A stretch of DNA of 64,000 nucleotides from NCBI RefSeq assembly GCF_016632335.1, contig NZ_JAEPBG010000025.1:1-64000 (forward strand). Reading direction: 5' to 3'. A model generated the notes under the pieces. It searched no databases. It saw nothing but the letters and a program-made list of their open reading frames with translations, and was not told the origin of the DNA. The stretch comes from Noviherbaspirillum pedocola (GTDB lineage Bacteria; Pseudomonadota; Gammaproteobacteria; Burkholderiales; Burkholderiaceae_D). The position numbers and the translations under genes were made by a program. Shown here in pieces: positions 1-64,000 of this stretch. How positions within the stretch are numbered: the first letter of the stretch is position 1; each line of letters starts with the position of its first letter.

Positions 1-121
1 CGACGCCATCCATGCGGTGTTGTGCGGAGCCGGGCACAACCTGCGCCTGATCATCAACAAGCTCAAAGGTACTTGCCAGACCAATCTCATTTATTGAAAT
101 TCGGAATTCTTCAGGGCCGAC
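1..121 (+). mobile_element. IS5-family insertion sequence, right end with transposase C-terminus
   Basis: The frame starting at base 2 encodes the last 31 residues of a transposase and stops at 95-97. The stretch AVLCGAGHNLRLIINKL is characteristic of the C-terminus of IS5-family DDE transposases. The AT-rich end (about 97-121, ending in GGGCCGACT) probably holds the terminal inverted repeat, followed by CTAG, a plausible target duplication. The rest of the element lies outside the window, so its activity cannot be judged. Confidence 0.7.
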
Positions 122-292
122 TAGATAGTTGCACGCTGGGCAAACGGCAAGCGGCTCGATACGCAAGGCGCGCATTTCTTCGTTGGAGACGCGCTTGTCC
201 TGTCCATACTAATGTGGCTAAACAGGCGATGCTCGTTTGGATTCCATTTCGAGCATCTGGCGGGTAGTGCTGCAGCACTCAACAAAGTAACG

Positions 293-1681
293 CTAATTCG
301 AGTTGCGCAGACCTTTCTCAGCAACTGGCTTGACCGAGCTCGTTTCATGACTGGCATTCTTGCTCTCACGGTACAACGCGCCCATCAGCAACAGGACTAT
401 GCCTGCCACGAAGATCAGCGCGCCGCTACCCATGAAAATCTGAGTTGGCGTCCAGTGGGCAGCGATCAGCAGGCCGACGACTGACGGTCCTGCAATACCT
501 CCGAATCGCCCGATACCCAGCGCCCAGCCCACGCCCGTCGACCGTATTTCCGTAGGATAGAACAGGGCCGATAATGCGATGACACTCTTCTGGCCACCGC
601 TGACGCAAAAGCCGGCAAGGAAAATGGCAACCATGAGGACCGGCAGCTTCGCGGTGAACATGATGGCAGTGAAAGCCATGAAGAAGCCGCCGCACAAGTA
701 AAGGGTGCCAATGCTAACGTAGGGACCGATGCGATCCATGGCCGGTCCAACCACGAGTGCGGCGAGGATGCCGCCTATCGTTGGAAGGGAAGTCAGCCAT
801 ACTACAGTGTCCATCGGATACTTTAGCCCAGTCAGGATGGTTGGCAACCAGCTCTGCATGAAATAGAACACGCCCAAGTTAATAAAGAACACCAGCCACA
901 GCAGTAGCGTGCCGCAGGCGCGTCCCATCGTGAACAGGCTTGTTATGGGTGCCCGCCTGGCATCGCTTTGGACGTCCAGGAAATGGGTTCCTGGACGGAT
1001 ATGTATATCGGGGTTAATGCGGCGAACAATCGTGGACAGCATGCTGAAGTCCGATTTTCGACGTGCGAGGTAAGTGATTGACTCCGGCAAGGCCAGAAAC
1101 AGAGCGACGCTAAGCAGGATGGGGGTCATTCCACCTACCCATAGCAGCGAAGTCCAGCCATAGCGCGGCAGCAAATAGCCCGCGGCAAACCCGGCCACAA
1201 CGAAGCCAAAGGAGAATCCGCAGTAGATCGCCAGCACGAAGGTGGCTCGCAGGCGCTGCGGACTATATTCGCCTGTCAGGGCGACCGCGCTCGGCGCTGC
1301 GGCACCCAGCCCGACGCCGGTGATAAAGCGCAGCGCCAGCATTTCCTGCACGTTTGACGCCCATGTCGTGCCGATAGTAAAGACACCGAACAGGAAGGTG
1401 GCGATAATCATGACACGTTTGTGGCCATACTTGTCCGACAAGGGCGAAACGAAAAGATAGCCCACCGTCAGACCGACCAGGGTCGAAGAAAAAATCGGCC
1501 CAAGCATCTTGGTCGAGATGTGCCATTCCTTAGCAAGCTGCGGAACGATATAGCTAATTGCCTGCGTATCGAAGCCGTCGATGAACAGCAATAATCCGCA
1601 AAGGAGCACGATAATGTACTGGTAGGCACTTACCTTGCGGGATTCGATGATATCCGTAACCCGTATTGAATCGTCTCTCAC
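293..1681 (-). CDS. MFS aromatic acid:H+ symporter (AAHS family), copy 1
   Basis: A 462-residue inner-membrane transporter that probably imports a benzoate-type or hydroxybenzoate-type acid. The DGFDTQAISYIVP segment in the first membrane helix is the AAHS hallmark, and the loop-2 motif SDKYGHKR and the central LTGEYSPQRLRAT segment are typical. Translation starts at a GTG preceded by AAAGGAG. The protein is closely similar to the 2365-3741 product along its whole length, so the two look like a duplication or two substrate variants. It lies downstream of a P450 remnant and an IclR-type operator, so it was probably part of an aromatic-catabolism transcript. The substrate is inferred, not shown. 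Confidence 0.88.
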   Translation of the reverse strand: MRDDSIRVTDIIESRKVSAYQYIIVLLCGLLLFIDGFDTQAISYIVPQLAKEWHISTKMLGPIFSSTLVGLTVGYLFVSPLSDKYGHKRVMIIATFLFGVFTIGTTWASNVQEMLALRFITGVGLGAAAPSAVALTGEYSPQRLRATFVLAIYCGFSFGFVVAGFAAGYLLPRYGWTSLLWVGGMTPILLSVALFLALPESITYLARRKSDFSMLSTIVRRINPDIHIRPGTHFLDVQSDARRAPITSLFTMGRACGTLLLWLVFFINLGVFYFMQSWLPTILTGLKYPMDTVVWLTSLPTIGGILAALVVGPAMDRIGPYVSIGTLYLCGGFFMAFTAIMFTAKLPVLMVAIFLAGFCVSGGQKSVIALSALFYPTEIRSTGVGWALGIGRFGGIAGPSVVGLLIAAHWTPTQIFMGSGALIFVAGIVLLLMGALYRESKNASHETSSVKPVAEKGLRNSN

Positions 1682-1743
1682 TGGTGTCTCCTTTACATCC
1701 CGATTTGAAAGGCGGACCGGGTTTTCGCCGACGCATAGACTTG

Positions 1744-1887
1744 TTACCGTTCGAGCCAGACCACAGGGTCGAGCTCGCGCAGCTGTTTGTAATAGGGGTA
1801 GGGCTTTCGCAATACTTCATCCGCATACGGGTCGAAGTCGGATACCGGTACATTGACACGAGTGTGTTTTACATTTGCGCTTGCCAT
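1744..1887 (-). pseudogene. Cytochrome P450, N-terminal remnant
   Basis: From ATG 1887 the frame encodes 47 residues and then a TAA. The sequence includes VSDFDPYADEVLRKPYPYY, KQLRELDPVVWLER and, after the stop, QVYASA. This matches the start of CYP199-like bacterial P450s, where a PYP..LRE.GPVV.L..W.VY pattern precedes the first helix. The stop falls where a tyrosine codon (TAC/TAT) is expected. Past about 1725 the similarity ends and the AAHS transporter begins, so the heme domain is deleted. CYP199-type enzymes oxidise para-substituted benzoates, which fits the neighbourhood; the family assignment is from memory of conserved positions. Confidence 0.6.
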
Positions 1888-2364
1888 TCTTGTCTTCGTT
1901 GTTTTGATGAGTCAATGACACGGCCATTATCACTTTCAGCACACGAGTCATAGCCTCGTACTCAGTCCGTGATAACAAGGTCTTGGTATAGATCAATGTA
2001 GAAATAGGCAAATTCGACAGTCAGCAAAAGGAGTACCTATGTTCGCAATGTGAACTATTCGTAGAGGCACTGCTACACCACCCGCGCGAATACGCGCTTT
2101 TGGCCTTTGTACCTATGAACGAAAGCCTTTACAGCTTCTATGGCTGTTTGATGCTTCTTCAGGCGCATGATCTCGCCGGGGGCGGACATGGCTACCAGGA
2201 TTGCAGCCAGCAACAGCGACGACAGCAGCGGCGTCTCCGCGCTCGTACGCAGCAGGCAATCCAACGGCGAGATAGAAGAGCACGGTCGCGCCATAGATCC
2301 AAGCACGCGATAGCTAGCCAGCCCAGTTCAGCATGCGCGCGGCATCACAGCCATGCTTGCCAGC
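1888..2364. other. Intergenic stretch with one operator-like palindrome
   Basis: No convincing gene is present. An IclR-type palindrome lies at 2041-2055. On the minus strand around 2090-2300, split over two frames, is a hydrophobic peptide (TPLLSSLLLAAILVAMSAP) that looks like the decayed end of a membrane protein. It cannot be assigned. Confidence 0.4.
2041..2055. promoter_or_regulatory. IclR/PcaR-type operator, site 1
   Basis: GTTCGCAATGTGAAC is an inverted repeat of GTTCG and (T)GAAC arms separated by 5 bp, with one arm mismatch. It lies 153 bp upstream of the P450 remnant start. It shares the GTTCGCA half with the sites at 3849 and 8596. Similar GTTCG-N5-CGAAC palindromes are used by IclR-family aromatic-pathway regulators (PcaR/PobR group). 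Confidence 0.55.
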
Positions 2365-3741
2365 TTATTTCAGCGCCGCATCCGCTGCGCCGACCTGCGC
2401 AGCCGTGCCCGGCAGGTTGCCGCGCCTGCCGTAGATGCGGCCCATGATGGCGGTGCAAAGGCCGGCGGCCAAAATCACCACGGCGGCGGCGTAGAACACG
2501 TCCGCCGGACTCCAGTGCGCGCCGATGAGCATGCCGACCACCGACGGTCCGGCGATGCCGCCAAGGCGGCCGATGCCGAGTGCCCAACCCACGCCGGTGG
2601 AGCGGATCTCGGTCGGATAGAACACCGCCGCCATCGCGATGACGCTCTTCTGGCCGCCGCTCACGCAGAAGCCGGCCAGGAAGACCGCCAGCATCAGCAC
2701 CGGCAGCGAAGCGCCAAATGAGGAAGCGGTGAAGGCCAGGAAAGCCGCGCCGCACAGATACAGCACGCTGATCGAAACATACGGGCCGATGCGGTCCATC
2801 GCCGGGCCGACGACGAAGGCCGCCAGGATGCCGCCGGTGGTCGGCAATGCGGTGATGAGCACGATCTTGTCCAGCGGGTATTTCATCGCGGTCAGCATCG
2901 TCGGCAGCCAGCTCTGCATGAAGTAGAACAGGGCCAGGTTGATGAAGAAGATCAGCCACAACAGCAGCGTGCCGCTGCTTCGCCCCTTGGTGAATAACGC
3001 GGAGATCGCCGCGCGCCTGGCTGCGCCGGCGCCATCGATGAACACGGTATTGGCATCGATGCGCAGGCGGGGATCGAGTTTCAGCAGGGTCTTTGCAAGC
3101 TCGCCGCTGCGCGCGCGGTAACGCGTCAGGTAAGCCATCGACTCAGGCAGGCACAGTATCAACAGCAGCGTGAGCACGATAGGCGTCACGCCGCCGACCC
3201 ATAGCAGCGAGGTCCAGCCATAGAGCGGCAGCAGCGCGCCGGCGACGAAGCCGGCCACCACGAAGCCGAGCGAAAAGCCGCAATAGATCGCCAGCACGAA
3301 GCTCGCGCGCAGCCGCTGCGGACTGAATTCTCCGGTCAGCGCCACCGCGCTCGGTGCTGCCGCGCCCAGACCGATGCCGGTCAGAAAGCGCATCGCCATG
3401 AGCTGCGTCACATCGCCGGCCCAGACCGTGGCCACGGTAAAGATGCCGAACATCAGGCTCGCAATCGTCATCACCCGCTTGTGGCCATACTTGTCCGACA
3501 AGGGCGACAGCAGCAGATAGCCGACCATGAGCCCGACCAGCGTGGAGGAAAAGATCGGCCCCAGGGTCTTCGGCGCGATATGCCACTGTTTCGCCACCAG
3601 CGGCACGATGTAACTGATTGCCTGCGTATCGAAGCCGTCGATGAACATGATCAGGCCGCACAGAAGGACGATCATGGCTTGATAGCCGCCGACCTTGCGC
3701 TGCTCGATCACGTCGGACACGCGTATCACGTTCTGACTCAT
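2365..3741 (-). CDS. MFS aromatic acid:H+ symporter (AAHS family), copy 2
   Basis: A 458-residue transporter with 12 predicted membrane helices. It has the AAHS motif DGFDTQAISYIVP in helix 1 and SDKYGHKR in the loop between helices 2 and 3. The start chosen is ATG 3741, preceded by AAGGAGACAAACC; an upstream ATG at 3804 has no ribosome site. It is nearly collinear with the 293-1681 protein. It is transcribed away from the broken IclR-type regulator across a shared operator at 3849, the usual layout for a regulator and its uptake gene. Likely role: uptake of the aromatic acid used by the dioxygenase operon at 4.7-8.5 kb. Confidence 0.88.
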   Translation of the reverse strand: MSQNVIRVSDVIEQRKVGGYQAMIVLLCGLIMFIDGFDTQAISYIVPLVAKQWHIAPKTLGPIFSSTLVGLMVGYLLLSPLSDKYGHKRVMTIASLMFGIFTVATVWAGDVTQLMAMRFLTGIGLGAAAPSAVALTGEFSPQRLRASFVLAIYCGFSLGFVVAGFVAGALLPLYGWTSLLWVGGVTPIVLTLLLILCLPESMAYLTRYRARSGELAKTLLKLDPRLRIDANTVFIDGAGAARRAAISALFTKGRSSGTLLLWLIFFINLALFYFMQSWLPTMLTAMKYPLDKIVLITALPTTGGILAAFVVGPAMDRIGPYVSISVLYLCGAAFLAFTASSFGASLPVLMLAVFLAGFCVSGGQKSVIAMAAVFYPTEIRSTGVGWALGIGRLGGIAGPSVVGMLIGAHWSPADVFYAAAVVILAAGLCTAIMGRIYGRRGNLPGTAAQVGAADAALK

Positions 3742-3848
3742 GGTTTGTCTCCTTCTGTCATTGTCGGGCCGCCCGGGGCATCGCCGTGGGACGACACTGC
3801 ACATACTTAGTGAGGGGTCTACGCAGCGTCAACCAATCCCACTAAAAT

Positions 3849-3863
3849 GTTCGCATTTCGAAC
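3849..3863. promoter_or_regulatory. IclR/PcaR-type operator, site 2
   Basis: GTTCGCATTTCGAAC is a perfect GTTCG-N5-CGAAC palindrome. It lies in the divergent promoter between the AAHS transporter (start 3741) and the IclR-type pseudogene (start 3877), 13 bp from the latter. It is well placed for autoregulation and transporter control. Confidence 0.65.
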
Positions 3864-3876
3864 AAGTCCGCGCCTA

Positions 3877-4651
3877 ATGAATGGCATCGAATCCGCACCG
3901 CCGACGGACGACAAGGAATATGTCGCCGGCCTGGAAAAGGGGCTGTCGATCATCGAGGCGTTCGGCATCGAGCATCGCGCGCTGATGCTGACCGAGGCCA
4001 CGCGCATCACCGATGCATACCCGCGCATCGGCCAGGCGCTCGCTGTTGACCCTCCAGCGGCTGGGATACGTAAAATTGGACAGCAAATAATTCCGCATCG
4101 AGGCGCGGGTCTTGTATCTCGGCCATGCCTATGTCGCTTCGCACCCCCTGCCCAAGGTGGTGCAACCCATCCTCGAAGCACTGAGCCAGCGCGTGCAAGA
4201 ATCGTGTTCGCTCGCCGTGCTCAACAGCGTCGAGATAGTATTCGTCGAGCGCATTGAGCCGGCGCAGCTTTAGCACCGGCCTGTACATGGGATCGCGTCT
4301 GCCCGCGTTTGCCGCCCCCGGGGCGCGCTGCTGTCAGCATTGCCGAGCGAAAAATGCGAAAACCTGTTGAAGCGCAGCCGGCGCGAAGCGCTAACGCCGC
4401 ATACCCGCACCTTGATACCGGAACTGATGGCACTGGCTGAAGAAGCACGTGGCCTGGACTATGCATACAGCAATGAAGAGCTCAAACCCGGCCTGTGTTC
4501 GATCGCGGTGCCGGTGGCGGATGCCAGCGGTCGCGACGTCGGCGCAATGAGCATCGCCGCCCCTGCGACGCGATACAACGTCGACAAGGCGGTGAATCTG
4601 CTTCCGCCCGAGCTGGAATGTTCGCGCTGCATACTCAGCACGCTGTTGTAA
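3877..4651 (+). pseudogene. IclR-family regulator (PcaR/PobR/TphR type), frameshifted
   Basis: Pieces of one IclR protein are spread over several frames. The winged-helix part starts at ATG 3877 (EYVAGLEKGLSIIEAFG), followed by a frameshift near 4045. The effector domain begins with FRIEARVLYLGHAYVASHPL after an in-frame TAA at about 4087. After another shift, the C-terminal part ends with LKPGLCSIAVPVADASGR and stops at 4649-4651. The layout matches beta-ketoadipate-pathway regulators of about 260 residues. At least two frameshifts and two stops make it non-functional. TphR, the activator of tph operons, belongs to this family, so this was probably the regulator of the operon at 4749-8497. 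Confidence 0.85.
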
Positions 4652-4654
4652 GGG

Positions 4655-4668
4655 GCGCGCATGCGCGC
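4655..4668. repeat. GC-rich 14-bp perfect palindrome between convergent genes
   Basis: GCGCGCATGCGCGC lies between the end of the IclR pseudogene (4651) and the end of the reductase gene (4749). It could act as a bidirectional stop hairpin, but there is no T-tract, so the role is uncertain. Confidence 0.3.
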
Positions 4669-4748
4669 GGTGAGGCTTGCCGCCCCCCGACAGCGCATCC
4701 CCGATAAAACACGGTTGAGGAATGTGTTGAAGAAGTTGGTTAGTCCGC

Positions 4749-5768
4749 CTACTGCGCAGTCTCGGCCGTGGTGACGAAGGCATCGCAATGAAAGTCGTCG
4801 GCCGCCAGACCTGCCTGCGTGACGAAGTCGCGCCGCGCCGCGTTGATCATGGCCGGCACGCCGCAGGCATAGACCTCATGCCCAGCAAGCGATGGAAAGT
4901 CCTCAAGCACGGCCAGATGCACGAAACCGGTACGGCCGGTCCAGCCCTCCTCCGGCTCGGACAGCACTGGCACGAAGCGGAAGTTCGGATGCTGCTGCGC
5001 CCATTTCTGCGCCACGTCGGCCTGGTACAAGTCCCGGCTGCGCCGCCCGCCCCAGTACAGCGTCATCGGCCGATTGTGGAGCTTGCGCTTGAACGCGTCC
5101 TCCAGGATCGAGCGTATCGGCGCGAAGCCGGTGCCGCTGGCGACGAAGACGATCGGCTTGTCCGAGTCCTCGCGCAAGTGAAAATCGCCGAACGGCATTT
5201 CGAGCTTGACGATATCGCCGGTCGCCGGACTCGCATCGAGATAGGCCGAAAACCTGCCGTTCGGCACATGGCGCACATGCAGCAGCACGCCGTCGTTCTG
5301 GTGCGGCGGATTGGCCATCGAGAAGCTGCGGCGTGATCCATCCTCCAGTAGCACCTGCAGATACTGGCCAGCCCTGAACTTAACCTTGGTGCCTGCCGGG
5401 AAGCGCAGATGCAGCACCGAGATATCGTCGGCGGCACGACTGACGCGGTACAGCTTGGCCGCCACCTGCTTCTGCGCATTTGGATCGATCTTCGCAATCG
5501 AGCGCGGCGCGATCTTCACATCAGAAACCGGCTTGGCCTGGCATAGCAGTGTGCAGCCCGCCCGCCGTTCGTCCTCGGTGATGCCCTCGAGCACGGCTGG
5601 CGCATCGATGCCGCCTTCAACCACCCTGCCCTTGCAGCTGCCGCAAATGCCGGTGCGGCAGGAATACGGCAGCTCGTAGCCGGCGGCTCTGGCTGCGTCA
5701 AGGATGGTCGTGCCGGGAGCGCACTCGAAGCGGATGTCGCTGCCTTCTACTTCAATCTGGTAAGTCAT
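4749..5768 (-). CDS. tphA1: Rieske dioxygenase reductase, TphA1-like
   Basis: A 339-residue cytosolic electron-transfer protein passing electrons from NAD(P)H to the dioxygenase. A plant-type [2Fe-2S] ferredoxin domain comes first, with ligands C37, C42, C45 (CRTGICGSC) and C76. It is followed by an FAD domain (RSFSMANPP near 146-154) and an NAD(P) domain (GTGFAPI at 211-217), ending in the usual CDAF. This ferredoxin-first order is that of benzoate/terephthalate-type one-component reductases. The start overlaps the stop of the PdxA-like gene by 4 bp (ATGA), and it is the last gene of the four-gene operon. TphA1 of Comamonas is 336 residues long. The reductase class is certain; the substrate assignment rests on operon order. 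Confidence 0.82.
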   Translation of the reverse strand: MTYQIEVEGSDIRFECAPGTTILDAARAAGYELPYSCRTGICGSCKGRVVEGGIDAPAVLEGITEDERRAGCTLLCQAKPVSDVKIAPRSIAKIDPNAQKQVAAKLYRVSRAADDISVLHLRFPAGTKVKFRAGQYLQVLLEDGSRRSFSMANPPHQNDGVLLHVRHVPNGRFSAYLDASPATGDIVKLEMPFGDFHLREDSDKPIVFVASGTGFAPIRSILEDAFKRKLHNRPMTLYWGGRRSRDLYQADVAQKWAQQHPNFRFVPVLSEPEEGWTGRTGFVHLAVLEDFPSLAGHEVYACGVPAMINAARRDFVTQAGLAADDFHCDAFVTTAETAQ

Positions 5769-6754
5769 GTCCTGTTCTCCATAGTCGCGACTGTTGCGGT
5801 CGCAAGCAGCGCCAGGGTTTCGATCACGGATGCCGGATCGGCGATGCCGCGGCCGGCGATATCGAAGGCGCTGCCGTGTCCCACGCTGGAAAACAGCACA
5901 TCCGCGCCGATCGACAATGCGCTCGCGCGCAGCGGGCTCAACAGCTTGACCGGGATATGGCCCTGGTCATGGAAGATGGCCAGATACGCATCATGGCGGC
6001 GCTGCCCGAGCAGCAGGTCGGCGCCGGTGGGACCGTCGGCAGCGATGCCCATTGTCCGCAATCGCGCCACCGCTGGCTTGGTGATGGTTTCATCTTCGTC
6101 ACCGAATAGCCCATCCTCGCCGGCATGCGGATTAATACCGAACACGCCCAGCGTCGGCTGCGCGATGCCGAGCCGGCGCAGCGCCGTCGCCGTTGCGGCG
6201 CCGGCCGCCACCACCAGTTCCGGGGTCAAGCGCGCCAGCGCATTGCGTACCGACTCGTGCAGCGTCACATGCGCAATGCGCAGGCCGGCCGCCGACAGCA
6301 TCAAGAACACCTCGTCCTTGCGTCTGCCGCACAGCTGCGCAATCAGGCCAGGATAACCGGTGAAGGCGATGCCGGCGGCGTTCACCGCGGTTTCCGAATG
6401 CGGGCAGCCGATCACGGCATCCACCCGTCCTGCCTGAGCCAGGCGCACCGCTTCACTGACATAAGCTACGGTGGCGCGGCCTGCGGCGGCATCGACCTTG
6501 CCGGGCTGGTAGCAAGTCGGATCGAGCGCTTTGATATCCACATGCGCGATGCATCCATCGGCACGGTCCGCTTCATCGAGCGCGCACAATTCCACGCCCG
6601 GCGCGTAGCGGCGTAGGCATTCGCGCAGGATGTATTCGTCGCCGACGAGCACCGCCTGTGCATTCGACTCCAGCGTCTGCGCGGCTGCCTTCACCGCTAT
6701 CTCCGGGCCAATGCCGTTCGGGTCGCCGATGGCGACGGCGATACGCTTCTTCAT
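5765..6754 (-). CDS. tphB: PdxA-like cis-diol dehydrogenase (decarboxylating), TphB-like
   Basis: A 329-residue protein of the PdxA (4-hydroxythreonine-4-phosphate dehydrogenase) family. Expected metal-ligand histidines are present: H166 in THESVR, H210 in INPHAGE and H262/H266 in FHDQGH. Being encoded between dioxygenase subunits and the reductase argues against pyridoxine synthesis and for the TphB role: NAD-dependent oxidation and decarboxylation of 1,2-dihydroxy-3,5-cyclohexadiene-1,4-dicarboxylate to protocatechuate. TphB enzymes belong to the PdxA fold family. The gene begins 11 bp after the beta-subunit gene. An alternative is a dehydrogenase for a different carboxylated cis-diol. Confidence 0.8.
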   Translation of the reverse strand: MKKRIAVAIGDPNGIGPEIAVKAAAQTLESNAQAVLVGDEYILRECLRRYAPGVELCALDEADRADGCIAHVDIKALDPTCYQPGKVDAAAGRATVAYVSEAVRLAQAGRVDAVIGCPHSETAVNAAGIAFTGYPGLIAQLCGRRKDEVFLMLSAAGLRIAHVTLHESVRNALARLTPELVVAAGAATATALRRLGIAQPTLGVFGINPHAGEDGLFGDEDETITKPAVARLRTMGIAADGPTGADLLLGQRRHDAYLAIFHDQGHIPVKLLSPLRASALSIGADVLFSSVGHGSAFDIAGRGIADPASVIETLALLATATVATMENRT

Positions 6755-6765
6755 CGCCTGCTCGC

Positions 6766-7239
6766 TCAGAGCGGAATCGCCAGCAGCGTATCAACGGCCA
6801 CGCTGTCGCAGACCACAATGCGCTCGGCGAACTGCAGCTGACCGGACTCGGCGACAATGCGGTCGATGTACTTGCCGGTGGCGAACACATCGGTCTTGCC
6901 GCCGCGCATGGTGCGCACCACGATGAACGGGGTTTCCACCGCCGCTTCCGCCTCGCCACTGTTCACGATGAAAGGCGCGCCAGTGATATGGCGATACGAA
7001 TGGCGCTCGTACACATTCGCCTCCCGCAGCGCGGCCACGCGGTCCTGCAGCATGCCGCGCGAATCGGCGTAGATCATGCCGGCTTCCAAGCCTTCGCGAT
7101 GATTATCCGCAGTCGTGACCTTGTACAGGCAGTCTTCGCGGAAGAACGCGGGCCAGGACTCGAGCTGGTCGTCGTCGATGCAGCGCGCATAGGCCGCGTT
7201 CAGGGTATTGAGTTGTTCGTAATTGATTGCCGCTGCCAT
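6766..7239 (-). CDS. tphA3: Ring-hydroxylating dioxygenase beta subunit, TphA3-like
   Basis: A 157-residue small subunit with the SnoaL-like fold of aromatic dioxygenase beta chains. Recognisable stretches are the N-terminal INYEQLNTLNAAYARCIDD, the YRHITGAPFIV segment and RTMRGGKTDVFATGKYIDR. Its length matches TphA3 (about 154 residues). It starts 1 bp after the alpha-subunit stop, so the two are translationally coupled and form the hexameric oxygenase. Beta chains are structural and carry no cofactor. Confidence 0.85.
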   Translation of the reverse strand: MAAAINYEQLNTLNAAYARCIDDDQLESWPAFFREDCLYKVTTADNHREGLEAGMIYADSRGMLQDRVAALREANVYERHSYRHITGAPFIVNSGEAEAAVETPFIVVRTMRGGKTDVFATGKYIDRIVAESGQLQFAERIVVCDSVAVDTLLAIPL

Positions 7240-7240
7240 G

Positions 7241-8497
7241 TCAGAGCCCCATGAGATTGCGATAGGCCTTCCAGAAGCCGCGCACCGAAGTCTCGGTGGC
7301 GCGGTAGTTCACCGATTCGACGCCGGCCCCGCCCATTTCGACGATGGCCTTTTCGTCGCCGGCGCAGGCCACGCCGCGCTGCACGAAGCCGCCGACCGCG
7401 CCGTCTTCCATCGACACGAAGCCTGCCGCGCCGATCAGGTTCGATTGCTTCAGGCGCATCTTGCGCAGCTCCGGGGTGTCGTCCTCGAAGCCGAAGTAGG
7501 TCCAGTTCAGCTCGGTGTTTTCCTGCCCTTTGGGCAGTACCTGGCGGATCGCCAGGCAGTTCTGGATCTGCTGCAGCACGAAGCCGGGGAAGACCGACAG
7601 GATCTGCAGCGTCACGCCATCGCCGAATTCATCGCAGCCGTCGAGCAGGCTCGGGTCGGCCAGGCGATAGTCTTCCTTGTCCGAGCGCAGCTTTTCGGCG
7701 CTGTACTCGGCGTCCTTGGCCGCATTCGGATCGATCGCCGAATACGACACATGATGGCCGCCATCTTCGCTGACGATGACGCCGCCGCGCTGCGACAGGC
7801 GATTGATGCGGAAGGTGGTGAAGAACACATGCAGGAGGCTCGCGTGATACGAGTCCTTCACGTTCTCGAAGTAGAGCTTCCAGTTGTTCGGCAGCATCTG
7901 CTTGAAGCGGCCGATGACCTGTACCGGCTTGTGCATCACGCGCTCGATGCGCGACGTGATCTCTTCGCCGAGGTATTCCTCGATCGGCGGCACATCCTCG
8001 TCGAGGCTGCCAAATACCAGGCCGCAGAAGACAGTCGTGCGTAGCTTGCGCGGGCCATGCGCTTCCATGCAGAAGGACTCCGGCATGCCGCCCTTGCCAT
8101 TGACGCCGTTCTGGAAGGCCACGCCCTTCAGGTTGCCTTCGAGGTCGTAGCGCCAGGCGTGATAAACGCAGGTGAAGTCTTCGGCGTTGCCACGGTCTTC
8201 CAGCGCAATCAGGGCGCCGCGATGCGAGCAGCGGTTTTCGAAGGAATAGATTTCATCGTCATTGCCGCGCACCACGATGACCGGCATCTCGCCGATGAAG
8301 GTGGTGCGGAAGTCGCCGCTCTTCGGGATCTCGGCTTCCAGGCAGAGATAGCTCCAGGTAGGCCCGCCGAAGACTTTGCTCTGCTCGGCCTGATAGACCG
8401 CGGCGTCCTGGTAGACCCAGTAGGGAATGCGCGTGACGTCCTCTTCCCAGGTGCGGGCGGGCTTGTCGCGCATATCGTGCAGCGTGCTGATGTTCAT
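7241..8497 (-). CDS. tphA2: Ring-hydroxylating dioxygenase alpha subunit, TphA2-like
   Basis: A 418-residue catalytic subunit. The Rieske [2Fe-2S] ligands are C90-S-H92 and C110-VY-H113. The mononuclear iron site is in [12 protein letters not shown] (bridging D215, H218, H223), with the third ligand probably D365 in SMEDGAVGG. The C-terminal [15 protein letters not shown] is typical of the terephthalate/ortho-halobenzoate branch of alpha subunits, and overall length and sequence resemble TphA2 of Comamonas. It is the first gene of the operon, with a TGAGGTGA ribosome site and an IclR-type palindrome 98 bp upstream. Predicted reaction: dihydroxylation of terephthalate or a similar benzene dicarboxylate. 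The exact substrate is not provable from sequence. Confidence 0.85.
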
Positions 8498-8595
8498 GAT
8501 CGCGTCACCTCAAAGTAGCCGGCAGAGAGAAGGCTCTGCATTGCGACGCAGTGTAGGAGCGCGGATTCGGGAGGGTCAATTCGCGGCGGGGTTTA

Positions 8596-8610
8596 GTTCG
8601 CATAGCGAAC
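8596..8610. promoter_or_regulatory. IclR/PcaR-type operator, site 3
   Basis: GTTCGCATAGCGAAC is a perfect palindrome (GTTCG-N5-CGAAC; arms extend to 6 bp) 98 bp upstream of the dioxygenase alpha start. It matches the sites at 2041 and 3849, tying transporters, regulator and operon into one ancestral regulon. Confidence 0.7.
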
Positions 8611-8669
8611 AGGGTGGGTACTCGGCGTTTCCCAGCGTTTAAAGGTGGGCGAGCGGGTCGAGATCAATG

Positions 8670-8685
8670 CCGGGAAAATTCCCGG
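8670..8685. repeat. 16-bp palindrome CCGGGAA-AA-TTCCCGG
   Basis: Perfect 7-bp arms with a 2-bp centre lie in the 237-bp gap between the dioxygenase operator and the ACS transporter remnant. The rest of 8611-8847 shows no gene. Function unknown; it could be an operator. Confidence 0.35.
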
Positions 8686-8847
8686 GGGCACACGGCGGCC
8701 TATATACAGCCATGGTCTCGCAGGAGCGGAGTATGCTGCGCGCATTTCCAACTGTGCCGAACGAATGGTACGGCAAGGTAGCGGAGCCCGTGCTGGTACA
8801 TGACTGGTCACAGGACGCCATTGCAACTCAATGGCACTTTTGGCGTA

Positions 8848-9612
8848 CCTAGGTGGAAGTGGCTGTTTCTACTTGAAGGTCTTCCTGCGGTTTTGCTCAG
8901 TGTCTTCGGGATGTCTTATTTGACCGACCGCCCGCACATGGCGAAATGGTTGAGCGCTTCCGAGCAACAATGGTTGCAGCAACAAATCGATAGTGAAGTT
9001 AAGGCCTCGTCAAGCCATCACGACGCGGGCATGCGCGCCCTCTTGAAAAAGCCTGTCCTCTGGCTGTTAGCTTTCGGCTATATCGGCGTCTTCTTTGGTA
9101 ACTCCACATTGGGTGTGTGGCTTCCGTAGATTCTCCATTCCAACGGTGTGCCGCTCCGCACGATCGGTCTTATGGCAGCTGTTCCTCCGGTCGCAGGTTT
9201 GATTGGAATGATATTGCTGTGTAGAAGATCCGCCCGACGTAACGAACGCGTTTATCACACGGTGTTCGCGATGCTGGTGGCCGCAGCGGGCTGTGGAATA
9301 GTGGCGATCTCTAATGGCGTCCCGCTAGCCCTAGTAGGATTTATGCTTGCTAACATAGGTGATTATGCATCCTTGCAAATCTTCTAGGCTATACCGCAGA
9401 CGTTTCTTCCTCCGAAGGTTAAACCTGCGGCAATTGTGGTGATTGGCTCGTGCGGCGCGCTTTTCGGGGAGTGGTTGACTCCGATGCTTGTCGGTCGCGT
9501 CCAAACAGTTACACATAGCCTATCGACAGGAATGGTAATCGTAGCTGTCACGATCTTGGTTTGCGCCATATCGGTCCTGATTGAGGGATCGAAAATAGCA
9601 AGACAGAGGTAG
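8848..9612 (+). pseudogene. MFS transporter (ACS/anion:cation symporter type), C-terminal half with two amber codons
   Basis: One uninterrupted reading frame encodes the second half of an ACS-type (phthalate/tartrate-like) permease. It begins at WKWLFLLEGLPAVLLSVFG and includes KKPVLWLLAFGYIGVFFGN, LRTIGLMAAVPPVAGLIGM and the last helices, with the natural stop at 9610-9612. It has no N-terminal half. Two TAG codons interrupt it at 9127-9129 (expected CAG in GVWLPQILH) and 9385-9387 (expected TGG in QIFWAIPQ). The frame is otherwise undamaged, so decay is recent. Its position next to the dioxygenase operon suggests a former aromatic-acid uptake gene. Confidence 0.85.
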
Positions 9613-9812
9613 TGATGACCTTGGTTTAGTGCCGAACATTATGCGAATGCATGAACCATTGACCACACTCCGGAATTGGTACCGAACATCATTGGAAAAT
9701 TTTGACAGCGCCCTGCGCTCAGCTTAGCAGTTGCGCCGGGCACCAGCGCCGCCGGTTGCACCTGCGGCGATGTTCTGGCGCTTCGCACCTGCCTCTGATT
9801 GATACAACGCGC

Positions 9813-10383
9813 TCAAACCGTCAAGACACTGCGGTTGCGCATTGCACGCCCTTTGCCGATGGGGGCCTGGCGAAGCTGCGAAGCGCCGGCGCCGTAGTGC
9901 CACCGATTCGGGGTCGCTGCGCCGATCTCGCCGCCATGGCGAAGGAAGGTCCGCGACGGTCGTGAAAGGGTGCAGCATGTCCAGCTTCTTGCATACTGCG
10001 GCACCAGTGCCTCGCATTGCATGCGGAGTGAGTCTGGCATGCTCATTAGGCTTAGATAAGGCGGGTTGCCGATCACAATACCGGCGACAGAAGTCCTTAG
10101 GGCTTCGGCAGAAATCCACGGTTGTGCGCGATGCGCTGAGCGAGGTGCTGCGGCCTTTCACAGAGAAATCGCTTTGATGTGGGCCCGTGCCTAGGCACAT
10201 GGAAAAGGATGAAATTCCTATCCTTGGATAATTGTGACGAGCGTGTCGTTGGCATAGGTGCGCAGCGCCGGCGCTTTGACCATCGCGGCACACAGGAATG
10301 CGACGTCTCTCACAAAGGGTCGAGCAGCTGTGCAGTGTCGTTCGGCCAGTTCACCTTTTCAAGCAGTTCATGAACGATGGCTT
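9813..10383 (-). pseudogene. N6-adenine DNA methyltransferase remnant
   Basis: Broken frames on the minus strand carry a recognisable motif order. Motif I appears as EAIVHELLEKVNWPND then LLDPL, a shift, and AFLCAAMVKAPALRTYAND (expected DPxCGDGAFL). It is followed by VTIIQG-stop-EFHPF and later by the catalytic motif IV, VIGNPPYLSL. This arrangement is that of large N6-adenine methylases in type I/IIG restriction-modification or BREX-like systems. Several frameshifts and stops are present and neither end is complete. No restriction or specificity subunit was recognised nearby. Confidence 0.55.
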
Positions 10384-10683
10384 CCCTCGTTTAAAGCGCC
10401 GTTACCGCATGCAGGCAGGCAATGACTTCGCTGTTGGCCTCGTCTGCGATGGAAGCAAACACAGAAAGCGTCCCAGACGGTTTCGGTATGATTGCGCTGG
10501 TTTGCGACATTCCTCAAAGCAAGATTGCCAACTCAAACCCGCATCGCAACATTCCTATGAGGCTTTACCAAGTCTCTCAGAAGCCGCTGCGTTTAGGGAC
10601 GATAGGAAGTAGAACGCTCAAGAATGGCTTCGTAGGAAGCCATTTGCACAGATATTGGAGATAAGTCCATTCATGGTTGCCGC

Positions 10684-10920
10684 CTAGGCGTCGCTGGCAA
10701 TGCCCTCCTCATTGGGCTCAGCGACGGTAGCGGCGGTCGGGCTCCTCTGGGGGCGGGCCTTGGGGCGGGCCTTGGCGCGCAACCAGAAAAAGACCTGCAC
10801 CAGCACCAGCAACGTGCACACCGCCATGAAGGCTGCGCTGATTGGCCTCGTGACGAAAATCGACAGGTCGCCACGCGATAGCAGTAGTGCACGCCTAAAG
10901 TTTTCTTCCACCATCGATCG
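10684..10920 (-). pseudogene. Tripartite tricarboxylate transporter TctA, C-terminal remnant
   Basis: The frame reads MVEENFRRALLLSRGDLSIF, then VTRPISAAFMAVCTLLVLVQ and a basic tail, with a TAG stop at 10684-10686. VEENFRRALLLSxGDxSIFxTRP is the conserved end of TctA permeases. Everything upstream is missing. TTT transporters take up terephthalate in Comamonas (TphC with TpiA/TpiB), so this may be the relic of the cluster's second uptake system. Confidence 0.7.
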
Positions 10921-10922
10921 CG

Positions 10923-11150
10923 CTACGCCAGGTCCATGCCGTTATCCCCACGCGCACAAATGCGAAGCCCTCGAAGACGGATCCTCCTGGCACGCAAGCG
11001 CGCAATGAAATCCTGCACGCGACGCGCCGACTGGGGCGCACGATCTGGAAGAAGTGGAGTGGCTATCACCGACGAAGTCTCATTGAGACGAAAATGCGCT
11101 GTTACAAGCTCCTTGGCGAGCGCGTCCAAGCGCGCGACTTCGGTCCTCAA
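10923..11150 (-). CDS. Unidentified 75-residue reading frame, probably a remnant
   Basis: The frame encodes a basic, arginine-rich peptide beginning MRTEVARLDALAKELVTAHF. No family is recognised. It is flanked by truncated genes on both sides and has no clear ribosome site, so it is more likely debris than an expressed gene. Confidence 0.2.
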   Translation of the reverse strand: MRTEVARLDALAKELVTAHFRLNETSSVIATPLLPDRAPQSARRVQDFIARLRARRIRLRGLRICARGDNGMDLA

Positions 11151-11263
11151 GTGGCCGAATTACAGGTACGTGCTGCCGTGCTAAATCGCTTTACGCGTCT
11201 TGGCACGCCCATTACGGTCGCTATGCCATAAGTCCGCCTACGAAAGAGCAAACTCGCCCTTTA

Positions 11264-11617
11264 CTATATTTGTGCAACAAAGCCGTGGTGCGGGCGAAAG
11301 TTAAAGGTGCCGCGCTTCTGCGTCGGGTCGAGTTCCCAGTGGCTGATGAGATAGGAGCCGTGGTCATCATGCCCCGGTTCTTGCACTACGGGTTTATCAC
11401 CGCCAGCAGCAGGTGCCTGGATGCCGGTAGTACGCGCTGGTTCGACTACTGTTCTTGTGCTATTGCGAGTAAGGTCGTCATAGCAGGCAAGCCGCTCGGC
11501 ATCTGTTTGAATATCCATGCAATCCCGAAACTGCGAAGGCGCTGGCGCTGCGATCGCTTCGCCGACTATACCGATGAGCACTAGCGCAGCCGCTTGCCGA
11601 ATGATTGCGATATCCAT
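11264..11617 (-). pseudogene. pldA: Outer membrane phospholipase A (pldA), 5' fragment
   Basis: From ATG 11617 (with GGTGGAGAAAGC upstream) the protein has a signal peptide ending ..GEAIAAPAP, then CMDIQTDAERLACYDDLTR, a linker, and SYLISHWELDPTQKRGTFNF. This is the start of PldA, the outer-membrane phospholipase A1, just before the beta-barrel. The frame then runs into a GGCTTTGTTGCACAAA sequence, an IS terminal repeat, and stops at 11264. The barrel with the Ser-His catalytic site is absent, so the gene was cut by an insertion. Confidence 0.75.
11269..11284 (-). mobile_element. Insertion sequence terminal inverted repeat (solo end)
   Basis: On the minus strand GGCTTTGTTGCACAAA matches the terminal repeats of IS5-group elements (GGCTTTGTTG...). 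It joins the truncated pldA reading frame directly. No transposase is recognisable on the other side, so only one end survives. Confidence 0.5.
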
Positions 11618-11977
11618 GCTTTCTCCACCATAAATTTTCATCATGCTTCTCATCCTGAAGATATTGACGCTATAGCGCGTCATCGTATTCCTGTGCCGAA
11701 CCATTAAGCGGCCATGGATTTGTCTGCAAATCATCCCCGCTGCCGCCTTACACAGTCCGCCAGGCACAACGAAAAAGCGCAAAACCTGATCAGTCGTTGC
11801 AACGTGATCCCCGCGCATGGAAACCGTATAAGCGTTCGCGTGGAGGACTCTCGACTCATATTTGCCACTCTTCGTGCGTTACGCACATAGCGAATGCCAG
11901 TACGCCGCAAGCTTCCAGCGCAACAAAGATTGGCTAAACGAAATTCGTGTGGTAACCTAATGTTTCGTACTCTAATT
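11618..11977. other. Intergenic region upstream of pldA fragment and marR
   Basis: No gene recognised. It contains the palindrome GTGCGTTACGCAC at 11874-11886, about 105 bp before the MarR gene, which could be an operator. Confidence 0.35.
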
Positions 11978-11991
11978 GTTTTCTCGAAAAC
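11978..11991. promoter_or_regulatory. Palindrome abutting the marR start
   Basis: GTTTTC-TC-GAAAAC ends at the base before ATG 11992 and occupies the place where a ribosome site would be. No Shine-Dalgarno sequence is visible, so the mRNA may be leaderless. The palindrome could be the MarR autoregulatory operator. Confidence 0.4.
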
Positions 11992-12429
11992 ATGGCGTTT
12001 TCCATCGAAGAGCGGTTCTCTGCTGCGCTCTACCACGCATCGCGCGCGTGGCGACAAGCAATCGACAGAAGACTGAAAGATCTGGGCATCGGCCAAGCCG
12101 GATGGATGGCAATCGCGGTAGTTGCCGCGGCCGGCGAGCCTCTGCCGCAAACAGAGTTGGCGCGCCGCCTCGGCGTGGAAAACCCGACACTGGTCGTGAC
12201 TATCGATCGGCTCACTGCAGGCGGCCTTGCGGTGCGTGTGCCATCTTCCACCGACCGACGCATCAAGCTCGTTGCTTTGACTGAAGCCGGGACCAAGCTA
12301 TACGAGAAAGTGAAGAGCCAAGCCGATCAGGTACGTAACGAGTTGTTGGCGCATATCGATAAGGACCATTTACAACTCATGACCGAGCTTCTCGAGTCGG
12401 TGCGCGAAAAGGCGGAGTCCGCTCCATGA
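11992..12429 (+). CDS. MarR-family transcriptional regulator of the efflux operon
   Basis: A 145-residue winged-helix repressor. The DNA-binding part (about 40-100) has LPQTELARRLGVENPTLVVT and the wing PSSTDRRIKLVALTEAG with the conserved D-R-R. Its stop overlaps the start of the emrB-like gene by 4 bp (ATGA), so regulator and pump are coupled. MarR proteins next to EmrAB-type pumps usually repress them and release DNA on binding a drug or phenolic compound. SlyA-like length and architecture. Confidence 0.88.
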   Translation: MAFSIEERFSAALYHASRAWRQAIDRRLKDLGIGQAGWMAIAVVAAAGEPLPQTELARRLGVENPTLVVTIDRLTAGGLAVRVPSSTDRRIKLVALTEAGTKLYEKVKSQADQVRNELLAHIDKDHLQLMTELLESVREKAESAP

Positions 12430-13988
12430 GCACCGTTGACACCTCTGCAGCAAGCCGCCCGGAAGCCGAACTGAACCGGACCATGATCACAGTATCGATC
12501 ATGCTGGCCACGATCATCCAAGCGCTTGATGGCACTATCGCCAATGTGGCTTTGCCCCATATGCAAGGCAGTCTCTCCGCGTCGCAGGACCAGATCACCT
12601 GGGTATTGACTTCCTTCATCGTCGCGGCAGCCATCGCAACTCCACTTACCGGCTGGCTCTGCGACCGCTTTGGGCAGAAAACGATTTTCATGACCTCGGT
12701 GGCCGGCTTCACGCTTGCTTCGGTCCTGTGCGGCATTTCGAATTCGCTGACAGAAATCGTGCTGGCGCGGCTGTTGCAGGGCATCTTCGGCGCCGCGCTG
12801 GTGCCGCTGTCGCAGGTGGTGCTGCTCGATATCAATCCGCGCGAAAAGCATGGCTCCGCGATGGCGATCTGGGGTATGGGTGTGATGATTGGTCCGATCC
12901 TCGGCCCGACCCTTGGCGGCTGGTTGACTGACGCTTATAACTGGCGCTGGGTATTCTTCATCAATGTTCCCATCGGTTCGCTCGCCTTCTACGGCATCTG
13001 GAAATACATCCGCAGCACGACGCCCGCGCGCGCAATGCGCTTCGACCTCTTTGGCTTCGCTACGCTGAGCTTGGCCATCGGCGCGCTGCAGATGCTGCTC
13101 GACCGCGGTGAACAAAACGACTGGTTTTCCGCGCGTGAGACCTGGATCGAAGCGATCATCCTTGCAATGAGCTTCTCCTATTTCGTCGCGCACACCGCGC
13201 TCAAGCCTGCCGGGCAATCGTTCTTCGACTATCGCCTGCTGAAGAATTCGAACTATGTCACCGGGCTGCTGTTCATCTTCATCGTCGGCATGGTGTTGTT
13301 TGCTACGCGTGCGCTGACGCCATCAATGCTGCAGGGCCTGATGAATTATCCGGCCGCCGAGGCGGGCCTGGTTACCGCGCCAAGCGGCATTGGCACCATG
13401 TTCGCGATGTTGATCGTCGGCCGCCTGGTCGGCCGTGTCGACTTACGGGCGCTGCTGGCATGCGGCTTTTCGCTGACCGCGTTTTCGCTGTGGCAGATGA
13501 GTCATTTCACCCTCACGATCGCACCTGCCAATGTGGTGTGGTCCGGCGTGATCCAGGGGGTCGGTCTGGGGTTGGTGTTCGTGCCACTAAGCGCGGCGAC
13601 TTTTGCCACGCTCACGCCAACGATGCGCGCTGAAGGAACAGCAATCTACAGCCTGATCCGCAATATAGGCAGCAGTATCGGCATTGCGCTGGTACAGACG
13701 CTGCTGGTACGAAATACGCAGATCACCCATGCCTCGCTCGTGGAAAAGCTCACCTATGCCAACCCCGCCTTGCAGGATCCGGCTACCAGCACGGTGTACC
13801 AGCTTGGCAGCCAGGCTGGTGCGGCCCTCTTGAATGCAGAGGTCACGCGGCAGGCTTCGATGATTGCCTACATTGACGACTTCTGGATGATGACAATCAT
13901 GACTGCACTGGTGCTGCCCCTTCTGCTGTTGATCAAGGCGCCGAAGAAGGATGCCGCAGTAGCCGTCGACCATGCGGCGATGGAATGA
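12426..13988 (+). CDS. emrB: DHA2-family (EmrB/QacA) multidrug MFS exporter
   Basis: A 520-residue, 14-helix inner-membrane drug:H+ antiporter. It shows motif D1/helix 1 (TIIQALDGTIANVALPHMQG), the loop motif GWLCDRFGQKTIF, and motif C in helix 5 (GMGVMIGPILGPTLGGWL), the antiporter signature. It works with the HlyD-like and NodT-like products downstream to form a tripartite pump across both membranes. Translation is coupled to the MarR gene. Length is normal for EmrB (about 510). Confidence 0.9.
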   Translation: MSTVDTSAASRPEAELNRTMITVSIMLATIIQALDGTIANVALPHMQGSLSASQDQITWVLTSFIVAAAIATPLTGWLCDRFGQKTIFMTSVAGFTLASVLCGISNSLTEIVLARLLQGIFGAALVPLSQVVLLDINPREKHGSAMAIWGMGVMIGPILGPTLGGWLTDAYNWRWVFFINVPIGSLAFYGIWKYIRSTTPARAMRFDLFGFATLSLAIGALQMLLDRGEQNDWFSARETWIEAIILAMSFSYFVAHTALKPAGQSFFDYRLLKNSNYVTGLLFIFIVGMVLFATRALTPSMLQGLMNYPAAEAGLVTAPSGIGTMFAMLIVGRLVGRVDLRALLACGFSLTAFSLWQMSHFTLTIAPANVVWSGVIQGVGLGLVFVPLSAATFATLTPTMRAEGTAIYSLIRNIGSSIGIALVQTLLVRNTQITHASLVEKLTYANPALQDPATSTVYQLGSQAGAALLNAEVTRQASMIAYIDDFWMMTIMTALVLPLLLLIKAPKKDAAVAVDHAAME

Positions 13989-14004
13989 GATACGCGACGA
14001 AACG

Positions 14005-15522
14005 ATGAAATCAATCATTCGAAACGACCACGATGGCGGCGCGAGCCGCATTCTGCCCATGACCCGTGGGCTACGCACCAGTCTCGCATGCGCCGCTTTG
14101 GTTGGCCTCGGCGCCTGCGCCGTCATTCCACCGGAGCGGCATGTGACCCCACAACAGGATGTGGCCGGCGCACAGCTCGCGACGGACATCCACCTTGCCC
14201 GCGAAGGATGGCCCCAGGCGCGCTGGTGGACTGCCTATGGGGATGTGCAGCTCGAACAGCTGATCGATGCGGCGTTAAAGGACAGCCCGACGCTCGAGAG
14301 CGCGGCCGCCCGCATCGGAGCTGCGCAGGCGGCACTCGTGCAGAATCAGGCAGCGCGCGACATCGGCGTGAATTTTCAGGCAGCAGCCAATCGGCAGCGT
14401 TATTCCGCTAACGGCCTGTTTCCGTCTCCGATCGGCGGCAGCACCTATACGGAAGAGACGCTTGGGATTCAGGCGCGCTATGACTTCGACTGGTGGGGTC
14501 GTAACCGCGCAAGGATCGCTGCAGCGGCCGGTGAAGCCAATGCACGCCGCGCTGATTATGCTCAAGCCGAGCTAATACTGGCAGCAGCAATCGCACAGAG
14601 CTATTTTCGGCTGCAAGGCGACTGGGCGCTTGCGGTTGATTTGCGCAGGATGGAAGCGCTGCAGCGGGACATGATCAAGGACACAGTGCGGCGCATCGAG
14701 CGTGGACTGGCCATTATCGACGAGCAGCGTACGGACGAGACCCGCTTGAGTGAACTGCAGCGCCAGATTGCCCAAATCGATGCTGATGCCGTTCGCGAGC
14801 GAGAAGGCTTGCGCGCACTGCTTGGCGCTGGCAGCGATGCGCTGCGTGACCTGCGGCCTCATCCAGCAGCCACGACAGCGGCCCCGTTGCCACGAAGGCT
14901 GGGACTGGAGCTTCTCGCCCGCCGCCCGGACCTGCAAGCTGCACGATGGCGCGTCCAGGCGGCGCTGAGCCGTGTCGAGCTGGCGGAGACTGCGTTCTAC
15001 CCGGATATCAATCTCACCGGCTCATTCGGACTGGACTCAATTTCGATAAGCAATCTGCTGTCCGCAGGAAGCCGCACCTTCTATCTGGGCCCGACGCTGT
15101 CGCTGCCGCTATTCAACGGCAAGAGCCTGCAAGGCCAGCTCGGACAAGCGCGCAGCGCGCGCAATGAGGTCATTGCCGATTACAACCAATCCGTGTTTGA
15201 CGCGGTGCGCGAGGTCGCGCAGGCGGGTGCGGAGATCCAAGGCCTCGACACCGAGCTGGGTCGCCAGGATGATGCCGTGCGCTCGAGTAATGCCGTCCTC
15301 AAGAGCGTACAGGCCCGCCTGAAGCAGGGGCTGACGGACCATGGCGCCCTGCTGCGCGCGGAGATGACGTCGTTGAACCAGGCCGATGTCATCGTGCAGC
15401 TACGCACCCGACGCCAGCTTGCGGAAGTGGCGCTGATGAAGGCGCTGGGAGGTGGCTATCACGCCAACCAGGAAGGCCGGAACATCGACGGCGCCAAGGT
15501 CTCTGTGACGAAACAACCATAA
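14005..15522 (+). CDS. NodT-family outer membrane efflux lipoprotein (TolC-like)
   Basis: The outer-membrane channel of the tripartite pump, 505 residues from ATG 14005. The signal peptide ends in a lipobox (LVGLGAC), so the mature protein is a lipoprotein. Two outer-membrane-efflux repeats follow, with typical segments RWWTAYGDVQLEQLI, YDFDWWGRNRARIAAA, LLARRPDLQAARWRVQAA and FYPDINLTGSFG. Starts at 13972 (overlapping emrB) or 14059 are also possible; none has a strong ribosome site. It sits between the pump and the fusion protein. Confidence 0.88.
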   Translation: MKSIIRNDHDGGASRILPMTRGLRTSLACAALVGLGACAVIPPERHVTPQQDVAGAQLATDIHLAREGWPQARWWTAYGDVQLEQLIDAALKDSPTLESAAARIGAAQAALVQNQAARDIGVNFQAAANRQRYSANGLFPSPIGGSTYTEETLGIQARYDFDWWGRNRARIAAAAGEANARRADYAQAELILAAAIAQSYFRLQGDWALAVDLRRMEALQRDMIKDTVRRIERGLAIIDEQRTDETRLSELQRQIAQIDADAVREREGLRALLGAGSDALRDLRPHPAATTAAPLPRRLGLELLARRPDLQAARWRVQAALSRVELAETAFYPDINLTGSFGLDSISISNLLSAGSRTFYLGPTLSLPLFNGKSLQGQLGQARSARNEVIADYNQSVFDAVREVAQAGAEIQGLDTELGRQDDAVRSSNAVLKSVQARLKQGLTDHGALLRAEMTSLNQADVIVQLRTRRQLAEVALMKALGGGYHANQEGRNIDGAKVSVTKQP

Positions 15523-15544
15523 GACAGATCCAAAAAAACTTACC

Positions 15545-16720
15545 ATGTCTACTCCGGAAAACAATATACCAACGCCCCCTGCCGGGCAAAACCGCAAGCG
15601 TAGAGCGGTACTGTTAGGCATCACGCTCCTCTTTGTACTCGCCGGCGCGCTGTATGCGGTCTACGACATGCTGGTGCTATCCAAGCGCGAAGAAACCGAC
15701 GATGCCTATGTCGGCGGCAATCTTGTTACGCTGTCCTCCCAGGTGACCGGTAACGTGCAGGAGATACGCGCGGACGAAACCCAGGCCGTGCAGGCCGGAG
15801 CAGAAGTCGTGCATCTGGATCCGGTCGATGCCGATGTCGCGCTGGCGCAGGCACAAGCCCGCTTGGGAGCCACGGTGCGCCAACAGCGCGAGCGCTATGC
15901 CAGCGTTGCGCAATACGAGGCGACGGTGGAACTGCGCAAGTTGGCCTTGCAGCGCGCCGAAGCCGATTTCGCGCGCCGCGCGCCGCTGGCCGCTGACCAT
16001 ACGGTATCTGGGGAGGATGTGGCACATGCGCGTCAGGCTGTCGAAGATGCGCGCGCGGCGTTGAAGGTCGCGCTGCGGCAGGAAGAGGCCGCGCATGCGG
16101 GTTTGTCTGGCGTGGACCTGGCGCATCATCCCAGCGTGCTTGCGGCGAAAGAAGACTTCATACAAGCCTGGATCGCGTCGCGGCGCAATGCGATTCTGGC
16201 CCCGGTATCGGGCTATGTGGCCAAGCGCAGCGTGCAACTCGGCAGTCATGTGACCCCTGGAACACCGCTGATGTCGATCGTACCGTTGAACCAGTTGTGG
16301 ATCGATGCCAATTTCAAGGAATCCGAGTTGCGCAATATCCGCGTGGGCCAGCAGGCGACGGTTGAAGCGGACGTCTATGGCGGCAAGGTCGAATACCACG
16401 GCAAGGTGGCCGGCTTGTCGGCGGGCACAGGCAGCGCATTTTCGTTATTACCTGCGCAGAATGCGACCGGGAACTGGATCAAGGTGGTGCAGCGAGTTCC
16501 GGTGCGTATCGCACTCGATCCGAAGGAACTGGAGCAGCACCCGTTGCGCATTGGCCTGTCGACCGTGGTGACGATTGATACCCATCAGACCGACGGGCCC
16601 ATGCTCGGAACACCGATGCCGGCAACGCCGCTTTACAGCACCGCTGTGCTGGCACAGCCGCTCAAGGATGCAGCAGCTGCCGCGGACGCCATCATCTCTG
16701 CGAACAGCAACAAGACTTGA
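15545..16720 (+). CDS. emrA: HlyD/EmrA-type membrane fusion protein
   Basis: A 391-residue periplasmic adaptor anchored by one N-terminal helix (about 22-44, AVLLGITLLFVLAGALYAVY). It has the typical ETDDAYVGGNLVTLSSQVTG lipoyl half, a coiled-coil hairpin rich in Q/A/R (about 95-180), the second lipoyl half IRAPVSG-like (ILAPVSGYVAKRSVQLG) and the beta-barrel (LWIDANFKESELRNIRVGQ). It links the EmrB-like pump to the NodT-like channel. It follows the channel gene by 22 bp. Confidence 0.9.
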   Translation: MSTPENNIPTPPAGQNRKRRAVLLGITLLFVLAGALYAVYDMLVLSKREETDDAYVGGNLVTLSSQVTGNVQEIRADETQAVQAGAEVVHLDPVDADVALAQAQARLGATVRQQRERYASVAQYEATVELRKLALQRAEADFARRAPLAADHTVSGEDVAHARQAVEDARAALKVALRQEEAAHAGLSGVDLAHHPSVLAAKEDFIQAWIASRRNAILAPVSGYVAKRSVQLGSHVTPGTPLMSIVPLNQLWIDANFKESELRNIRVGQQATVEADVYGGKVEYHGKVAGLSAGTGSAFSLLPAQNATGNWIKVVQRVPVRIALDPKELEQHPLRIGLSTVVTIDTHQTDGPMLGTPMPATPLYSTAVLAQPLKDAAAAADAIISANSNKT

Positions 16721-16772
16721 TCTACCGGAGAAGTTACCATTTCCCCTTCCCCGGCTCACTGGCACTCACCAA

Positions 16773-17198
16773 GTGGTTGATTACTCCCTCGATGAAAGCG
16801 TTGGATACCTGCTGAAACGTGCGGGGGGACGACTGGCCACGACTATCGACAGGGCCCTTGCCGAGTTCGACATGACGCATGCGCAGCTCGGCATTTTTCT
16901 CCTGTTGCTGCATGGGCATGCGAATACCGCCGCCGACTTGGCACGGGGAATGGGAGTGGACACCGGAGCGATGACCCGAGCGCTGGACCGGCTCGAGGGA
17001 AAGAGCTTCATCCGGCGGCTACGCAGCGATCGGGATCGTCGCGTGATTGAAGTTAGTTTGACGGACAAAGGAATATCACAGGCAGACGTGATGATGCATG
17101 TGGCAGTTGATGCGATGAATCTTCATCTGCGCGGCTTTAGCCCAGATGAAATCGAGCAGTTCAAGGGTTTTCTGCGCAGGATGATCATGAATGCCTGA
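16773..17198 (+). CDS. MarR-family transcriptional regulator, second copy at the operon end
   Basis: About 142 residues from GTG 16773. The frame is open further upstream but overlaps emrA, and no in-frame ATG follows emrA, so the start is uncertain. The winged helix has ANTAADLARGMGVDTGAMTR and the wing LRSDRDRRVIEVSLTDKG. It is only distantly similar to the MarR at 11992, so the operon is bracketed by two different MarR regulators. It lies 52 bp after the fusion-protein gene and is likely co-transcribed. Confidence 0.75.
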   Translation: MVDYSLDESVGYLLKRAGGRLATTIDRALAEFDMTHAQLGIFLLLLHGHANTAADLARGMGVDTGAMTRALDRLEGKSFIRRLRSDRDRRVIEVSLTDKGISQADVMMHVAVDAMNLHLRGFSPDEIEQFKGFLRRMIMNA

Positions 17199-17409
17199 CG
17201 CAAGGCGTACCGGTTGTGATTGCCTGCCTTGGAAGCTGACCTAGGCGGAAGTATTAGGCAAGGAATATCGCCCGACATCTGAACTGGGTAGAAAGGCGGC
17301 ATGTCGGCACCTTTGTCCCTCGTACCGCGGTTTCCCGAAATGATTCGTGGCAAAGACGGGACACTGAGGTGCGTTATCCCGTATTTGGAAAAGTCATGAG
17401 CGAAGAAAG

Positions 17410-18828
17410 ATGAATAATCGTCAGGCACTGTTTCTTGAAGGACCGATCCCGCGTGCGCTGCTCTCCCTGGCGCTTCCCATCATCCTCGCCAACATCCTCC
17501 AAACCGGCTATCAATTAACCGACGCATTTTGGGTCGGCAGGCTCGGCGCGTCAGCTGTTGCAGCTATTTCAGTGAGCTTTCCCGTAACCTTTCTGGTTAT
17601 TGCGCTGGGTTCCGGCCTGGCTATGGCGGGTGCGACGCTCACCTCCCAGTACATGGGAGCGGGCCGACAGGACATGGTCAATCATGTAGCTGCACAAACG
17701 ATGCTCATGGTACTCATCACCTCGATGTTTTTCGGCGCTCTCGGTTACATTCTGTCTCCGTATCTTCTGGAGCTGCTCGGTGTAGCGCCGGAAGTCTATG
17801 CCGGCGCCCTTGGCTTCATGCGCGTCTCCTTCATCGGCATCATCTTCGTGTTCACCTATGCGATGTTCCAAGCGCTGATGCGCGGCGTCGGACAGACGAA
17901 GATTCCACTCTACATCGTCATCGGCACGGTCCTGCTGAATTTCGCGCTGGATCCGCTCTTCATTTTCGGATGGGGGCCGGTGCCAGGACAAGGCGTCATG
18001 GGTGCCGCATTCGCGACGCTGGTGACCCAGGCGCTGGCGAGCGTCATCGGGATCGCCGTCTTCCTACGCGGGCGGCATGGCATCCAGTTACAATGGCGGG
18101 CATTCGCGCCCGACCTTCAATACATTAAACGCGCCTTTTTTCTCGGCCTGCCGGGATCTGTCGAATTGTCCACCCGTGGACTTGGGCTGACCGTCATGTC
18201 GTTTCTGGTATCGAGTTTCGGCACCCTGACCATCGCCGCCTATGGCGTCGGTTCGAACGTTCTCCAGGTCGTGACGATTCCCGTGATGGGGATGTCGATG
18301 GCGGTATCAACGCTGGTCGGCCAGAATATCGGCGCTGGCAAGATTGACCGCGCAGCGCGTGTGGCGCAGCTTGGCGCACTCCTGAGCTTTTGCCTCCTCA
18401 CCCTGCTCGGTATTGTTGCGTGGTTATGCGCGCCATGGCTGGTGCGCTTTTTTATTCCGGATGATGCCAGTGTCATCGCCGAAGGCGCGCATTTCATTCG
18501 CATCATGTGCTTGGCATGGGGCGGTATCGGAATTCAGCTTTGCATCGTGTCGGCCTTCCGCGCCTCCGGCAACATGCTCATTGCCATGATCATCGCAATG
18601 GTTTCGCAATGGATGATTCAGTTTCCGCTTGCGTATGTACTGTCCAAGCACACCATGCTGCATGCGCAAGGAATCTGGTGGTCGTTCCCGGTCACCAATC
18701 TGGCGGTCTCCCTTATTTCAATCTGCTGGTTCGCTCGAGGCACCTGGAAAGACGGCCGTCTGACTGAAGAAGACAAGCAGGTTGTCCAAACGACCGATGA
18801 AACGATTCTCGATGAGGGGATTCACTAA
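17410..18828 (+). CDS. MATE-family multidrug/metabolite exporter
   Basis: A 472-residue inner-membrane protein with 12 predicted helices in two MatE repeats. The first begins PIPRALLSLALPIILANILQ and contains QLTDAFWVGRLGASAVAAIS. The second starts near 240 with FFLGLPGSVELSTRGLGLTV. MATE pumps export cationic compounds by H+ or Na+ antiport. The start ATG 17410 follows CGAAGAAAG. It is preceded by 211 bp without a gene, so it probably has its own promoter. No substrate is indicated. Confidence 0.88.
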   Translation: MNNRQALFLEGPIPRALLSLALPIILANILQTGYQLTDAFWVGRLGASAVAAISVSFPVTFLVIALGSGLAMAGATLTSQYMGAGRQDMVNHVAAQTMLMVLITSMFFGALGYILSPYLLELLGVAPEVYAGALGFMRVSFIGIIFVFTYAMFQALMRGVGQTKIPLYIVIGTVLLNFALDPLFIFGWGPVPGQGVMGAAFATLVTQALASVIGIAVFLRGRHGIQLQWRAFAPDLQYIKRAFFLGLPGSVELSTRGLGLTVMSFLVSSFGTLTIAAYGVGSNVLQVVTIPVMGMSMAVSTLVGQNIGAGKIDRAARVAQLGALLSFCLLTLLGIVAWLCAPWLVRFFIPDDASVIAEGAHFIRIMCLAWGGIGIQLCIVSAFRASGNMLIAMIIAMVSQWMIQFPLAYVLSKHTMLHAQGIWWSFPVTNLAVSLISICWFARGTWKDGRLTEEDKQVVQTTDETILDEGIH

Positions 18829-19524
18829 TCGAAAAAAGATCCGGCCAGTCCAACCGCTCGTACGATTTGACGATGTAACGACGCAGCGTCAAGCTGAGTG
18901 ATAATTCCCCACCTCGTACCCGTACCGCGTCCACCCATTGTATGGGTCGACTGAGTTATTCCCTCAGTATCCCCGCATCGAAAACCAGCACCCCTTCGCA
19001 TTCCGGCAGTACCGTCAGTGGGTTTACGTATGCTTCGCCCACACCCGATTCCGGTTTCATGGCAAGTTAAGATAATGAGGATATTGCCTTGGAAAGGTGT
19101 CTAAATCTCCACGTCTCTCACCCTGTAAACCAGTTACAGTCTGCAATGACCATATATGTGATGCTGCGGCGGGAAGACTCGCGAGACAACATAAGCGGAT
19201 ATATCGACTCTATGAGCAGGAAGGCTCGTCATTGCGTTTTAAGTGAACCAATCGGATGCAAAAGGCTATTTCCAGCTTTGGCAACATGCTCTATATCAAT
19301 TCAACAACCCTGCGAAGCAATATTGATTCAGCTCGTCAAAAAGGGTTTTAGTATTCTCGCCCCTGTCGTTTAGAGTCTTTTATGAGGTTATATATCAAAT
19401 TTATTTTGGCATCGAATGATTAATTAATATGGCTTAAATTTATGCGAGCTTTGTGAATAATAGTCGTTGTGGTCGTTCTTGTCATAATGTATAATTTTTA
19501 ATGCGCTAGAAATTATAATTACCT
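18829..19524. other. Gene-poor stretch with an AT-rich segment
   Basis: On the minus strand at 18829-19060 a frame with one internal TAA reads AYVNPLTVLPECEGVLVFDAG and GGELSLSLTLRRYIVKSYER. This looks like a decayed protein end but is not recognised. The segment 19376-19530 is markedly AT-rich compared with its surroundings. A 94-residue frame at 19089-19373 has no recognisable features. Confidence 0.35.
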
Positions 19525-19734
19525 ACTAGGCGTGCCTGTGCGAGCCGGGAGCAACTGGTCCCGAACTCGGATAGGTTCAGGTCACCGTGCCGCAGACGAT
19601 GGCGGTCTTGTTCGGCACGCGCCCGCGGTGCGTCGCAGCACATCGTCAATTCCATGCTGACGAAAGCTCTCCACGGTTTCGCTCTTGGCCGGGTTCCTTG
19701 TCGTTATGTTCCCATGCAGCCGAGCTTCATTCAT
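19525..19734 (-). pseudogene. AMP-forming acyl-CoA ligase, N-terminal remnant
   Basis: From ATG 19734 the frame reads ...ETVESFRQHGIDDVLRRTAG, shifts, and continues VPNKTAIVCGTVT, a stop where Trp is expected, TY, then after another shift EFGTSCSRLAQARL. This is the start of an acyl-CoA/fatty-acid ligase, where D.L.R.A...PDKTAIV.G...WTY.E is typical. It is truncated at the AT-rich segment. The adjacent enoyl-CoA hydratase pseudogene ends 10 bp upstream, as in an operon. Confidence 0.5.
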
Positions 19735-19743
19735 GTTGCCGGA

Positions 19744-20531
19744 TCAGTGCCCATCGAAGCGCGCGGGCCGCCTGCCGAAGTCGGCGGAAATGCCTTCAGC
19801 GAAATCGCTGCTTTCCGTACAAGCGTTGAACTTCTCAGCGTCTGCGTCCAGCTGTGCTTGCAAATCGTGGTTATGACGAGCGCAAATCAAATGCTTGAGG
19901 CAGTCCAGAACAGGTGCCGGGCCGTCGGCTAGCTAATGCGCCAGCGGTCAGTCCCTTCCTGAAGTTCTTTCACTGGCACCACGCGGTTCACCGGTCCGCG
20001 ATGCAGCGCCTGCGGGGCATCAGGTGTATCTCCCAGCAGGGCGATCTCCATTGGCTTACGCACGCTGACTAGACGCGGTAAGGCCCATGAGGTGCCGCAG
20101 TCGGCGCTTGTGCCAACGTTGACGTAGGCCAGTTTGAAGCGCGTTCCCTCTGCGGCAATGGCAAGATCGCAGGCGCGCGCTACACCCATGCCTCCGCCGG
20201 CCACCACGCCATGCAGGCTTGCCAGTACCGCCGCCCTCATCACCGTGAGCAGTCCGATGCCGCCGTGCATTGCGGCGATGAGTTCGCGTGCCGTTCCCAC
20301 TAGGTTTTCCCTGATAGCGGCAAGGTCACCGCCAGCGACGAAGGCACGCCCTTCCCCGCTGATGACTACGGCCCGTACGCCGTCATTGTCATGAGCGGAT
20401 CTGCAGGCGGCGAGAAGGGCATGAGCGGTTGGTATGTCGAGGGCGTTCACAACGAGTGGCGGTTGAAGCGGATATGCGCCACACGGCCGTCGCCAGTAGC
20501 GTAGTGGGACGCTGCTCTTGGAAACACCCAT
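19744..20531 (-). pseudogene. Enoyl-CoA hydratase/isomerase, frameshifted
   Basis: Crotonase segments lie in three frames: GDGRVAHIRFNR, then VNALDIPTAHALLAACRSA, the oxyanion-hole region ISGEGRAFVAGGDL and LASLHGVVAGGGMGVARACD, and after a further shift DLQAQLDADAEKFNACTES and DFAEGISADFGRRPARFDGH, stopping at 19744. The C-terminal pattern E.FA.C..S.DF.EG..AF..KR.. is standard for the family. At least three frameshifts make it non-functional. Confidence 0.75.
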
Positions 20532-21125
20532 GCTTCGTCCTGGTAAGTGAGGTAATACGGGAGCGTGTATCCGTGCACCGCCTTCGCCTTGCCGAGCCCG
20601 TTGCGCGCGAGCACGAAGATGTACCTCGTACGGTCCAATGATGAATCGCATCGCGCGTCCTCAGGCTCGGCAATCTCCCAGCCCGTGTTGGCGTTGGGAA
20701 GGCGTAGCCGCGCGCTCGGTCGCGAACATCGTCTTAAGCGACGACTCAACGCTGCGGCGGCGCATGTGCGCCGAATCGTCGCTTAAGACGAGGCGCAGGC
20801 CGTGGTACGCCGTGACAATCCTTCCAACAGCAATTCGTAAGGTATACGGAACACGTTGAAGAATTTCATCCGTTCGACACGCTGTCGGCAAGGCGCGATG
20901 CGACAAGTGCCGAGGCCTGCCGTTCGCATGCGCGGGCTGCGGGTCGCCGCGCCCATTTGCCCTGCTGGCTACGCATATCGCTCGGCTGCATTCACGGAAG
21001 ACGCCGGATCAACACGTGGGGACGAAAATGGGAACACGCCTTAGGAAAAGGCAGGCAAAGTGCTGCCTCATCTTCGAGCGCGGTCGACGAGCCGTGCAAG
21101 CCGATGACCTAAATACCGGCCCGGT
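20532..21125. other. Gene-poor stretch holding a paired operator-like inverted repeat
   Basis: No intact gene. A minus-strand frame (about 20560-20700) reads RTRYIFVLARNGLGKAKAVH and TLPYYLTYQDEAWVFP, unassigned and probably a remnant. The paired palindromes at 20729-20791 are annotated separately. Confidence 0.35.
20729..20791. repeat. Two facing copies of the TCGTC-N6-GACGA palindrome with an inner hairpin
   Basis: TCGTCTTAAGCGACGA (20729-20744) and its exact reverse complement TCGTCGCTTAAGACGA (20776-20791) are separated by 31 bp that contain GGCGCA-TG-TGCGCC. Each copy also fits the TCGTC-N6-GACGA operator consensus seen at 38923, 41048, 48597 and 60147. Together they form a 63-bp cruciform-capable element. 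It may be a double operator of the lost acyl-CoA genes here, or a foldback formed by local inverted duplication. Confidence 0.6.
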
Positions 21126-21578
21126 ATGGGCACGAATGGCATTCAGGCGCTGGATTTGCTGCATAGGAAGATGTGCAAGGAAGAAGGTTGCGCATTCCAG
21201 CTGTTGGCTTCCGCGCATGGTCGACACAATTCAGGGCACCGCGGCACAACTCTTCTTACGGCGCATGCCTTGGCCGTGCGCGCCGCGCTTGACGCTTCGC
21301 TGGCCGCGACAGAGTCCACGTGGACCAACGCCTCGCCGACAGAAGCGCTGGCAAATGCCACACCTTACATGCAGTGCTTTGGCCATGTGGTTATTGCCTG
21401 ACTATGGCTCGATGTCGCGCTGGCTGTGGAAGGCATTGCCGACGATGCGCTGCGCCACGGCAAGCTCGCTGACGTGCGCTACTTTCATCATTACGAATTG
21501 CAGAAGATCCACGCCTTGCTAGGTGTGACCGTAATTAGATCCAGGACCTTCCTGGACACCGATCCGGAATGGCTGTGA
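21126..21578 (+). pseudogene. Acyl-CoA dehydrogenase, C-terminal domain remnant
   Basis: One frame encodes GTNGIQALDLLHRKM, an LTAHALAVRAALDASLAATE segment, ALANATPYMQCFGHVVIA, a TGA at 21399-21401 (expected TGG), LWLDVALAVEGIADDALRHG, RYFHHYELQKIHALLGV and a stop at 21576. GTNGIQALDLxGRK followed by the helical C-terminal extension is typical of the long acyl-CoA dehydrogenase subfamily (about 590 residues). Only the last quarter remains, and a single nonsense codon interrupts it. Confidence 0.75.
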
Positions 21579-21604
21579 AGCCGAACGCAAAGGAGGAAGC
21601 GCCA

Positions 21605-22399
21605 ATGAAAGCGAGGACTGTACAAGCGTTATTCGATTTGAGCGGCCGCACCGCGCTGGTAACCGGCGGCTCCCGCGGGCTAGGGCTGCAGATGGCGCAT
21701 GCGCTAGGAGAAGCCGGCGCCAGCGTGATGATCAGCGCGCGCAAGGCGGATGAGCTGGAGAAAGCGGCAGTCGAGCTCCGTACCGGAGGCATCGACGTTG
21801 CCACCAGTGTTGCCGACGTCAGCCGGCATGCGGATGTCATGGCACTGACCGATGCGGCATTGCAGGCATTCGGCCATGTCGACATTCTCGTCAACAATGC
21901 CGGCACCACTTGGGGCGCGCCCGCCGAGGAGTTTTCACTCGAAGCCTGGGACAAGGTGATGAATTTGAATGTGCGGGGACTGTTTTTGCTGACCCGCGAA
22001 ATCGGCAAGCGAAGCATGATTCCCCGGCGCAGCGGCAGGATCATCAATATCGCGTCGGTCGCGGCGCTGGGGGGCAACATCAAGCTGATGCAGGCGGTCG
22101 GCTACAACACCAGCAAGGGGGCGGTGCTCACCTTCACCCGTTGCCTCGCAGCGGAATGGGGTCGCTACGGCATCAATGTCAATGCCATCGGACCGGGCGT
22201 CTTCCCGAGCAAGATGGCCAACGGCATGATTGAGCAGGTGGGCGCGGAAAACGTCAGGGACAACATCCCCCTAAACCGAATGGGGGACGATGAAGATTTG
22301 AAGGGCCCACTGCTACTGCTGGCTAGCGATGCGGGCAAGCACATGTCGGGCGTGTTCATTCCGGTGGATGGAGGGGCATCGGCGGTTATCGCGGGCTAG
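21605..22399 (+). CDS. Short-chain dehydrogenase/reductase (SDR)
   Basis: 264 residues from ATG 21605, which follows a strong AAAGGAGGA ribosome site; the frame is open further upstream but without a comparable site. Rossmann motif TGGSRGLG (about 18-25), NNAG at the beta-4 strand, catalytic Ser and Tyr-x-x-x-Lys (YNTSKG) and the PGVFPSKM segment are all present. Family members reduce 3-oxoacyl or oxidise 3-hydroxyacyl thioesters or other alcohols. It is intact within a zone of broken acyl-CoA genes, 27 bp downstream of an acyl-CoA dehydrogenase remnant, so a role in the same former pathway is likely. Confidence 0.85.
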   Translation: MKARTVQALFDLSGRTALVTGGSRGLGLQMAHALGEAGASVMISARKADELEKAAVELRTGGIDVATSVADVSRHADVMALTDAALQAFGHVDILVNNAGTTWGAPAEEFSLEAWDKVMNLNVRGLFLLTREIGKRSMIPRRSGRIINIASVAALGGNIKLMQAVGYNTSKGAVLTFTRCLAAEWGRYGINVNAIGPGVFPSKMANGMIEQVGAENVRDNIPLNRMGDDEDLKGPLLLLASDAGKHMSGVFIPVDGGASAVIAG

Positions 22400-22652
22400 A
22401 GCCTATCCGGTTCACCGGTTAGATGCTGCAGGACGGTTGATCAGAACCATGCCAACTCTGCAGCAAACACCAATCGGGCGGCCGAGCCTCGGCACGTTCG
22501 CAGTGATCCGGAAAAATCATTGCTTGCGACGAGGCCGGGCATGGCTGCCCGGCAGAAAATCGGTGATATGAACGGTCCGGGAAGCGCGGCAGGCAATCTG
22601 GCCCGCGGGATCCTGCTGAACCACACACATACAATCACTGAGGAAAAACCTG

Positions 22653-23618
<966 letters not shown>

Positions 23619-23768
23619 GTGCAGCGATCCGGATTGGCCGTCCCGCATGCAAGAAACTTCGACCGGATCAGGAGACTGGCGGTATCACCTAACGGAGCAC
23701 CTAACTTGGCTATACCGGCAGGCCGCGCAGCGCTGCTGATGGACTTTTAAGGATTGCTGATTGTCGGC

Positions 23769-24651
23769 TCAAGCAGCCTGCCGGTCGACCCTCCGCAGAT
23801 GGCGGTCGACCGGGCCGAACAGGCCTTCCAGCACGGTGGCCCGCTTGAAGAACTGGCCAATCGCCAGTTCATCGGTCATGTCCATGCTGCCATGAATTTG
23901 CTCCGCATTCTGGCCGATGAAGCGGCACGCCTGTCTGACTGTTACCTTGGCGGACGATACAGCAAGGCGGCGCACCAGTTCCGGCTCGCCCGGCATGCCA
24001 ATTGTCGGCTGCGTCACGGCTGATGGCTTTTCCAGATGCATCAGCATGTCGGCCATTCGGTGCTGCAGGACTTGGAACGAAGAAATCGGCACGCCGAACT
24101 GCATGCGTTCGCGTGCATAGTGCACCGTATCCCGGTAAATCCAGCGCAGCACGCCCGCCGCTTCGGCGCATGCGGCAAGCGTAGCATCGTCGACCGCGCG
24201 TTCGATCAGCGGCAGTGCATCGCCATCATGCAAGATAGCATTAACCGGCAACCTCACATCCTCACAAAAGAGTCCGGCGCCGCGGCCGCCGACCACCAGC
24301 GGATAGTCGTGGCTGCGCACGCCGGCAGCGTCGCGTGCTACCAATGCCAGCGACATCCCGTCAGCTTCGCGCTGGCCACTCCGCTGCGCGCTGTGACGAG
24401 GTAATGGCTGGCCTACGGCGCGCCGCACATAACTGCCTGGTGGCCGGGCATGACATACCCTGATCCGTCGCGCTTCAACAATGTATTGAGGTCGACTAAG
24501 TCATAGCGGCCTTGCCGTTCGGCATGCGCAAATGCCAGCATGGCATTGCCGGCGATGATCTGCTCCAGCAGGCCGCACGCGGCCGGCGTGTCGGCGCTCG
24601 CCAAGAAGCCGCCGCCGTTTATCACGGTCGACAGGTAAGGCTCGCCGGTAA
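23769..24651 (-). pseudogene. Acyl-CoA dehydrogenase, fused by deletion to a crotonase fragment
   Basis: Begins inside the N-terminal helical domain (GEPYLSTVINGGGFLASADT, GLLEQIIAGNAMLAFAHAER) without a start of its own. It shifts near 24420 and continues SLALVARDAAGVRSHDY, ARERMQFGVPISSFQVLQHR, RQACRFIGQNAEQIHGSMDM and stops at 23769. HG..MT.E..IG.Y.KR is the usual C-terminal motif of this subfamily. The first 60 or so residues are missing and the upstream sequence is the crotonase pseudogene, so a deletion joined two genes. Confidence 0.75.
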
Positions 24652-25168
24652 GGACTGGTCAGCCAGCCCCATGGCAGCGGCTTCGCGTCCGGCATAGGTC
24701 GCGAGGTCATCACTATTTCTCGCGCCTTTGATGGGCCAATGTGGCGCGGCAGCCGGTGGCTCCGCCCCCATACCGGCGTCAATACCCACTTGGCGTGGGT
24801 GTCCGCGAACTTCGCCGATGAGGCGACAATGATGTCAACGACCAGGGCCAGCCCCAGCGCACCGGTGTAACACTGGCCATCCGCGGCAGTGATCACTGGC
24901 TGCGGCAGGTTAGCAAGCTGCTCGACCGGCTGGCAGTGCCGGATGAGGTTCTCCATGCCTTCCCCTTCGCGGATGTCCGACAGGTGGTGACCTGCGGAAA
25001 AGCACCTGCCTGCGCCACGCATGACAACCAAACCGATGCGGTCGGTGCAATGTTTGGAAAGCCGCTCGCACATCGCCAAGTCCAGCGCATTTAGTTTGTC
25101 CGGACGGTTCAGCGTCAAGACAGTTAAGCCGTCTGGCCTTTACGGATGATTAAGGTCTCATTGTCCAT
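24652..25168 (-). pseudogene. Enoyl-CoA hydratase, frameshifted and truncated
   Basis: ATG 25168 opens MDNETLIIRKGQTA, a shift and stops follow, then TLNRPDKLNALDLAMCERL, GRCFSAGHHLSDIREGEG, ADGQCYTGALGLALVVDIIV and KAREIVMTSRPM. After a second shift the frame reads MGLADQS and passes into the acyl-CoA dehydrogenase fragment. About the last 80 residues of the crotonase are missing. Confidence 0.72.
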
Positions 25169-25200
25169 ATTGTCTACTCCAAGGATTGTTGTCGGCGGCC

Positions 25201-26402
25201 TTACTCGGCCAGCGAATGCGCGGCAATGATGTTGCGCTGCAGTTCATTGCTTCTAGCATAGATAGAAGCGGCGCGGTCGTTTAGGTACGAAGACATACCC
25301 ATTACGGCCTCTTCCATCAGAGATGCCTTCTCGTGCAGCGAATTGCAGAAGGCCGGGCACGCATGCGCCAGATCGCTCAGATCTCGACCGCCAGTTCGGT
25401 CAGGTTCTGGCGCAGTTCCGAACCGAGCACCTTGCCAATCGACGGCGCAATGCCGGGTGACTGGCCGGCGACCTGAGCCGCCAGCGCGCGCAGTTCCATT
25501 GCCTCCACCGCGTCGACGGCGCATCCGGCGTAAGCCAGCTTGCGGCGACGCTGTCCGCATCGGCAAACACTCGGGCAGCGCTGTTGCATAGCCGACGGCG
25601 GCGCAGCAGGAGCGTTCCGCTATAGCCGCGCTCATACTCCAGCAGATATGTGGCGATGCTCCATCCTTGGTTTTCCTCGGGGATTAGCGACGATGCAAGC
25701 AGCCGCACATTGTCGAAAGACACCTGGTTCAGTTCGTGGCCGCCCGCTAAGCTAATGATGGGATGGGTCCTATGCACGGCACATTCAGATCGAAACACAG
25801 GAAGCTGATGCCTTGCTGGCGCTTGGTGCCCGGGGCCGTGCGCACGAGACAGAAAATCTTGTTGGACCAATGCGCATGGGTGGTCCAGATTTTGGTCCGG
25901 TTAATCATGTAGTCGTCGCCGTCGCGCTCGGCGCGGCGTGCCAGCGAGGCCAAGTCGACCCGGCCTAGGGCTCGGAATAGTCCTGCGCCCAGTAGCCGTC
26001 GCCGTCGCCGTCGCCATTGCGTATACCCGGCAGCCAGCGCTGCTTTTGTTCCTCGCTGCCGAAGGCGATGAGTACAGGCGCCACCATGCGGGTGGCGTTG
26101 GGTGCCAGTACCGGCGCGTCCGCCTCAGCCAGCTCATAAGCTAAAATATAATGCTGTATCGGCGTCCAACCAGTGCCACCGTACTCCAAGGGCCAAAGCG
26201 GAACGCTCTAACTTTGTTTCGCCAGTATGCGGTGCCAGCGAACGACTTTTAGGTAGTCGCTGTATATGCCGGCGCAACGTCGCCCGGTTTCGCGCAGCTC
26301 GGGCATCAATTCACGCGCGAGGAATTGACGCACCGCCGCCCTGAACTCAGCATCCTGCGAATCCAATACCGCGCTCGCGTTTGCATCGTTCAAAGAAGGC
26401 AT
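25201..26402 (-). pseudogene. Acyl-CoA dehydrogenase, multiply frameshifted
   Basis: Pieces in order: SLNDANASAVLDSQDAEFRA and AVRQFLARELMPELRE (N-terminal helices); LEYGGTGWTPIQHYILAYEL; LIAFGSEEQKQRWLPGIRNG; YMINRTKIWTTHAHWSNKIF; FDNVRLLASSLIPEENQGWS; ATYLLEYERGYSG; and the end YLNDRAASIYARSNELQRNI. This is a normal, roughly 400-residue family order with a typical YA.SNE.QR.I.A C-terminus. At least four frameshifts or stops occur. The start region is fused in frame to the end of another dehydrogenase fragment. Confidence 0.78.
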
Positions 26403-26730
26403 GTAGTGGGCGAGGATCTTGGCATCGCCGGTATCGGGTGCCTGACAGCCAGATACCACCGGGCCGAAGCGGGAGCGGCCGAGGATCTCGCTCATGAGCG
26501 CCAGCTTAATCTGGCCAAAGCCGAGACCTCCGGACCGACGTGGCAGACGCACAGCCCGCGCTGCTTTACCTGTGCCTGCAGCGGTCGCACTAGGCGGTCG
26601 TTGGCGGGTTGTGAACGTCCCAGCGGTCGCCCAGCACGTGGTCGAGCGGCTCGACCTCCTCGCGCACGAAGTGTTCGATCCGGTCGAGCTGCTCCTGGAA
26701 TGCCAGGGCCGTATCGAGATCGATCTGCAT
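26403..26730 (-). pseudogene. Acyl-CoA dehydrogenase (ACAD10/11-like), N-terminal fragment
   Basis: ATG 26730 opens MQIDLDTALAFQEQLDRIEH and FVREEVEPLDHVLGDRWDVH. After shifts come RLVRPLQAQVKQRG, SGGLGFGQIKLALMSEILGR and VSGCQAPDTGDAKILAHY. The APDTG..E.LA.YG element and the first helices resemble the ACAD10/11-like enzyme at 62568. The rest was deleted at the junction near 26402, where the next dehydrogenase pseudogene starts. Confidence 0.65.
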
Positions 26731-26821
26731 ACGTGTCTCAGCAGGGTGGTTGGCGTTGCTGCGGGTGAGCGCAGAACCGAGCCGCCGCCGATTTGGGCCG
26801 AGTATGGTGGATTGACAATTA

Positions 26822-26842
26822 AAGCGGATGATTTATCCGCTT
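26822..26842. promoter_or_regulatory. Operator-like palindrome upstream of the TetR gene
   Basis: Perfect 8-bp arms AAGCGGAT and ATCCGCTT flank GATTT. It is 25 bp upstream of the TetR start and overlaps or precedes a TATAAT box at 26847-26852, the expected position for TetR autorepression. Its core ATGATTTAT recurs in the palindrome upstream of the SDR-kinase-dehydrogenase operon (60569-60595). Confidence 0.6.
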
Positions 26843-26867
26843 GCTTTATAATTTTTGAGATGGGATC

Positions 26868-27527
26868 ATGTCAAGCATGAAAGGCGAAGACACCCGAAAT
26901 ATCATCAAGGTCGCAGCGCGGCGCCTATTTGCGCTGCGCGGCATTGACGGCGTATCGGTGCGCGACATTGCCGCAGCAGCCGAGCAACGCAACAGCGGCT
27001 CGATCAACTATTACTTTCGCAGCAAGGAAGCGCTGGTGAGCGAACTGGTGGTCGATGGCGCCAAGGCCATCAACGAGCGCCGCAACGCCATGCTCGATGG
27101 TCTGGAAGCGGCGCGCGGCTCGCTGACCCTGCGCAAGGTGGTGGACGTTCTGGTGCGCTCCACCTTCGGACCGGAAGACGGCCTCGAGGACCATACTTAT
27201 CTGCGCTTCATTGCTTGGCTGCAGATGAACCACCGTGACCTGTTTCTGGCCGCGCTCGACAACACCTGGAACACCGGCTACCAGCGCTGCCTTGCGCACA
27301 TCCGCGCCCTACTCCCGAGTCTGCCGGCAGCAGTGCTCAACCAGCGCTTGGTTTTCATGGGCCTGTACCTCAACGCTACACTGTCGGCGCGCGAGGCCGC
27401 GCTGGATGCGGCCGGCGTCGGCGGGCACGGGTTCTGGGACGCCGCCTACACCATGGACAACCTCACCGATACTGTGCTGGCGCTGCTCGAGGGCAAACCT
27501 TCCGCCGCCACCACCAAGCAACTATAA
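26868..27527 (+). CDS. TetR-family transcriptional regulator
   Basis: 219 residues. The N-terminal HTH is clear: IIKVAARRLFALRGIDGVSV, DIAAAAEQRNSGSINYYFRS and KEALV. The ligand domain is of the type found with fatty-acid/acyl-CoA genes (FALDLDRTWNTGYQR-like: ALDNTWNTGYQRCLAHIRAL). The second ATG at 26877 is an alternative start. It is 11 bp upstream of a nitroreductase gene in the same orientation and has a palindromic operator in its promoter. Likely an acyl-CoA- or aromatic-acid-responsive repressor. Confidence 0.85.
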   Translation: MSSMKGEDTRNIIKVAARRLFALRGIDGVSVRDIAAAAEQRNSGSINYYFRSKEALVSELVVDGAKAINERRNAMLDGLEAARGSLTLRKVVDVLVRSTFGPEDGLEDHTYLRFIAWLQMNHRDLFLAALDNTWNTGYQRCLAHIRALLPSLPAAVLNQRLVFMGLYLNATLSAREAALDAAGVGGHGFWDAAYTMDNLTDTVLALLEGKPSAATTKQL

Positions 27528-27538
27528 GGAACAAGCCT

Positions 27539-28273
27539 GTGTCCGCCTACAATCCTGCCAGCTTCACTCAAGCGACCGCGCAGACCAGCATTGCGACGAC
27601 CGCCGACGTGCAAGCGGTCTACGGCGCCATGCGCACCCGGCGCTCGATCCGCGGCTTCTTGAATACTCCGGTGCCACAGGCGCTCCTCGACGAGATTCTC
27701 GAGGTCGCACTGCGCGCTCCTTCCGGCACCAATACCCAGCCGTGGCAGGTGCATGTGCTAACGGGACGCAGCAAAGACACACTGACGGCTCGCCTACAGG
27801 CTGTGTTCGACGACCCGGAACGAATGGGGCAGCGCGAGTACAAGAGCGTAGACTGGCCGCAGCCTTACTTGGGCCGGCGCCGCAAGGTGGGCTGGGACTT
27901 GTACGGCCTGCTTGACATCGGCCGCGGCGATTCCGCGCGCATGCATTCCCAGCACCGCCGCAACCTGGATTTCTTTGGCGCGCCGGTCGGGCTGCTTTTC
28001 ACGCTCAAAGAGTTCATGTCGGCATCCAGCTATCTCGACGTCGGCATGCTGATGCAGAACATCATGCTGGCCGCAGCCGCGAATGGGCTCGATACCTGCC
28101 CACAGGGCATGTTCATCCAGTTCGCAGATGAAATCGTGGACCAACTCGGTTTGGCGACGGACGACTTGGTGGTCTGCGGCATGGCACTCGGCTACAGGGA
28201 TCACAATGCGCCGGAAAACCAGCTCGTCACCGAGCGCGAACCGCTTGGCGAGATGGTGCGGCGCTACGATTAG
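27539..28273 (+). CDS. Nitroreductase-family flavoprotein, copy 1
   Basis: 244 residues from GTG 27539, preceded by AAGGA. FMN-binding residues lie in RTRRSIRGFLNTPVP (about 32-46) and APSGTNTQPWQVHV; the dimer region NLDFFGAPVGLLFTLKEFM and the C-terminal GMALGYRDHNAPENQLVTER follow. This is the NfsA/NfnB-type fold used for reducing nitro groups, quinones or enones. The paralogue at 41141 shares the motif RGFLNTPVP and sits beside acyl-CoA genes, which suggests a metabolic rather than detoxifying role. Probably co-transcribed with the TetR gene. Confidence 0.82.
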   Translation: MSAYNPASFTQATAQTSIATTADVQAVYGAMRTRRSIRGFLNTPVPQALLDEILEVALRAPSGTNTQPWQVHVLTGRSKDTLTARLQAVFDDPERMGQREYKSVDWPQPYLGRRRKVGWDLYGLLDIGRGDSARMHSQHRRNLDFFGAPVGLLFTLKEFMSASSYLDVGMLMQNIMLAAAANGLDTCPQGMFIQFADEIVDQLGLATDDLVVCGMALGYRDHNAPENQLVTEREPLGEMVRRYD

Positions 28274-28502
28274 GCATTGACAGACATGCCGGCGGCGCAC
28301 GCTGCCCTTGAAGTCACCGACGGTGCCAGCGCTGTGGTTCGAAATGACAAAATATTCCGACTAGGTCCAGTCCGCAACATCGCAAACCGCTTGCGCACGA
28401 CTCCTGCAAGTAGGCTGGCACTAGTTGAGAGGCGTTGTACTGGAATTCTCCTTGTAACAGCTTGGTGCATCGCAGGCGGTCCGCTTGCGGTGCTGAGGCC
28501 GG

Positions 28503-29499
28503 TCAGAGCGGGGCGCTGTCCGCTTTAGCGCTGGCATACTCCCACGCGGTCGCAGCAACCAGTTCCGCCACGTGCATGACGCCGGTAACGCCCGATACCG
28601 AATGTCCGGCCGACCATATATTGCTCCACCGCTTCATGCCTAGCGCCGGCGCTTCGCGACCGTAGAGTTTCGCCGCTTCCCCCGGCGTCACTTGCTCTTC
28701 AAATCAGTTCAGGGTCTAGGCCGGCGGCTACGATGGACGGCCGCAGCATGCTGCTCGATAGGCCATTAAAAGCGGGGTAAGCAGCACATCATCGGCGTCG
28801 GCATTACATACCATGCGCTTGTAATCGTCGGCAGCCATGCTTTCGGCGGTATCGATGAACTTGGCGCCCCTGTAGGCGAGGTCGCAGCCGAGTAAACGGA
28901 CTGCCTACAGTGCAGCGCCGTCGCTGATGCCACCCGCCAGCACCAGAGGGCCGCCATAGAAACCGCGTACTGCACGCACGAAGGCAAAGCTATTCAGCCA
29001 TCCGGTATTTCCGCCCGCACCGGCGGAGAGCAGCACCAGGCCATCGACTCCCGCTTCCAGCGCCTTAGGCGCGTGCGCGACGCTGCCGACATCGGCGAAC
29101 ACCAGACAGCCGACGCGTGCAGCGGCGCCACCACCGATACCGGCGACCCGACACTGGTGATCAGCAATTCGGGGCGATGCCGCAACAGTACCTCCAAGTC
29201 TCGGTCCATGCGCGGCTGGCGGATAACCAATTGGCGCACTAGGGCGCCAATTGGTTATCCGCCCTTTTGAGCTGTTTGCAGATGTAATCCAGCCAGGCAT
29301 CAAGTTCGTCAGGCGTGCGCGCATTGGCGGTCGGAAAGGCGCCGATTACGCCGCTCCTGCAGGCGGCAATCACGAGGTTCGGACCGGACAACGTAAACAT
29401 CGGTGCAGCGATTAAAGGCAAGCGCAAGCGCCGGGCAATACGCGTCGGCAGCCGGGATGTACCGGACGGGATGTTGTCGCGTCGTGCAGAAAGATCCAT
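28503..29499 (-). pseudogene. Nitronate monooxygenase-family flavoprotein, interrupted by a 46-bp inverted repeat
   Basis: ATG 29499 opens a frame with LRLPLIAAPMFTLSGPNLVI, CRSGVIGAFPTANARTPDEL and ADNQLAP, then a TAG. Other frames continue NLVIRQPRMDRDLEVLLRH-like, LLITSVGSPVSVVAPLHASA, CLVFADVGSVAHAPKALEAG, GGNTGWLNSFAFVRAVRGFY, GGPLVLAGGISDG and the end NIWSAGHSVSGV...ADSAPL, stopping at 28503. At least three frameshifts occur. The first break coincides with the perfect inverted repeat at 29218-29263. It follows the ligase gene at 29517 by 17 bp and was probably its operon partner. Confidence 0.8.
29218..29263. repeat. Perfect 20-bp inverted repeat with 6-bp spacer
   Basis: Arms GGCGGATAACCAATTGGCGC (29218-29237) and its exact reverse complement (29244-29263) are separated by ACTAGG. 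It lies inside the nitronate monooxygenase pseudogene at the point where the reading frame breaks. The left and right arms both encode plausible family sequence (NLVIRQP and ADNQLAP on the minus strand). This suggests a templated inverted duplication or quasi-palindrome correction rather than an inserted element. Confidence 0.85.
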
Positions 29500-29516
29500 G
29501 AAATTCTCTGACGCAA

Positions 29517-31088
29517 TCAGTTAACATTCCTGGTCTTTCCTTCCCAATACGGCTTCCTCAATAAGTTCTTCAAGAGTTTTCCGCTCGGGTTGCGCGGCAG
29601 GCTGTCCATCACGTCCACCGATCGCGGGCACTTGAAGTGTGCCAGCCGCTCCCGGCAAAAATCGATCACCTCGGCTTCCTCTAGCCGGGCGCCCGGCCGC
29701 GGGATCACGCACGCCTTGACCGCCTCGCCCCACTTCTCGTCGGGCACCGCGATCACCGCGCAGTCGAGCACCAACGGATGCTTCATCAGCACGTTCTCCA
29801 CCTCCACCGGATAGATGTTCTCGCCGCCGGAAATGATCATGTCCTTGATGCGGTCCTCGATGAACAAATAGCCGTCCCGCAGCGAGCCGGCATCGCCGGT
29901 ACGGAACCAGCCCACACCGTCCACCTTCCCCTCTGGATAAGCTTCCCGCGTCGCCTTTTCGTTATGCCAGTAGCCAATCATGTTCTGCGGCGAACGGATC
30001 CATACCTCGCCGATCTGCCCGTCCGGCAGATTTTCTCCAGTAGCGATGTCAACGATGCGCAGTTCGACACCTGCGCAGGCCTTTCCCGCCGCGCGCAAAA
30101 GGAAGGCGCGCGGGCCGTTCGGATCATGGTCTTCCGGCGTCAGTGCCACCACCGCTCCGGTGGTTTCGGTAAGGCCGTAGTTCTGCACGAACTTGCAGCG
30201 GAATAGGCGTAGCGCCTCGCTCAACACCGTCTCGCTGATCGGCGCGGCGCCGTAGCCGATCACCCGCAACGCCGAAAAATCGGTCTTCTCCACGCTTGGC
30301 ACCTGCAACAGCGCGTGGATCATGGCCGGCACCAGGAAGGAATGGGTCACGCGGTGTTGAGTGAACGCCGCTACCACCTGCGCTGGCACGAACTCCGGGT
30401 AGGTAACGCTGGCGCCGCCGTTGTAGAGCACGACGAAGGACAAGCCCAGCCCGCCGATGTGGAAGGTCGGCGCGACGTTGAGCGTTACCGTCGGCCGCTT
30501 GCCGTAGCCGAACAGCCCGCGAACCGTCTCGCAAACGCCGATCAGGTTGCGGTGCGAGAGTTCCACCCCCTTCGGCAGCCCAGTGGTACCCGACGAATAC
30601 AGCTGTAGAGCCACATCCTGCAGGCCGGCTTGGTACACCGGTGAGGCATCTTCGAACTCGCTATTCCATTCGGCGAGCGATTCCCGATTTGCGCCTGGAA
30701 GCGTGGTCAGTGTCTTGCGCACGCGCGGGAGGGCGACCTTGTCAAGCAGCGGCAGAAACTCGCCGTCGGCCATGAGGAACACCGCTTCCCCATGGTTGAC
30801 AATGTACTCCACTTCGCTCGGCGCCAGTCGCCAATTAACCGGCATGCAGACCGCACCGACTTTCTGCGCCGCGATCACCAGTAGCGTGCATTCCGCCATG
30901 TGCCTGGTGAGGCATGCCACCCGGTCGCCTTTGCCGATGCCGAGGGTAACCAAACCATTGGCGATGCGATTGGTCTCGCGCTCGACGTCGGCAAAGCGCA
31001 GGGTGCGCAGCGGCGTGCGGTAAGCGATCTGTTCCGGCATCGCGTGCGCGATGGTGGCGACGGCACCATGGAACGTGGTGTAGGTCAT
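29517..31088 (-). CDS. AMP-forming acyl-CoA ligase (fatty-acid/aromatic type)
   Basis: A 523-residue cytosolic adenylate-forming enzyme making acyl-CoA from a carboxylic acid, ATP and CoA. It has the P-loop LYSSGTTGLPKGVELSHRN (about 164-182), the core FVQNYGLTETTG, the hinge YLFIEDRIKDMIISGGENIY, and the catalytic lysine in PRNPSGKLLK near 507. The start has AGGAGG at ideal spacing. It is the last intact gene of the thiolase-LivGFHM-ligase-hydratase gene train, and an operator-like sequence lies 28 bp upstream. The substrate is not predictable. Confidence 0.88.
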   Translation of the reverse strand: MTYTTFHGAVATIAHAMPEQIAYRTPLRTLRFADVERETNRIANGLVTLGIGKGDRVACLTRHMAECTLLVIAAQKVGAVCMPVNWRLAPSEVEYIVNHGEAVFLMADGEFLPLLDKVALPRVRKTLTTLPGANRESLAEWNSEFEDASPVYQAGLQDVALQLYSSGTTGLPKGVELSHRNLIGVCETVRGLFGYGKRPTVTLNVAPTFHIGGLGLSFVVLYNGGASVTYPEFVPAQVVAAFTQHRVTHSFLVPAMIHALLQVPSVEKTDFSALRVIGYGAAPISETVLSEALRLFRCKFVQNYGLTETTGAVVALTPEDHDPNGPRAFLLRAAGKACAGVELRIVDIATGENLPDGQIGEVWIRSPQNMIGYWHNEKATREAYPEGKVDGVGWFRTGDAGSLRDGYLFIEDRIKDMIISGGENIYPVEVENVLMKHPLVLDCAVIAVPDEKWGEAVKACVIPRPGARLEEAEVIDFCRERLAHFKCPRSVDVMDSLPRNPSGKLLKNLLRKPYWEGKTRNVN

Positions 31089-31116
31089 GATACCTCCTCT
31101 GTTGTTATCCTGATCG

Positions 31117-31135
31117 CATCGGTATAAATCGGATG
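31117..31135. promoter_or_regulatory. Possible TetR-type operator upstream of the ligase
   Basis: CATCGGTATAAATCGGATG is an imperfect palindrome; on the minus strand it reads CATCC-GATTTAT-ACCGATG. The GATTTAT core matches that of the operator at 26822 and the palindrome at 60569. It is weak evidence by itself. Confidence 0.3.
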
Positions 31136-31155
31136 TCTATCCGAAAGCCCACCTT

Positions 31156-31575
31156 TCACAACGCCAGCACCGCGCTGCCGACGACCTTCACGTCGCCCTC
31201 GTCACTACAGGCCCGCAGGCGCACCAGCACCGACCGATCCGTCCGTTTCTCCACCACCTCGCCGCTGCAAATGATCCGCTCGCCCGGACGGGTCATGCCA
31301 GTGAAACGCACTTCGAAGCTGCGGATGCGTTCCGCCGGTACCCAAGCGGAAAGCAGCCGGCCGCCCCATGCCATGACCAGCATGCCGTGCGCGAACACGT
31401 CCTGCTCACCGGCAGCGCGGGCGGCACTAATGTCAATATGAATGGGATTGTGGTCGCCAGAAGCGCCGGCATAAAGCGCCATCGTCACGCGGCTGAGGGG
31501 CGGTAGCGCCAACTCCGGCAGGCTCTGGCCGACAGCAAGTGCGTCGAAGTCCGGCAGTGGGAGCACTTCAGCCAT
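31156..31575 (-). CDS. MaoC-family enoyl-CoA hydratase subunit (hot-dog fold)
   Basis: 139 residues with the (R)-specific hydratase signature AGASGDHNPIHIDISAARAA, whose Asp and His are the catalytic pair, and FAHGMLVMAWGGRLL. It overlaps the end of the partner subunit gene by 8 bp. Such pairs of a catalytic MaoC chain and an N-terminal FAS1-like chain form a heteromeric hydratase suited to bulky acyl-CoAs such as steroid side chains or branched acids. Likely reaction: hydration of trans-2-enoyl-CoA. Confidence 0.82.
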   Translation of the reverse strand: MAEVLPLPDFDALAVGQSLPELALPPLSRVTMALYAGASGDHNPIHIDISAARAAGEQDVFAHGMLVMAWGGRLLSAWVPAERIRSFEVRFTGMTRPGERIICSGEVVEKRTDRSVLVRLRACSDEGDVKVVGSAVLAL

Positions 31576-31987
31576 GGCGCTGGATGATCAGGGCATGCAG
31601 GTCGGCCACTGGCGCGCCAGACTCATCTGTCACTCGCGTGCTCTTGACTAGAAATTCCATCAGACCGCCCTTCTTTTCAAAGACGTCGTCGATGCGCGAC
31701 TCGAACGTCAGCACGTCGCCGCAGAAGCAGGGCCGGTGGTAGGCAAAGCGCTGTTCGCCATGCAGAAGCTTCGGCAGTTCCAGCCCGACGCTGGCGAACC
31801 AGTCGCAGGGGTCAGGCCGCTCCATCTCTAGGCAAAATAGAAAGGTCGGCGGCAATGGCAGCCGCTCGCCTGCTTCCCAGTAAGAGTAGGTCTCGCCGAT
31901 CGCCTTAGCGAACAGCCGTAGCCGCCCCGGCTCCGCCGCCGCGCGATGGCGGCAGACGATGCGTCCGATCTGCTTTCTGTCGATCAT
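31568..31987 (-). CDS. MaoC-like N-terminal (FAS1-type) hydratase subunit
   Basis: 139 residues matching the FAS1-like dehydratase domain of MaoC hydratases. It has AEPGRLRLFAKAIGET near the start, PPTFLFCLEM and LLHGEQRFAYHRPCFCGDVL in the middle, and EFLVKSTRVTDESGAPVADL at the end. It lacks the GDxNPIH catalytic motif, which the partner supplies, so this is the binding/structural half. Head-to-tail overlap with the MaoC gene implies a 1:1 complex. Confidence 0.75.
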   Translation of the reverse strand: MIDRKQIGRIVCRHRAAAEPGRLRLFAKAIGETYSYWEAGERLPLPPTFLFCLEMERPDPCDWFASVGLELPKLLHGEQRFAYHRPCFCGDVLTFESRIDDVFEKKGGLMEFLVKSTRVTDESGAPVADLHALIIQRHG

Positions 31988-32029
31988 CGCTTCTCCGTCA
32001 CGTGCTAGGCTATCCGGACCGAACCACCT

Positions 32030-33664
32030 TTAAGCGGTGGGCAGGCGATAGTCGCGAAACTGCTCGCGCAGCTTGGTCTTAAGCAGCTTGCCGGTGGCGG
32101 TATGCGGTAGCGCATCGACGAACACCACATCGTCGGGTATCCACCACTTGGCCACCCGCTCGCCGACGTAGCTCAGTAATTCCTCTCGCGTGACCTGCTT
32201 GCCAGGACGCTTGACCGCCAGCAGCAGCGGCCGTTCCTGCCACTTCGGATGGGAAGCCGCAATGATGGCCGCTTCCTGAATGGCTGGATGGCCAATGGCG
32301 ATGTTCTCCAGGTCGATCGAGGAAATCCACTCGCCGCCCGATTTGATCACATCCTTGGCGCGGTCTACCAATTGTAAGTAGCCGTCCGAATCAATGGTAG
32401 CGATGTCGCCGGTGGGGAACCAACCGTCTTCGTCCAACACTTGAGCATCATGCCTGAAGTACCCGCTGGCGACCCACGGCCCGCGCACATGCAGATGGCC
32501 GTATGCCACGCCATCGTGCGGCAGTTCCTCGCCGCCGTCACTGACGATCTTCAGGCCCACGCCCCAGACCGCCCTGCCTGCCTTCATCTTGATGCCGATC
32601 CGCTCCTCCTTGGAAAGCGCAGCATGCTTGGGCAGAAGACGGCCGATGACACCGATCGGGCTGGTCTCGGTCATTCCCCACCCCTGCACGAAGTCGGCGC
32701 CAAAGCTGTTTTCGAAGCGCTCGATCATGACGCGTGGCGTAGCTGCGCCGCCGACGCCGACTCCGTGCAGCCCAACAGTCTTCATGTCAATCTCGGGATG
32801 CTCATCAAGATATTGGAATAGCATCAGCCAAACAGTCGGCACAGCCTGTGAGAAGGTCACGCCTTCGTCGCGCATGAGTTCGTACATGCTCTTGCCGTCA
32901 AGGTGCGGACCCGGCATCACCACTTTGGCACCGACCATGCTGAGAGCATACGGCATGCCCCAAGCGTTGGCGTGAAACATCGGCACTGCCAACAGGGCGC
33001 ACATCGAGGAACACGCGCCGAAGGTATCCAGCGCACACTCCATCAGCGAATGCAGCACCGTCGAGCGGTGCGAGTACAGCACGCCCTTCGGGTTGCCGGT
33101 GGTGCCGGAGGTATAGCACAGGCTCGACGCTGTTCGCTCCTCGAATTTCGGCCAGGCGTAGTCTTGGCTCTGCTCGGCAAGCAGGTCCTCGTAGCAGCGC
33201 AGGTTAGGCACGTCGATGGCGGGCATGTGGGCGCGATCCGTCATGGCGATGAAGCTGCGCACCGTCGTCAGCTTCGGTGCCAGCTTTTCCACCAGCGCGG
33301 CGAAGGTGATATCGAAGAAGAGTACCTTGTCCTCGGCATGGTTAACGATGTATTCGATCTGCTCCGGGAACAGGCGCGGGTTGACGGTATGTAGAACAGC
33401 TCCCGAACCGGAGACGCCGAAATACAGTTCCAGGTGGCGGTGGGTGTTCCAGGCCAAGGTGCCGACCCGGTCGGAGAAGCCGATGTCGAGCGCTTTCATG
33501 GCATTGGCCACGCGCTTTGAACGACGGTGGATCTCGGCATAATTGCTGCGGTGGATCGGGCCTTCCACAGTGCGCGACACGATCTCACGATCCGGGTGGT
33601 ACGTGGCGGCATGCTCGATCAGCGACGAGATTAGTAGCGGGCGGTCTTGCATTAGTCCTAACAC
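32030..33664 (-). CDS. AMP-forming medium/long-chain acyl-CoA ligase (AlkK/DmdB-like)
   Basis: 544 residues from GTG 33664, which has AGAGGAAG at good spacing; ATG 33652 is an alternative. P-loop [20 protein letters not shown] (about 183-202), GWGMTETSP, hinge [20 protein letters not shown] and catalytic lysine in [11 protein letters not shown]. The [20 protein letters not shown] segment is typical of the AlkK/DmdB group activating medium-chain or methylmercaptopropionate acids. It lies between the Liv transporter genes and the hydratase pair, so it likely activates what the transporter imports. Confidence 0.88.
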
Positions 33665-33753
33665 GGCGTCTTCCTCTCTTGAATGGGTGGTTATCCTGAT
33701 TAGCAGCGGGCATGTGAGCGCTCCAGGTGCTGCCGCTGCACACTTCTACATTT

Positions 33754-33891
33754 TTATAGGGACTTGATCTTAGCCCTCGCTGGCTTGCCGAGCGAATCGA
33801 ACTCTTTTTCGCTCAAGCGTACCGCCTGCACGGTGTTGACCGGCAGACGGATCCTAGTCGTGATCCAAGCATGATGCGCATGTAAAGCCAT
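33754..33891 (-). CDS. Small basic reading frame, 45 residues, unidentified
   Basis: ATG 33891 opens MALHAHHAWITTRIRLPVNT, then VQAVRLSEKEFDSLGKPARA and a lysine-rich end. It fills the gap between LivM and the ligase. No family is recognised and the ribosome site is weak. It may be a real small protein or the tail of a deleted gene. Confidence 0.3.
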   Translation of the reverse strand: MALHAHHAWITTRIRLPVNTVQAVRLSEKEFDSLGKPARAKIKSL

Positions 33892-33935
33892 AATCGATTC
33901 GGATCGCAGGCAAAGGCCATCGGGAGCGACAGATT

Positions 33936-34943
33936 TCAGGCGGATCGGCGCTGCCGAAGCTTACGCAGCAGTCCAGCGACGCCGCCTGGCATTACGAATA
34001 CGAATAGAATCAAAACCAGACCGTAAACCGCCCACGGCGCGGCCTTGGACACCTTCTCTGCGGCGCTGGGCACGAACATGATGAACACCGCGCCGTAGAT
34101 GGCACCAGAAATGGTGCCGATACCACCGACCACGATGCCAACCAAAAGCGAAATCGACAGAAACATGGTGAAGGAGTCAGGCGCCACGAACTGCACCGCG
34201 ATCGCTGAAAGCGCGCCGCCGATGCCGGTGTACATAGCGGAAACGCCAAACACCGAGGCCTTGTAGTGGCGGTTGTTGACGCCCATGGTTTCGGCGGCGA
34301 TCGGATTGTCACGAATAGCGACAATGGCACGGCCTACTCCGCTGCCCAGCAGATTGTGCGCGAGCCAAAACATCACCAGCGCCACTGCCAGCGAGAACAG
34401 ATAGAGCCACTGGTCCTGGCTCAGTGGCAGGCCGAGCGGCGCGTCCGGCTTCATCAAGACGATGCCTTGTACGCCCCCGGTCCACGACTCCAGGTGCTTG
34501 TATTTGAGCAACTGCGGTGTAGCCACCGCCAGCGCGAAGGTGGCCAGCGCGAGATACAGGCCCTCAAGCTTCAGAGCAGGCAGCCCAAACACGTAACCGG
34601 CAACCAGGCACACCACGCCGGCCGCTAGAACCGTCGCCCAGTATGGCATCCCAGCTTGCTCCATGAGGATTGCACTGGTATAGGCGCCAATGGCGTAAAA
34701 GGCGCCGTGCCCGAGCGAAATTTGACCGTTGTATCCGGTCACAATGTTGAGACCAAGCAGCGCTACCGCGTAGGACAGCACCATGGTGGCTTGGAAGATC
34801 ACGTAGCCCTTGGCCAGGAACGGGAAGGCGGCGGCGACGACCAGAAGCAAGCCGACCAACACGGCCCGCGGCAGAAGGCGCCTTCGGGTGCTTGCAGCGC
34901 TGGCGAGGTCAGTGCTGGCGGAAACGGTAGGTAATGAATTCAT
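33936..34943 (-). CDS. livM: Branched-chain-type ABC transporter permease LivM
   Basis: 335 residues and about 9-10 membrane helices. Family stretches are LGLNIVTGYNGQISLGHGAFYAIGAY-like (VTGYNGQISLGHGAFYAIGA), VAIRDNPIAAETMGVN (the EAA-like loop contacting the ATPases) and GGIGTISGAIYGAVF. It has a longer hydrophilic N-terminus than usual. It forms the HAAT-type importer with the LivH, LivF and LivG proteins encoded beside it. In this setting the cargo is probably an acid or aromatic/fatty acid rather than an amino acid. Confidence 0.9.
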   Translation of the reverse strand: MNSLPTVSASTDLASAASTRRRLLPRAVLVGLLLVVAAAFPFLAKGYVIFQATMVLSYAVALLGLNIVTGYNGQISLGHGAFYAIGAYTSAILMEQAGMPYWATVLAAGVVCLVAGYVFGLPALKLEGLYLALATFALAVATPQLLKYKHLESWTGGVQGIVLMKPDAPLGLPLSQDQWLYLFSLAVALVMFWLAHNLLGSGVGRAIVAIRDNPIAAETMGVNNRHYKASVFGVSAMYTGIGGALSAIAVQFVAPDSFTMFLSISLLVGIVVGGIGTISGAIYGAVFIMFVPSAAEKVSKAAPWAVYGLVLILFVFVMPGGVAGLLRKLRQRRSA

Positions 34944-34979
34944 GCTCGGTCGCTCATCGGTGGAGTTGGTGAAAGGCAG

Positions 34980-35852
34980 TTACACCTTAGTGACGATGGT
35001 TCGTCCGAGAAGCCCAGACGGGCGCACGCTCAGCACCAGCACAATCAACACCAGCGCCACCGAAAGTTTGAGCTCGGTACCGACAACGTAAGTGCCGATG
35101 AGATTTTCTAGCACACCGACGATGAAGCCGCCCAGCACAGCGCCGGCTGGGTTATCGATGCCGCCGATCAGCGCCCCAGCAAAAGCATAGATCAGCACAC
35201 CACTCATCATGTGCGGATCAAGAAACACCACGGGTGCCACCATCATGCCGCCGATTGCGCCAACCGCCCCAGCCAAGCCCCATCCGAGCATGAGCATGCG
35301 GCTTACGTTGATGCCGACCAGGCGGGAGGACACCGGGTTCTCGGCGGCGGCGCGCATGGCTAGACCGAGCGGCGTGAAACGGAAGAACAGGAACAGCAGT
35401 GCCATCACTGATAGCGTGACGGCAATCGCCCCTATCTCGTGCGGCGACATGTAAGTGCTGCCATACCAGGCGTCGCTCGGGAAGGGGCTCGGGAACTGCT
35501 TGATGGTATAGCCGAACAGCCAGCCGGCCAAGCTGTGGAAGATCACCAGCAGGCCGATGAACACTACCACCACCGACAGCACCGGCGCGTTGCGTACCGG
35601 CCGGATCACCGCGATCTCGACCAGCGCGCCAAGAGCGAAGGAAAGCGCCACCGTGGCGACGAACGCCCACCAATAGGGCAATCCGGCTTGGATCAGCACC
35701 CAGGCCAGGTAGGTGGAAAACATCGCCATCTCACCCTGGGCGAAGTTTACATGGCGGGTGGACTGGTAAATCATCACCAGCGCCAGAGCCACACTGGCGT
35801 AGATGCCGCCGGTGGCCAGGCCCGCTAGTAGCTGGTGCAGTAAGGCTTCCAT
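34980..35852 (-). CDS. livH: Branched-chain-type ABC transporter permease LivH
   Basis: 290 residues and 8 predicted helices. Recognisable by LLAGLATGGIYASVALALVM, HVNFAQGEMAMFSTYLAW, MRAAAENPVSSRLVGINVSR (ATPase contact loop) and AGAVLGGFIVGVLENLIGTY. RBS AGAGGAGAACCCAA. Partner of LivM; they form the membrane channel of the importer. Confidence 0.9.
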   Translation of the reverse strand: MEALLHQLLAGLATGGIYASVALALVMIYQSTRHVNFAQGEMAMFSTYLAWVLIQAGLPYWWAFVATVALSFALGALVEIAVIRPVRNAPVLSVVVVFIGLLVIFHSLAGWLFGYTIKQFPSPFPSDAWYGSTYMSPHEIGAIAVTLSVMALLFLFFRFTPLGLAMRAAAENPVSSRLVGINVSRMLMLGWGLAGAVGAIGGMMVAPVVFLDPHMMSGVLIYAFAGALIGGIDNPAGAVLGGFIVGVLENLIGTYVVGTELKLSVALVLIVLVLSVRPSGLLGRTIVTKV

Positions 35853-35870
35853 TTGGGTTCTCCTCTTGCT

Positions 35871-36587
35871 CTATTCGCCGAGATAGACGCGGCGCACCGC
35901 GTCGTTGTCGCGCACGTCCTGCGGGGTGCCACTCAGTACAATGCGTCCGGTTTCCAGCAGATAGACGGCGTCAGCCACCTCCAGCGCCAGCGTGGCGTTC
36001 TGCTCCACCAGCAAGATCGAAACTTTTTCTTCCTGGTTGATGCGTTTCATGATTTCGAAGATGTCGCGCACGATCAGGGGCGCCAAGCCGAAGGAAGGTT
36101 CATCGAGCAGCAGCAAGCGCGGACGCGACATCAGCGCTCGGCCAATGGCCAGCATCTGCTGCTCGCCACCGGAAAGCGTGCCCGCCTGTTGCTGGCGCCG
36201 CTCCCTCAACCGCGGGAAATAGGAATACACCCGCTCAAAGTCGTCCGCTACGGCGGCCTTGTCGCGCCGTAGGTAGGCACCAAGCTTGAGATTTTCCTCG
36301 GTGCTCAGGGCATGGAAGGTCCCTCGCCCATCGGGCACATGAGCCACGCCGAGGCGAACGATGTCTTCAGTAGCGCGGCCGTCGGTGCGCTTGCCGCCAA
36401 GCTGGATCGACCCGCGTGTAGAAACCATCATCTGGCACAGTGCCCGCAGGGTAGTGGTCTTGCCGGCGCCGTTAGCGCCGAGCAGCGTAGTTATCGAGCC
36501 TTCGCGAAGGTTCATGCTGATGCCGTGCAATACGCCGGTGGTGCCGTAGGCGGCATGCAACTCCTTGATTTCAAGCAGGTTGGGCAT
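35871..36587 (-). CDS. livF: Branched-chain-type ABC transporter ATPase LivF
   Basis: 238 residues. Walker A GANGAGKTT, signature LSGGEQQMLAIGRAL, Walker B LLLLDEPS and switch His in VEQNA region (LLVEQNATLALEVADAVYLL). The start overlaps the livG stop by 17 bp. It drives transport together with LivG. Confidence 0.92.
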   Translation of the reverse strand: MPNLLEIKELHAAYGTTGVLHGISMNLREGSITTLLGANGAGKTTTLRALCQMMVSTRGSIQLGGKRTDGRATEDIVRLGVAHVPDGRGTFHALSTEENLKLGAYLRRDKAAVADDFERVYSYFPRLRERRQQQAGTLSGGEQQMLAIGRALMSRPRLLLLDEPSFGLAPLIVRDIFEIMKRINQEEKVSILLVEQNATLALEVADAVYLLETGRIVLSGTPQDVRDNDAVRRVYLGE

Positions 36588-37377
36588 GGTCTCCCCCGAG
36601 ATAAGCCTGAATTACTTCTGGATGGGACCGCACCTCGCCCGGTGTGCCTTCAGCAATCTTGCGGCCGAAATTGAGCACGACCACCTTGTCGGCAATGCCC
36701 ATCACCAAGCTCATGTGATGCTCCACCAGCAACACGGTAATGCCGAAGCGATCGCGAATGGCGCAGATTAGTTCGCCGAGCGAGTGCAGTTCTTCATGAT
36801 TGAGGCCACACGCTGGTTCGTCCAGCAGGAGCAGCTTAGGCTCGGCGGCTAGCGCACGGCCGAGTTCGACGCGCTTCTGTGTGCCGAACGGCAGGTCGGC
36901 GACGACGCGGTCCGCTACCGGTTCCAAATCGAGGAAGGTAATTAGCTCGTCGGTGCGCCGCGCCGATTCGCTTTCAATGCGCTCAGCGCCGGGAAGGCGG
37001 AACATGGCGCGAAAGAATCCGGCGTGATGGCGGCTGTGGCAACCCATGAGCACATTGTCGCGCACCGTCATGCTGCGAAACAGCGCTAGATTCTGGAACG
37101 TGCGGCCGATGCCGATGCCAGCCATGCGGTAACGCGGCAGTTTGGCCAGCGCTTCGCCGTTGAAGGCAATGCCACCGCTGCCACAGGGATAAATGCGTGA
37201 AAGGCAATTAAAAAGAGTACTCTTGCCCGCGCCATTTGGCCCTATCAGGGCGCATATCTGCCCTGGCTGGACCGTGAAGGACACGCCGTCGAGAGCGACG
37301 ATACCGCCGAAGCGGACCGATATGCCGTCAATGGCGAGCAGGGGGGTGTCTCCGTCGTTATTATGGTGTGTTGCCAT
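36571..37377 (-). CDS. livG: Branched-chain-type ABC transporter ATPase LivG
   Basis: 268 residues. Walker A GPNGAGKST and Walker B LLLLDEPACGL are intact; the signature is the LivG-type variant LPFGTQKRVELGRALA, with the ending EGTPGEVRSHPEVIQAYLGG typical of this subfamily. First gene of the livGFHM set. Confidence 0.9.
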   Translation of the reverse strand: MATHHNNDGDTPLLAIDGISVRFGGIVALDGVSFTVQPGQICALIGPNGAGKSTLFNCLSRIYPCGSGGIAFNGEALAKLPRYRMAGIGIGRTFQNLALFRSMTVRDNVLMGCHSRHHAGFFRAMFRLPGAERIESESARRTDELITFLDLEPVADRVVADLPFGTQKRVELGRALAAEPKLLLLDEPACGLNHEELHSLGELICAIRDRFGITVLLVEHHMSLVMGIADKVVVLNFGRKIAEGTPGEVRSHPEVIQAYLGGDHAQPA

Positions 37378-37414
37378 GATGCCGCGTCCTTAATGGATTT
37401 GGGCGTGGGCCGCT

Positions 37415-37431
37415 ACCGAGCGCCGCTCGGT
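37415..37431. repeat. Hairpin ACCGAGC-GCC-GCTCGGT
   Basis: Perfect 7-bp arms with a 3-bp loop lie 38 bp upstream of livG in the 278-bp gap after the thiolase gene. It has no T-tract and could be an mRNA processing or stability hairpin. Confidence 0.35.
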
Positions 37432-37554
37432 GCTCCCGTGATGCAAGTCCGCGCCCTGGCTACCTGCCACTTTTCCTTTTTCTGAAATGCGAGGATGGGA
37501 GTGAGCAGGTTGTACCCGCTATGCTGTCGAATCGACCGCACTACTCCCACACTA

Positions 37555-37577
37555 CCCTCTCCCTTGTAGAGAGAGGG
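37555..37577. terminator. Hairpin CCCTCTC...GAGAGGG between thiolase and livG
   Basis: Perfect 7-bp arms with a 9-bp loop, 79 bp after the thiolase stop in its transcription direction. No run of T follows, so it may be an attenuating or processing stem rather than a full terminator. Confidence 0.3.
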
Positions 37578-37655
37578 AACCAGTAGCTAAGTTTTGTCTT
37601 ACCCTGGAAGCGCTTCCAGTACTGCAGGCGCGAGACGGTACCGCGCTACACACTT

Positions 37656-38837
37656 CTACAGGCGTTCAATGATGGTGACGTTAGCCATGCCGCCGCCCTC
37701 GCACATGGTCTGCAGTCCATAGCGCTTGCCGCGCTTCTTCAGCGCATGCACCAGCGTCGTCATCAGCTTGGTGCCGGAAGCGCCAAGCGGGTGGCCGAGC
37801 GCAATCGCGCCGCCGTTGACGTTCAGCCGCGCCGGGTCGGCGCCGGTCACCTGCAGCCAGGCCATCGGCACCGGCGCGAAGGCTTCGTTGACCTCAAACA
37901 GGTCGATGTCGTCGATGTTCATGCCAGCCCTGCTGAGCGCCTGCATCGTTGCCGGGATCGGTGCCTCAAGCATGATCACCGGGTCATCGCCGATCATGGT
38001 CATATGGTGGATGCGCGCCAGCGGCTGCACGCCCAGCGTCTTCAAGGCCTTCTCACTCACTACCATGACACCGGTGGCGCCGTCGCAAATCTGGCTGGCA
38101 TTGGCGGCGGTGATCACGCCGCCTTCCTGCAGCAGCTTGACGCCGGCGATGCCGTCCTTGGTGACGTCGAAGCGGATGCCCTCGTCGGCGCTGTGCAGCT
38201 CGCCAGTGCCGGCGCCGTCGGCGTTGCGCACTTCCACCGGCAGGATCTCCTCCTTGAACAAGCCTTCGCGGGTGGCGACGATAGCGCGCTGGTGGGTGTC
38301 ATACGCATACTGGTCGAGCGCATCCTTGGTCAGGCCGTACTTCTTGGCGATCATCTCCGCACCCATGAACTGGCTGAAGTCGCCCACGCCGGCATAGCGC
38401 TTCCTGATGTTCGGACTCATGTAGTAGCCCAGGCCGTTCTTCTGCGGCAGCGCGCTCGGGGTGAACATCGGCACCCGGGTCATGCTCTCGACGCCAGCGG
38501 CAATGACCACGTCCATACTGCCGGACATCACCGCCTGGGCGGCGAAATGCAGTGCCTGCTGCGACGAACCGCACTGGCGATCCACCGAGGTGCCCGGCAC
38601 CGACTCCGGCAGCTTCGAGGCCAGTACCGCATTGCGCGCCACGTTGGTGGACTGCTCGCCGACTTGGCTCACGCAGCCCATGATCACGTCTTCGACCAGC
38701 GCCGGGTCGATGCCAGTGCGGTCCAACAGCTCATCCAGCACCTTGGCTGCCAGATCCACCGGATGCCAACCGGAAAGCTTGCCGCCTCGCTTGCCGCCGG
38801 CGGTCCGTACTGCGGCGATGATGTAGGCTTCTGCCAT
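37656..38837 (-). CDS. Thiolase (acetyl-CoA acyltransferase)
   Basis: 393 residues from ATG 38837 (GAGGAAAAGAC upstream); the open frame begins earlier but without a ribosome site. Nucleophile C89 in SVDRQCGSSQQ, NEAFA loop, His in GGAIALGHPLGASG and second Cys C379 in TMCEGGGMAN. It cleaves 3-oxoacyl-CoA to acetyl-CoA (or propionyl-CoA) in beta-oxidation. The gene starts the train leading into livGFHM and the ligases, with a TCGTC-N6-GACGA palindrome 85 bp upstream. Confidence 0.9.
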   Translation of the reverse strand: MAEAYIIAAVRTAGGKRGGKLSGWHPVDLAAKVLDELLDRTGIDPALVEDVIMGCVSQVGEQSTNVARNAVLASKLPESVPGTSVDRQCGSSQQALHFAAQAVMSGSMDVVIAAGVESMTRVPMFTPSALPQKNGLGYYMSPNIRKRYAGVGDFSQFMGAEMIAKKYGLTKDALDQYAYDTHQRAIVATREGLFKEEILPVEVRNADGAGTGELHSADEGIRFDVTKDGIAGVKLLQEGGVITAANASQICDGATGVMVVSEKALKTLGVQPLARIHHMTMIGDDPVIMLEAPIPATMQALSRAGMNIDDIDLFEVNEAFAPVPMAWLQVTGADPARLNVNGGAIALGHPLGASGTKLMTTLVHALKKRGKRYGLQTMCEGGGMANVTIIERL

Positions 38838-38922
38838 GTCTTTTCCTCGAAAGTAATTGATTGAGATTGCTCGGCACGCGATCGCCATTGCCGCATTATT
38901 CGCCGAACGGCGGCAGGTCGGG

Positions 38923-38938
38923 TCGTCCGAAACGACGA
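38923..38938. promoter_or_regulatory. Acyl-CoA regulon operator, site B
   Basis: TCGTC-CGAAAC-GACGA, palindromic arms of 5 bp, located 1 bp after the CaiB-like gene and 85 bp upstream of the thiolase start. Confidence 0.7.
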
Positions 38939-38939
38939 T

Positions 38940-40079
38940 TTAGAGGACGCCTCTTTCTTTCAGCTCATTGATGCGTAGCCGGCTGAAGCCCCAGTCGGCC
39001 AAAACTGCCTCGCTATGCTCGCCGGCGCGAGCCGGCGGCATTGGTTCATCCGGTACGCTGTCTGAGAAACGCGGCGCGGGTGCCGGTTGCATTACCCCGT
39101 CGATCTCGATGAAGGTGCCGCGTGCTTGGTTGTGGGGATGGCGCGGCGCCTCATCCCAGTCCAGCACGGGAGCGAAACAGATGTCGGTGCCTTCCATCAG
39201 TGAGCACCACTCATCGCGGGTACGGGTCTTGAAGACATCGGCCAAGCGGTTCCTGAGCATCGGCCAGCTTCGCTGGTCCAATTGCTCGCGGAAAGCCGGA
39301 TCGTCGAGGCCGCAGTGTTTCAGCAGCAGCGCATAGAACTGCGGCTCAATCGAGCCGATGGCGACATGCTTACCGTCAGCGCAAGCGTAGGTGCCATAGA
39401 AGTGCGCTCCGCCATCAATCAGGTTCTCGCCGCGCTGGTTGCTCCAGGAACCGGCGGCCTTCATGCCATACATCATCGCCGACAGCAGCGCTGCACCATC
39501 GGTCATGGCGGTGTCCACTACCTCGCCCTTGCCGCCGCCACGCACCTTCAGCAGTGCGCACAGCACGCCGACGGCCAGCAGCATGGCGCCTCCGCCGAAG
39601 TCGCCGATGTAATTAAGCGGCACCGTCGGCGGCTCGTCGGGGCGGCCGATCGCATGCAGCGCGCCGGAGATCGCAATGTAGTTGATGTCGTGCCCGGCTG
39701 CCTGCGCCAAGGGGCCATGCTGGCCCCAGCCGGTCATGCGCCCGTACACCAGGCGCGGATTGCGCGCCTGGCAGGCGTCGGGCCCAAGGCCTAAGCGTTC
39801 CATCACTCCCGGGCGGAAGCCCTCAATCAGAGCGTCGGCTTGCTCTACTAAGTCAAGCACCGCTTCGGCCGCGCCCGGCTTCTTCAGGTCAAGCGCCAGC
39901 GAGCGCCGCCCGCGCGCCAAGATTTCGAAACGGGCTTCATCCTGCCCGCTGAAGCCCTTGCGAGGCCGGTCGATGCGAATCACTTCTGCGCCCATGTCGG
40001 CGAGCAACATCGCGCAGAAAGGCGCGGGGCCAAGCCCGACCATCTCAATCACTTTCAATCCGGATAACGGACCTGCCAT
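38940..40079 (-). CDS. CaiB/BaiF-family CoA enzyme, alpha-methylacyl-CoA racemase-like
   Basis: 379 residues from ATG 40079 with AAAGGAGG upstream. It has the racemase catalytic elements known from mycobacterial [18 protein letters not shown] (His), [10 protein letters not shown] (Asp) and [13 protein letters not shown] (Glu). It begins [20 protein letters not shown], typical of the racemase branch. Expected role: epimerising 2-methylacyl-CoA so that branched chains can enter beta-oxidation. A CoA-transferase function is less likely given these residues. Confidence 0.85.
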
Positions 40080-40109
40080 GGCATCCTCCTTTTTTGCCTC
40101 AATGTTCAA

Positions 40110-40994
40110 TTAGCTGCGAAAGTCCAACTTACGCAAGCTGCGGTGCGCCGGGCTGCAGCTGCTGCGTCCGCACGGCGTCCGGAATTTCAACCGGCCGGCC
40201 ACTGCGCGGTCGACAAATACCATTACATTCTCTGCCACCGCAATGCACTCGTTGCCACTATAGACACCAACGCGCGACACCATAATAGCGAGTGCAAAAG
40301 ACAGTGACGGCGGCACATGGTGCAATACGCGAATGCCGACATGGGCAACCAGCAAGCCGAGCGCACCGCACTCCGAGTCTTCGCCGGAGCGAGCCATGAC
40401 GTCATCAAGCGTGCTCACCCGCGCCTGCTCCACGTAGCGCGCCAGCGCAGGCTCAGACAGGAGGCCATCGGCATCGAGGTCGCCGTAGCGGGAGCTAAGT
40501 GACAGGCTCCACGGATACTCCGCCTGAACAGAGGTCGCACCGTTGGGCTTAATTGAGTCTTCCAACTGGCGAGCGAAGGACTCTAGCCGCGTACGAACCT
40601 GTTCCGGCAGCAGCACTGCATGGCCGTCTTTCCAGGCCGCCATGCGGCACTCCTGCAAGCCAACGCAACGCTCCTCTTGGAACAGCACGCTGGCTAAGGT
40701 ATAGCCATGCACGTCTATACCAGTCAGGCTGACCCCGCAGCGTAACGGCATAGGGAAATGACTGACTTTTAGGGAATCAGTGGCAAAGGATACCGGCCGT
40801 ACCGCAGCGGTCATCGCGAGCAAATCGTTGCGACCGAATAGTTCCACATGGAGCAACATGCGTCCCTTGCCGTGTAATCCCTGCAGCGCCACGTTATTCA
40901 TATGCCGCTCCAAGTCCATGTCGAAGTAGCGGGTTGAAAGATTGGCGCCGAAGCGGTAATAGCCCGGGTTCTGCCGCCATGCATTGCCTTTCAT
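40110..40994 (-). CDS. Tandem hot-dog acyl-CoA thioesterase-like protein
   Basis: 294 residues from ATG 40994, which has AAGGA at good spacing; earlier ATGs (41021, 41048) lack one. Two 4-hydroxybenzoyl-CoA-thioesterase-like domains are present: the first with STRYFDMDLERHMNNVALQG (the D-x-x-x-H-x-N-N element), the second with SSRYGDLDADGLLSEPALAR and YVEQAR. It probably hydrolyses an acyl-CoA and so balances CoA pools. It is co-transcribed with the racemase (30-bp gap) and has operator site C 53 bp upstream. Confidence 0.7.
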   Translation of the reverse strand: MKGNAWRQNPGYYRFGANLSTRYFDMDLERHMNNVALQGLHGKGRMLLHVELFGRNDLLAMTAAVRPVSFATDSLKVSHFPMPLRCGVSLTGIDVHGYTLASVLFQEERCVGLQECRMAAWKDGHAVLLPEQVRTRLESFARQLEDSIKPNGATSVQAEYPWSLSLSSRYGDLDADGLLSEPALARYVEQARVSTLDDVMARSGEDSECGALGLLVAHVGIRVLHHVPPSLSFALAIMVSRVGVYSGNECIAVAENVMVFVDRAVAGRLKFRTPCGRSSCSPAHRSLRKLDFRS

Positions 40995-41047
40995 CGGCTT
41001 CCTTACGTTTGATGTTGCCATGGTAGGGATGCAACCTCGTGCCGGCA

Positions 41048-41063
41048 TCGTCGGAACGGACGA
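41048..41063. promoter_or_regulatory. Acyl-CoA regulon operator, site C
   Basis: TCGTC-GGAACG-GACGA in the divergent promoter between the thioesterase (53 bp away) and the nitroreductase (77 bp away). Confidence 0.72.
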
Positions 41064-41140
41064 TTGATCAGCTGCGCAGGCAGCCCTATGCTGCAGCCAT
41101 CCTCGAATTCTTATAGTGCACCCCTCGTCAAGGAGAAAAC

Positions 41141-41812
41141 ATGGACGTCTATGAAGCGATCCGCTCGCGTCGCTCGGTGCGTGGCTTTCTCAACACACCG
41201 GTTCCGGTGGGCGTGATGCCGCGGATTCTTGCGGCAGCCGCGCGTGCGCCGAGCGGCGGCAACCTGCAGCCTTGGCACATTAAAGTAATATCCGGCGCGG
41301 CGATGCAGCGCCTCAAGGCGATCATGCAGCATCGCGTGGAGGATGCGCCGCAGGGTGAGGCTATTGAGTACGATATTTATCCCAAGGAGCTGGTGGCACC
41401 CTACCGCGACCGCCGGTTTCAGATCGGCGAAGACCTGTATGCGCAGCTCGCCATCCCGCGCGAGGACAAGGCAGCGCGCCGGAAGTGGTTCGCCCGAAAT
41501 TACCAGTTCTTCGGCGCGCCGGTCGGCCTGTTCTGCACCGTCGACCGCCGCATGGGGCCGCCGCAATGGTCCGACCTCGGCATGTTCCTGCAAAACGTGA
41601 TGCTGCTTCTGCGCGCAGAAGGCTTAGATAGCTGCCCGCAGGAGTGCTGGGCCACCTACCCACAGACGATTGCAGAGTTCCTAGGCACTCCGGCGGAGCA
41701 GATGCTATTCACCGGCATGGCGATCGGCTATGCCGACCCCGAAGCGCCGGCGAATCGGGTAGTGGCAAAGCGGGCTGAGCTAGGAGAGTTTGCGCAGTTC
41801 ATCGAGCAATGA
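41141..41812 (+). CDS. Nitroreductase-family flavoprotein, copy 2
   Basis: 223 residues; RBS CAAGGAG before ATG 41141. FMN motif SRRSVRGFLNTPVPVGV and APSGGNLQPWHIKV, dimer-interface FFGAPVGLFCTVDRRMGPPQ and C-terminal GMAIGYADPEAPANRVVAKR. It is a paralogue of the 27539 gene but lacks that protein's N-terminal extension. Sharing a divergent operator with the thioesterase-racemase genes suggests a reductive step on an unsaturated or keto acyl intermediate; this is inference. Confidence 0.82.
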   Translation: MDVYEAIRSRRSVRGFLNTPVPVGVMPRILAAAARAPSGGNLQPWHIKVISGAAMQRLKAIMQHRVEDAPQGEAIEYDIYPKELVAPYRDRRFQIGEDLYAQLAIPREDKAARRKWFARNYQFFGAPVGLFCTVDRRMGPPQWSDLGMFLQNVMLLLRAEGLDSCPQECWATYPQTIAEFLGTPAEQMLFTGMAIGYADPEAPANRVVAKRAELGEFAQFIEQ

Positions 41813-42138
41813 AAGCAGGGATCGTAATGGGCACTCGGCGCATACAGGAGGTAACACAACTCGGCTGATGCCTTTTTGTCACTTCTGTAAGGAACCCGCC
41901 TTGTGGAATTTCCCTGAAGTTCGGTTTCCGCTAAAAGCGGTCGCTGCCCTAGGGGATCTAATGTCTGCTTATTGAAGGGTTCGTAGAAGGTCCCTCAATT
42001 GGGAACCAATGCGCGGGATTGCGTCTATTACAAGATAGTCTTTCCCTAATACTTTCGCTAAAACGAACGGGAATGATGTTGCAAATATAGCATTGACGAA
42101 GTACTGACCAGTCCATGTTTCACCCATCGCTTTATTAA
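41813..42138. other. Intergenic stretch without recognisable features
   Basis: No gene or clear regulatory site is visible apart from a short stem CCGCT-AAA-AGCGG near 41929-41941. Confidence 0.3.
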
Positions 42139-43422
42139 CGAGTCTTCAAGAACTCGCCCATTGGCGCCTACCTTTTGGTGCCTACAGCGGAAGTCACCAT
42201 TCTGGATGTTAATGATTCCTTCCTGCGCCGCGTCTCGCTGACACGAGAAGACATGGTCGGAAAGGGGTTGTTCGAGGTGTTTCCGGATAACCCGGCTGAC
42301 GCGGAAGACACTGGGATTGAGGCTTTGCGCCAGTCGATTGCGAAAGCGGTGTCTACCGGGGAAGTCCAGCATCTGGCAGCTCAGCGTTTCCCTATCAAGA
42401 AAACAATGCCGAATGGCAAAGTCATTTTCGAGGAACGTTTCTGGAACGCTTCCAACACTCCAGTTTTCTCCCCGGATGGGGAATTATTGTGCATCCACCA
42501 CACGACAATTGAAGTTACGAATGAAGTCAGGGCAGTTGCCGCGCTCCAGAAAAGTGAGAAGCGGCTTACCTTGGCTTTGAAAGCGGCCGGAACGGCCGTG
42601 TGGGATATGGACACCGCTACGCAGGAGATCATTCCAGCCAGCGACTTGGTCTTTTCGATGTTGGGATACGAACCTGGAGAGATCATAACCTCCTCTGAAT
42701 GGATTTCTCTCATTCACGAGGAAGACCTCCCGGGCGTACGGGAAATGATTGACGATGTGATTGCAGGCCGGCGAGAGAGTTACTGGCGTGAGCTGCGTCT
42801 GCGCGCGAAGGATGGTAGCTGGCGCTGGATTCTTTCTCAGGCCACGAGCGTTGAGCGTGACGCGCACGGCAGGGCAACCCGCCTGGTAGGCATGCATACC
42901 GATTTCAACGAGCGCAAGCTGGCTGAACAACGTGTACGCGAGGCCGCGCTGCACGACCCGCTGACCGGCCTGCCGAATCGGGCACTGCTATTCGAATATG
43001 GTAGCCATCTCATCGCGGCAGCCAGTCGGAATCATAGCCGCGGTGCGCTTATGTTTATCGATCTCGACCGATTCAAGCCAATCAACGATATCTATGGACA
43101 CGAGATCGGCGACCGCGTCTTGCAGGAGGTCGGAAGGCGGCTCATCGGTTGCACACGACAGGAGGACGTGGTGGGACGGATAGGAGGTGATGAATTCGTC
43201 ATCGTCCTTCCGCACGTTGACGCAGGCCGCTATCCAGCCGCAATCGTCGCCCAACACGTTATAGAAAACATCAGTCAGCCCTTTCTAATCAGCAACCTAG
43301 AGTTGTCGCTTTCGCCGTCGATCGGCATCAGTTATTACCCAGAGCACGCAACCGACATGAGCTCTCTGATTCATACTGGCATACGCAGCATCGTTCATAT
43401 GCTAACTTCATCGTCAATTTGA
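42139..43422 (+). pseudogene. PAS-PAS-GGDEF diguanylate cyclase, truncated at both ends
   Basis: The frame starts after a TAA at 42136 and reads VFKNSPIGAYLLVPTAEVTI, already inside a PAS domain; the first possible starts are TTG 42175 or GTG 42178, with no ribosome site. A second PAS with PAC segment follows (ALKAAGTAVWDMDTATQEII, ERDAHGRATRLVGMHTDFNE). The GGDEF domain comes next (DPLTGLPNRALLFEY, DLDRFKPINDIYGHEIGDRV, GGDEF at 43183-43197). The end loses the normal HADxAMYxAK helix and becomes IHTGIRSIVHMLTS, which looks like a frameshift. Probably the remains of a larger c-di-GMP sensor enzyme. Confidence 0.65.
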
Positions 43423-43682
43423 TGAGCGGCATCGTCGCTTACTGCTTACTGCCTCCTGCCAAATAAGCCGCGGCTCCCTGTCAGGTCATCTATTCCGGCC
43501 TGCCGATAGTCCCTTATCCCGAGCTGACGTTAACTATAGGGAAATTCCTGTATCGGATATCTGCTTTGGCCGCGGCAAAACTGAAGGCCGGCCAGGTTTG
43601 CAAATCTCCACTACGCCTCCACTCAGGCACTGGCTAGCACCTAAGACTCCGCGGTTCGCAAGCGGTGTTCGGCGAAATGGCG

Positions 43683-44720
43683 CTACGTCCAATCCGCCGC
43701 TTCTACTGCTCTCTTTGCAAAAATCCCCGCCTGCCCGCCTACCTGCTCGGCATCTGCTGCCGCTGCACTGCCGTCCCGAGCGCGTGCGGCGATGCCTTCC
43801 AGGATAACCGCGAAGCGAAACAGCGAGAACGCCAGATGGAAGCCGGTTATGCCGTCCTCTCTTCCGCTCGCGCGGCGGTAATCGTCTAGGTGTTCCTTCA
43901 TCGACGGAATTCCTTGCGCTTCGAGGTCGGTGCCGCGCAGTCCGCCGAATTCGTCGGGATGCGTCAGCCATGCCATGCAGTTGTAGGCCACGTCCGCGAG
44001 CGGATGGCCGAGCGTGGACAATTCCCAGTCCAGCACCGCGATAACGCGTGGCTCGGTCGGATGGAACATGAGGTTACCGAAGCGAAAATCGCCATGCGCA
44101 ATGGCAGTATCGTCGTTTGCGGGAATATGCCGTGGCAGCCAGCGGATCAGATGCTCGATGTCGGCATTCTCGGCCGTCTTCGACATGTGCCATTGCTTGG
44201 TCCAGCGTCCGATCTGGCGCTCAAAATAGTTGCCTGGCTTGCCATAGCCGTCCAGCCCGGCCGCTCGCCAGTCCACGCCATGCAGCGCCGCCAACGTCTC
44301 GGCCATCGAGCGGTACATGGCGCGACGCTCGACCTGCGGCGCTTCCGCCAGCGCATAGGCGGGGAAGATGCGGCCGTGCAGCCGCTCCATCAGATAGAAC
44401 GGCGTCCCGATTACACCGGCGTCTCCGCAATACAGCACCGTGGCCGGCACCGGCACCCCACTGCCGGCCAATGCGTTGAGGACCCGGTATTCGCGGTCCA
44501 CCGCGTGTGCCGACGGCAGCAGGTTGCCGCCAGCCGGCTTCTTGCGCAGCACCAGCTCGCGGTTGTCGAAGCTAGCGAAGAAGGTCGGGTTTGACTGGCC
44601 GCCGCCGATACGCTCCAGCCGCATCCCGCCCTTGAGCCCAGGAACCTGCCGCTGCAGCCAGCCCTGCAGCCGGGCGGGATCGAAGTCGGCTGCGACCGGG
44701 TGCATGACCGCCGCCATCAT
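43683..44720 (-). CDS. APH-fold acyl kinase-like protein (ACAD10/11 kinase-type)
   Basis: 345 residues of the aminoglycoside/choline kinase fold. It has a nucleotide loop (IGGGQSNPTFFASF), LVLRKKPAGGNLLPSAHAVD, the catalytic AHGDFRFGNLMFHP (His-x-Asp...Asn) and metal-binding [20 protein letters not shown]. This subfamily matches the N-terminal kinase domain of animal ACAD10/11, which phosphorylates 4-hydroxyacyl-CoA. It overlaps the downstream gene order of a crotonase, SDR and FadJ (its start overlaps the crotonase stop by 4 bp), so a CoA-thioester substrate is more likely than an antibiotic. Confidence 0.8.
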   Translation of the reverse strand: MMAAVMHPVAADFDPARLQGWLQRQVPGLKGGMRLERIGGGQSNPTFFASFDNRELVLRKKPAGGNLLPSAHAVDREYRVLNALAGSGVPVPATVLYCGDAGVIGTPFYLMERLHGRIFPAYALAEAPQVERRAMYRSMAETLAALHGVDWRAAGLDGYGKPGNYFERQIGRWTKQWHMSKTAENADIEHLIRWLPRHIPANDDTAIAHGDFRFGNLMFHPTEPRVIAVLDWELSTLGHPLADVAYNCMAWLTHPDEFGGLRGTDLEAQGIPSMKEHLDDYRRASGREDGITGFHLAFSLFRFAVILEGIAARARDGSAAAADAEQVGGQAGIFAKRAVEAADWT

Positions 44721-45538
44721 TTTTCCTTGCCTTCCGGTCCCGGACGCGCAAACACCGGCTCGCGCTTCTCGAAAAACGCGCGTACCCCCTCCTGGAAGCT
44801 GGGCAGGTCGATCAACTCCTTCTGGCGTTGCCGTTCGTAGTCAAGTTGCTGCGGCAGGTCTTGTCCCAGCGCGGCATGCAATGCTGCGCGCGCCTCGAGT
44901 GCCGCATGCGCCGGCAGCTGTGACAGCCGCGCGGCTATGCCCCGCGCTTCCTTCATCAGCGCCTCGTCCTCGACGCAGGACCAGATCAGCCCCCATTCCT
45001 GCGCAGTCTGCGCCGGCAGCCGGTCGCCGAGCAGCATCAGGCCGAGTGCCCGCGCGCGGCCGAGGTGATGCGGCAGGAACCAGGTGGCGCCCATGTCGGG
45101 CACGATTCCCAGCCGCGGCAGAAAGGGCGTGAGGAAAAAGGCGCTGCGCGCCGCCACCACCACGTCGGCCGCCAACGCGATACTGATGCCGGCGCCGGCC
45201 GCTGCGCCGTTCACCGCCGCCACCACCGGCACCGACAGGTTGCGGATCGCTAAGATAATCGGATTGGATAGCTCCTCCATCGATTGCGAGACCCGGTTGC
45301 CGAGGCTGTCGCTGCCGCTGGTATCCCCGATGCGACCGAGGTCGGCGCCCGAGCAGAAAGACTTGCCGGCGCCGGTGATAATTAGCGCGCGCGCCTTCCG
45401 CTCCTGTTCCACCCGCTTTAGCCCCGCTAGCACTTCCTGCTGCAACGTTTCGGTCAAACCGTTGCGGCTGGCCGGCTGGTTTAGGGTGAGGATCGCGACG
45501 TGGTCGCAGATAGCCAGTTCTATGGTTGCATACGTCAT
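44717..45538 (-). CDS. Crotonase-family isomerase/hydratase (PaaG-like)
   Basis: 273 residues. The oxyanion hole is in TGAGKSFCSGADLGRIGD and AVNGAAAGAGISIALAADVV. Neither hydratase glutamate is present (Ser and Phe at those places), but the RLGIVPDMGATWFLPHHLGR segment has the Asp used by PaaG-type isomerases. A double-bond or ring-opening isomerase is therefore more likely than a hydratase. It is the third gene of the FadJ-SDR-crotonase-kinase operon. Confidence 0.82.
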   Translation of the reverse strand: MTYATIELAICDHVAILTLNQPASRNGLTETLQQEVLAGLKRVEQERKARALIITGAGKSFCSGADLGRIGDTSGSDSLGNRVSQSMEELSNPIILAIRNLSVPVVAAVNGAAAGAGISIALAADVVVAARSAFFLTPFLPRLGIVPDMGATWFLPHHLGRARALGLMLLGDRLPAQTAQEWGLIWSCVEDEALMKEARGIAARLSQLPAHAALEARAALHAALGQDLPQQLDYERQRQKELIDLPSFQEGVRAFFEKREPVFARPGPEGKEK

Positions 45539-45579
45539 TAATGAATCTCCTTGAAACCTGGATGGTTCAGCCGGGGCGA

Positions 45580-46362
45580 TCAGCGCGGTGACATGCGGAT
45601 GGCACCATCCAGGCGGACGCTCTCGCCGTTGAAGTATTCATTCAAGATCATGAACTCGGCCAGTGCCGCGTATTCGTCCGGCTCACCTAGTCGCTTGGGG
45701 AACGGTACAGAATCCGCCAGCGCCTGCTTGACGTTGTCCGGCAAGCCGTGCAACAGCGTAGTGTTGAAAATGCCGGGCATGATGGTATTGACGCGAATTC
45801 CGTCGTTCATTAGGTCGCGGGCGATCGGTAGCGTCATGCCGACCAGGCCGGCCTTCGAAGCCGAGTAGGCGGCCTGGCCGATTTGACCGTCCTCGGCCGC
45901 TACTGAGGCGGTATTGACGATGACGCCGCGCTCCCCGTTGGACAGCGGCCCAAGCGAGAGCATGCCGGCAGCTGACTTGGCGAGGCAGCGGAAGTTGCCG
46001 ACCAGGTTAATTTGAATGATCTTGTCGAAGGCGTGACTTGGATAGTGCTTGATCTCGCCGGTGGCCTTGTCGCGGCTGGCGGTCTTGATCGCATTGCCGG
46101 TTCCGGCGCAGTTGACCAAGATGCGTTCCTGGCCGATGGTGGCGCGAGCTTTAGCGAAACCGGCGTCAACATCGGCTTCGGAAGTGACGTCCACCTTGCA
46201 GAACACGCCGCCGAGTTCGGCGGCGAGCGCCTCCCCCTTTTCTATATTGAGGTCGAACAGCGCTACCTGCACACCGTGGGAAGCGAGGCGACGCGCGGTT
46301 GCTTCGCCTAGGCCGGAAGCGCCACCAGTGATGACGGCCGAGATCGTCTTGTCGAGTTTCAT
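45580..46362 (-). CDS. 3-hydroxyacyl-CoA dehydrogenase type-2-like SDR (HSD10-like)
   Basis: 260 residues. TGGASGLGEATARRLASHG cofactor motif, FDLNIEKGE (Asp favouring NAD), VNCAG, catalytic Ser and YSASKAG, and PGIFNTTLLHGLPD. The sequence follows the HSD17B10/short-chain 3-hydroxyacyl-CoA dehydrogenase pattern, including the insertion ASRDKATGE. Likely oxidises 3-hydroxy-2-methylacyl-CoA or similar. It sits 24 bp after the FadJ-like gene. Confidence 0.85.
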   Translation of the reverse strand: MKLDKTISAVITGGASGLGEATARRLASHGVQVALFDLNIEKGEALAAELGGVFCKVDVTSEADVDAGFAKARATIGQERILVNCAGTGNAIKTASRDKATGEIKHYPSHAFDKIIQINLVGNFRCLAKSAAGMLSLGPLSNGERGVIVNTASVAAEDGQIGQAAYSASKAGLVGMTLPIARDLMNDGIRVNTIMPGIFNTTLLHGLPDNVKQALADSVPFPKRLGEPDEYAALAEFMILNEYFNGESVRLDGAIRMSPR

Positions 46363-46386
46363 GCGAAATTCCTTGAATAAATTTTT

Positions 46387-48540
46387 TCAGGGCGCGCCGT
46401 AATATCTGCTGCCATTGGAAGCCATCGTCCGCATGCGGGTGGTGGCTTGATAGTGTTTGCCGAGATGCGCATAGTGGTCGCAGCGTCGCACTACTGCCTC
46501 CAAGCCAAGCCAGTCGGCATACTTCAATGCGCCGCCGAGATATTTCGGAAAGCCGATGCCGAGCAGCAGTGCCATGTCAAGTTCTGCCGGCGTCGCCACC
46601 ACTTCTTCTTCCAATGCATGCGCGGCTTCCACCATCAACGGCAGCATCATGCGCTCGACAATCTCGGTGTGGCTGAGTTCACACCGCCCGTGCGGCTGGA
46701 TCGTTGCTAGCAGTGCGGCGGTATCCTCGGCTACATGCTTTCTTGGCTTGCCGGCAGGGTCCAGCTCGTAGCGGTAGAAACCGATGCCGTTCTTCTGACC
46801 ATAGCGCTCATGCTCCACCATTAGCCTCAGGGCATCGCGCGCCAGCGGCGGCATGCGCTCTGGGTAACCAGCCGAAATCACGTCGCTGACGTGGCTACCG
46901 GTGTCCATGCCGACTACGTCTTCCAGGTAAGCCGGACCCATCGGCCAACCAAATTCTTCCATAACGTGGTCGATCAGTAGGTAGTCGACACCTTCAGCCA
47001 CCAGTTCCATGAAAGCGCGCACATAGGCAGTCAAGATGCGGTTAACCAAGAACCCTGGGCAATCCTTAACCACAATCGGCGTCTTGCCCATGGCCACCGC
47101 GTACCCGACGGCGGTAGAGACCACCTCTTCGCTAGTTGCGCTGCCCTTGATCACCTCGACCAAGGACATCACCGGCACCGGATTGAAGAAATGCATGCCA
47201 ACGAAATTCTGTGGGCGGCGCAGCGCCTGTGCCATGTCGTCGATGCGTAGGCTTGAGGTGTTGGAAGCGATGACTGCGTCCTTGTTTGTCACCTCTTCCA
47301 CTTCGGCCAGCACGCGGCGCTTGATGCTAATGTTCTCGACGATGGCTTCAATCACCACGTCCACCTCATTAAACCCGGCAAAGTCAAGCTGCGGCGTGAT
47401 CGATGCCATGACTGCGTTAGCTTTGTCCTGGGTAAGCCTGCCAGCTTTCACCTGGCGTGCCAGCTGCTTCAGTGCTTCCTTGCTGCCGAGCTCGAGCTGG
47501 GTGGGCTGGATGTCTTTCATGCGCACCGGCACGCCGCGCAGCGCGCTGGTATAAGAAATACCGCCGCCCATGATGCCGGCACCCAGCACCGCCGCCTGCT
47601 TCACTGGGCGAGCCTGCTTCGCGTGGGCGCGAAACAGCTTCTTCAATGCCTGGTCGTTGTGGAACAACTGGACGAGAGAATCGGCGGCCTGGCTCTTGGC
47701 GACCGCGCCAAAGGCTTCGCATTCAAGCCGGCGCGCGCCAGCCCGGTCGAGTAGCACCGCATGCGCCATCATGTCTACTGCGACCGTCGCAGCTGGCTGG
47801 TGCTTCGGAGCGGTGGCGGCGATCTTCTCTCGCGACGCCTGGAAGACGGCGGCGACTTCCGCTGCCGGCAGCGGCACCGGTTCCAACTTGCGTCGGCGCT
47901 GGGCCTGCCAGTCGATCTGGCCGTCGGCTGCGCGGCGCAGCAGGCCCAGCGAGACTTCACGCAGTTTTTCCGGCGCGCAGATCTCGTCCACTACGCCTGC
48001 GCGCAGTGCCGCTTCCGCCTTGCTCGGTTTGCCACTCGAAACCCAGTCGATCGCGGTCTGCACGCTCGCCACGCGCGGCAGGCGCACCGTGCCGCCGGCT
48101 CCAGGAAACAAGCCGAGGTTGACTTCCGGTACGCCGACTTGGGCGGTGTTCGACATCACCCGGTACACTGCCGACAGCGCGATCTCCAGCCCACCCCCTA
48201 GGGCATAGCCGTTGATGGCGGCCACGGTCGGAATTGGCAGATCCTCGAAGGCAGTGATCGGCTGGTTGCTCCAGTTGTTCTCTGCCTTCAATTTTTCCGG
48301 TGGCGCCTTGAACAGTTCATGAAACTCAGTGATGTCAGCACCGACGATGAACACATCCTTGGCACTGCTCATAAGCACGCCACGCAGTTCGGGCATGGCG
48401 GCGATGGCGCGGGTGGCTTCGCCAAGCTCACGCGACATCAGGCGGTCCATCTTATTTATGGACGCACCTTGGCGATTGAAGCAGAGCTCCACGAAGCCCT
48501 CCGCGAGGGCAGTGACGGTGATGGTCTGACCTAGGTACAC
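46387..48540 (-). CDS. fadJ: FadJ/FadB-type multifunctional enoyl-CoA hydratase/3-hydroxyacyl-CoA dehydrogenase
   Basis: 717 residues from GTG 48540 (AAAAGGGGAAA upstream). The N-terminal crotonase domain keeps both catalytic glutamates (GGGLEIALSA, GVPEVNLGLFPGAGGT). The dehydrogenase domain starts near 320 with AAVLGAGIMGGGISY and contains SNTSSLRIDDMAQALRRPQN, HFFNPVP and the C-terminal halves. It carries out hydration and NAD-dependent oxidation in beta-oxidation. First gene of its operon, 56 bp downstream of operator site D. Confidence 0.9.
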   Translation of the reverse strand: MYLGQTITVTALAEGFVELCFNRQGASINKMDRLMSRELGEATRAIAAMPELRGVLMSSAKDVFIVGADITEFHELFKAPPEKLKAENNWSNQPITAFEDLPIPTVAAINGYALGGGLEIALSAVYRVMSNTAQVGVPEVNLGLFPGAGGTVRLPRVASVQTAIDWVSSGKPSKAEAALRAGVVDEICAPEKLREVSLGLLRRAADGQIDWQAQRRRKLEPVPLPAAEVAAVFQASREKIAATAPKHQPAATVAVDMMAHAVLLDRAGARRLECEAFGAVAKSQAADSLVQLFHNDQALKKLFRAHAKQARPVKQAAVLGAGIMGGGISYTSALRGVPVRMKDIQPTQLELGSKEALKQLARQVKAGRLTQDKANAVMASITPQLDFAGFNEVDVVIEAIVENISIKRRVLAEVEEVTNKDAVIASNTSSLRIDDMAQALRRPQNFVGMHFFNPVPVMSLVEVIKGSATSEEVVSTAVGYAVAMGKTPIVVKDCPGFLVNRILTAYVRAFMELVAEGVDYLLIDHVMEEFGWPMGPAYLEDVVGMDTGSHVSDVISAGYPERMPPLARDALRLMVEHERYGQKNGIGFYRYELDPAGKPRKHVAEDTAALLATIQPHGRCELSHTEIVERMMLPLMVEAAHALEEEVVATPAELDMALLLGIGFPKYLGGALKYADWLGLEAVVRRCDHYAHLGKHYQATTRMRTMASNGSRYYGAP

Positions 48541-48596
48541 GCGATTTCCCCTTTTTTACGATAGGGCGAGTCTACGTGCGACGACAGCAGGCAGCA

Positions 48597-48612
48597 TCGT
48601 CGGAACCGACGA
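48597..48612. promoter_or_regulatory. Acyl-CoA regulon operator, site D
   Basis: TCGTCGG-AA-CCGACGA is the most symmetric copy (7-bp arms). It lies in the divergent promoter of fadJ (56 bp) and the LuxR-type regulator gene (119 bp). Confidence 0.78.
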
Positions 48613-48731
48613 ATGCGCGGTGGTGGTCGACGTGATCCGTCTGAGCACATGCAATGCCGCGTTCACAACGCCAACATCTCAGCTAGAATCGCAAGCGAAA
48701 TGACAGCCGCTGCCCGTCCCGGTTCACCACC

Positions 48732-51455
48732 ATGATCGAATCCGCCAGCCTTTACCGCCCCTTCCTTTCAACGAAGCTTAATCCGCCCACCACCACGCCA
48801 GCCCAAGTGCCGCGTGACGGCATCTGGGATAAGGTCCGCTCGGCGCAGTCGATGAAGCTGATTCTGGTGCGCGCACCGGCCGGCTTTGGCAAGACGACTG
48901 CGATGGTGCAGTTCCGGGCGCACCTGGAAGAAAACCATATCGAGACGGCCTGGATGACGCTAGACGGCGGCGATAACGATGCTTCCCGTTTCCTCGCATG
49001 TTTATCTGGCGCAGTTTCGGTGCTGACCGGTGACCGCGACGAGCCCGAGGAGGCAAACCTGCTGGCGACTGGCCAACCGCTGGCTGACATGGCGCTCAGC
49101 ATCATCGACCGCCTGGCCAAGCACAGTGCGCCGTTCGCGCTGTTCCTGGACGACTTCGAAACGCTTCAGGAGCCGACCGTGCTGCGTCTAGTGCGTGAAC
49201 TGCTCGACAACCTGCCGCGGCGCGGCCAGCTGATCATCGGCTCGCGCGGGCTGCCCGACCTCGGGCTGGGCCGCCTGCGTGCGCGAGGCCATCTATTGGA
49301 GATCGATGCGACCCAACTGCGCTTCACGCTTCAGGAAACCACCGAGTTCGTCACCCGCCGCCGCCGAATCGCGCTGCCAGAAGAAGAGCTCTCGCTATTG
49401 CATAGAAAGACCGAAGGCTGGGTCGCGGCGCTGTGGCTTGCCTCGATGGCGCTGGAGGGCCGCGACGGAAAATCGGAATTTATCGCCCGATTTTCAGGCT
49501 CAAATGAAGCGGTGGCCGACTACCTTGCCGAGGACGTGCTTGCCAGCCAGCCACCGGCGGTGCGCGACTTCCTGCTGCGCACCAGCATCCTGCGCCACTT
49601 GAACGCATCACTATGCAATGCCCTTCTGCCCGGCGCCGACAGCGGCGCGGTGCTGCGCCAGTTGGAAGAATCTAACCTATTCCTCACACCGATAGAGGGC
49701 GAGGAACGCAGCTATCGCTACCACAGCCTGTTCGCGGGCTTCCTGCGTGCCCAGCTCGAACGTGAACTACCTAGGCAGGCGGCGCAGTTACATCGCGCCG
49801 CCTCACACTGGTATGAGTCCTGTAGCCGGCCGGTGCCGGCGATCGACCATGCAATCGAAGGCGGCAACTACGAACATGCGGTAAGGTTGCTCGAACTGCA
49901 TGCGGAAAGCCTGCTCGAAGGTGGCCGCATGCGCCTGCTAGCGCGCTGGTTCTCAGCCCTGCCCGATGCCGCCATCCGCCGCTCGCCTTTGCTGCAGGTA
50001 ATTCATGTCTGGGCGGTATGCCTGACGCGAGGCCCTTGGGAGGCAATGGCGGTTCTGGAGGACTCCGGCTGCTTGCAATCCGACGATCCACGCGTACTGG
50101 CGCATGTGCTGGCGCTGCGGCCGATGAGTCTGGCGATGATGGACCGCAAGGAAGATGCCCATGCGCTCGGCCGCGAGGCGCTGGCGCGCCTGCCGCTTGG
50201 CAATGCCTTTGCCGACAATACCCTGGCCAACGAAATGGCCTACATATTCGCGGTGATGGGGGACTACCAAGCTTCGCACAAGCTGCTCGACTCGGCGCGG
50301 CGCGGACAGGGCTTGACTGCCAGCGCCTTCCATAAGATGTATTCGGAATCGGTGGAAGGCATCATCGACCTCGAAGAAGCCCAACTGCGGCAGGCTACCG
50401 CTCGTTTCCGGATCGCGGTCAGCTCCACCCATTCGGTATCCTACCGCCATACCGGTGGCAACGCCTGGGCCGGTGTGCTGTACGCCGCCACGCTGTACGA
50501 AGCCAACGACCTTGGCCAAGCCGAGCACCTGCTGCAGGTGTACGTGCCACTGGCCAAGGACGTCGGCCTGCCCGACCACATGATCATCGGCTACACTTTG
50601 CTATCGCGCGTAGCGTTTCATCGCGGCGACATCGACCAGTCGTTTCAATGGCTGACCGAGATGGAGTACATCGGCCACCGGCGCCAGCTGCCGCGCGTGG
50701 TGAGCAGCGCCAAGCTGGAACGCGCGCGCATCCTCGCCCTGCAAGGCAACATCGGAGGCGCCCAAGAGGAGTTTGCACGCGCCAATACGTTTGAGGTGTG
50801 GGAACGGGTGCAGCGGCTGCGGCTGCCTGCCCACGACATCGACAACGCTGAGCTGGGAGCGATCCGGCTGCACGTATTCACCGGCAATGGAAAGGCGGCG
50901 CTACAGATGGCAGAACCAGCGCTGGCAGCTGCAATCGCGTCGAAGCGCCTTCGCCGCGCGTTAAAGTTGCGGGTGCTGCGTGCCCTGGCAGAGCACCAGT
51001 CGGGCGATCTGCGCACTGCGGTAGCTAGCATGACCGACATGCTGAAGGCAACGTGCAGCGAAGGCTTTATCCGCCTGATCGTCGACGAAGGCGAACGGGC
51101 CGGGCAGCTGGTGCGCGAGGTGGAGGAAGCCTGCCGCGCGCAGGGAGGAAGATCCGATCCTATCTTTAGTGTCTATCTACAGAAGCTGCTGGAAGCGTTC
51201 GGACCGGTGCCGGCAGCCGAGCTAGACATGCCGGCTGGCGATGCGGCCAACGTGCTGGTGGAACAGCTCACGGCTAAGGAGATTCGTATACTGTCACTAC
51301 TGGCGGAAGGATATTCGAATAGTGCACTAGCGGAAAAGCTGTTCGTGTCTGACAGTACCGTGCGTACGCATCTTAGGAATATCAACGGCAAGCTCAATGC
51401 GCATAACCGCACGCAGGCGGTGGCGGTGGCGCGCAAGCTTGGGGTGATACGTTAG
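48732..51455 (+). CDS. Large ATP-binding LuxR-family regulator (LAL; MalT/AlkS-like)
   Basis: 907 residues. N-terminal STAND ATPase with Walker A at 48-56 (APAGFGKTT) and Walker-B-like FALFLDDFETL; a middle of helical TPR-like repeats (about 350-800); and a C-terminal LuxR HTH (LTAKEIRILSLLAEGYSNSA, LAEKLFVSDSTVRTHLRNIN). MalT and AlkS are activators of this class; AlkS responds to alkanes. It is transcribed divergently from the FadJ operon over operator site D and is the only intact transcription factor in the acyl-CoA block. This makes it the best candidate for the regulon's activator. Confidence 0.88.
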   Translation: MIESASLYRPFLSTKLNPPTTTPAQVPRDGIWDKVRSAQSMKLILVRAPAGFGKTTAMVQFRAHLEENHIETAWMTLDGGDNDASRFLACLSGAVSVLTGDRDEPEEANLLATGQPLADMALSIIDRLAKHSAPFALFLDDFETLQEPTVLRLVRELLDNLPRRGQLIIGSRGLPDLGLGRLRARGHLLEIDATQLRFTLQETTEFVTRRRRIALPEEELSLLHRKTEGWVAALWLASMALEGRDGKSEFIARFSGSNEAVADYLAEDVLASQPPAVRDFLLRTSILRHLNASLCNALLPGADSGAVLRQLEESNLFLTPIEGEERSYRYHSLFAGFLRAQLERELPRQAAQLHRAASHWYESCSRPVPAIDHAIEGGNYEHAVRLLELHAESLLEGGRMRLLARWFSALPDAAIRRSPLLQVIHVWAVCLTRGPWEAMAVLEDSGCLQSDDPRVLAHVLALRPMSLAMMDRKEDAHALGREALARLPLGNAFADNTLANEMAYIFAVMGDYQASHKLLDSARRGQGLTASAFHKMYSESVEGIIDLEEAQLRQATARFRIAVSSTHSVSYRHTGGNAWAGVLYAATLYEANDLGQAEHLLQVYVPLAKDVGLPDHMIIGYTLLSRVAFHRGDIDQSFQWLTEMEYIGHRRQLPRVVSSAKLERARILALQGNIGGAQEEFARANTFEVWERVQRLRLPAHDIDNAELGAIRLHVFTGNGKAALQMAEPALAAAIASKRLRRALKLRVLRALAEHQSGDLRTAVASMTDMLKATCSEGFIRLIVDEGERAGQLVREVEEACRAQGGRSDPIFSVYLQKLLEAFGPVPAAELDMPAGDAANVLVEQLTAKEIRILSLLAEGYSNSALAEKLFVSDSTVRTHLRNINGKLNAHNRTQAVAVARKLGVIR

Positions 51456-51862
51456 TCGTCGGCGTGACGGGGGCTGCCATTGACAACTTCTTTCGTCACC
51501 GCATTGCAAAGGGTAGGTCGCTGCACTTTAAACGCGCAAGGCACTAAAATTGTTAAATCGCAGCAGGCAATAGTGATTTAATTGGTTATCCGCTTCGTTT
51601 GACTCCGCATATCGACAGCTTGAGCAAACCAGCCTCGCCGCCCTGCAGCCGCTTGCTTTACGCCAGCGGCGCGGCTCCGGCTAAGACCAAGCTCACTTCG
51701 GAAAGATCATCCTTTCATAAATTCCGTGACCGCCGGGATCTACCTAGTGATCGTTCCGATTTGCGTATTGGTCATAATAAGGAGAGCGAGGTCGGCAAGG
51801 CCTAAAGAGCCATGCACCCGCCATAAGCCAAGGCAAGCTGCCTGAGCGCGGCGGCATTGCGG
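51456..51862. other. Intergenic stretch without recognisable gene
   Basis: A hydrophobic peptide frame at about 51737-51850 (IYLVIVPICVLVIIRRARSA) looks like a broken membrane-protein end. No clear promoter or repeat was seen apart from a partial TCGTCGG half-site at about 51455. Confidence 0.3.
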
Positions 51863-52900
51863 ATGGTGGTCCTGAATGCGGGAGCGCCCAATTTTCTGCC
51901 TCTTTTGCTCGGCAACATCAGCCTGACCGCCGGCACGGTGTTCCATTGGTCCGGAATCCACACCTTTTACTGCCGCAAGCCGACACGTACTGGTTGGGTC
52001 AAACTCGCCGCTTTCGCCGTCGCCTTCTTGGCGCTACTGCCGTTTCATGCCACCGTCAGGGACCGCCCCATCCTGTCAGCCTCTACCTTGTGCGCTATCC
52101 TGACCTTGTGCCTGATCGATGTTGTTCGCCACCGATCGGAATCATTTTCATTTGCTTCGCGACTGGCCGTCTTTGCCTTGCTGCTAGTTATGGTCACCGG
52201 CTTCCACCCCTTGGCCCTGCTGGCGCGGGACGGTTCGTATTTACCCGTCACCGATTGTGTCCTCGGCATCATGGTGGTTTACTTCGCGCCGCTAGCCGGC
52301 ACTCTGCCATTCTCGATAGTGCTCGTCCTGCTGTATTTTGAAAAGCTGGTTGGTCTAAAGCTTCATCTCGCACCGCATGAGGAATTGACCGGGCTGATGA
52401 ACCGCCGCGCCATCATGACCCGAGGACGCCAGGAAATCGAACTGGCCGTCCGTACCAGCCAACCGGTGGCGCTGGCCTATCTGGACATCGACCACTTCAA
52501 GAGCATCAATGACGATCGCGTCCACAAGAGCTGCAATGGCATGCTGGCCCGGTTCGCCGATCTGTTCAAGAAGACTTGCCGGACCACCGATCTGGCAAGT
52601 CGCTACGGCGGCGAGGAATTCTGCGTAATGCTGCCCAGCATCCGCGTAAAAGGCGCTTCCCCCTTTGGCCAACGCCTACTGGAAGCCGTTCACGTGTGCG
52701 ACTTCCACATTGGCCGCCAAGTGACGGTCAGCATCCGCCTTGTGGTATGGACGCCGCTGGACGCGGCGGTTTTTCGGAACAGCCTGATTCGGCAGGCCGA
52801 CTTGCCCTTGTACGAAGCCAATCGCATGGGCCGAGACCGGTTCCTCGTGCATGTCTCCAGCCAAGATTTAACGCCCGGTCTCGAACGGCTTGCGGGCTAG
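51863..52900 (+). CDS. Membrane-bound GGDEF-domain protein, possibly degenerate
   Basis: About 345 residues from ATG 51863 (TTG 51857 is also possible; neither has a good ribosome site). Six or so membrane helices (about 10-165) precede a GGDEF domain with LTGLMNRRAIMTRGR, YLDIDHFKSIN and the active-site GGEEF at 249-253. The usual GH...GD motif after INDxxG is replaced (DRVHKSCNGML), and the C-terminal A-D-x-A-L-Y-x-A-K element is altered (RQADLPLYEANRMGRDRF). The enzyme may be a weak or inactive diguanylate cyclase. The first helix appears cut, so the N-terminus may be truncated. Confidence 0.65.
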   Translation: MVVLNAGAPNFLPLLLGNISLTAGTVFHWSGIHTFYCRKPTRTGWVKLAAFAVAFLALLPFHATVRDRPILSASTLCAILTLCLIDVVRHRSESFSFASRLAVFALLLVMVTGFHPLALLARDGSYLPVTDCVLGIMVVYFAPLAGTLPFSIVLVLLYFEKLVGLKLHLAPHEELTGLMNRRAIMTRGRQEIELAVRTSQPVALAYLDIDHFKSINDDRVHKSCNGMLARFADLFKKTCRTTDLASRYGGEEFCVMLPSIRVKGASPFGQRLLEAVHVCDFHIGRQVTVSIRLVVWTPLDAAVFRNSLIRQADLPLYEANRMGRDRFLVHVSSQDLTPGLERLAG

Positions 52901-52937
52901 AAAAGGCGGCCGCTGACACTTGCTGGCACCATCCGAA

Positions 52938-53759
52938 TCACTCCGCGAACTGCGCCGCCCGCTTCTCGATGTTGGCCGTTACTGCCTCGACCTGATTCGG
53001 GCTGCCGATCAGTTTCGCCTGCTCCACCGATTCTGCCAGCAGGACCGCCGCCGGGTCGTGGCTGGGCAAGTTGAGCAGGCGCTTGGCGGCTCGGATCGCA
53101 TCCGGACTCTGGCGCGCGATCATGCTTGCGACCTCCAGCGCCGCCGCGTAGGGATCGGCCGCAAGCGTGGTTGCTAGGCCAATCTTTAATGCCTCCTCGC
53201 CGCCCACCTGCCGTCCGGTGTAGGTCAGCTCGCGCACGACGTCCGGCCGCACTAGTTCGCGCAGCAGCCAGATGCCGGCCATGTCCGGCACTAGTCCCCA
53301 CTTGATCTCCATTACTGACAGTTTCGCGTCCGGGGCGACGATGCGCATGTCGGCGCCCAGCGCCAACTGCAGCCCGCCACCGAAGGCCACGCCGTGTACG
53401 GCCGCGATCACCGGCACCGGTAGGTCGCGCCAGATGGTGCAAATGCGCTGGGCGGCATTGGCGATGCCGTGAGTGCGCGCCGACAGTGGCTCATCAAACA
53501 AGCCATCCCCGCCCCCTTTGTCGGCCTCGCGCATGCGCTCGAAGGAAGCCATGTCGAGCCCCGCGCAGAAAGCACGGCCTTCACCTGACAGCAACACTGA
53601 CCGCACCGAGGTGTCCAACATCAATGCCTCGCCGGTGGCCAGCAGCGCATCGAACATGTCCGGGTCGAGCGCGTTCATCTTGGCCGCGCGCATGAGACGC
53701 ACATCGGCAATGCCGTCGCGCACCGTTAGGCGCACGCGTTCATCGGTATGCTGATTCAT
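52938..53759 (-). CDS. Crotonase-family enoyl-CoA hydratase/isomerase
   Basis: 273 residues; GGAGGAG upstream. Oxyanion hole in SGEGRAFCAGLDMASF and AVHGVAFGGGLQLALGADMR (the first hydratase Glu is Gln), with Glu retained in SVMEIKWGLVPDMAGIWLLR. The single-glutamate pattern with GLVPDM suggests an isomerase. Last gene of the SBP-reductase-crotonase-dehydrogenase operon running from 60052. Confidence 0.85.
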   Translation of the reverse strand: MNQHTDERVRLTVRDGIADVRLMRAAKMNALDPDMFDALLATGEALMLDTSVRSVLLSGEGRAFCAGLDMASFERMREADKGGGDGLFDEPLSARTHGIANAAQRICTIWRDLPVPVIAAVHGVAFGGGLQLALGADMRIVAPDAKLSVMEIKWGLVPDMAGIWLLRELVRPDVVRELTYTGRQVGGEEALKIGLATTLAADPYAAALEVASMIARQSPDAIRAAKRLLNLPSHDPAAVLLAESVEQAKLIGSPNQVEAVTANIEKRAAQFAE

Positions 53760-53790
53760 CTAATTCATTTCTCCTCCAGCGGTGCTACGC

Positions 53791-54939
53791 TCACAATGCG
53801 CGCGAAATCACTTCCTTCATGATCTCGTTGGTGCCGCCATAGATGCGCTGAATGCGCGCATCGACATACATGCGGCCGATCAGGTATTCGTTCATGTAGC
53901 CGTAGCCGCCGAACAATTGCAGGCATTCATCGACCACCTTGTTCTGCAGGTCGCTGGCCCAATATTTCACCATCGACGCGCCAACTGTGTCGAGTTTGCC
54001 CGCCACCAGGTCTTCGATGCACTGATCCACATAGATGCGCGCCACCTTGCAGTGGGTCGCGATCTCGGCCAGCTTGAACTTGGTGTTCTGAAATTCCGCT
54101 ATCGGCTGGCCGAACGCTTCACGTTCGCGCACATACTGCAGCGTCGCTTCGTAAGCGCCTTCCATCGCCGCCGCCGCCGTCACGCCGATGATGGTGCGCT
54201 CGTAGGGCAGGTCGCCCATGAGCTGAAAGAAGCCCTTGCCCTCTTCGCCGCCGAGCAGGCAGTCGGCATCGACCTCGACGTCGTCGAAGAACAGCTCCGA
54301 CGTGTCCTGGGCTTTCAGGCCAATCTTGTCGAGCACCTTGCCGACCCGATAACCCGGCTTGTCCTTGGTTTCCACGATTAGGATCGAGGTACCCTTGGCG
54401 CGCTGTGCCGGATCGGTCTTGCACACCACTAGCACCAACCCGGCCAGGAAGCCGTTGGAGATGAAGGTTTTTGCTCCATTGATGACGTACTTGCCGCCGC
54501 GATTCTCGGCGCGGGTACGGATCGCCTGCAGGTCGGAGCCGGTGCCCGGTTCGGTCATGGCGATCGCCCCAACCAGCTCGCCGCGCGCCATCTTCGGCAG
54601 GTAGCGTTCCTTTTGCGCCTCGGTGCCGTGGTTGGCCAGGTAGTGAGCGACGATGGTGTGCACCGAGGCGTTCATGCCGGTCAAGCTGCGCCTAGCCATC
54701 TCCTCGTAGAAGACCGCCTCGTGGCGAAAGTCGCCGCCTCCGCCTCCGTACTCCTGCTTGACGTCCATGCACAGCAGGCCAACTTCGCCGGCCTTGCGCC
54801 AGATTTCGTGCCCGACATGGCCCTGCTTGCGCGCCGCTTCGTCGTGCGGCGTCATTTCACTGTCAATGAAGCGGATGGCGGTATCGCGTACCATCTCCAG
54901 TTCCTCGTTCATCCAAGAACGACGAAATTCAATTGTCAT
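53791..54939 (-). CDS. Acyl-CoA dehydrogenase (LCAD/IVD-like)
   Basis: 382 residues; AGGAGCATACCC before ATG. It has AIAMTEPGTGSDLQAIRTRA (FAD/substrate region), KTFISNG, EREAFGQPIAEFQNTKFKLA and the C-terminal LFGGYGYMNEY...IYGGTNEIMKEV. The usual catalytic Glu of MCAD (E of YEGT) is Gly here, while DLPYERTIIGVTAAA places a Glu on helix G, as in long-chain and isovaleryl-CoA dehydrogenases. It makes the 2,3-enoyl-CoA, passing electrons to ETF. Confidence 0.9.
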   Translation of the reverse strand: MTIEFRRSWMNEELEMVRDTAIRFIDSEMTPHDEAARKQGHVGHEIWRKAGEVGLLCMDVKQEYGGGGGDFRHEAVFYEEMARRSLTGMNASVHTIVAHYLANHGTEAQKERYLPKMARGELVGAIAMTEPGTGSDLQAIRTRAENRGGKYVINGAKTFISNGFLAGLVLVVCKTDPAQRAKGTSILIVETKDKPGYRVGKVLDKIGLKAQDTSELFFDDVEVDADCLLGGEEGKGFFQLMGDLPYERTIIGVTAAAAMEGAYEATLQYVREREAFGQPIAEFQNTKFKLAEIATHCKVARIYVDQCIEDLVAGKLDTVGASMVKYWASDLQNKVVDECLQLFGGYGYMNEYLIGRMYVDARIQRIYGGTNEIMKEVISRAL

Positions 54940-54972
54940 GGGTATGCTCCTGCGCTTGATGGTCGATCCGGC

Positions 54973-56187
54973 TTACATGCCGAGCACGCTGCCGAGCGTA
55001 TCGTAGCTGCTGCCATTGAAGCGGATCATCTGCATTTTCTCGATCGGATAAAAGTCTTGGGGTCCAGTCTTCACATCAATGCCGGGATACAGCATGGGCA
55101 GCGTCATGTTTAGGTTGGCGGCTTCCTTCATGATGTTGGCGCGGGTCAGATGGTCACCGGCCTGCTTGAGCACTTGCGCCATGGTTTGGGCCATCGAGTA
55201 GCCGATCACATTGAGCGAGTTGGCCGGATCGCCGTCCGGGTAGTATTTCTTCATGAAGTCGAAGTAATCCTTGTACTCTGCGCTGTTCTGCCAGCGCGCC
55301 TCTGCCGGGTCGCGCACATATGCGGCGGAGATGATGCCGCTGGCATTGTCCAAGCCGGCCGGCTTAAGTACGGCAGTCACCGAGTTGGACACGTTGGCAA
55401 GATAGTGCACCGGCTTCCAGCCGATGTCGGCCGCCTTCTTGATCGACTGCGCGGCGAACTTTGGTGTGCTGAGATTGACAAAGGTGTCGGCGCCCGATCC
55501 CTTGAGCGATACTATCTGACTGTCCACCGTCGGGTCGCTCAGTTCGTAGCTGGTTTGCATCACCACCATGGTCTTGGCTTTCTGGCCCATGCCTTCCAGG
55601 AAGCCGCGCAGCATATCCTTGCCGAACTCGTCGTTCTGGAACAAGATGCCAATCTTGGCTTGGGGCTTGTTGGCCAGGATGTGCTGGGCGTAGATCTGGC
55701 CTTCGGCGTGGTAGCTGACATTCCAGCCCATGGTCCAGGGGAAGTTCTTGTAGTCGCCCCAGCGGTGCGCGCCCGAGCTCACGAACAGCTGGGGCACCTT
55801 CTTGGCGTTCATGTACTTCTGGATCGCGGTATTGCTGGCCGTGCCCAGCGGCGCGAACAGTACCAGCACTTCTTCCTGCTCGACCAGCTTCCTGGCCTGC
55901 TCCACTGCCCGGGGCGGGCTGTAGGCGTCGTCGAGCGAGATGTACCTGATCTTGCGGCCGTTAATGCCGCCCTCGGCGTTGAGCTTGTCGAAGTATGCGC
56001 CGGCCGACTTGCCGACCGTGCCATAGGCCGAGGCTGGGCCGGAATACGGCGCGAAGTTGCCAATCTTAATCTCCGTGTCGGTAGCACCGGTGTCGTACTT
56101 CTTCTGCGCCTGGGCTGATAACACCACGCCGGCGATGGCGGCAGCGACGGCGACCTTCGCCAGTGCATTGCGGATAAACGTCTGCAT
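54973..56187 (-). CDS. Liv-type ABC transporter substrate-binding protein, copy 1
   Basis: 404 residues with a signal peptide (MQTFIRNALAKVAVAAAIAG...SAQA). The mature protein is a periplasmic LivK-like type I binding protein: EIKIGNFAPYSGPASAYGTV, NAEGGINGRKIRYISLDDAY, GILFQNDEFGKDMLRGFLEG and the C-terminal MQMIRFNGSSYDTLGSVLG. Lacking its own permease genes, it probably docks on LivHMFG encoded at 33.9-37.4 kb. It is embedded among beta-oxidation genes, so the ligand is likely a carboxylic acid. Confidence 0.88.
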   Translation of the reverse strand: MQTFIRNALAKVAVAAAIAGVVLSAQAQKKYDTGATDTEIKIGNFAPYSGPASAYGTVGKSAGAYFDKLNAEGGINGRKIRYISLDDAYSPPRAVEQARKLVEQEEVLVLFAPLGTASNTAIQKYMNAKKVPQLFVSSGAHRWGDYKNFPWTMGWNVSYHAEGQIYAQHILANKPQAKIGILFQNDEFGKDMLRGFLEGMGQKAKTMVVMQTSYELSDPTVDSQIVSLKGSGADTFVNLSTPKFAAQSIKKAADIGWKPVHYLANVSNSVTAVLKPAGLDNASGIISAAYVRDPAEARWQNSAEYKDYFDFMKKYYPDGDPANSLNVIGYSMAQTMAQVLKQAGDHLTRANIMKEAANLNMTLPMLYPGIDVKTGPQDFYPIEKMQMIRFNGSSYDTLGSVLGM

Positions 56188-56244
56188 AACGGTCTCCTTA
56201 ATTATAGGGCAACGATACGGCTTGGCGCTGAGATAGATTGGCTC

Positions 56245-57069
56245 TCAGCGTCCTGAATACGACGGGGCCCGCTTTTTCATAAAAGCCTGCACTCCCTCCC
56301 GGAAATCCTCGGTCTGCGCGCACAGCACCTGGTTGCGGTCTTCCATAGCGATGGCGGCATCCAGGCTGGCGGCATTGACGCTATGGTTCAGGCAGTCCTT
56401 GGTCAGGCGCAGGCCGAGCGGCGCGGTGTCCAGCATCTCCTCGACCAAACGCATGCCAGCCTGCTCCAGTTCAGCATCGGGACAGACTTCGGACACCAGC
56501 CCGACCCGCTCGGCGCGCTCAGCGCGGATGAAGCGGCCGGTCAACATCAGCTCGGAGGCGACCGATACGCCGACCAGGCGCGGCAGGAAGTAGGACACGC
56601 CGATGTCGCAGGCCGACAGGCCGATGCGGATGAAAGCGGCATTCATCTTTGCGCTCTGCCCGGCAATGCGCACGTCGGACGCCAGCGCGAGGGCGAAGCC
56701 GCCGCCGCAGGCGGGCCCGTGCACGAGGCTGACGATCGGTTGCGGCACGCGCCGCATGCGCATCACGATCTCGCTGATGCGCCGCTGCAGGCGCAGCATG
56801 ATAGTCGGGCTGCCCGGGCTCGGTTCGAAGGCTCTGTCGCCGCCGTCGCTGTCGGCTAGGTCCAACCCCGCACAGTAAGCGCGACCGGCCCCGCGCAGCA
56901 CGATCGCGCGCGTGTCGAGGTCGAAGGTGCGCTCGCCGAAGTAATGCAGCAGTTCGTCGATCATGCAGTGGTTCAGCGTGTTAAGCTGCTCGGGCCGGTC
57001 GAGTGTGACCCAGTCGGTCGCACCGCGCTTTTCTACCTTAATGGTCTGGTATTTCCTGGCGTCGTTCAT
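56245..57069 (-). CDS. Crotonase-family protein (EchA/CaiD-like)
   Basis: 274 residues from ATG 57069 with CCAGGAGCGGCG; the open frame extends upstream without a start signal. LDRPEQLNTLNHCMIDELL, GAGRAYCAGLDLAD and VHGPACGGGFALALASDVRI. Both hydratase glutamates are missing (Ala; Asn-Ala-Ala-Phe), and the IRIGLSACDIGVSYFLPRLV segment is typical of a mycobacterial EchA-like group whose reactions are mostly unknown. Operon member between a crotonase and a binding protein. Confidence 0.82.
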   Translation of the reverse strand: MNDARKYQTIKVEKRGATDWVTLDRPEQLNTLNHCMIDELLHYFGERTFDLDTRAIVLRGAGRAYCAGLDLADSDGGDRAFEPSPGSPTIMLRLQRRISEIVMRMRRVPQPIVSLVHGPACGGGFALALASDVRIAGQSAKMNAAFIRIGLSACDIGVSYFLPRLVGVSVASELMLTGRFIRAERAERVGLVSEVCPDAELEQAGMRLVEEMLDTAPLGLRLTKDCLNHSVNAASLDAAIAMEDRNQVLCAQTEDFREGVQAFMKKRAPSYSGR

Positions 57070-57094
57070 CGCCGCTCCTGGGTTCGATACTCGA

Positions 57095-57889
57095 TCAATC
57101 ACGGTCGGCTTCCGGCGTTCCGGCCTGGTGCCGACCGCGTCGCTGCAGTGCCTGCCGGCGTGCATTCATTTCCTGCGCTGCCTGCACCCCCCAGCGCGCC
57201 GAACGTTCCCGCTCCAGCTGCAGGGCTTCGCCGTAGGGCAGCGCATAACCGTCGCCGATCAGGCGCTTGTAGGCGGGCAGCATCTCAGGCAGAGCCGACA
57301 ACATGTCGGCGGCAAGACACCGGGCTTCGGGTAGCAGCCCCTCGGCCGGGACTATCCTACTCACCAGCCCGCGTGCGACCGCTTCCTTCGCGCTCATGAA
57401 ATTGCCACTGAAGGCCAGTTCCTTGGCCCGGGACGGCCCGACGATGCGCGAAAGTTTTTGCGACAGCCCCCAGCCCGGCAGGATGCCGACCCGCGCATGG
57501 GTATCACTAAAGCAGGCCTCGGGCACCGCTAGCAGTACGTCGCAGGCCAGGGCTAGTTCAAAGCCGCCGGTGATTGCCGCGCCGTTGACGGCGCCGATCA
57601 CCGGACCGGCGAAGCGGCCCAGCGCGCGCACCGGATCAAATTCACCGGTGAATGCCGAGAGCGGTACACCCTGCTCCAGTTCCTTGAGATCCAGACCGGT
57701 GCAGAAGGCACGCCCGGCGCCAGTCAGGATCAGCACTCGTACCGCCGGGTCGGCGGCCAAGGCGTCGATGCTATCGGACAGCGTCCGGCACAGCGCGGCG
57801 GACAGCGCGTTGAGCGACAGCGGGCGGTTCAGTGTGAGCAGCGCGTAGCCGGAACCATCGACTTCGAGCTTGATTGGGCCCTCAGGCAT
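57095..57889 (-). CDS. Crotonase-family enoyl-CoA hydratase-like protein
   Basis: 264 residues. GAGRAFCTGLDLKELEQG and AVNGAAITGGFELALACDVL keep the first glutamate; at the second position is His (SDTHARVGILPGWGLSQKLS), a combination common in EchA-type proteins. The C-terminal tail is basic (RRQALQRRGRHQAG). It starts within 2 bp of the dienoyl reductase stop, so the two are translationally coupled and may act in sequence on unsaturated acyl-CoA. Confidence 0.82.
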   Translation of the reverse strand: MPEGPIKLEVDGSGYALLTLNRPLSLNALSAALCRTLSDSIDALAADPAVRVLILTGAGRAFCTGLDLKELEQGVPLSAFTGEFDPVRALGRFAGPVIGAVNGAAITGGFELALACDVLLAVPEACFSDTHARVGILPGWGLSQKLSRIVGPSRAKELAFSGNFMSAKEAVARGLVSRIVPAEGLLPEARCLAADMLSALPEMLPAYKRLIGDGYALPYGEALQLERERSARWGVQAAQEMNARRQALQRRGRHQAGTPEADRD

Positions 57890-57890
57890 C

Positions 57891-58700
57891 TCAGGCCTTC
57901 AGCGCATACTCTTGCGCGCTCATAGTTGACGCGTCACCAAGCTTGATGCCGCCGTCGCAGTCGATGATGGTGCCAGTGATATATCGCGCACTGTCCGAAG
58001 CGAGGAACAGTGCAGTGTCGGCGATGTCGGTGGTGGTGCCATAGTCGCGCAGCGCTAGACGGCCTTTGAGCGCCTGCTCCGCCTCGGGCGTGGCGGCCAG
58101 CCGGCGCATGCCCTCGGTGTCGGCAATCGGGCCGGGCGAGATGGCATTGACACGGATGCCTTCATTCCCCCATTCCATGGCCAAGCACTTGGTCAGCATG
58201 TTGATGCCGGCCTTGGCGGCGCATACGTGCGCCTGCAGCATCATTGAATTGGTGCCCTGCGGCGCCGTGATCGACATCAGTGCAGCACCCGGCTTGTTGA
58301 GATGCGGATAGCTCGCGCGCAACACATGGAAGGTGCCGAGCAGGTCGATGTCCACCACGGTCTTGAAGGCATTGGCCGACATGGCGGCAGCCGGCGCGAG
58401 GAAATTGCCAGCGGCGCCCGAGACGACGATGTCGATCGGGCCGAACCGTTCGCGGGCGGCCAGCATGGCCGCTTCGACGGCGGCAAAGTCGCGCACGTCG
58501 GCGGCCATGCCATGGGCCTTCAAGCCTTCGGCCCGCAGACCTGCGACTGCAGCCTCGATTTTTTCCGCACTGCGGCTGATTAAAAATACTGCCGCGCCGC
58601 GGCGCGCAAATCCGGCGGCGATACCGAGATTGATGCCGCTCGAGGCGCCGGCAAGGAAGGCGACCTTGCCGCGCAGTGCGTCGGGGTTAAACACATCCAT
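57891..58700 (-). CDS. 2,4-dienoyl-CoA reductase, SDR type (DECR2-like)
   Basis: 269 residues from ATG 58700; ATG 58766 is an alternative. NADPH motif AGASSGINLGIAAGFARRGA, ISRSAEKIEAA and SGAAGNF are present. The catalytic Tyr of the SDR Tyr-x-x-x-Lys is Val here (HVCAAKAG) while Lys remains, exactly as in the dienoyl reductases DECR1/DECR2, which use Asp/Lys instead. AISPGPIADTEGMRRL also matches DECR2. It removes double bonds at even positions of unsaturated acyl-CoAs. Probably co-transcribed with the binding protein gene at 58796. Confidence 0.82.
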   Translation of the reverse strand: MDVFNPDALRGKVAFLAGASSGINLGIAAGFARRGAAVFLISRSAEKIEAAVAGLRAEGLKAHGMAADVRDFAAVEAAMLAARERFGPIDIVVSGAAGNFLAPAAAMSANAFKTVVDIDLLGTFHVLRASYPHLNKPGAALMSITAPQGTNSMMLQAHVCAAKAGINMLTKCLAMEWGNEGIRVNAISPGPIADTEGMRRLAATPEAEQALKGRLALRDYGTTTDIADTALFLASDSARYITGTIIDCDGGIKLGDASTMSAQEYALKA

Positions 58701-58795
58701 GGCGATCTCGTGGTCAGAAAAACTACAAACAAAAAGATACCGCGTGAGCTTGGAATCAGGCGCCACGCGGCAAGAGGAGACTCGGTTCAGAGGCG

Positions 58796-60052
58796 TTACT
58801 GCTTGCCGTCGGGACGCTTCATGGCACAGGTGGTCGGCACTTCGGTCTCTGACGCCGGGATCATAGCCACCGTCTTGAAGCCGTAACCGGTGCCCTCGGT
58901 GTCATGCCTGACCTCCTTGCCGTCCTTCCTGCTGTAGACCGACAGCACCATCGGCTGCAGCAGCTGGTGATCTGCCTTGCGCATAGTGACCTTGCCGTTG
59001 CCGGCCTGGTACTCCATGCCTTCGAGCGCGAATGACACCTGCTTCGGGTCTAGCGACTTGCTCTTGTTCATGGCCTCGGCCAGCATCTGCACGGTGGTGT
59101 TGATGCGCACGTAGGAGAATTCGAGCCCCGGGAAGCGCTTGGCATAGTCGTCGGCGAATTTTTCCAGCGTGTTGGGCGAGATGTTGCGGTGCCACTCGCT
59201 GATTTGGTAGACGGTGCCCTCCGGCATTTCGCCTAGGGCGGTGGGCGTGCCGCGCACCGCCGCGAAATAGGTGAAGAACTTGGTCTTCAGGCTGGCTTCC
59301 TTAGCCGCGCGCAGCAGCAGCGACAAGTCGTTGCCCCAGTTGCCGGTGATGACGGTATCGGCGCCGGAGTCCTTGATCTTGGCGACATACGGAGAGAAGT
59401 CTTTGACCTTGCCGAACGGGTGCAGGTCGTTGCCGACGATCTCGATGTCGGGGCGCTTCTTCGGCAGCATGGTCGTCACTGCCTTGGCGAGCTGCTGTCC
59501 ATGCGCGTAGTCCTGGCCGAGGATGAACACCTTCTTGATGCTCTTATCCTTGGCGATGTAGTTGGTCAGCGCTTCCATCTTCATCAGGTTGTGCGCGTCA
59601 AAGCTGTAGTACCAGAAGCTGCACTTGGCGTTGGTCAGCTCCGGGTCATTGGACGAGTAGTTTAGAAACAGCACCGACTTATCGGGATTGCGCTCGTTCC
59701 ATTTGTTGACCGCGCCGATCAGCGCGCCGGCCGCTCCCGAGCCCTGGCCCTGGATGATGTAGCGGATGCCCCTGTCGGTGACCTTCTTGAACAACAACAG
59801 CGATTCTTCCGGGCTGCCCTTGTTATCCATCGGGACGATTTCGAGCTTCTGTCCGCCCGGCAGGCCGCCTTTGGCGTTGACGTCGTCGGCTGCCGCAATG
59901 AAGCTTTTCAGGCCAAAGTCGCCGATGGCGGCGAAGGGGCCGGAAAGCGGATCGATGTAGGCAACCTTGACCTGAGCGAAGACGTTGCTTGATACCGCCA
60001 GCGCCAGTACGTGAAACAGGCGGGCAGAACTGATGAAACGGCGCTTGGTCAT
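58796..60052 (-). CDS. Liv-type ABC transporter substrate-binding protein, copy 2
   Basis: 418 residues with signal peptide (LFHVLALAVSSNVFA). LivK-like fold: VKVAYIDPLSGPFAAIGDFG, GGQKLEIVPMDNKGSPEESL, QDYAHGQQLAKAVTTMLPKK and DSGADTVITGNWGNDLSLLL. It is quite different from copy 1, so the two probably present different ligands to one permease. First gene of the operon, with TTAGGAGACACTGC as ribosome site and operator site E 94 bp upstream. Confidence 0.88.
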   Translation of the reverse strand: MTKRRFISSARLFHVLALAVSSNVFAQVKVAYIDPLSGPFAAIGDFGLKSFIAAADDVNAKGGLPGGQKLEIVPMDNKGSPEESLLLFKKVTDRGIRYIIQGQGSGAAGALIGAVNKWNERNPDKSVLFLNYSSNDPELTNAKCSFWYYSFDAHNLMKMEALTNYIAKDKSIKKVFILGQDYAHGQQLAKAVTTMLPKKRPDIEIVGNDLHPFGKVKDFSPYVAKIKDSGADTVITGNWGNDLSLLLRAAKEASLKTKFFTYFAAVRGTPTALGEMPEGTVYQISEWHRNISPNTLEKFADDYAKRFPGLEFSYVRINTTVQMLAEAMNKSKSLDPKQVSFALEGMEYQAGNGKVTMRKADHQLLQPMVLSVYSRKDGKEVRHDTEGTGYGFKTVAMIPASETEVPTTCAMKRPDGKQ

Positions 60053-60146
60053 GCAGTGTCTCCTAAGTCATCGGAATTATTGGTTTTCATTTTTTTCATT
60101 TTGCCGACACACGAGCCCATTATTGGGCTAGCACGCGGTAGAGACT

Positions 60147-60162
60147 TCGTCGGAAGCGACGA
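60147..60162. promoter_or_regulatory. Acyl-CoA regulon operator, site E
   Basis: TCGTC-GGAAGC-GACGA, 94 bp upstream of the second binding-protein gene that heads the 52.9-60.1 kb operon. Confidence 0.74.
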
Positions 60163-60541
60163 TTTTCGACGTGGATTCGAATTCTGCACACGCGTCACGA
60201 ATTACAAAGGTAGTGCCATGCGGAGTTCGCGGAAATTATTTATTGCCCCAACGCCGGGCCGATTGGCGGTTCGACAACATAGGAGCGTGCCTCTGCCTCT
60301 GCGCGTTCCTTTCGCTCCGCTCTTTTAGGCACTTCGTGACGGCGAACATTTTCCAAACGTGCTCTGTCAGAAAAACTCTCTAGAGCGGCTCCCTAGCGCG
60401 GCAGTAAGCATGCGCCCGGCCACGGAGAAGCGGATTCCTCTCCTCGGCTGTCTTCTCCCGCGATTACTGGTCGAAGCTCCAGCGCAAACAGTCACTGTAA
60501 CGCTGTCTTGATGGCATTTACCGTTTTCTCGCCTCCCTTGC
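60163..60541. other. Intergenic stretch between divergent operons
   Basis: No gene recognised. Apart from site E before it and the promoter after it, nothing distinctive was seen. Confidence 0.35.
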
Positions 60542-60595
60542 TTGACATTACAGCGGCTCTTCGCATATAAAGCAATCGTATAAATCATATGCTTT
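60542..60595 (+). promoter_or_regulatory. Sigma-70 promoter with overlapping palindrome before the SDR-kinase-dehydrogenase operon
   Basis: TTGACA (60542-60547) and TATAAA (60566-60571) are 18 bp apart. A 27-bp interrupted palindrome with arms AAAGCA and TGCTTT (60569-60595) overlaps the -10 box and could be a repressor site. On its reverse strand it contains ATGATTTAT, the core of the TetR-gene operator at 26822. Confidence 0.6.
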
Positions 60596-60652
60596 AATAG
60601 TATGACCAGATCGCGACGGCAGTCAACTGCTGCTGCACGCAAGGAGATGGCA

Positions 60653-61390
60653 ATGAATGAACTGGATTTCTCCGGGAAGACTGTGCTCGTCGTAGGTGGG
60701 TCAAGTGGCATCGGCAACGGCATTGCCCGGGCCTTTCAAGCACATGGTGCGATGGTACATGCGTGGGGCACACGGGCTAGCGTCGCAGATTATGACGGCG
60801 TCAACGGATCAGATCTCACCGACCTGCATTACGCGCAGCTCGACGCATCCGACTTCGACGCGATCGAGTCGTACAAACCTCCCTTTGACCGGCTCGACGT
60901 ACTGGTTCTGGCACAAGGGATCGTGCTCTACAAGCGCGCCGAATTCGAAATGCCGAACTTCCAGAGAGTCCTCAATGTTAACCTTTCCAGCATCATGGCC
61001 TGCTGCTCGAAATTCGAGTCCATGCTGGCTCAGACCAAGGGCTCCGTTATAACCATCAGTTCCACTGCCGCCTATCACTCAACGCCCGGCAATCCTGCCT
61101 ACAACGCGTCCAAGGCCGGTACCTTGGGCCTGACGCGCAGCCTTGGAGATACTTGGGCGGCGAAAGGAATCCGCGTCAACGGCATCGCCCCCGGCTTGGT
61201 CGACACCAAGCTCACCAAGGTCACCACCGAGAACCCGCAACGGCTGGAATCCTTCCTGCGCAACATCCCGCTCGGACGACTCGGAACCGTGGATGAAATG
61301 GCCGGAGTTGCCCTGTTTCTGGCATCCCCGCTGTCTGCTTACATCGTTGGCCAGACCATTCCCGTCGACGGCGGGCTGATTTTGCGCTGA
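60653..61390 (+). CDS. Short-chain dehydrogenase/reductase (SDR)
   Basis: 245 residues from ATG 60653, which is preceded by AAGGAG at better spacing than ATG 60647; the frame is open back to 60602. VVGGSSGIGNGIARAFQAHG cofactor site, WGTRAS (Arg favouring NADP), VLAQGIV, Ser and YNASKAG, and GLVDTKLTKVT. First gene of an operon with the kinase (76-bp gap) and the ACAD10/11-like dehydrogenase. It may interconvert a hydroxy- and ketoacyl group before or after the kinase step. Confidence 0.85.
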   Translation: MNELDFSGKTVLVVGGSSGIGNGIARAFQAHGAMVHAWGTRASVADYDGVNGSDLTDLHYAQLDASDFDAIESYKPPFDRLDVLVLAQGIVLYKRAEFEMPNFQRVLNVNLSSIMACCSKFESMLAQTKGSVITISSTAAYHSTPGNPAYNASKAGTLGLTRSLGDTWAAKGIRVNGIAPGLVDTKLTKVTTENPQRLESFLRNIPLGRLGTVDEMAGVALFLASPLSAYIVGQTIPVDGGLILR

Positions 61391-61466
61391 TGCCCCCCAC
61401 GCGCTGATCAGCAGAAAGCGGTTTGTTGACCCGCCCCAAGACATCGTCACCGGCTCTGCAACTCTC

Positions 61467-62555
61467 ATGCAAACAGACTCCCTCTCGTCTCTTGTCGACC
61501 TAGATGCTCTAGCAGCCTGGATGGACACCCAATGCCTCGAACAGGGGCAGATTGCGCAGGCGCACCTGCTGACCGGCGGCACACAGAATATCCTGCTGCG
61601 GTTTTGTCGCGGATCGCGCGACTTCGTATTGCGGCGCCCGTCGCGGCATCCCCGCCCTAACAACAACGACACGATACGGCGCGAGGCTCGGATACTGGGC
61701 GCGCTAGCCGGCACCGGCGTCCCTCATCCCGGACTGATCGCGGCTTGCACCAGCGAGGCCGTGCTCGGCACCGCCTTCTACCTGATGGAACCCATCGACG
61801 GTTTCAACGCAACCATGGGGTTGCCGGCCTTGCACGCCGGCGACCCTGCAATGCGCCGCGAAATGGGGTTTGCGATGGTCGATGCGATCCTGGCGCTGGG
61901 CCGTGTCGATCATGTTGCAGTAGGCTTGGCAGACTTCGGTAAAGCTGAAGGCTATCTCGAACGCCAAGTGCCGCGCTGGAGATCCCAGCTGGAAACGTAC
62001 CGCGATCTCGCCGGTTGGCCGGGTCCAACTGACATTCCCGGCATCGACGTAGTCGCGGATTGGCTGGAAGTAAACCGCCCGCGCAACTTTTCTCCAGGCA
62101 TCATTCATGGCGATTTCCACGTCTCCAATGTAATGTTCCGCTACGACAGCCCCAATCTTGCGGCAATCATCGACTGGGAGCTGGCAACGATCGGCGATCC
62201 GCTCATCGATCTCGGCTGGATGCTGGCGACCTGGCCTTTACCAGGGCAACCCGTCCTTGAAAACTTGCGTATAGAGCCGGACGATGGCTTTCCGATGATC
62301 GATGAACTGATAGCCCGCTACGCCGAGGGAAGCACACGCGATATCGCGGCCATCGACTGGTATGTGGTACTCGCCTGCTACAAACTGGGCATCATTCTCG
62401 AAGGCACCCACGCGCGCGCGTGCGCCGGCAAGGCGCCGAGAGAAACGGGCGATCAGCTGCACGCACTGACCATCAGTCTATTCAAGCGCGCATTGTCATG
62501 GCTTGAAAAGGCGGACAGCAAATTTACAGCTGTTGCGCACACCATCCCGATATGA
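61467..62555 (+). CDS. APH-fold acyl kinase (ACAD10/11 kinase-domain homologue)
   Basis: 362 residues. TGGTQNILLRFCRGSRDFVL (nucleotide loop and lysine strand equivalent), LRRPSRHPRPNNNDTIRREA, FYLMEPIDGFNA, catalytic IIHGDFHVSNVMFR and metal-binding AAIIDWELATIGDPLIDLGW. It lies 12 bp upstream of the ACAD10/11-like gene. In animals these two domains are fused in ACAD10/11, where the kinase phosphorylates 4-hydroxyacyl-CoA; the bacterial pair keeps them as separate coupled genes. It is a paralogue of the 43683 protein. Confidence 0.84.
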   Translation: MQTDSLSSLVDLDALAAWMDTQCLEQGQIAQAHLLTGGTQNILLRFCRGSRDFVLRRPSRHPRPNNNDTIRREARILGALAGTGVPHPGLIAACTSEAVLGTAFYLMEPIDGFNATMGLPALHAGDPAMRREMGFAMVDAILALGRVDHVAVGLADFGKAEGYLERQVPRWRSQLETYRDLAGWPGPTDIPGIDVVADWLEVNRPRNFSPGIIHGDFHVSNVMFRYDSPNLAAIIDWELATIGDPLIDLGWMLATWPLPGQPVLENLRIEPDDGFPMIDELIARYAEGSTRDIAAIDWYVVLACYKLGIILEGTHARACAGKAPRETGDQLHALTISLFKRALSWLEKADSKFTAVAHTIPI

Positions 62556-62567
62556 AAGGAGAACAAA

Positions 62568-63782
62568 GTGAATTTTGAATACAGCGAAAAAGTGCAGCAA
62601 TTGATCAGCCGTGTTGATGCCTTCATGCAAAAGCATGTGTTTCCAGTGGAAGAAGAGTATGAAGAATTCATCGAGGCGCCGGAAAATCTGTGGGTAGTGC
62701 CGCCGATCCTCGAAGAACTCAAGCAAAAGGCGAAGGCCGCCGGCCTGTGGAATCTGTTTCTTCCGCATGAGTACGGAAAATTCAGCCCAGGCTTGACCAA
62801 TCTCGAATACGCGCCGCTGGCCGAACTGATGGGACGCATCGAATGGGCAGCCGAAGTGTTCAACTGCAATGCTCCAGATACTGGCAACATGGAAGTTCTG
62901 GCGAAATACGGCAGCGAGGAACAGCAGGAATGCTGGCTCAAACCCTTGTTGGAAGGAAGTATCAGATCCGCTTATCTAATGACCGAGCCTGCCGTCGCCA
63001 GCTCGGATGCGACGAACGTCGAATGTTCGATCGTTCGTGAAGGCAACGAGTATGTCATCAACGGCCGCAAATGGTGGGGCAGCGGTATGTACGATCCGCG
63101 TACGCAGGTCTTGCTGGTCATGGGCAAAAGCGATCCTACTGCTGCCCGACATTTGCAGCAGTCCACCATCATCGTGCCGCGCCATACGCCCGGCGTTACG
63201 GTGATTCGGCCGCTCAAAGTGTTCAACTCTGTGCATTCGCCGAGCGGCCATGCGGAAGTCCTGCTCGAAAACGTGCGCGTGCCGGTTGCAAACATGATTC
63301 TCGGTGAGGGGCGCGGATTCGAAATTGCCCAGGGACGGCTTGGCCCGGGACGTATCCACCATTGCATGCGCCTGATTGGCGCTGCGCAACGCTGCCTAGA
63401 CCTGATGTGCAAGCGGGTGAACTCGCGTGTTGCGTTTGGCAAGAAACTCAGCGAGCAAGGCAGCATTCGCGAGGATGTCGCTAGGTCGCGCTGCGAGATT
63501 GAACAGGCTCGTCTGTTGACCTTGGCGGCGGCCGACAAGATGGACCGCTTCGGTAACAAGGTGGCAAAGGATCTGATTTCCATGATCAAAATCGTGGCGC
63601 CCCAGATGTGCCAGACAGTCGCCGACCGCGCGATACAGGCGCATGGCGGCATGGGCGTATCGCAGGACACCCCGATCACCAACCTGTACACCTACGCCCG
63701 CTTCATCCGTATCGCTGACGGCCCCGATCAAGTTCACATGGCACAACTCGGCAGATCGACCATCTCGGCCGCGAACAGCTAG
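62568..63782 (+). CDS. Acyl-CoA dehydrogenase, ACAD10/11-like
   Basis: 404 residues; AAAGGAG before the start. It has [88 protein letters not shown] and the C-terminal [20 protein letters not shown] with [10 protein letters not shown]. These last elements are characteristic of ACAD10/11, not of ordinary fatty-acid dehydrogenases. In animals ACAD11 acts on the phosphorylated 4-hydroxyacyl-CoA, removing phosphate to give an enoyl-CoA. Pairing with the kinase gene supports the same chemistry here. Confidence 0.87.
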
Positions 63783-63865
63783 TTTCCTGCCATCGCAGCC
63801 ATGCGGCGAAAGCCGCTGGTTCAGCAGCGAAGACGCAAAACGATACTTCAATCTGGAATAGGTAC

Positions 63866-64000
63866 ATAAACGCGCAACTTTCGCCGGAAGACATCGCCTT
63901 GCGCGCTGAGGCAAGGTCGTTTCTGAGCGAGGCATGGACCCCGGCTCTGGCTGCGCTCGTGAACACGCCAAAGACTACCGGCAAGGCATACTAGAATGGC
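63866..64000 (+). pseudogene. Acyl-CoA dehydrogenase, N-terminus, broken and cut by the window edge
   Basis: The frame from 63866 reads INAQLSPEDIALRAEARSFL and SEAWTPALAALVN, the usual start of a family member. The expected ATG is ATA, and about 35 codons in, a frameshift occurs: the continuation HAKDYRQGILEW is in another frame, while the original frame hits TAG. The gene continues past the window. If the rest is also damaged it is a pseudogene; an assembly error at this edge is an alternative. Confidence 0.6.

Follow-up and report, generated by a model that had tools for sequence, protein, structure and literature searches.

The window (the whole 64-kb stretch of DNA analysed here) carries several operons for acyl-CoA metabolism preceded by one and the same short palindrome, which raises the question of which protein would read this sequence and which genes it would control. 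A pattern scan of the window for TCGTC-N6-GACGA returned six exact sites, at 38923, 41048, 48597, 60147, 20729 and 20776, as listed in a preliminary description of this DNA. We consider it highly probable, judging from the DNA and protein sequences, that the palindrome is the operator of a LuxR/MalT-type class II activator, the LAL protein encoded at 48732, for the CoA-dependent beta-oxidation of an acid.

Distribution of the palindrome

The sites at 38923, 41048, 48597 and 60147 are intergenic, the longest ORF over any of them being 105 aa. Distances to genes were taken from the likeliest start codons, chosen by an upstream AG-rich stretch. Box A (38923..38938, minus strand) lies 85 bp from the thiolase ATG at 38837, and Box E (60147..60162, minus strand) 94 bp from the ATG at 60052. 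Box B (41048..41063) is flanked by genes on both sides, with 53 bp to the ATG at 40994 and 77 bp to the nitroreductase ATG at 41141. Box D (48597..48612, minus strand), a perfect 7-2-7 palindrome, is 56 bp from a GTG at 48540 and 119 bp from the LAL ATG at 48732, so that all distances fall within the 53-119 bp claimed earlier. The remaining two boxes face each other, as had been described, and are reverse complements of one another: the first (20729..20744, minus strand) lies in a decayed copy of a divergon found on contig C42, upstream of an enoyl-CoA hydratase-like ORF (20651-19929), and the second (20776..20791) is on the plus strand. The proposed GGAA centre is present in three of the four intergenic boxes, the fourth having CGAA, but does not hold as a consensus, which is approximately TCGTC-SSWWYS-GACGA with two A/T bases at the centre.

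Within the window, the earlier judgement that chance is an unlikely source of these sites was upheld by controls with permuted arms and altered spacing. The TCGTC arms gave 6 matches as compared with a mean of 0.14 and a maximum of 1 for the 29 alternative orders of these letters, and the TCGTC/GACGA arms at other spacings (0 to 12) gave 0 or 1 match each. Allowing one mismatch, 14 sites were found against 2.16 expected. The preliminary description had also named genome-wide frequency as a point on which the motif could fail, and here the bare pattern is indeed not enriched, with 48 distinct sites versus 46 for the reversed control; the clustering is local. The bare pattern is concentrated in the window and at the acyl-CoA divergon on contig C42, and the stricter TCGTCSGAANSGACGA occurs exactly five times in 7.24 Mb, with four of these in the window. 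When 15 of 40 background exact matches were examined, 14 lay within ORFs of at least 190 aa, and the C42 box at 2287 is itself covered by a 409-aa ORF when that ORF is read at its longest. Scanning the genome on both strands for a one-mismatch box followed by NANNNT at 22 nt yielded mostly noise (119 hits against 89 in the control), and only exact boxes and contig C52 were taken further from that scan. Members of the regulon also lie outside the window, on contigs C42 and C52.

Promoter layout and the genes behind the boxes

A -10-like hexamer starts 22 nt past the box at seven of the eight sites of the genome's own cluster, the sole exception being the box at 20729. Box A is followed by AATAAT (38895-38900, minus strand), Box B by TACCAT at 22 nt on its left and by TATGCT at 23 nt on its right, Box D by TAGACT at 22 nt toward fadB, Box E by AATAAT at 22 nt, and the box at 20776 by GACAAT at 22 nt rightward. 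Among 40 other exact matches in the same genome, just 3 have NANNNT at this position. Relatives show the same arrangement: 70 of 116 sites have a -10-like hexamer at exactly 22 nt and 108 of 116 at 22-24 nt, as compared with 7-29 of 116 in six control windows. The 8 exact matches that lack a hexamer are probably due to chance. On held-out contigs of the relative G212, 10 of 11 sites had the hexamer at 22 nt. Given that the hexamer begins 22 nt past the box, the box centre would lie near -42.5, as for a lux box; the layout deduced from the hexamers is that of a LuxR-type class II promoter. The letters following the box in the 108 relative sites approximate ATGC, a poor -35. Beyond the box, the TG after it and the -10, the flanks have no strong shared sequence, and a repeat or mobile element as the source of the boxes is therefore not supported.

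By placement of the -10-like hexamers, the boxes would drive the nitroreductase gene and, in the leftward direction, four operons. Behind Box A is a leftward thiolase-livGFHM-ligase-MaoC-ligase operon (38837 down to 29517). Box B is followed leftward by an ORF (40994-40110) and a CaiB-type CoA transferase gene, and rightward by the nitroreductase gene (41141-41812). The Box D operon comprises fadB (48540-46387), an SDR gene, an enoyl-CoA hydratase gene and an APH-like gene; its first product, previously labelled FadJ, clears the curated cut-off as FadB (PRK11730). The Box E operon runs from 60052 down to 52938 in the order binding protein-SDR-ECH-ECH-binding protein-acyl-CoA dehydrogenase-ECH. 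By the same measure the two GGDEF genes, the LAL gene and the operon at 60602 are not evidently box-driven, which corrects the proposal that nearly every gene from 31 to 60 kb belongs to the regulon.

The preliminary description had suggested looking for the motif at orthologous promoters, and in relatives it is present before related first genes. Clusters of first genes held antisense and chance ORFs, and only those whose window member had been family-scanned were used. Families in the window include thiolase, CoA transferase, MaoC, FadB, ligases and acyl-CoA dehydrogenases; in G212, first genes behind boxes (10 of 11 scanned) include those for a P450, a GMC oxidoreductase, a Rieske protein, FadB, thiolase and thioesterase. 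Together these families suggest a branched, cyclic or hydrocarbon-derived acid, and no family match of the box-served genes in the window or G212 names a pathway.

The LAL protein as candidate regulator

The gene at 48732..51455 (plus strand) encodes a 907-aa protein with the size (about 900 aa) and domains of the LAL family: an N-terminal ATPase (PF13191 at 32-168, 2.9e-8) with the Walker A sequence APAGFGKTT, a MalT-like TPR region (PF17874 at 457-798, 3.2e-27) and a C-terminal LuxR/GerE HTH (PF00196 at 845-900, 4.1e-17). Residues 12-421 match the MalT structure PDB 8bob (9.1e-51). The NCBIfam MalT model (NF003420) matches residues 12-797 with 350.7 bits, below its cut-off of 537, indicating that the protein is not MalT itself. 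The recognition helix SDSTVRTHLRNIN is exact in 39 of 43 LAL orthologue copies. The same genome has a second, interrupted LAL copy on a contig of 5 kb that also carries a one-mismatch box.

Both a shared regulatory site and the naming of LAL as the best candidate are backed by the hexamer spacing, the conservation of the box before related first genes and the co-occurrence of boxes with LAL orthologues. The reason originally given, namely that one site lies in the LAL promoter, carries little weight: looking from Box D toward LAL, the hexamer at 22 nt is ATCCGT (0.82), which is not -10-like, and the box would serve the divergent fadB, with LAL apparently not box-driven there. In relatives, nine valid boxes upstream of LAL were compared, and three of them reach 2.1 at 22 nt toward LAL; a tenth row, L049, was dropped because its locus is not oriented on the strand of the regulator, and L048 and L050 were set aside likewise. 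G212 (TGCATT) and G069 (TAGTTT) also reach this value. Autoregulation in relatives is possible.

At least one box was found in 35/35 close-orthologue LAL loci of named genomes, although the 94 boxes are not independent, since LAL served to select the loci, many of which come from close relatives. Across genomes, at least two tight boxes are present in 5 of the 7 whose LAL homologue has at least 54% identity (4 of 6 without the genome under study) and in 0 of 287 without a LAL orthologue; the LAL-positive genomes G084 and G069 have looser boxes only. CRP/FNR-type sites are 5-N6-5 palindromes near -41.5. The box resembles CRP sites in its arms and gap, and it is conceivable, if improbable, that another factor encoded elsewhere, for instance a CRP/FNR-type protein or a FadP-like TetR, binds it, LAL being just a co-inherited neighbour. 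The TetR-family FadP is a predicted controller of fatty acid degradation in Comamonadaceae (PMC5343134). However, tight boxes track LAL orthologues, and the TetR at 26868, put forward earlier as an alternative candidate, was rejected: no homologue was found at 1e-10 in the whole genomes of six of six relatives with a LAL orthologue and boxes, nor in 41 LAL loci, which reach about 10-20 kb from LAL.

Equally small is the probability we give to repression, by LAL or another protein, at a box that overlaps the -35 and would block RNA polymerase. The box ends at about -35, a geometry that permits occlusion, and AlkS, which activates PalkB (PMC8784404), is described as also repressing PalkS1 (PMC3664771), so a repressive role is conceivable. 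Against this, a fixed 22-nt spacing at many promoters fits a polymerase-touching activator, whereas a repressor would not need it; the letters past the box make a poor -35, and AlkS, a characterised regulator of the same type, is an activator at PalkB. Finally, an origin of the palindromes by chance, from codon usage or as a repeat family is scarcely credible, for while the genome-wide count and the ORF location of background sites would fit, the local enrichment over permuted arms and spacings, the held-out -10 test and the absence of a strong common flank speak against it.

Two sister LAL groups may share one promoter layout with different letters, the SDSTVRTHLRNIN helix reading TCGTC-N6-GACGA and some S[VI]TTVKTHLRNIN paralogues reading TAGAG-N6-CTCTA, an idea we hold only tentatively and regard as rather doubtful. 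A few recognition-helix residues would then switch the operator, with spacing and mechanism unchanged. In nine distant-paralogue regions (176 kb), a fresh palindrome search, with N runs and GC-rich arms dropped, found TAGAG boxes (0-1 mismatch) in five regions and none in the other four. All five precede the paralogue gene by 119-191 bp, and two have TAATCT at exactly 22 nt; none was found in 332 kb of TCGTC box-bearing regions. Overall, arms with the letters in other orders occur just as often (GATGA 15, mean 4.0, TAGAG 5), so that TAGAG position alone is informative. In the same nine regions, whose paralogues have a different recognition helix, there are three exact copies of the TCGTC box, two of them followed by TACATT at 23 nt. 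Two of the five TAGAG-bearing regions also hold a TCGTC box and -10-like hexamer just past the paralogue gene, which weakens the two-operator reading.

Proposed mechanism and relation to known systems

We infer direct binding by LAL, with two LuxR-type HTH domains each on one half-site of the palindrome. The box would cover about -50 to -35, with the -10 hexamer 22 nt away, and from this position the bound protein would adjoin RNA polymerase and replace a good -35, as in class II activation by LuxR. The inducer met by the sensor part (ATPase and MalT-type TPR) would probably be the acid that serves as substrate, the CoA ester of that acid or a parent hydrocarbon. Once induced, LAL would switch on operons, single or divergent, that serve uptake, activation with CoA and beta-oxidation.

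One close parallel is AlkS/PalkB of Pseudomonas putida GPo1 (PMC8784404, PMC3664771). This LuxR/MalT-type alkane regulator resembles the proposed LAL system in governing the catabolism of a hydrocarbon or acid, in having an inverted repeat upstream of the promoter and in acting as an activator; it also has a site at its own promoter. AlkS differs in controlling alkBFGHJKL and alkST through an inverted repeat of 20 bp, which has homology to the operators of other LuxR-family proteins, whereas the LAL box has 16 bp and other letters and precedes beta-oxidation operons. LuxR is reported to have a GerE-type HTH and an inverted repeat whose centre lies 42.5 nt before the start (PMC7585371), as proposed here, but the lux box has 20 bp, and LAL has an ATPase and MalT-type TPR and no acyl-homoserine-lactone domain. 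MalT of E. coli shares the whole-length domain layout and differs in operator and targets. The FadR, PsrA and FadP regulons also govern fatty-acid degradation in Proteobacteria, but belong to GntR/TetR families (PMC5343134), and the main text of that paper mentions neither LuxR, MalT nor LAL. The five exact box sequences were not found in the literature searched by text, and no description of the LAL 48732 regulator was recognised in the parts of the literature covered. Separately, TCGTCGGAA and LuxR co-occur in published papers, as far as their indexed text goes.

LAL regulators have been called poorly studied (PMC3282765). If the proposal is correct, one of them would have its operator defined precisely, together with a promoter layout and a regulon readable from sequence, also in Variovorax, Pseudorhodoferax, Ramlibacter and relatives. 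Unnamed acyl-CoA clusters would become one regulated pathway with a searchable inducer, related regulators with differing recognition helices could be used to test rules of DNA recognition, and the system would offer a basis for acid- or hydrocarbon-responsive reporters.

The palindrome in the window and the genome

All six TCGTC-N6-GACGA sites of the preliminary description are exact in the window: the main boxes A (38923), B (41048), D (48597) and E (60147), and a pair at 20729 and 20776 in the decayed zone. The main four are not covered by long ORFs, and the 53-119 bp spacing reported for them was reproduced to the likely start codons. The clustering, held to be unlikely by chance, withstood comparison with arm permutations, as the other 29 arrangements of the five arm letters yield a mean of 0.14 and a maximum of 1 match in the window, compared with 6 for TCGTC. 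At other spacings, TCGTC arms gave 0 or 1 match each. When the proposed genome-wide frequency check was run (7.24 Mb), the bare pattern was not enriched (48 distinct sites versus 46 for the reversed control), and most matches are therefore background; 14 of 15 background sites examined (from 40) fall within ORFs of at least 190 aa. The box finding is a local cluster. The stricter form TCGTCSGAANSGACGA has five exact genomic matches, of which four lie in the window and the fifth on a further contig, C42.

Contig C42 contains two boxes 46 bp apart inside a divergon, with a FabK-like gene (scoring below that family's cut-off) on one strand and, on the opposite strand, a frame resembling the acyl-CoA dehydrogenase encoded at window position 62568 and, behind it, an enoyl-CoA hydratase-like gene. 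One of the boxes falls inside the longest, TTG-started reading of the acyl-CoA dehydrogenase-like frame. DNA identity between C42 and the window reaches 78% at 22651-23593 and 69% at 20017-20660, and the pair 20729/20776 belongs to a relative of this divergon. Window 19929-23618 is a rearranged relative of the C42 divergon (L074 1178-4260), with the matching FabK-like gene broken into two ORFs (22653-23045 and 23085-23618).

Several other window genes were inspected. The ORF at 40110-40994, earlier described as a thioesterase, has no Pfam or NCBIfam match at 0.001. The genes at 60602-63782 run rightward and encode SDR, APH-like and acyl-CoA dehydrogenase proteins; apart from E, no exact box lies in the 450 bp upstream of them. 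Another APH-like gene is located at 43683.

Co-occurrence with the LAL regulator

The gene at 48732-51455 (+) encodes LAL, a 907-aa protein with ATPase, MalT-type TPR and LuxR HTH regions. A homologue of at least 54% identity occurs in 7 of 294 family genomes, own genome counted. At least two tight boxes are present in five of these seven (5, 3, 2, 8 and 3), versus none of the 287 others, 17 of which have one. The two remaining LAL-positive genomes, G084 and G069, have no tight boxes; they contain 7 and 5 looser-form boxes respectively, 5 and 4 of them within 16 kb of LAL. A further 36 loci from named genomes were retrieved by LAL protein query. All 35 with a 49-61% identical LAL (Variovorax, Pseudorhodoferax, Ramlibacter, Burkholderia singularis and four metagenome bins) carry at least one box, 94 in total, and a Limnochordia locus with a 33% identical LAL has none. 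Because LAL was the selection criterion for these loci, many of which are closely related, the comparison across whole genomes is fairer. The same kinds of first gene recur behind the box across genomes, window counted: FadB (10 loci), nitroreductase (15), thiolase (7) and binding protein (4).

A second LAL copy, 65-67% identical, lies on contig C52 (L075 214-2983), interrupted and split over two frames. It adjoins an acyl-CoA dehydrogenase gene with 77% DNA identity to that at window 53791, and a one-mismatch box lies 251 bp ahead of this gene, with AAAAAT at 22 nt. The window TetR (26868), earlier offered as an alternative box factor, was rejected, having no homologues at 1e-10 in six relatives' genomes.

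The largest box cluster seen is a 38-kb contig of the LAL-positive relative G212 (C193, L201-L202), where nine exact boxes precede thioesterase, FadB, thiolase, SDR, Rieske, P450 and GMC oxidoreductase genes. The window cluster also includes two genes for GGDEF proteins (diguanylate cyclases; 42175-43422 and 51857-52900), with no counterparts in 41 compared loci.

Promoter geometry

A -10-like hexamer starts 22 nt outward from the box: AATAAT for boxes A and E, TACCAT and TAGACT on the left sides of B and D, GACAAT for 20776, and AAGAAT and TAATCT for the two C42 boxes. The hexamer score peaks at offset 22 in all three sets, with 23 almost as high in named genomes. Per-site counts used a single score threshold throughout, with six three-offset windows as controls. 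Own-genome cluster sites have the hexamer at 22 nt in 7/8 cases (controls 1-3/8). Relatives have it at exactly 22 nt in 70/116 and at 22-24 nt in 108/116 (controls 7-29/116). For 11 boxes held out on G212 contigs unused in deriving the rule, 10 have it at exactly 22 nt and all 11 at 22-24 nt (controls 1-6/11). Of the 40 remaining exact own-genome matches, only 3 show NANNNT at 22 nt, and three boxes in the same-genus genomes G078 and G015, which lack a LAL match at 1e-60, have no hexamer at 22 or 23 nt. Box B has hexamers on both sides, at 22 and 23 nt, and four boxes can therefore serve five promoters. With the predicted -10 at -12 to -7, the box would span -50 to -35, centred at -42.5, a centre also given for the lux box (PMC7585371).

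Recognition helix and proposed mechanism

Of 43 orthologue copies, 39 carry the recognition helix SDSTVRTHLRNIN unchanged, and the other four have one or two residue changes. Nine LAL paralogues (36-41% identity) have S[VI]TTV[KR][TA]HLRNIN instead. A TAGAG-N6-CTCTA palindrome with at most one mismatch precedes the paralogue gene by 119-191 bp in five of their nine regions (L192, L193, L194, L199 and L200), and in two of these TAATCT stands at exactly 22 nt. The five palindromes are the only ones in 176 kb of paralogue regions, and none occur in 332 kb of box-bearing regions; they are perhaps operators of another LAL group. However, three exact TCGTC boxes also occur in paralogue regions, two followed by TACATT at 23 nt and the third by GTTAAT at 22 nt, counter to a clean helix-operator code, which is a lead, short of proof. 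The boxes at L199:11861 and L200:7347, from two genomes, share the sequence TCGTCCGATCGGACGA; each has TACATT at 23 nt and lies close to the 3' end of a LAL paralogue.

The preliminary description also placed a site in LAL's own promoter. Box D does lie upstream of LAL, but its hexamer points toward fadB only, and autoregulation was not seen in the window. Among nine valid boxes upstream of LAL, all reach a score of 2.1 at 22-24 nt on the non-LAL side, and three have a hexamer at 22 nt on the LAL side; G212 and G069 provide two further LAL-side hexamers. LAL may thus regulate itself in some relatives.

Most likely, LAL uses two HTH units to bind the box in the presence of its inducer and would activate from a class II position. 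The box, its geometry, its recurrence and its co-occurrence with LAL are observed; binding, activation, inducer and substrate are what we infer. AlkS is nearest in kind to LAL (PMC8784404 and PMC3664771). The words LuxR, MalT and LAL are absent from the main text of a survey of Proteobacteria regulons (PMC5343134). Five exact box sequences are absent from the papers searched; an earlier description may exist in the subscription literature or in a 2009 fatty-acid regulon study. The predicted LAL/box system adds a member to the LuxR/MalT-type activators.
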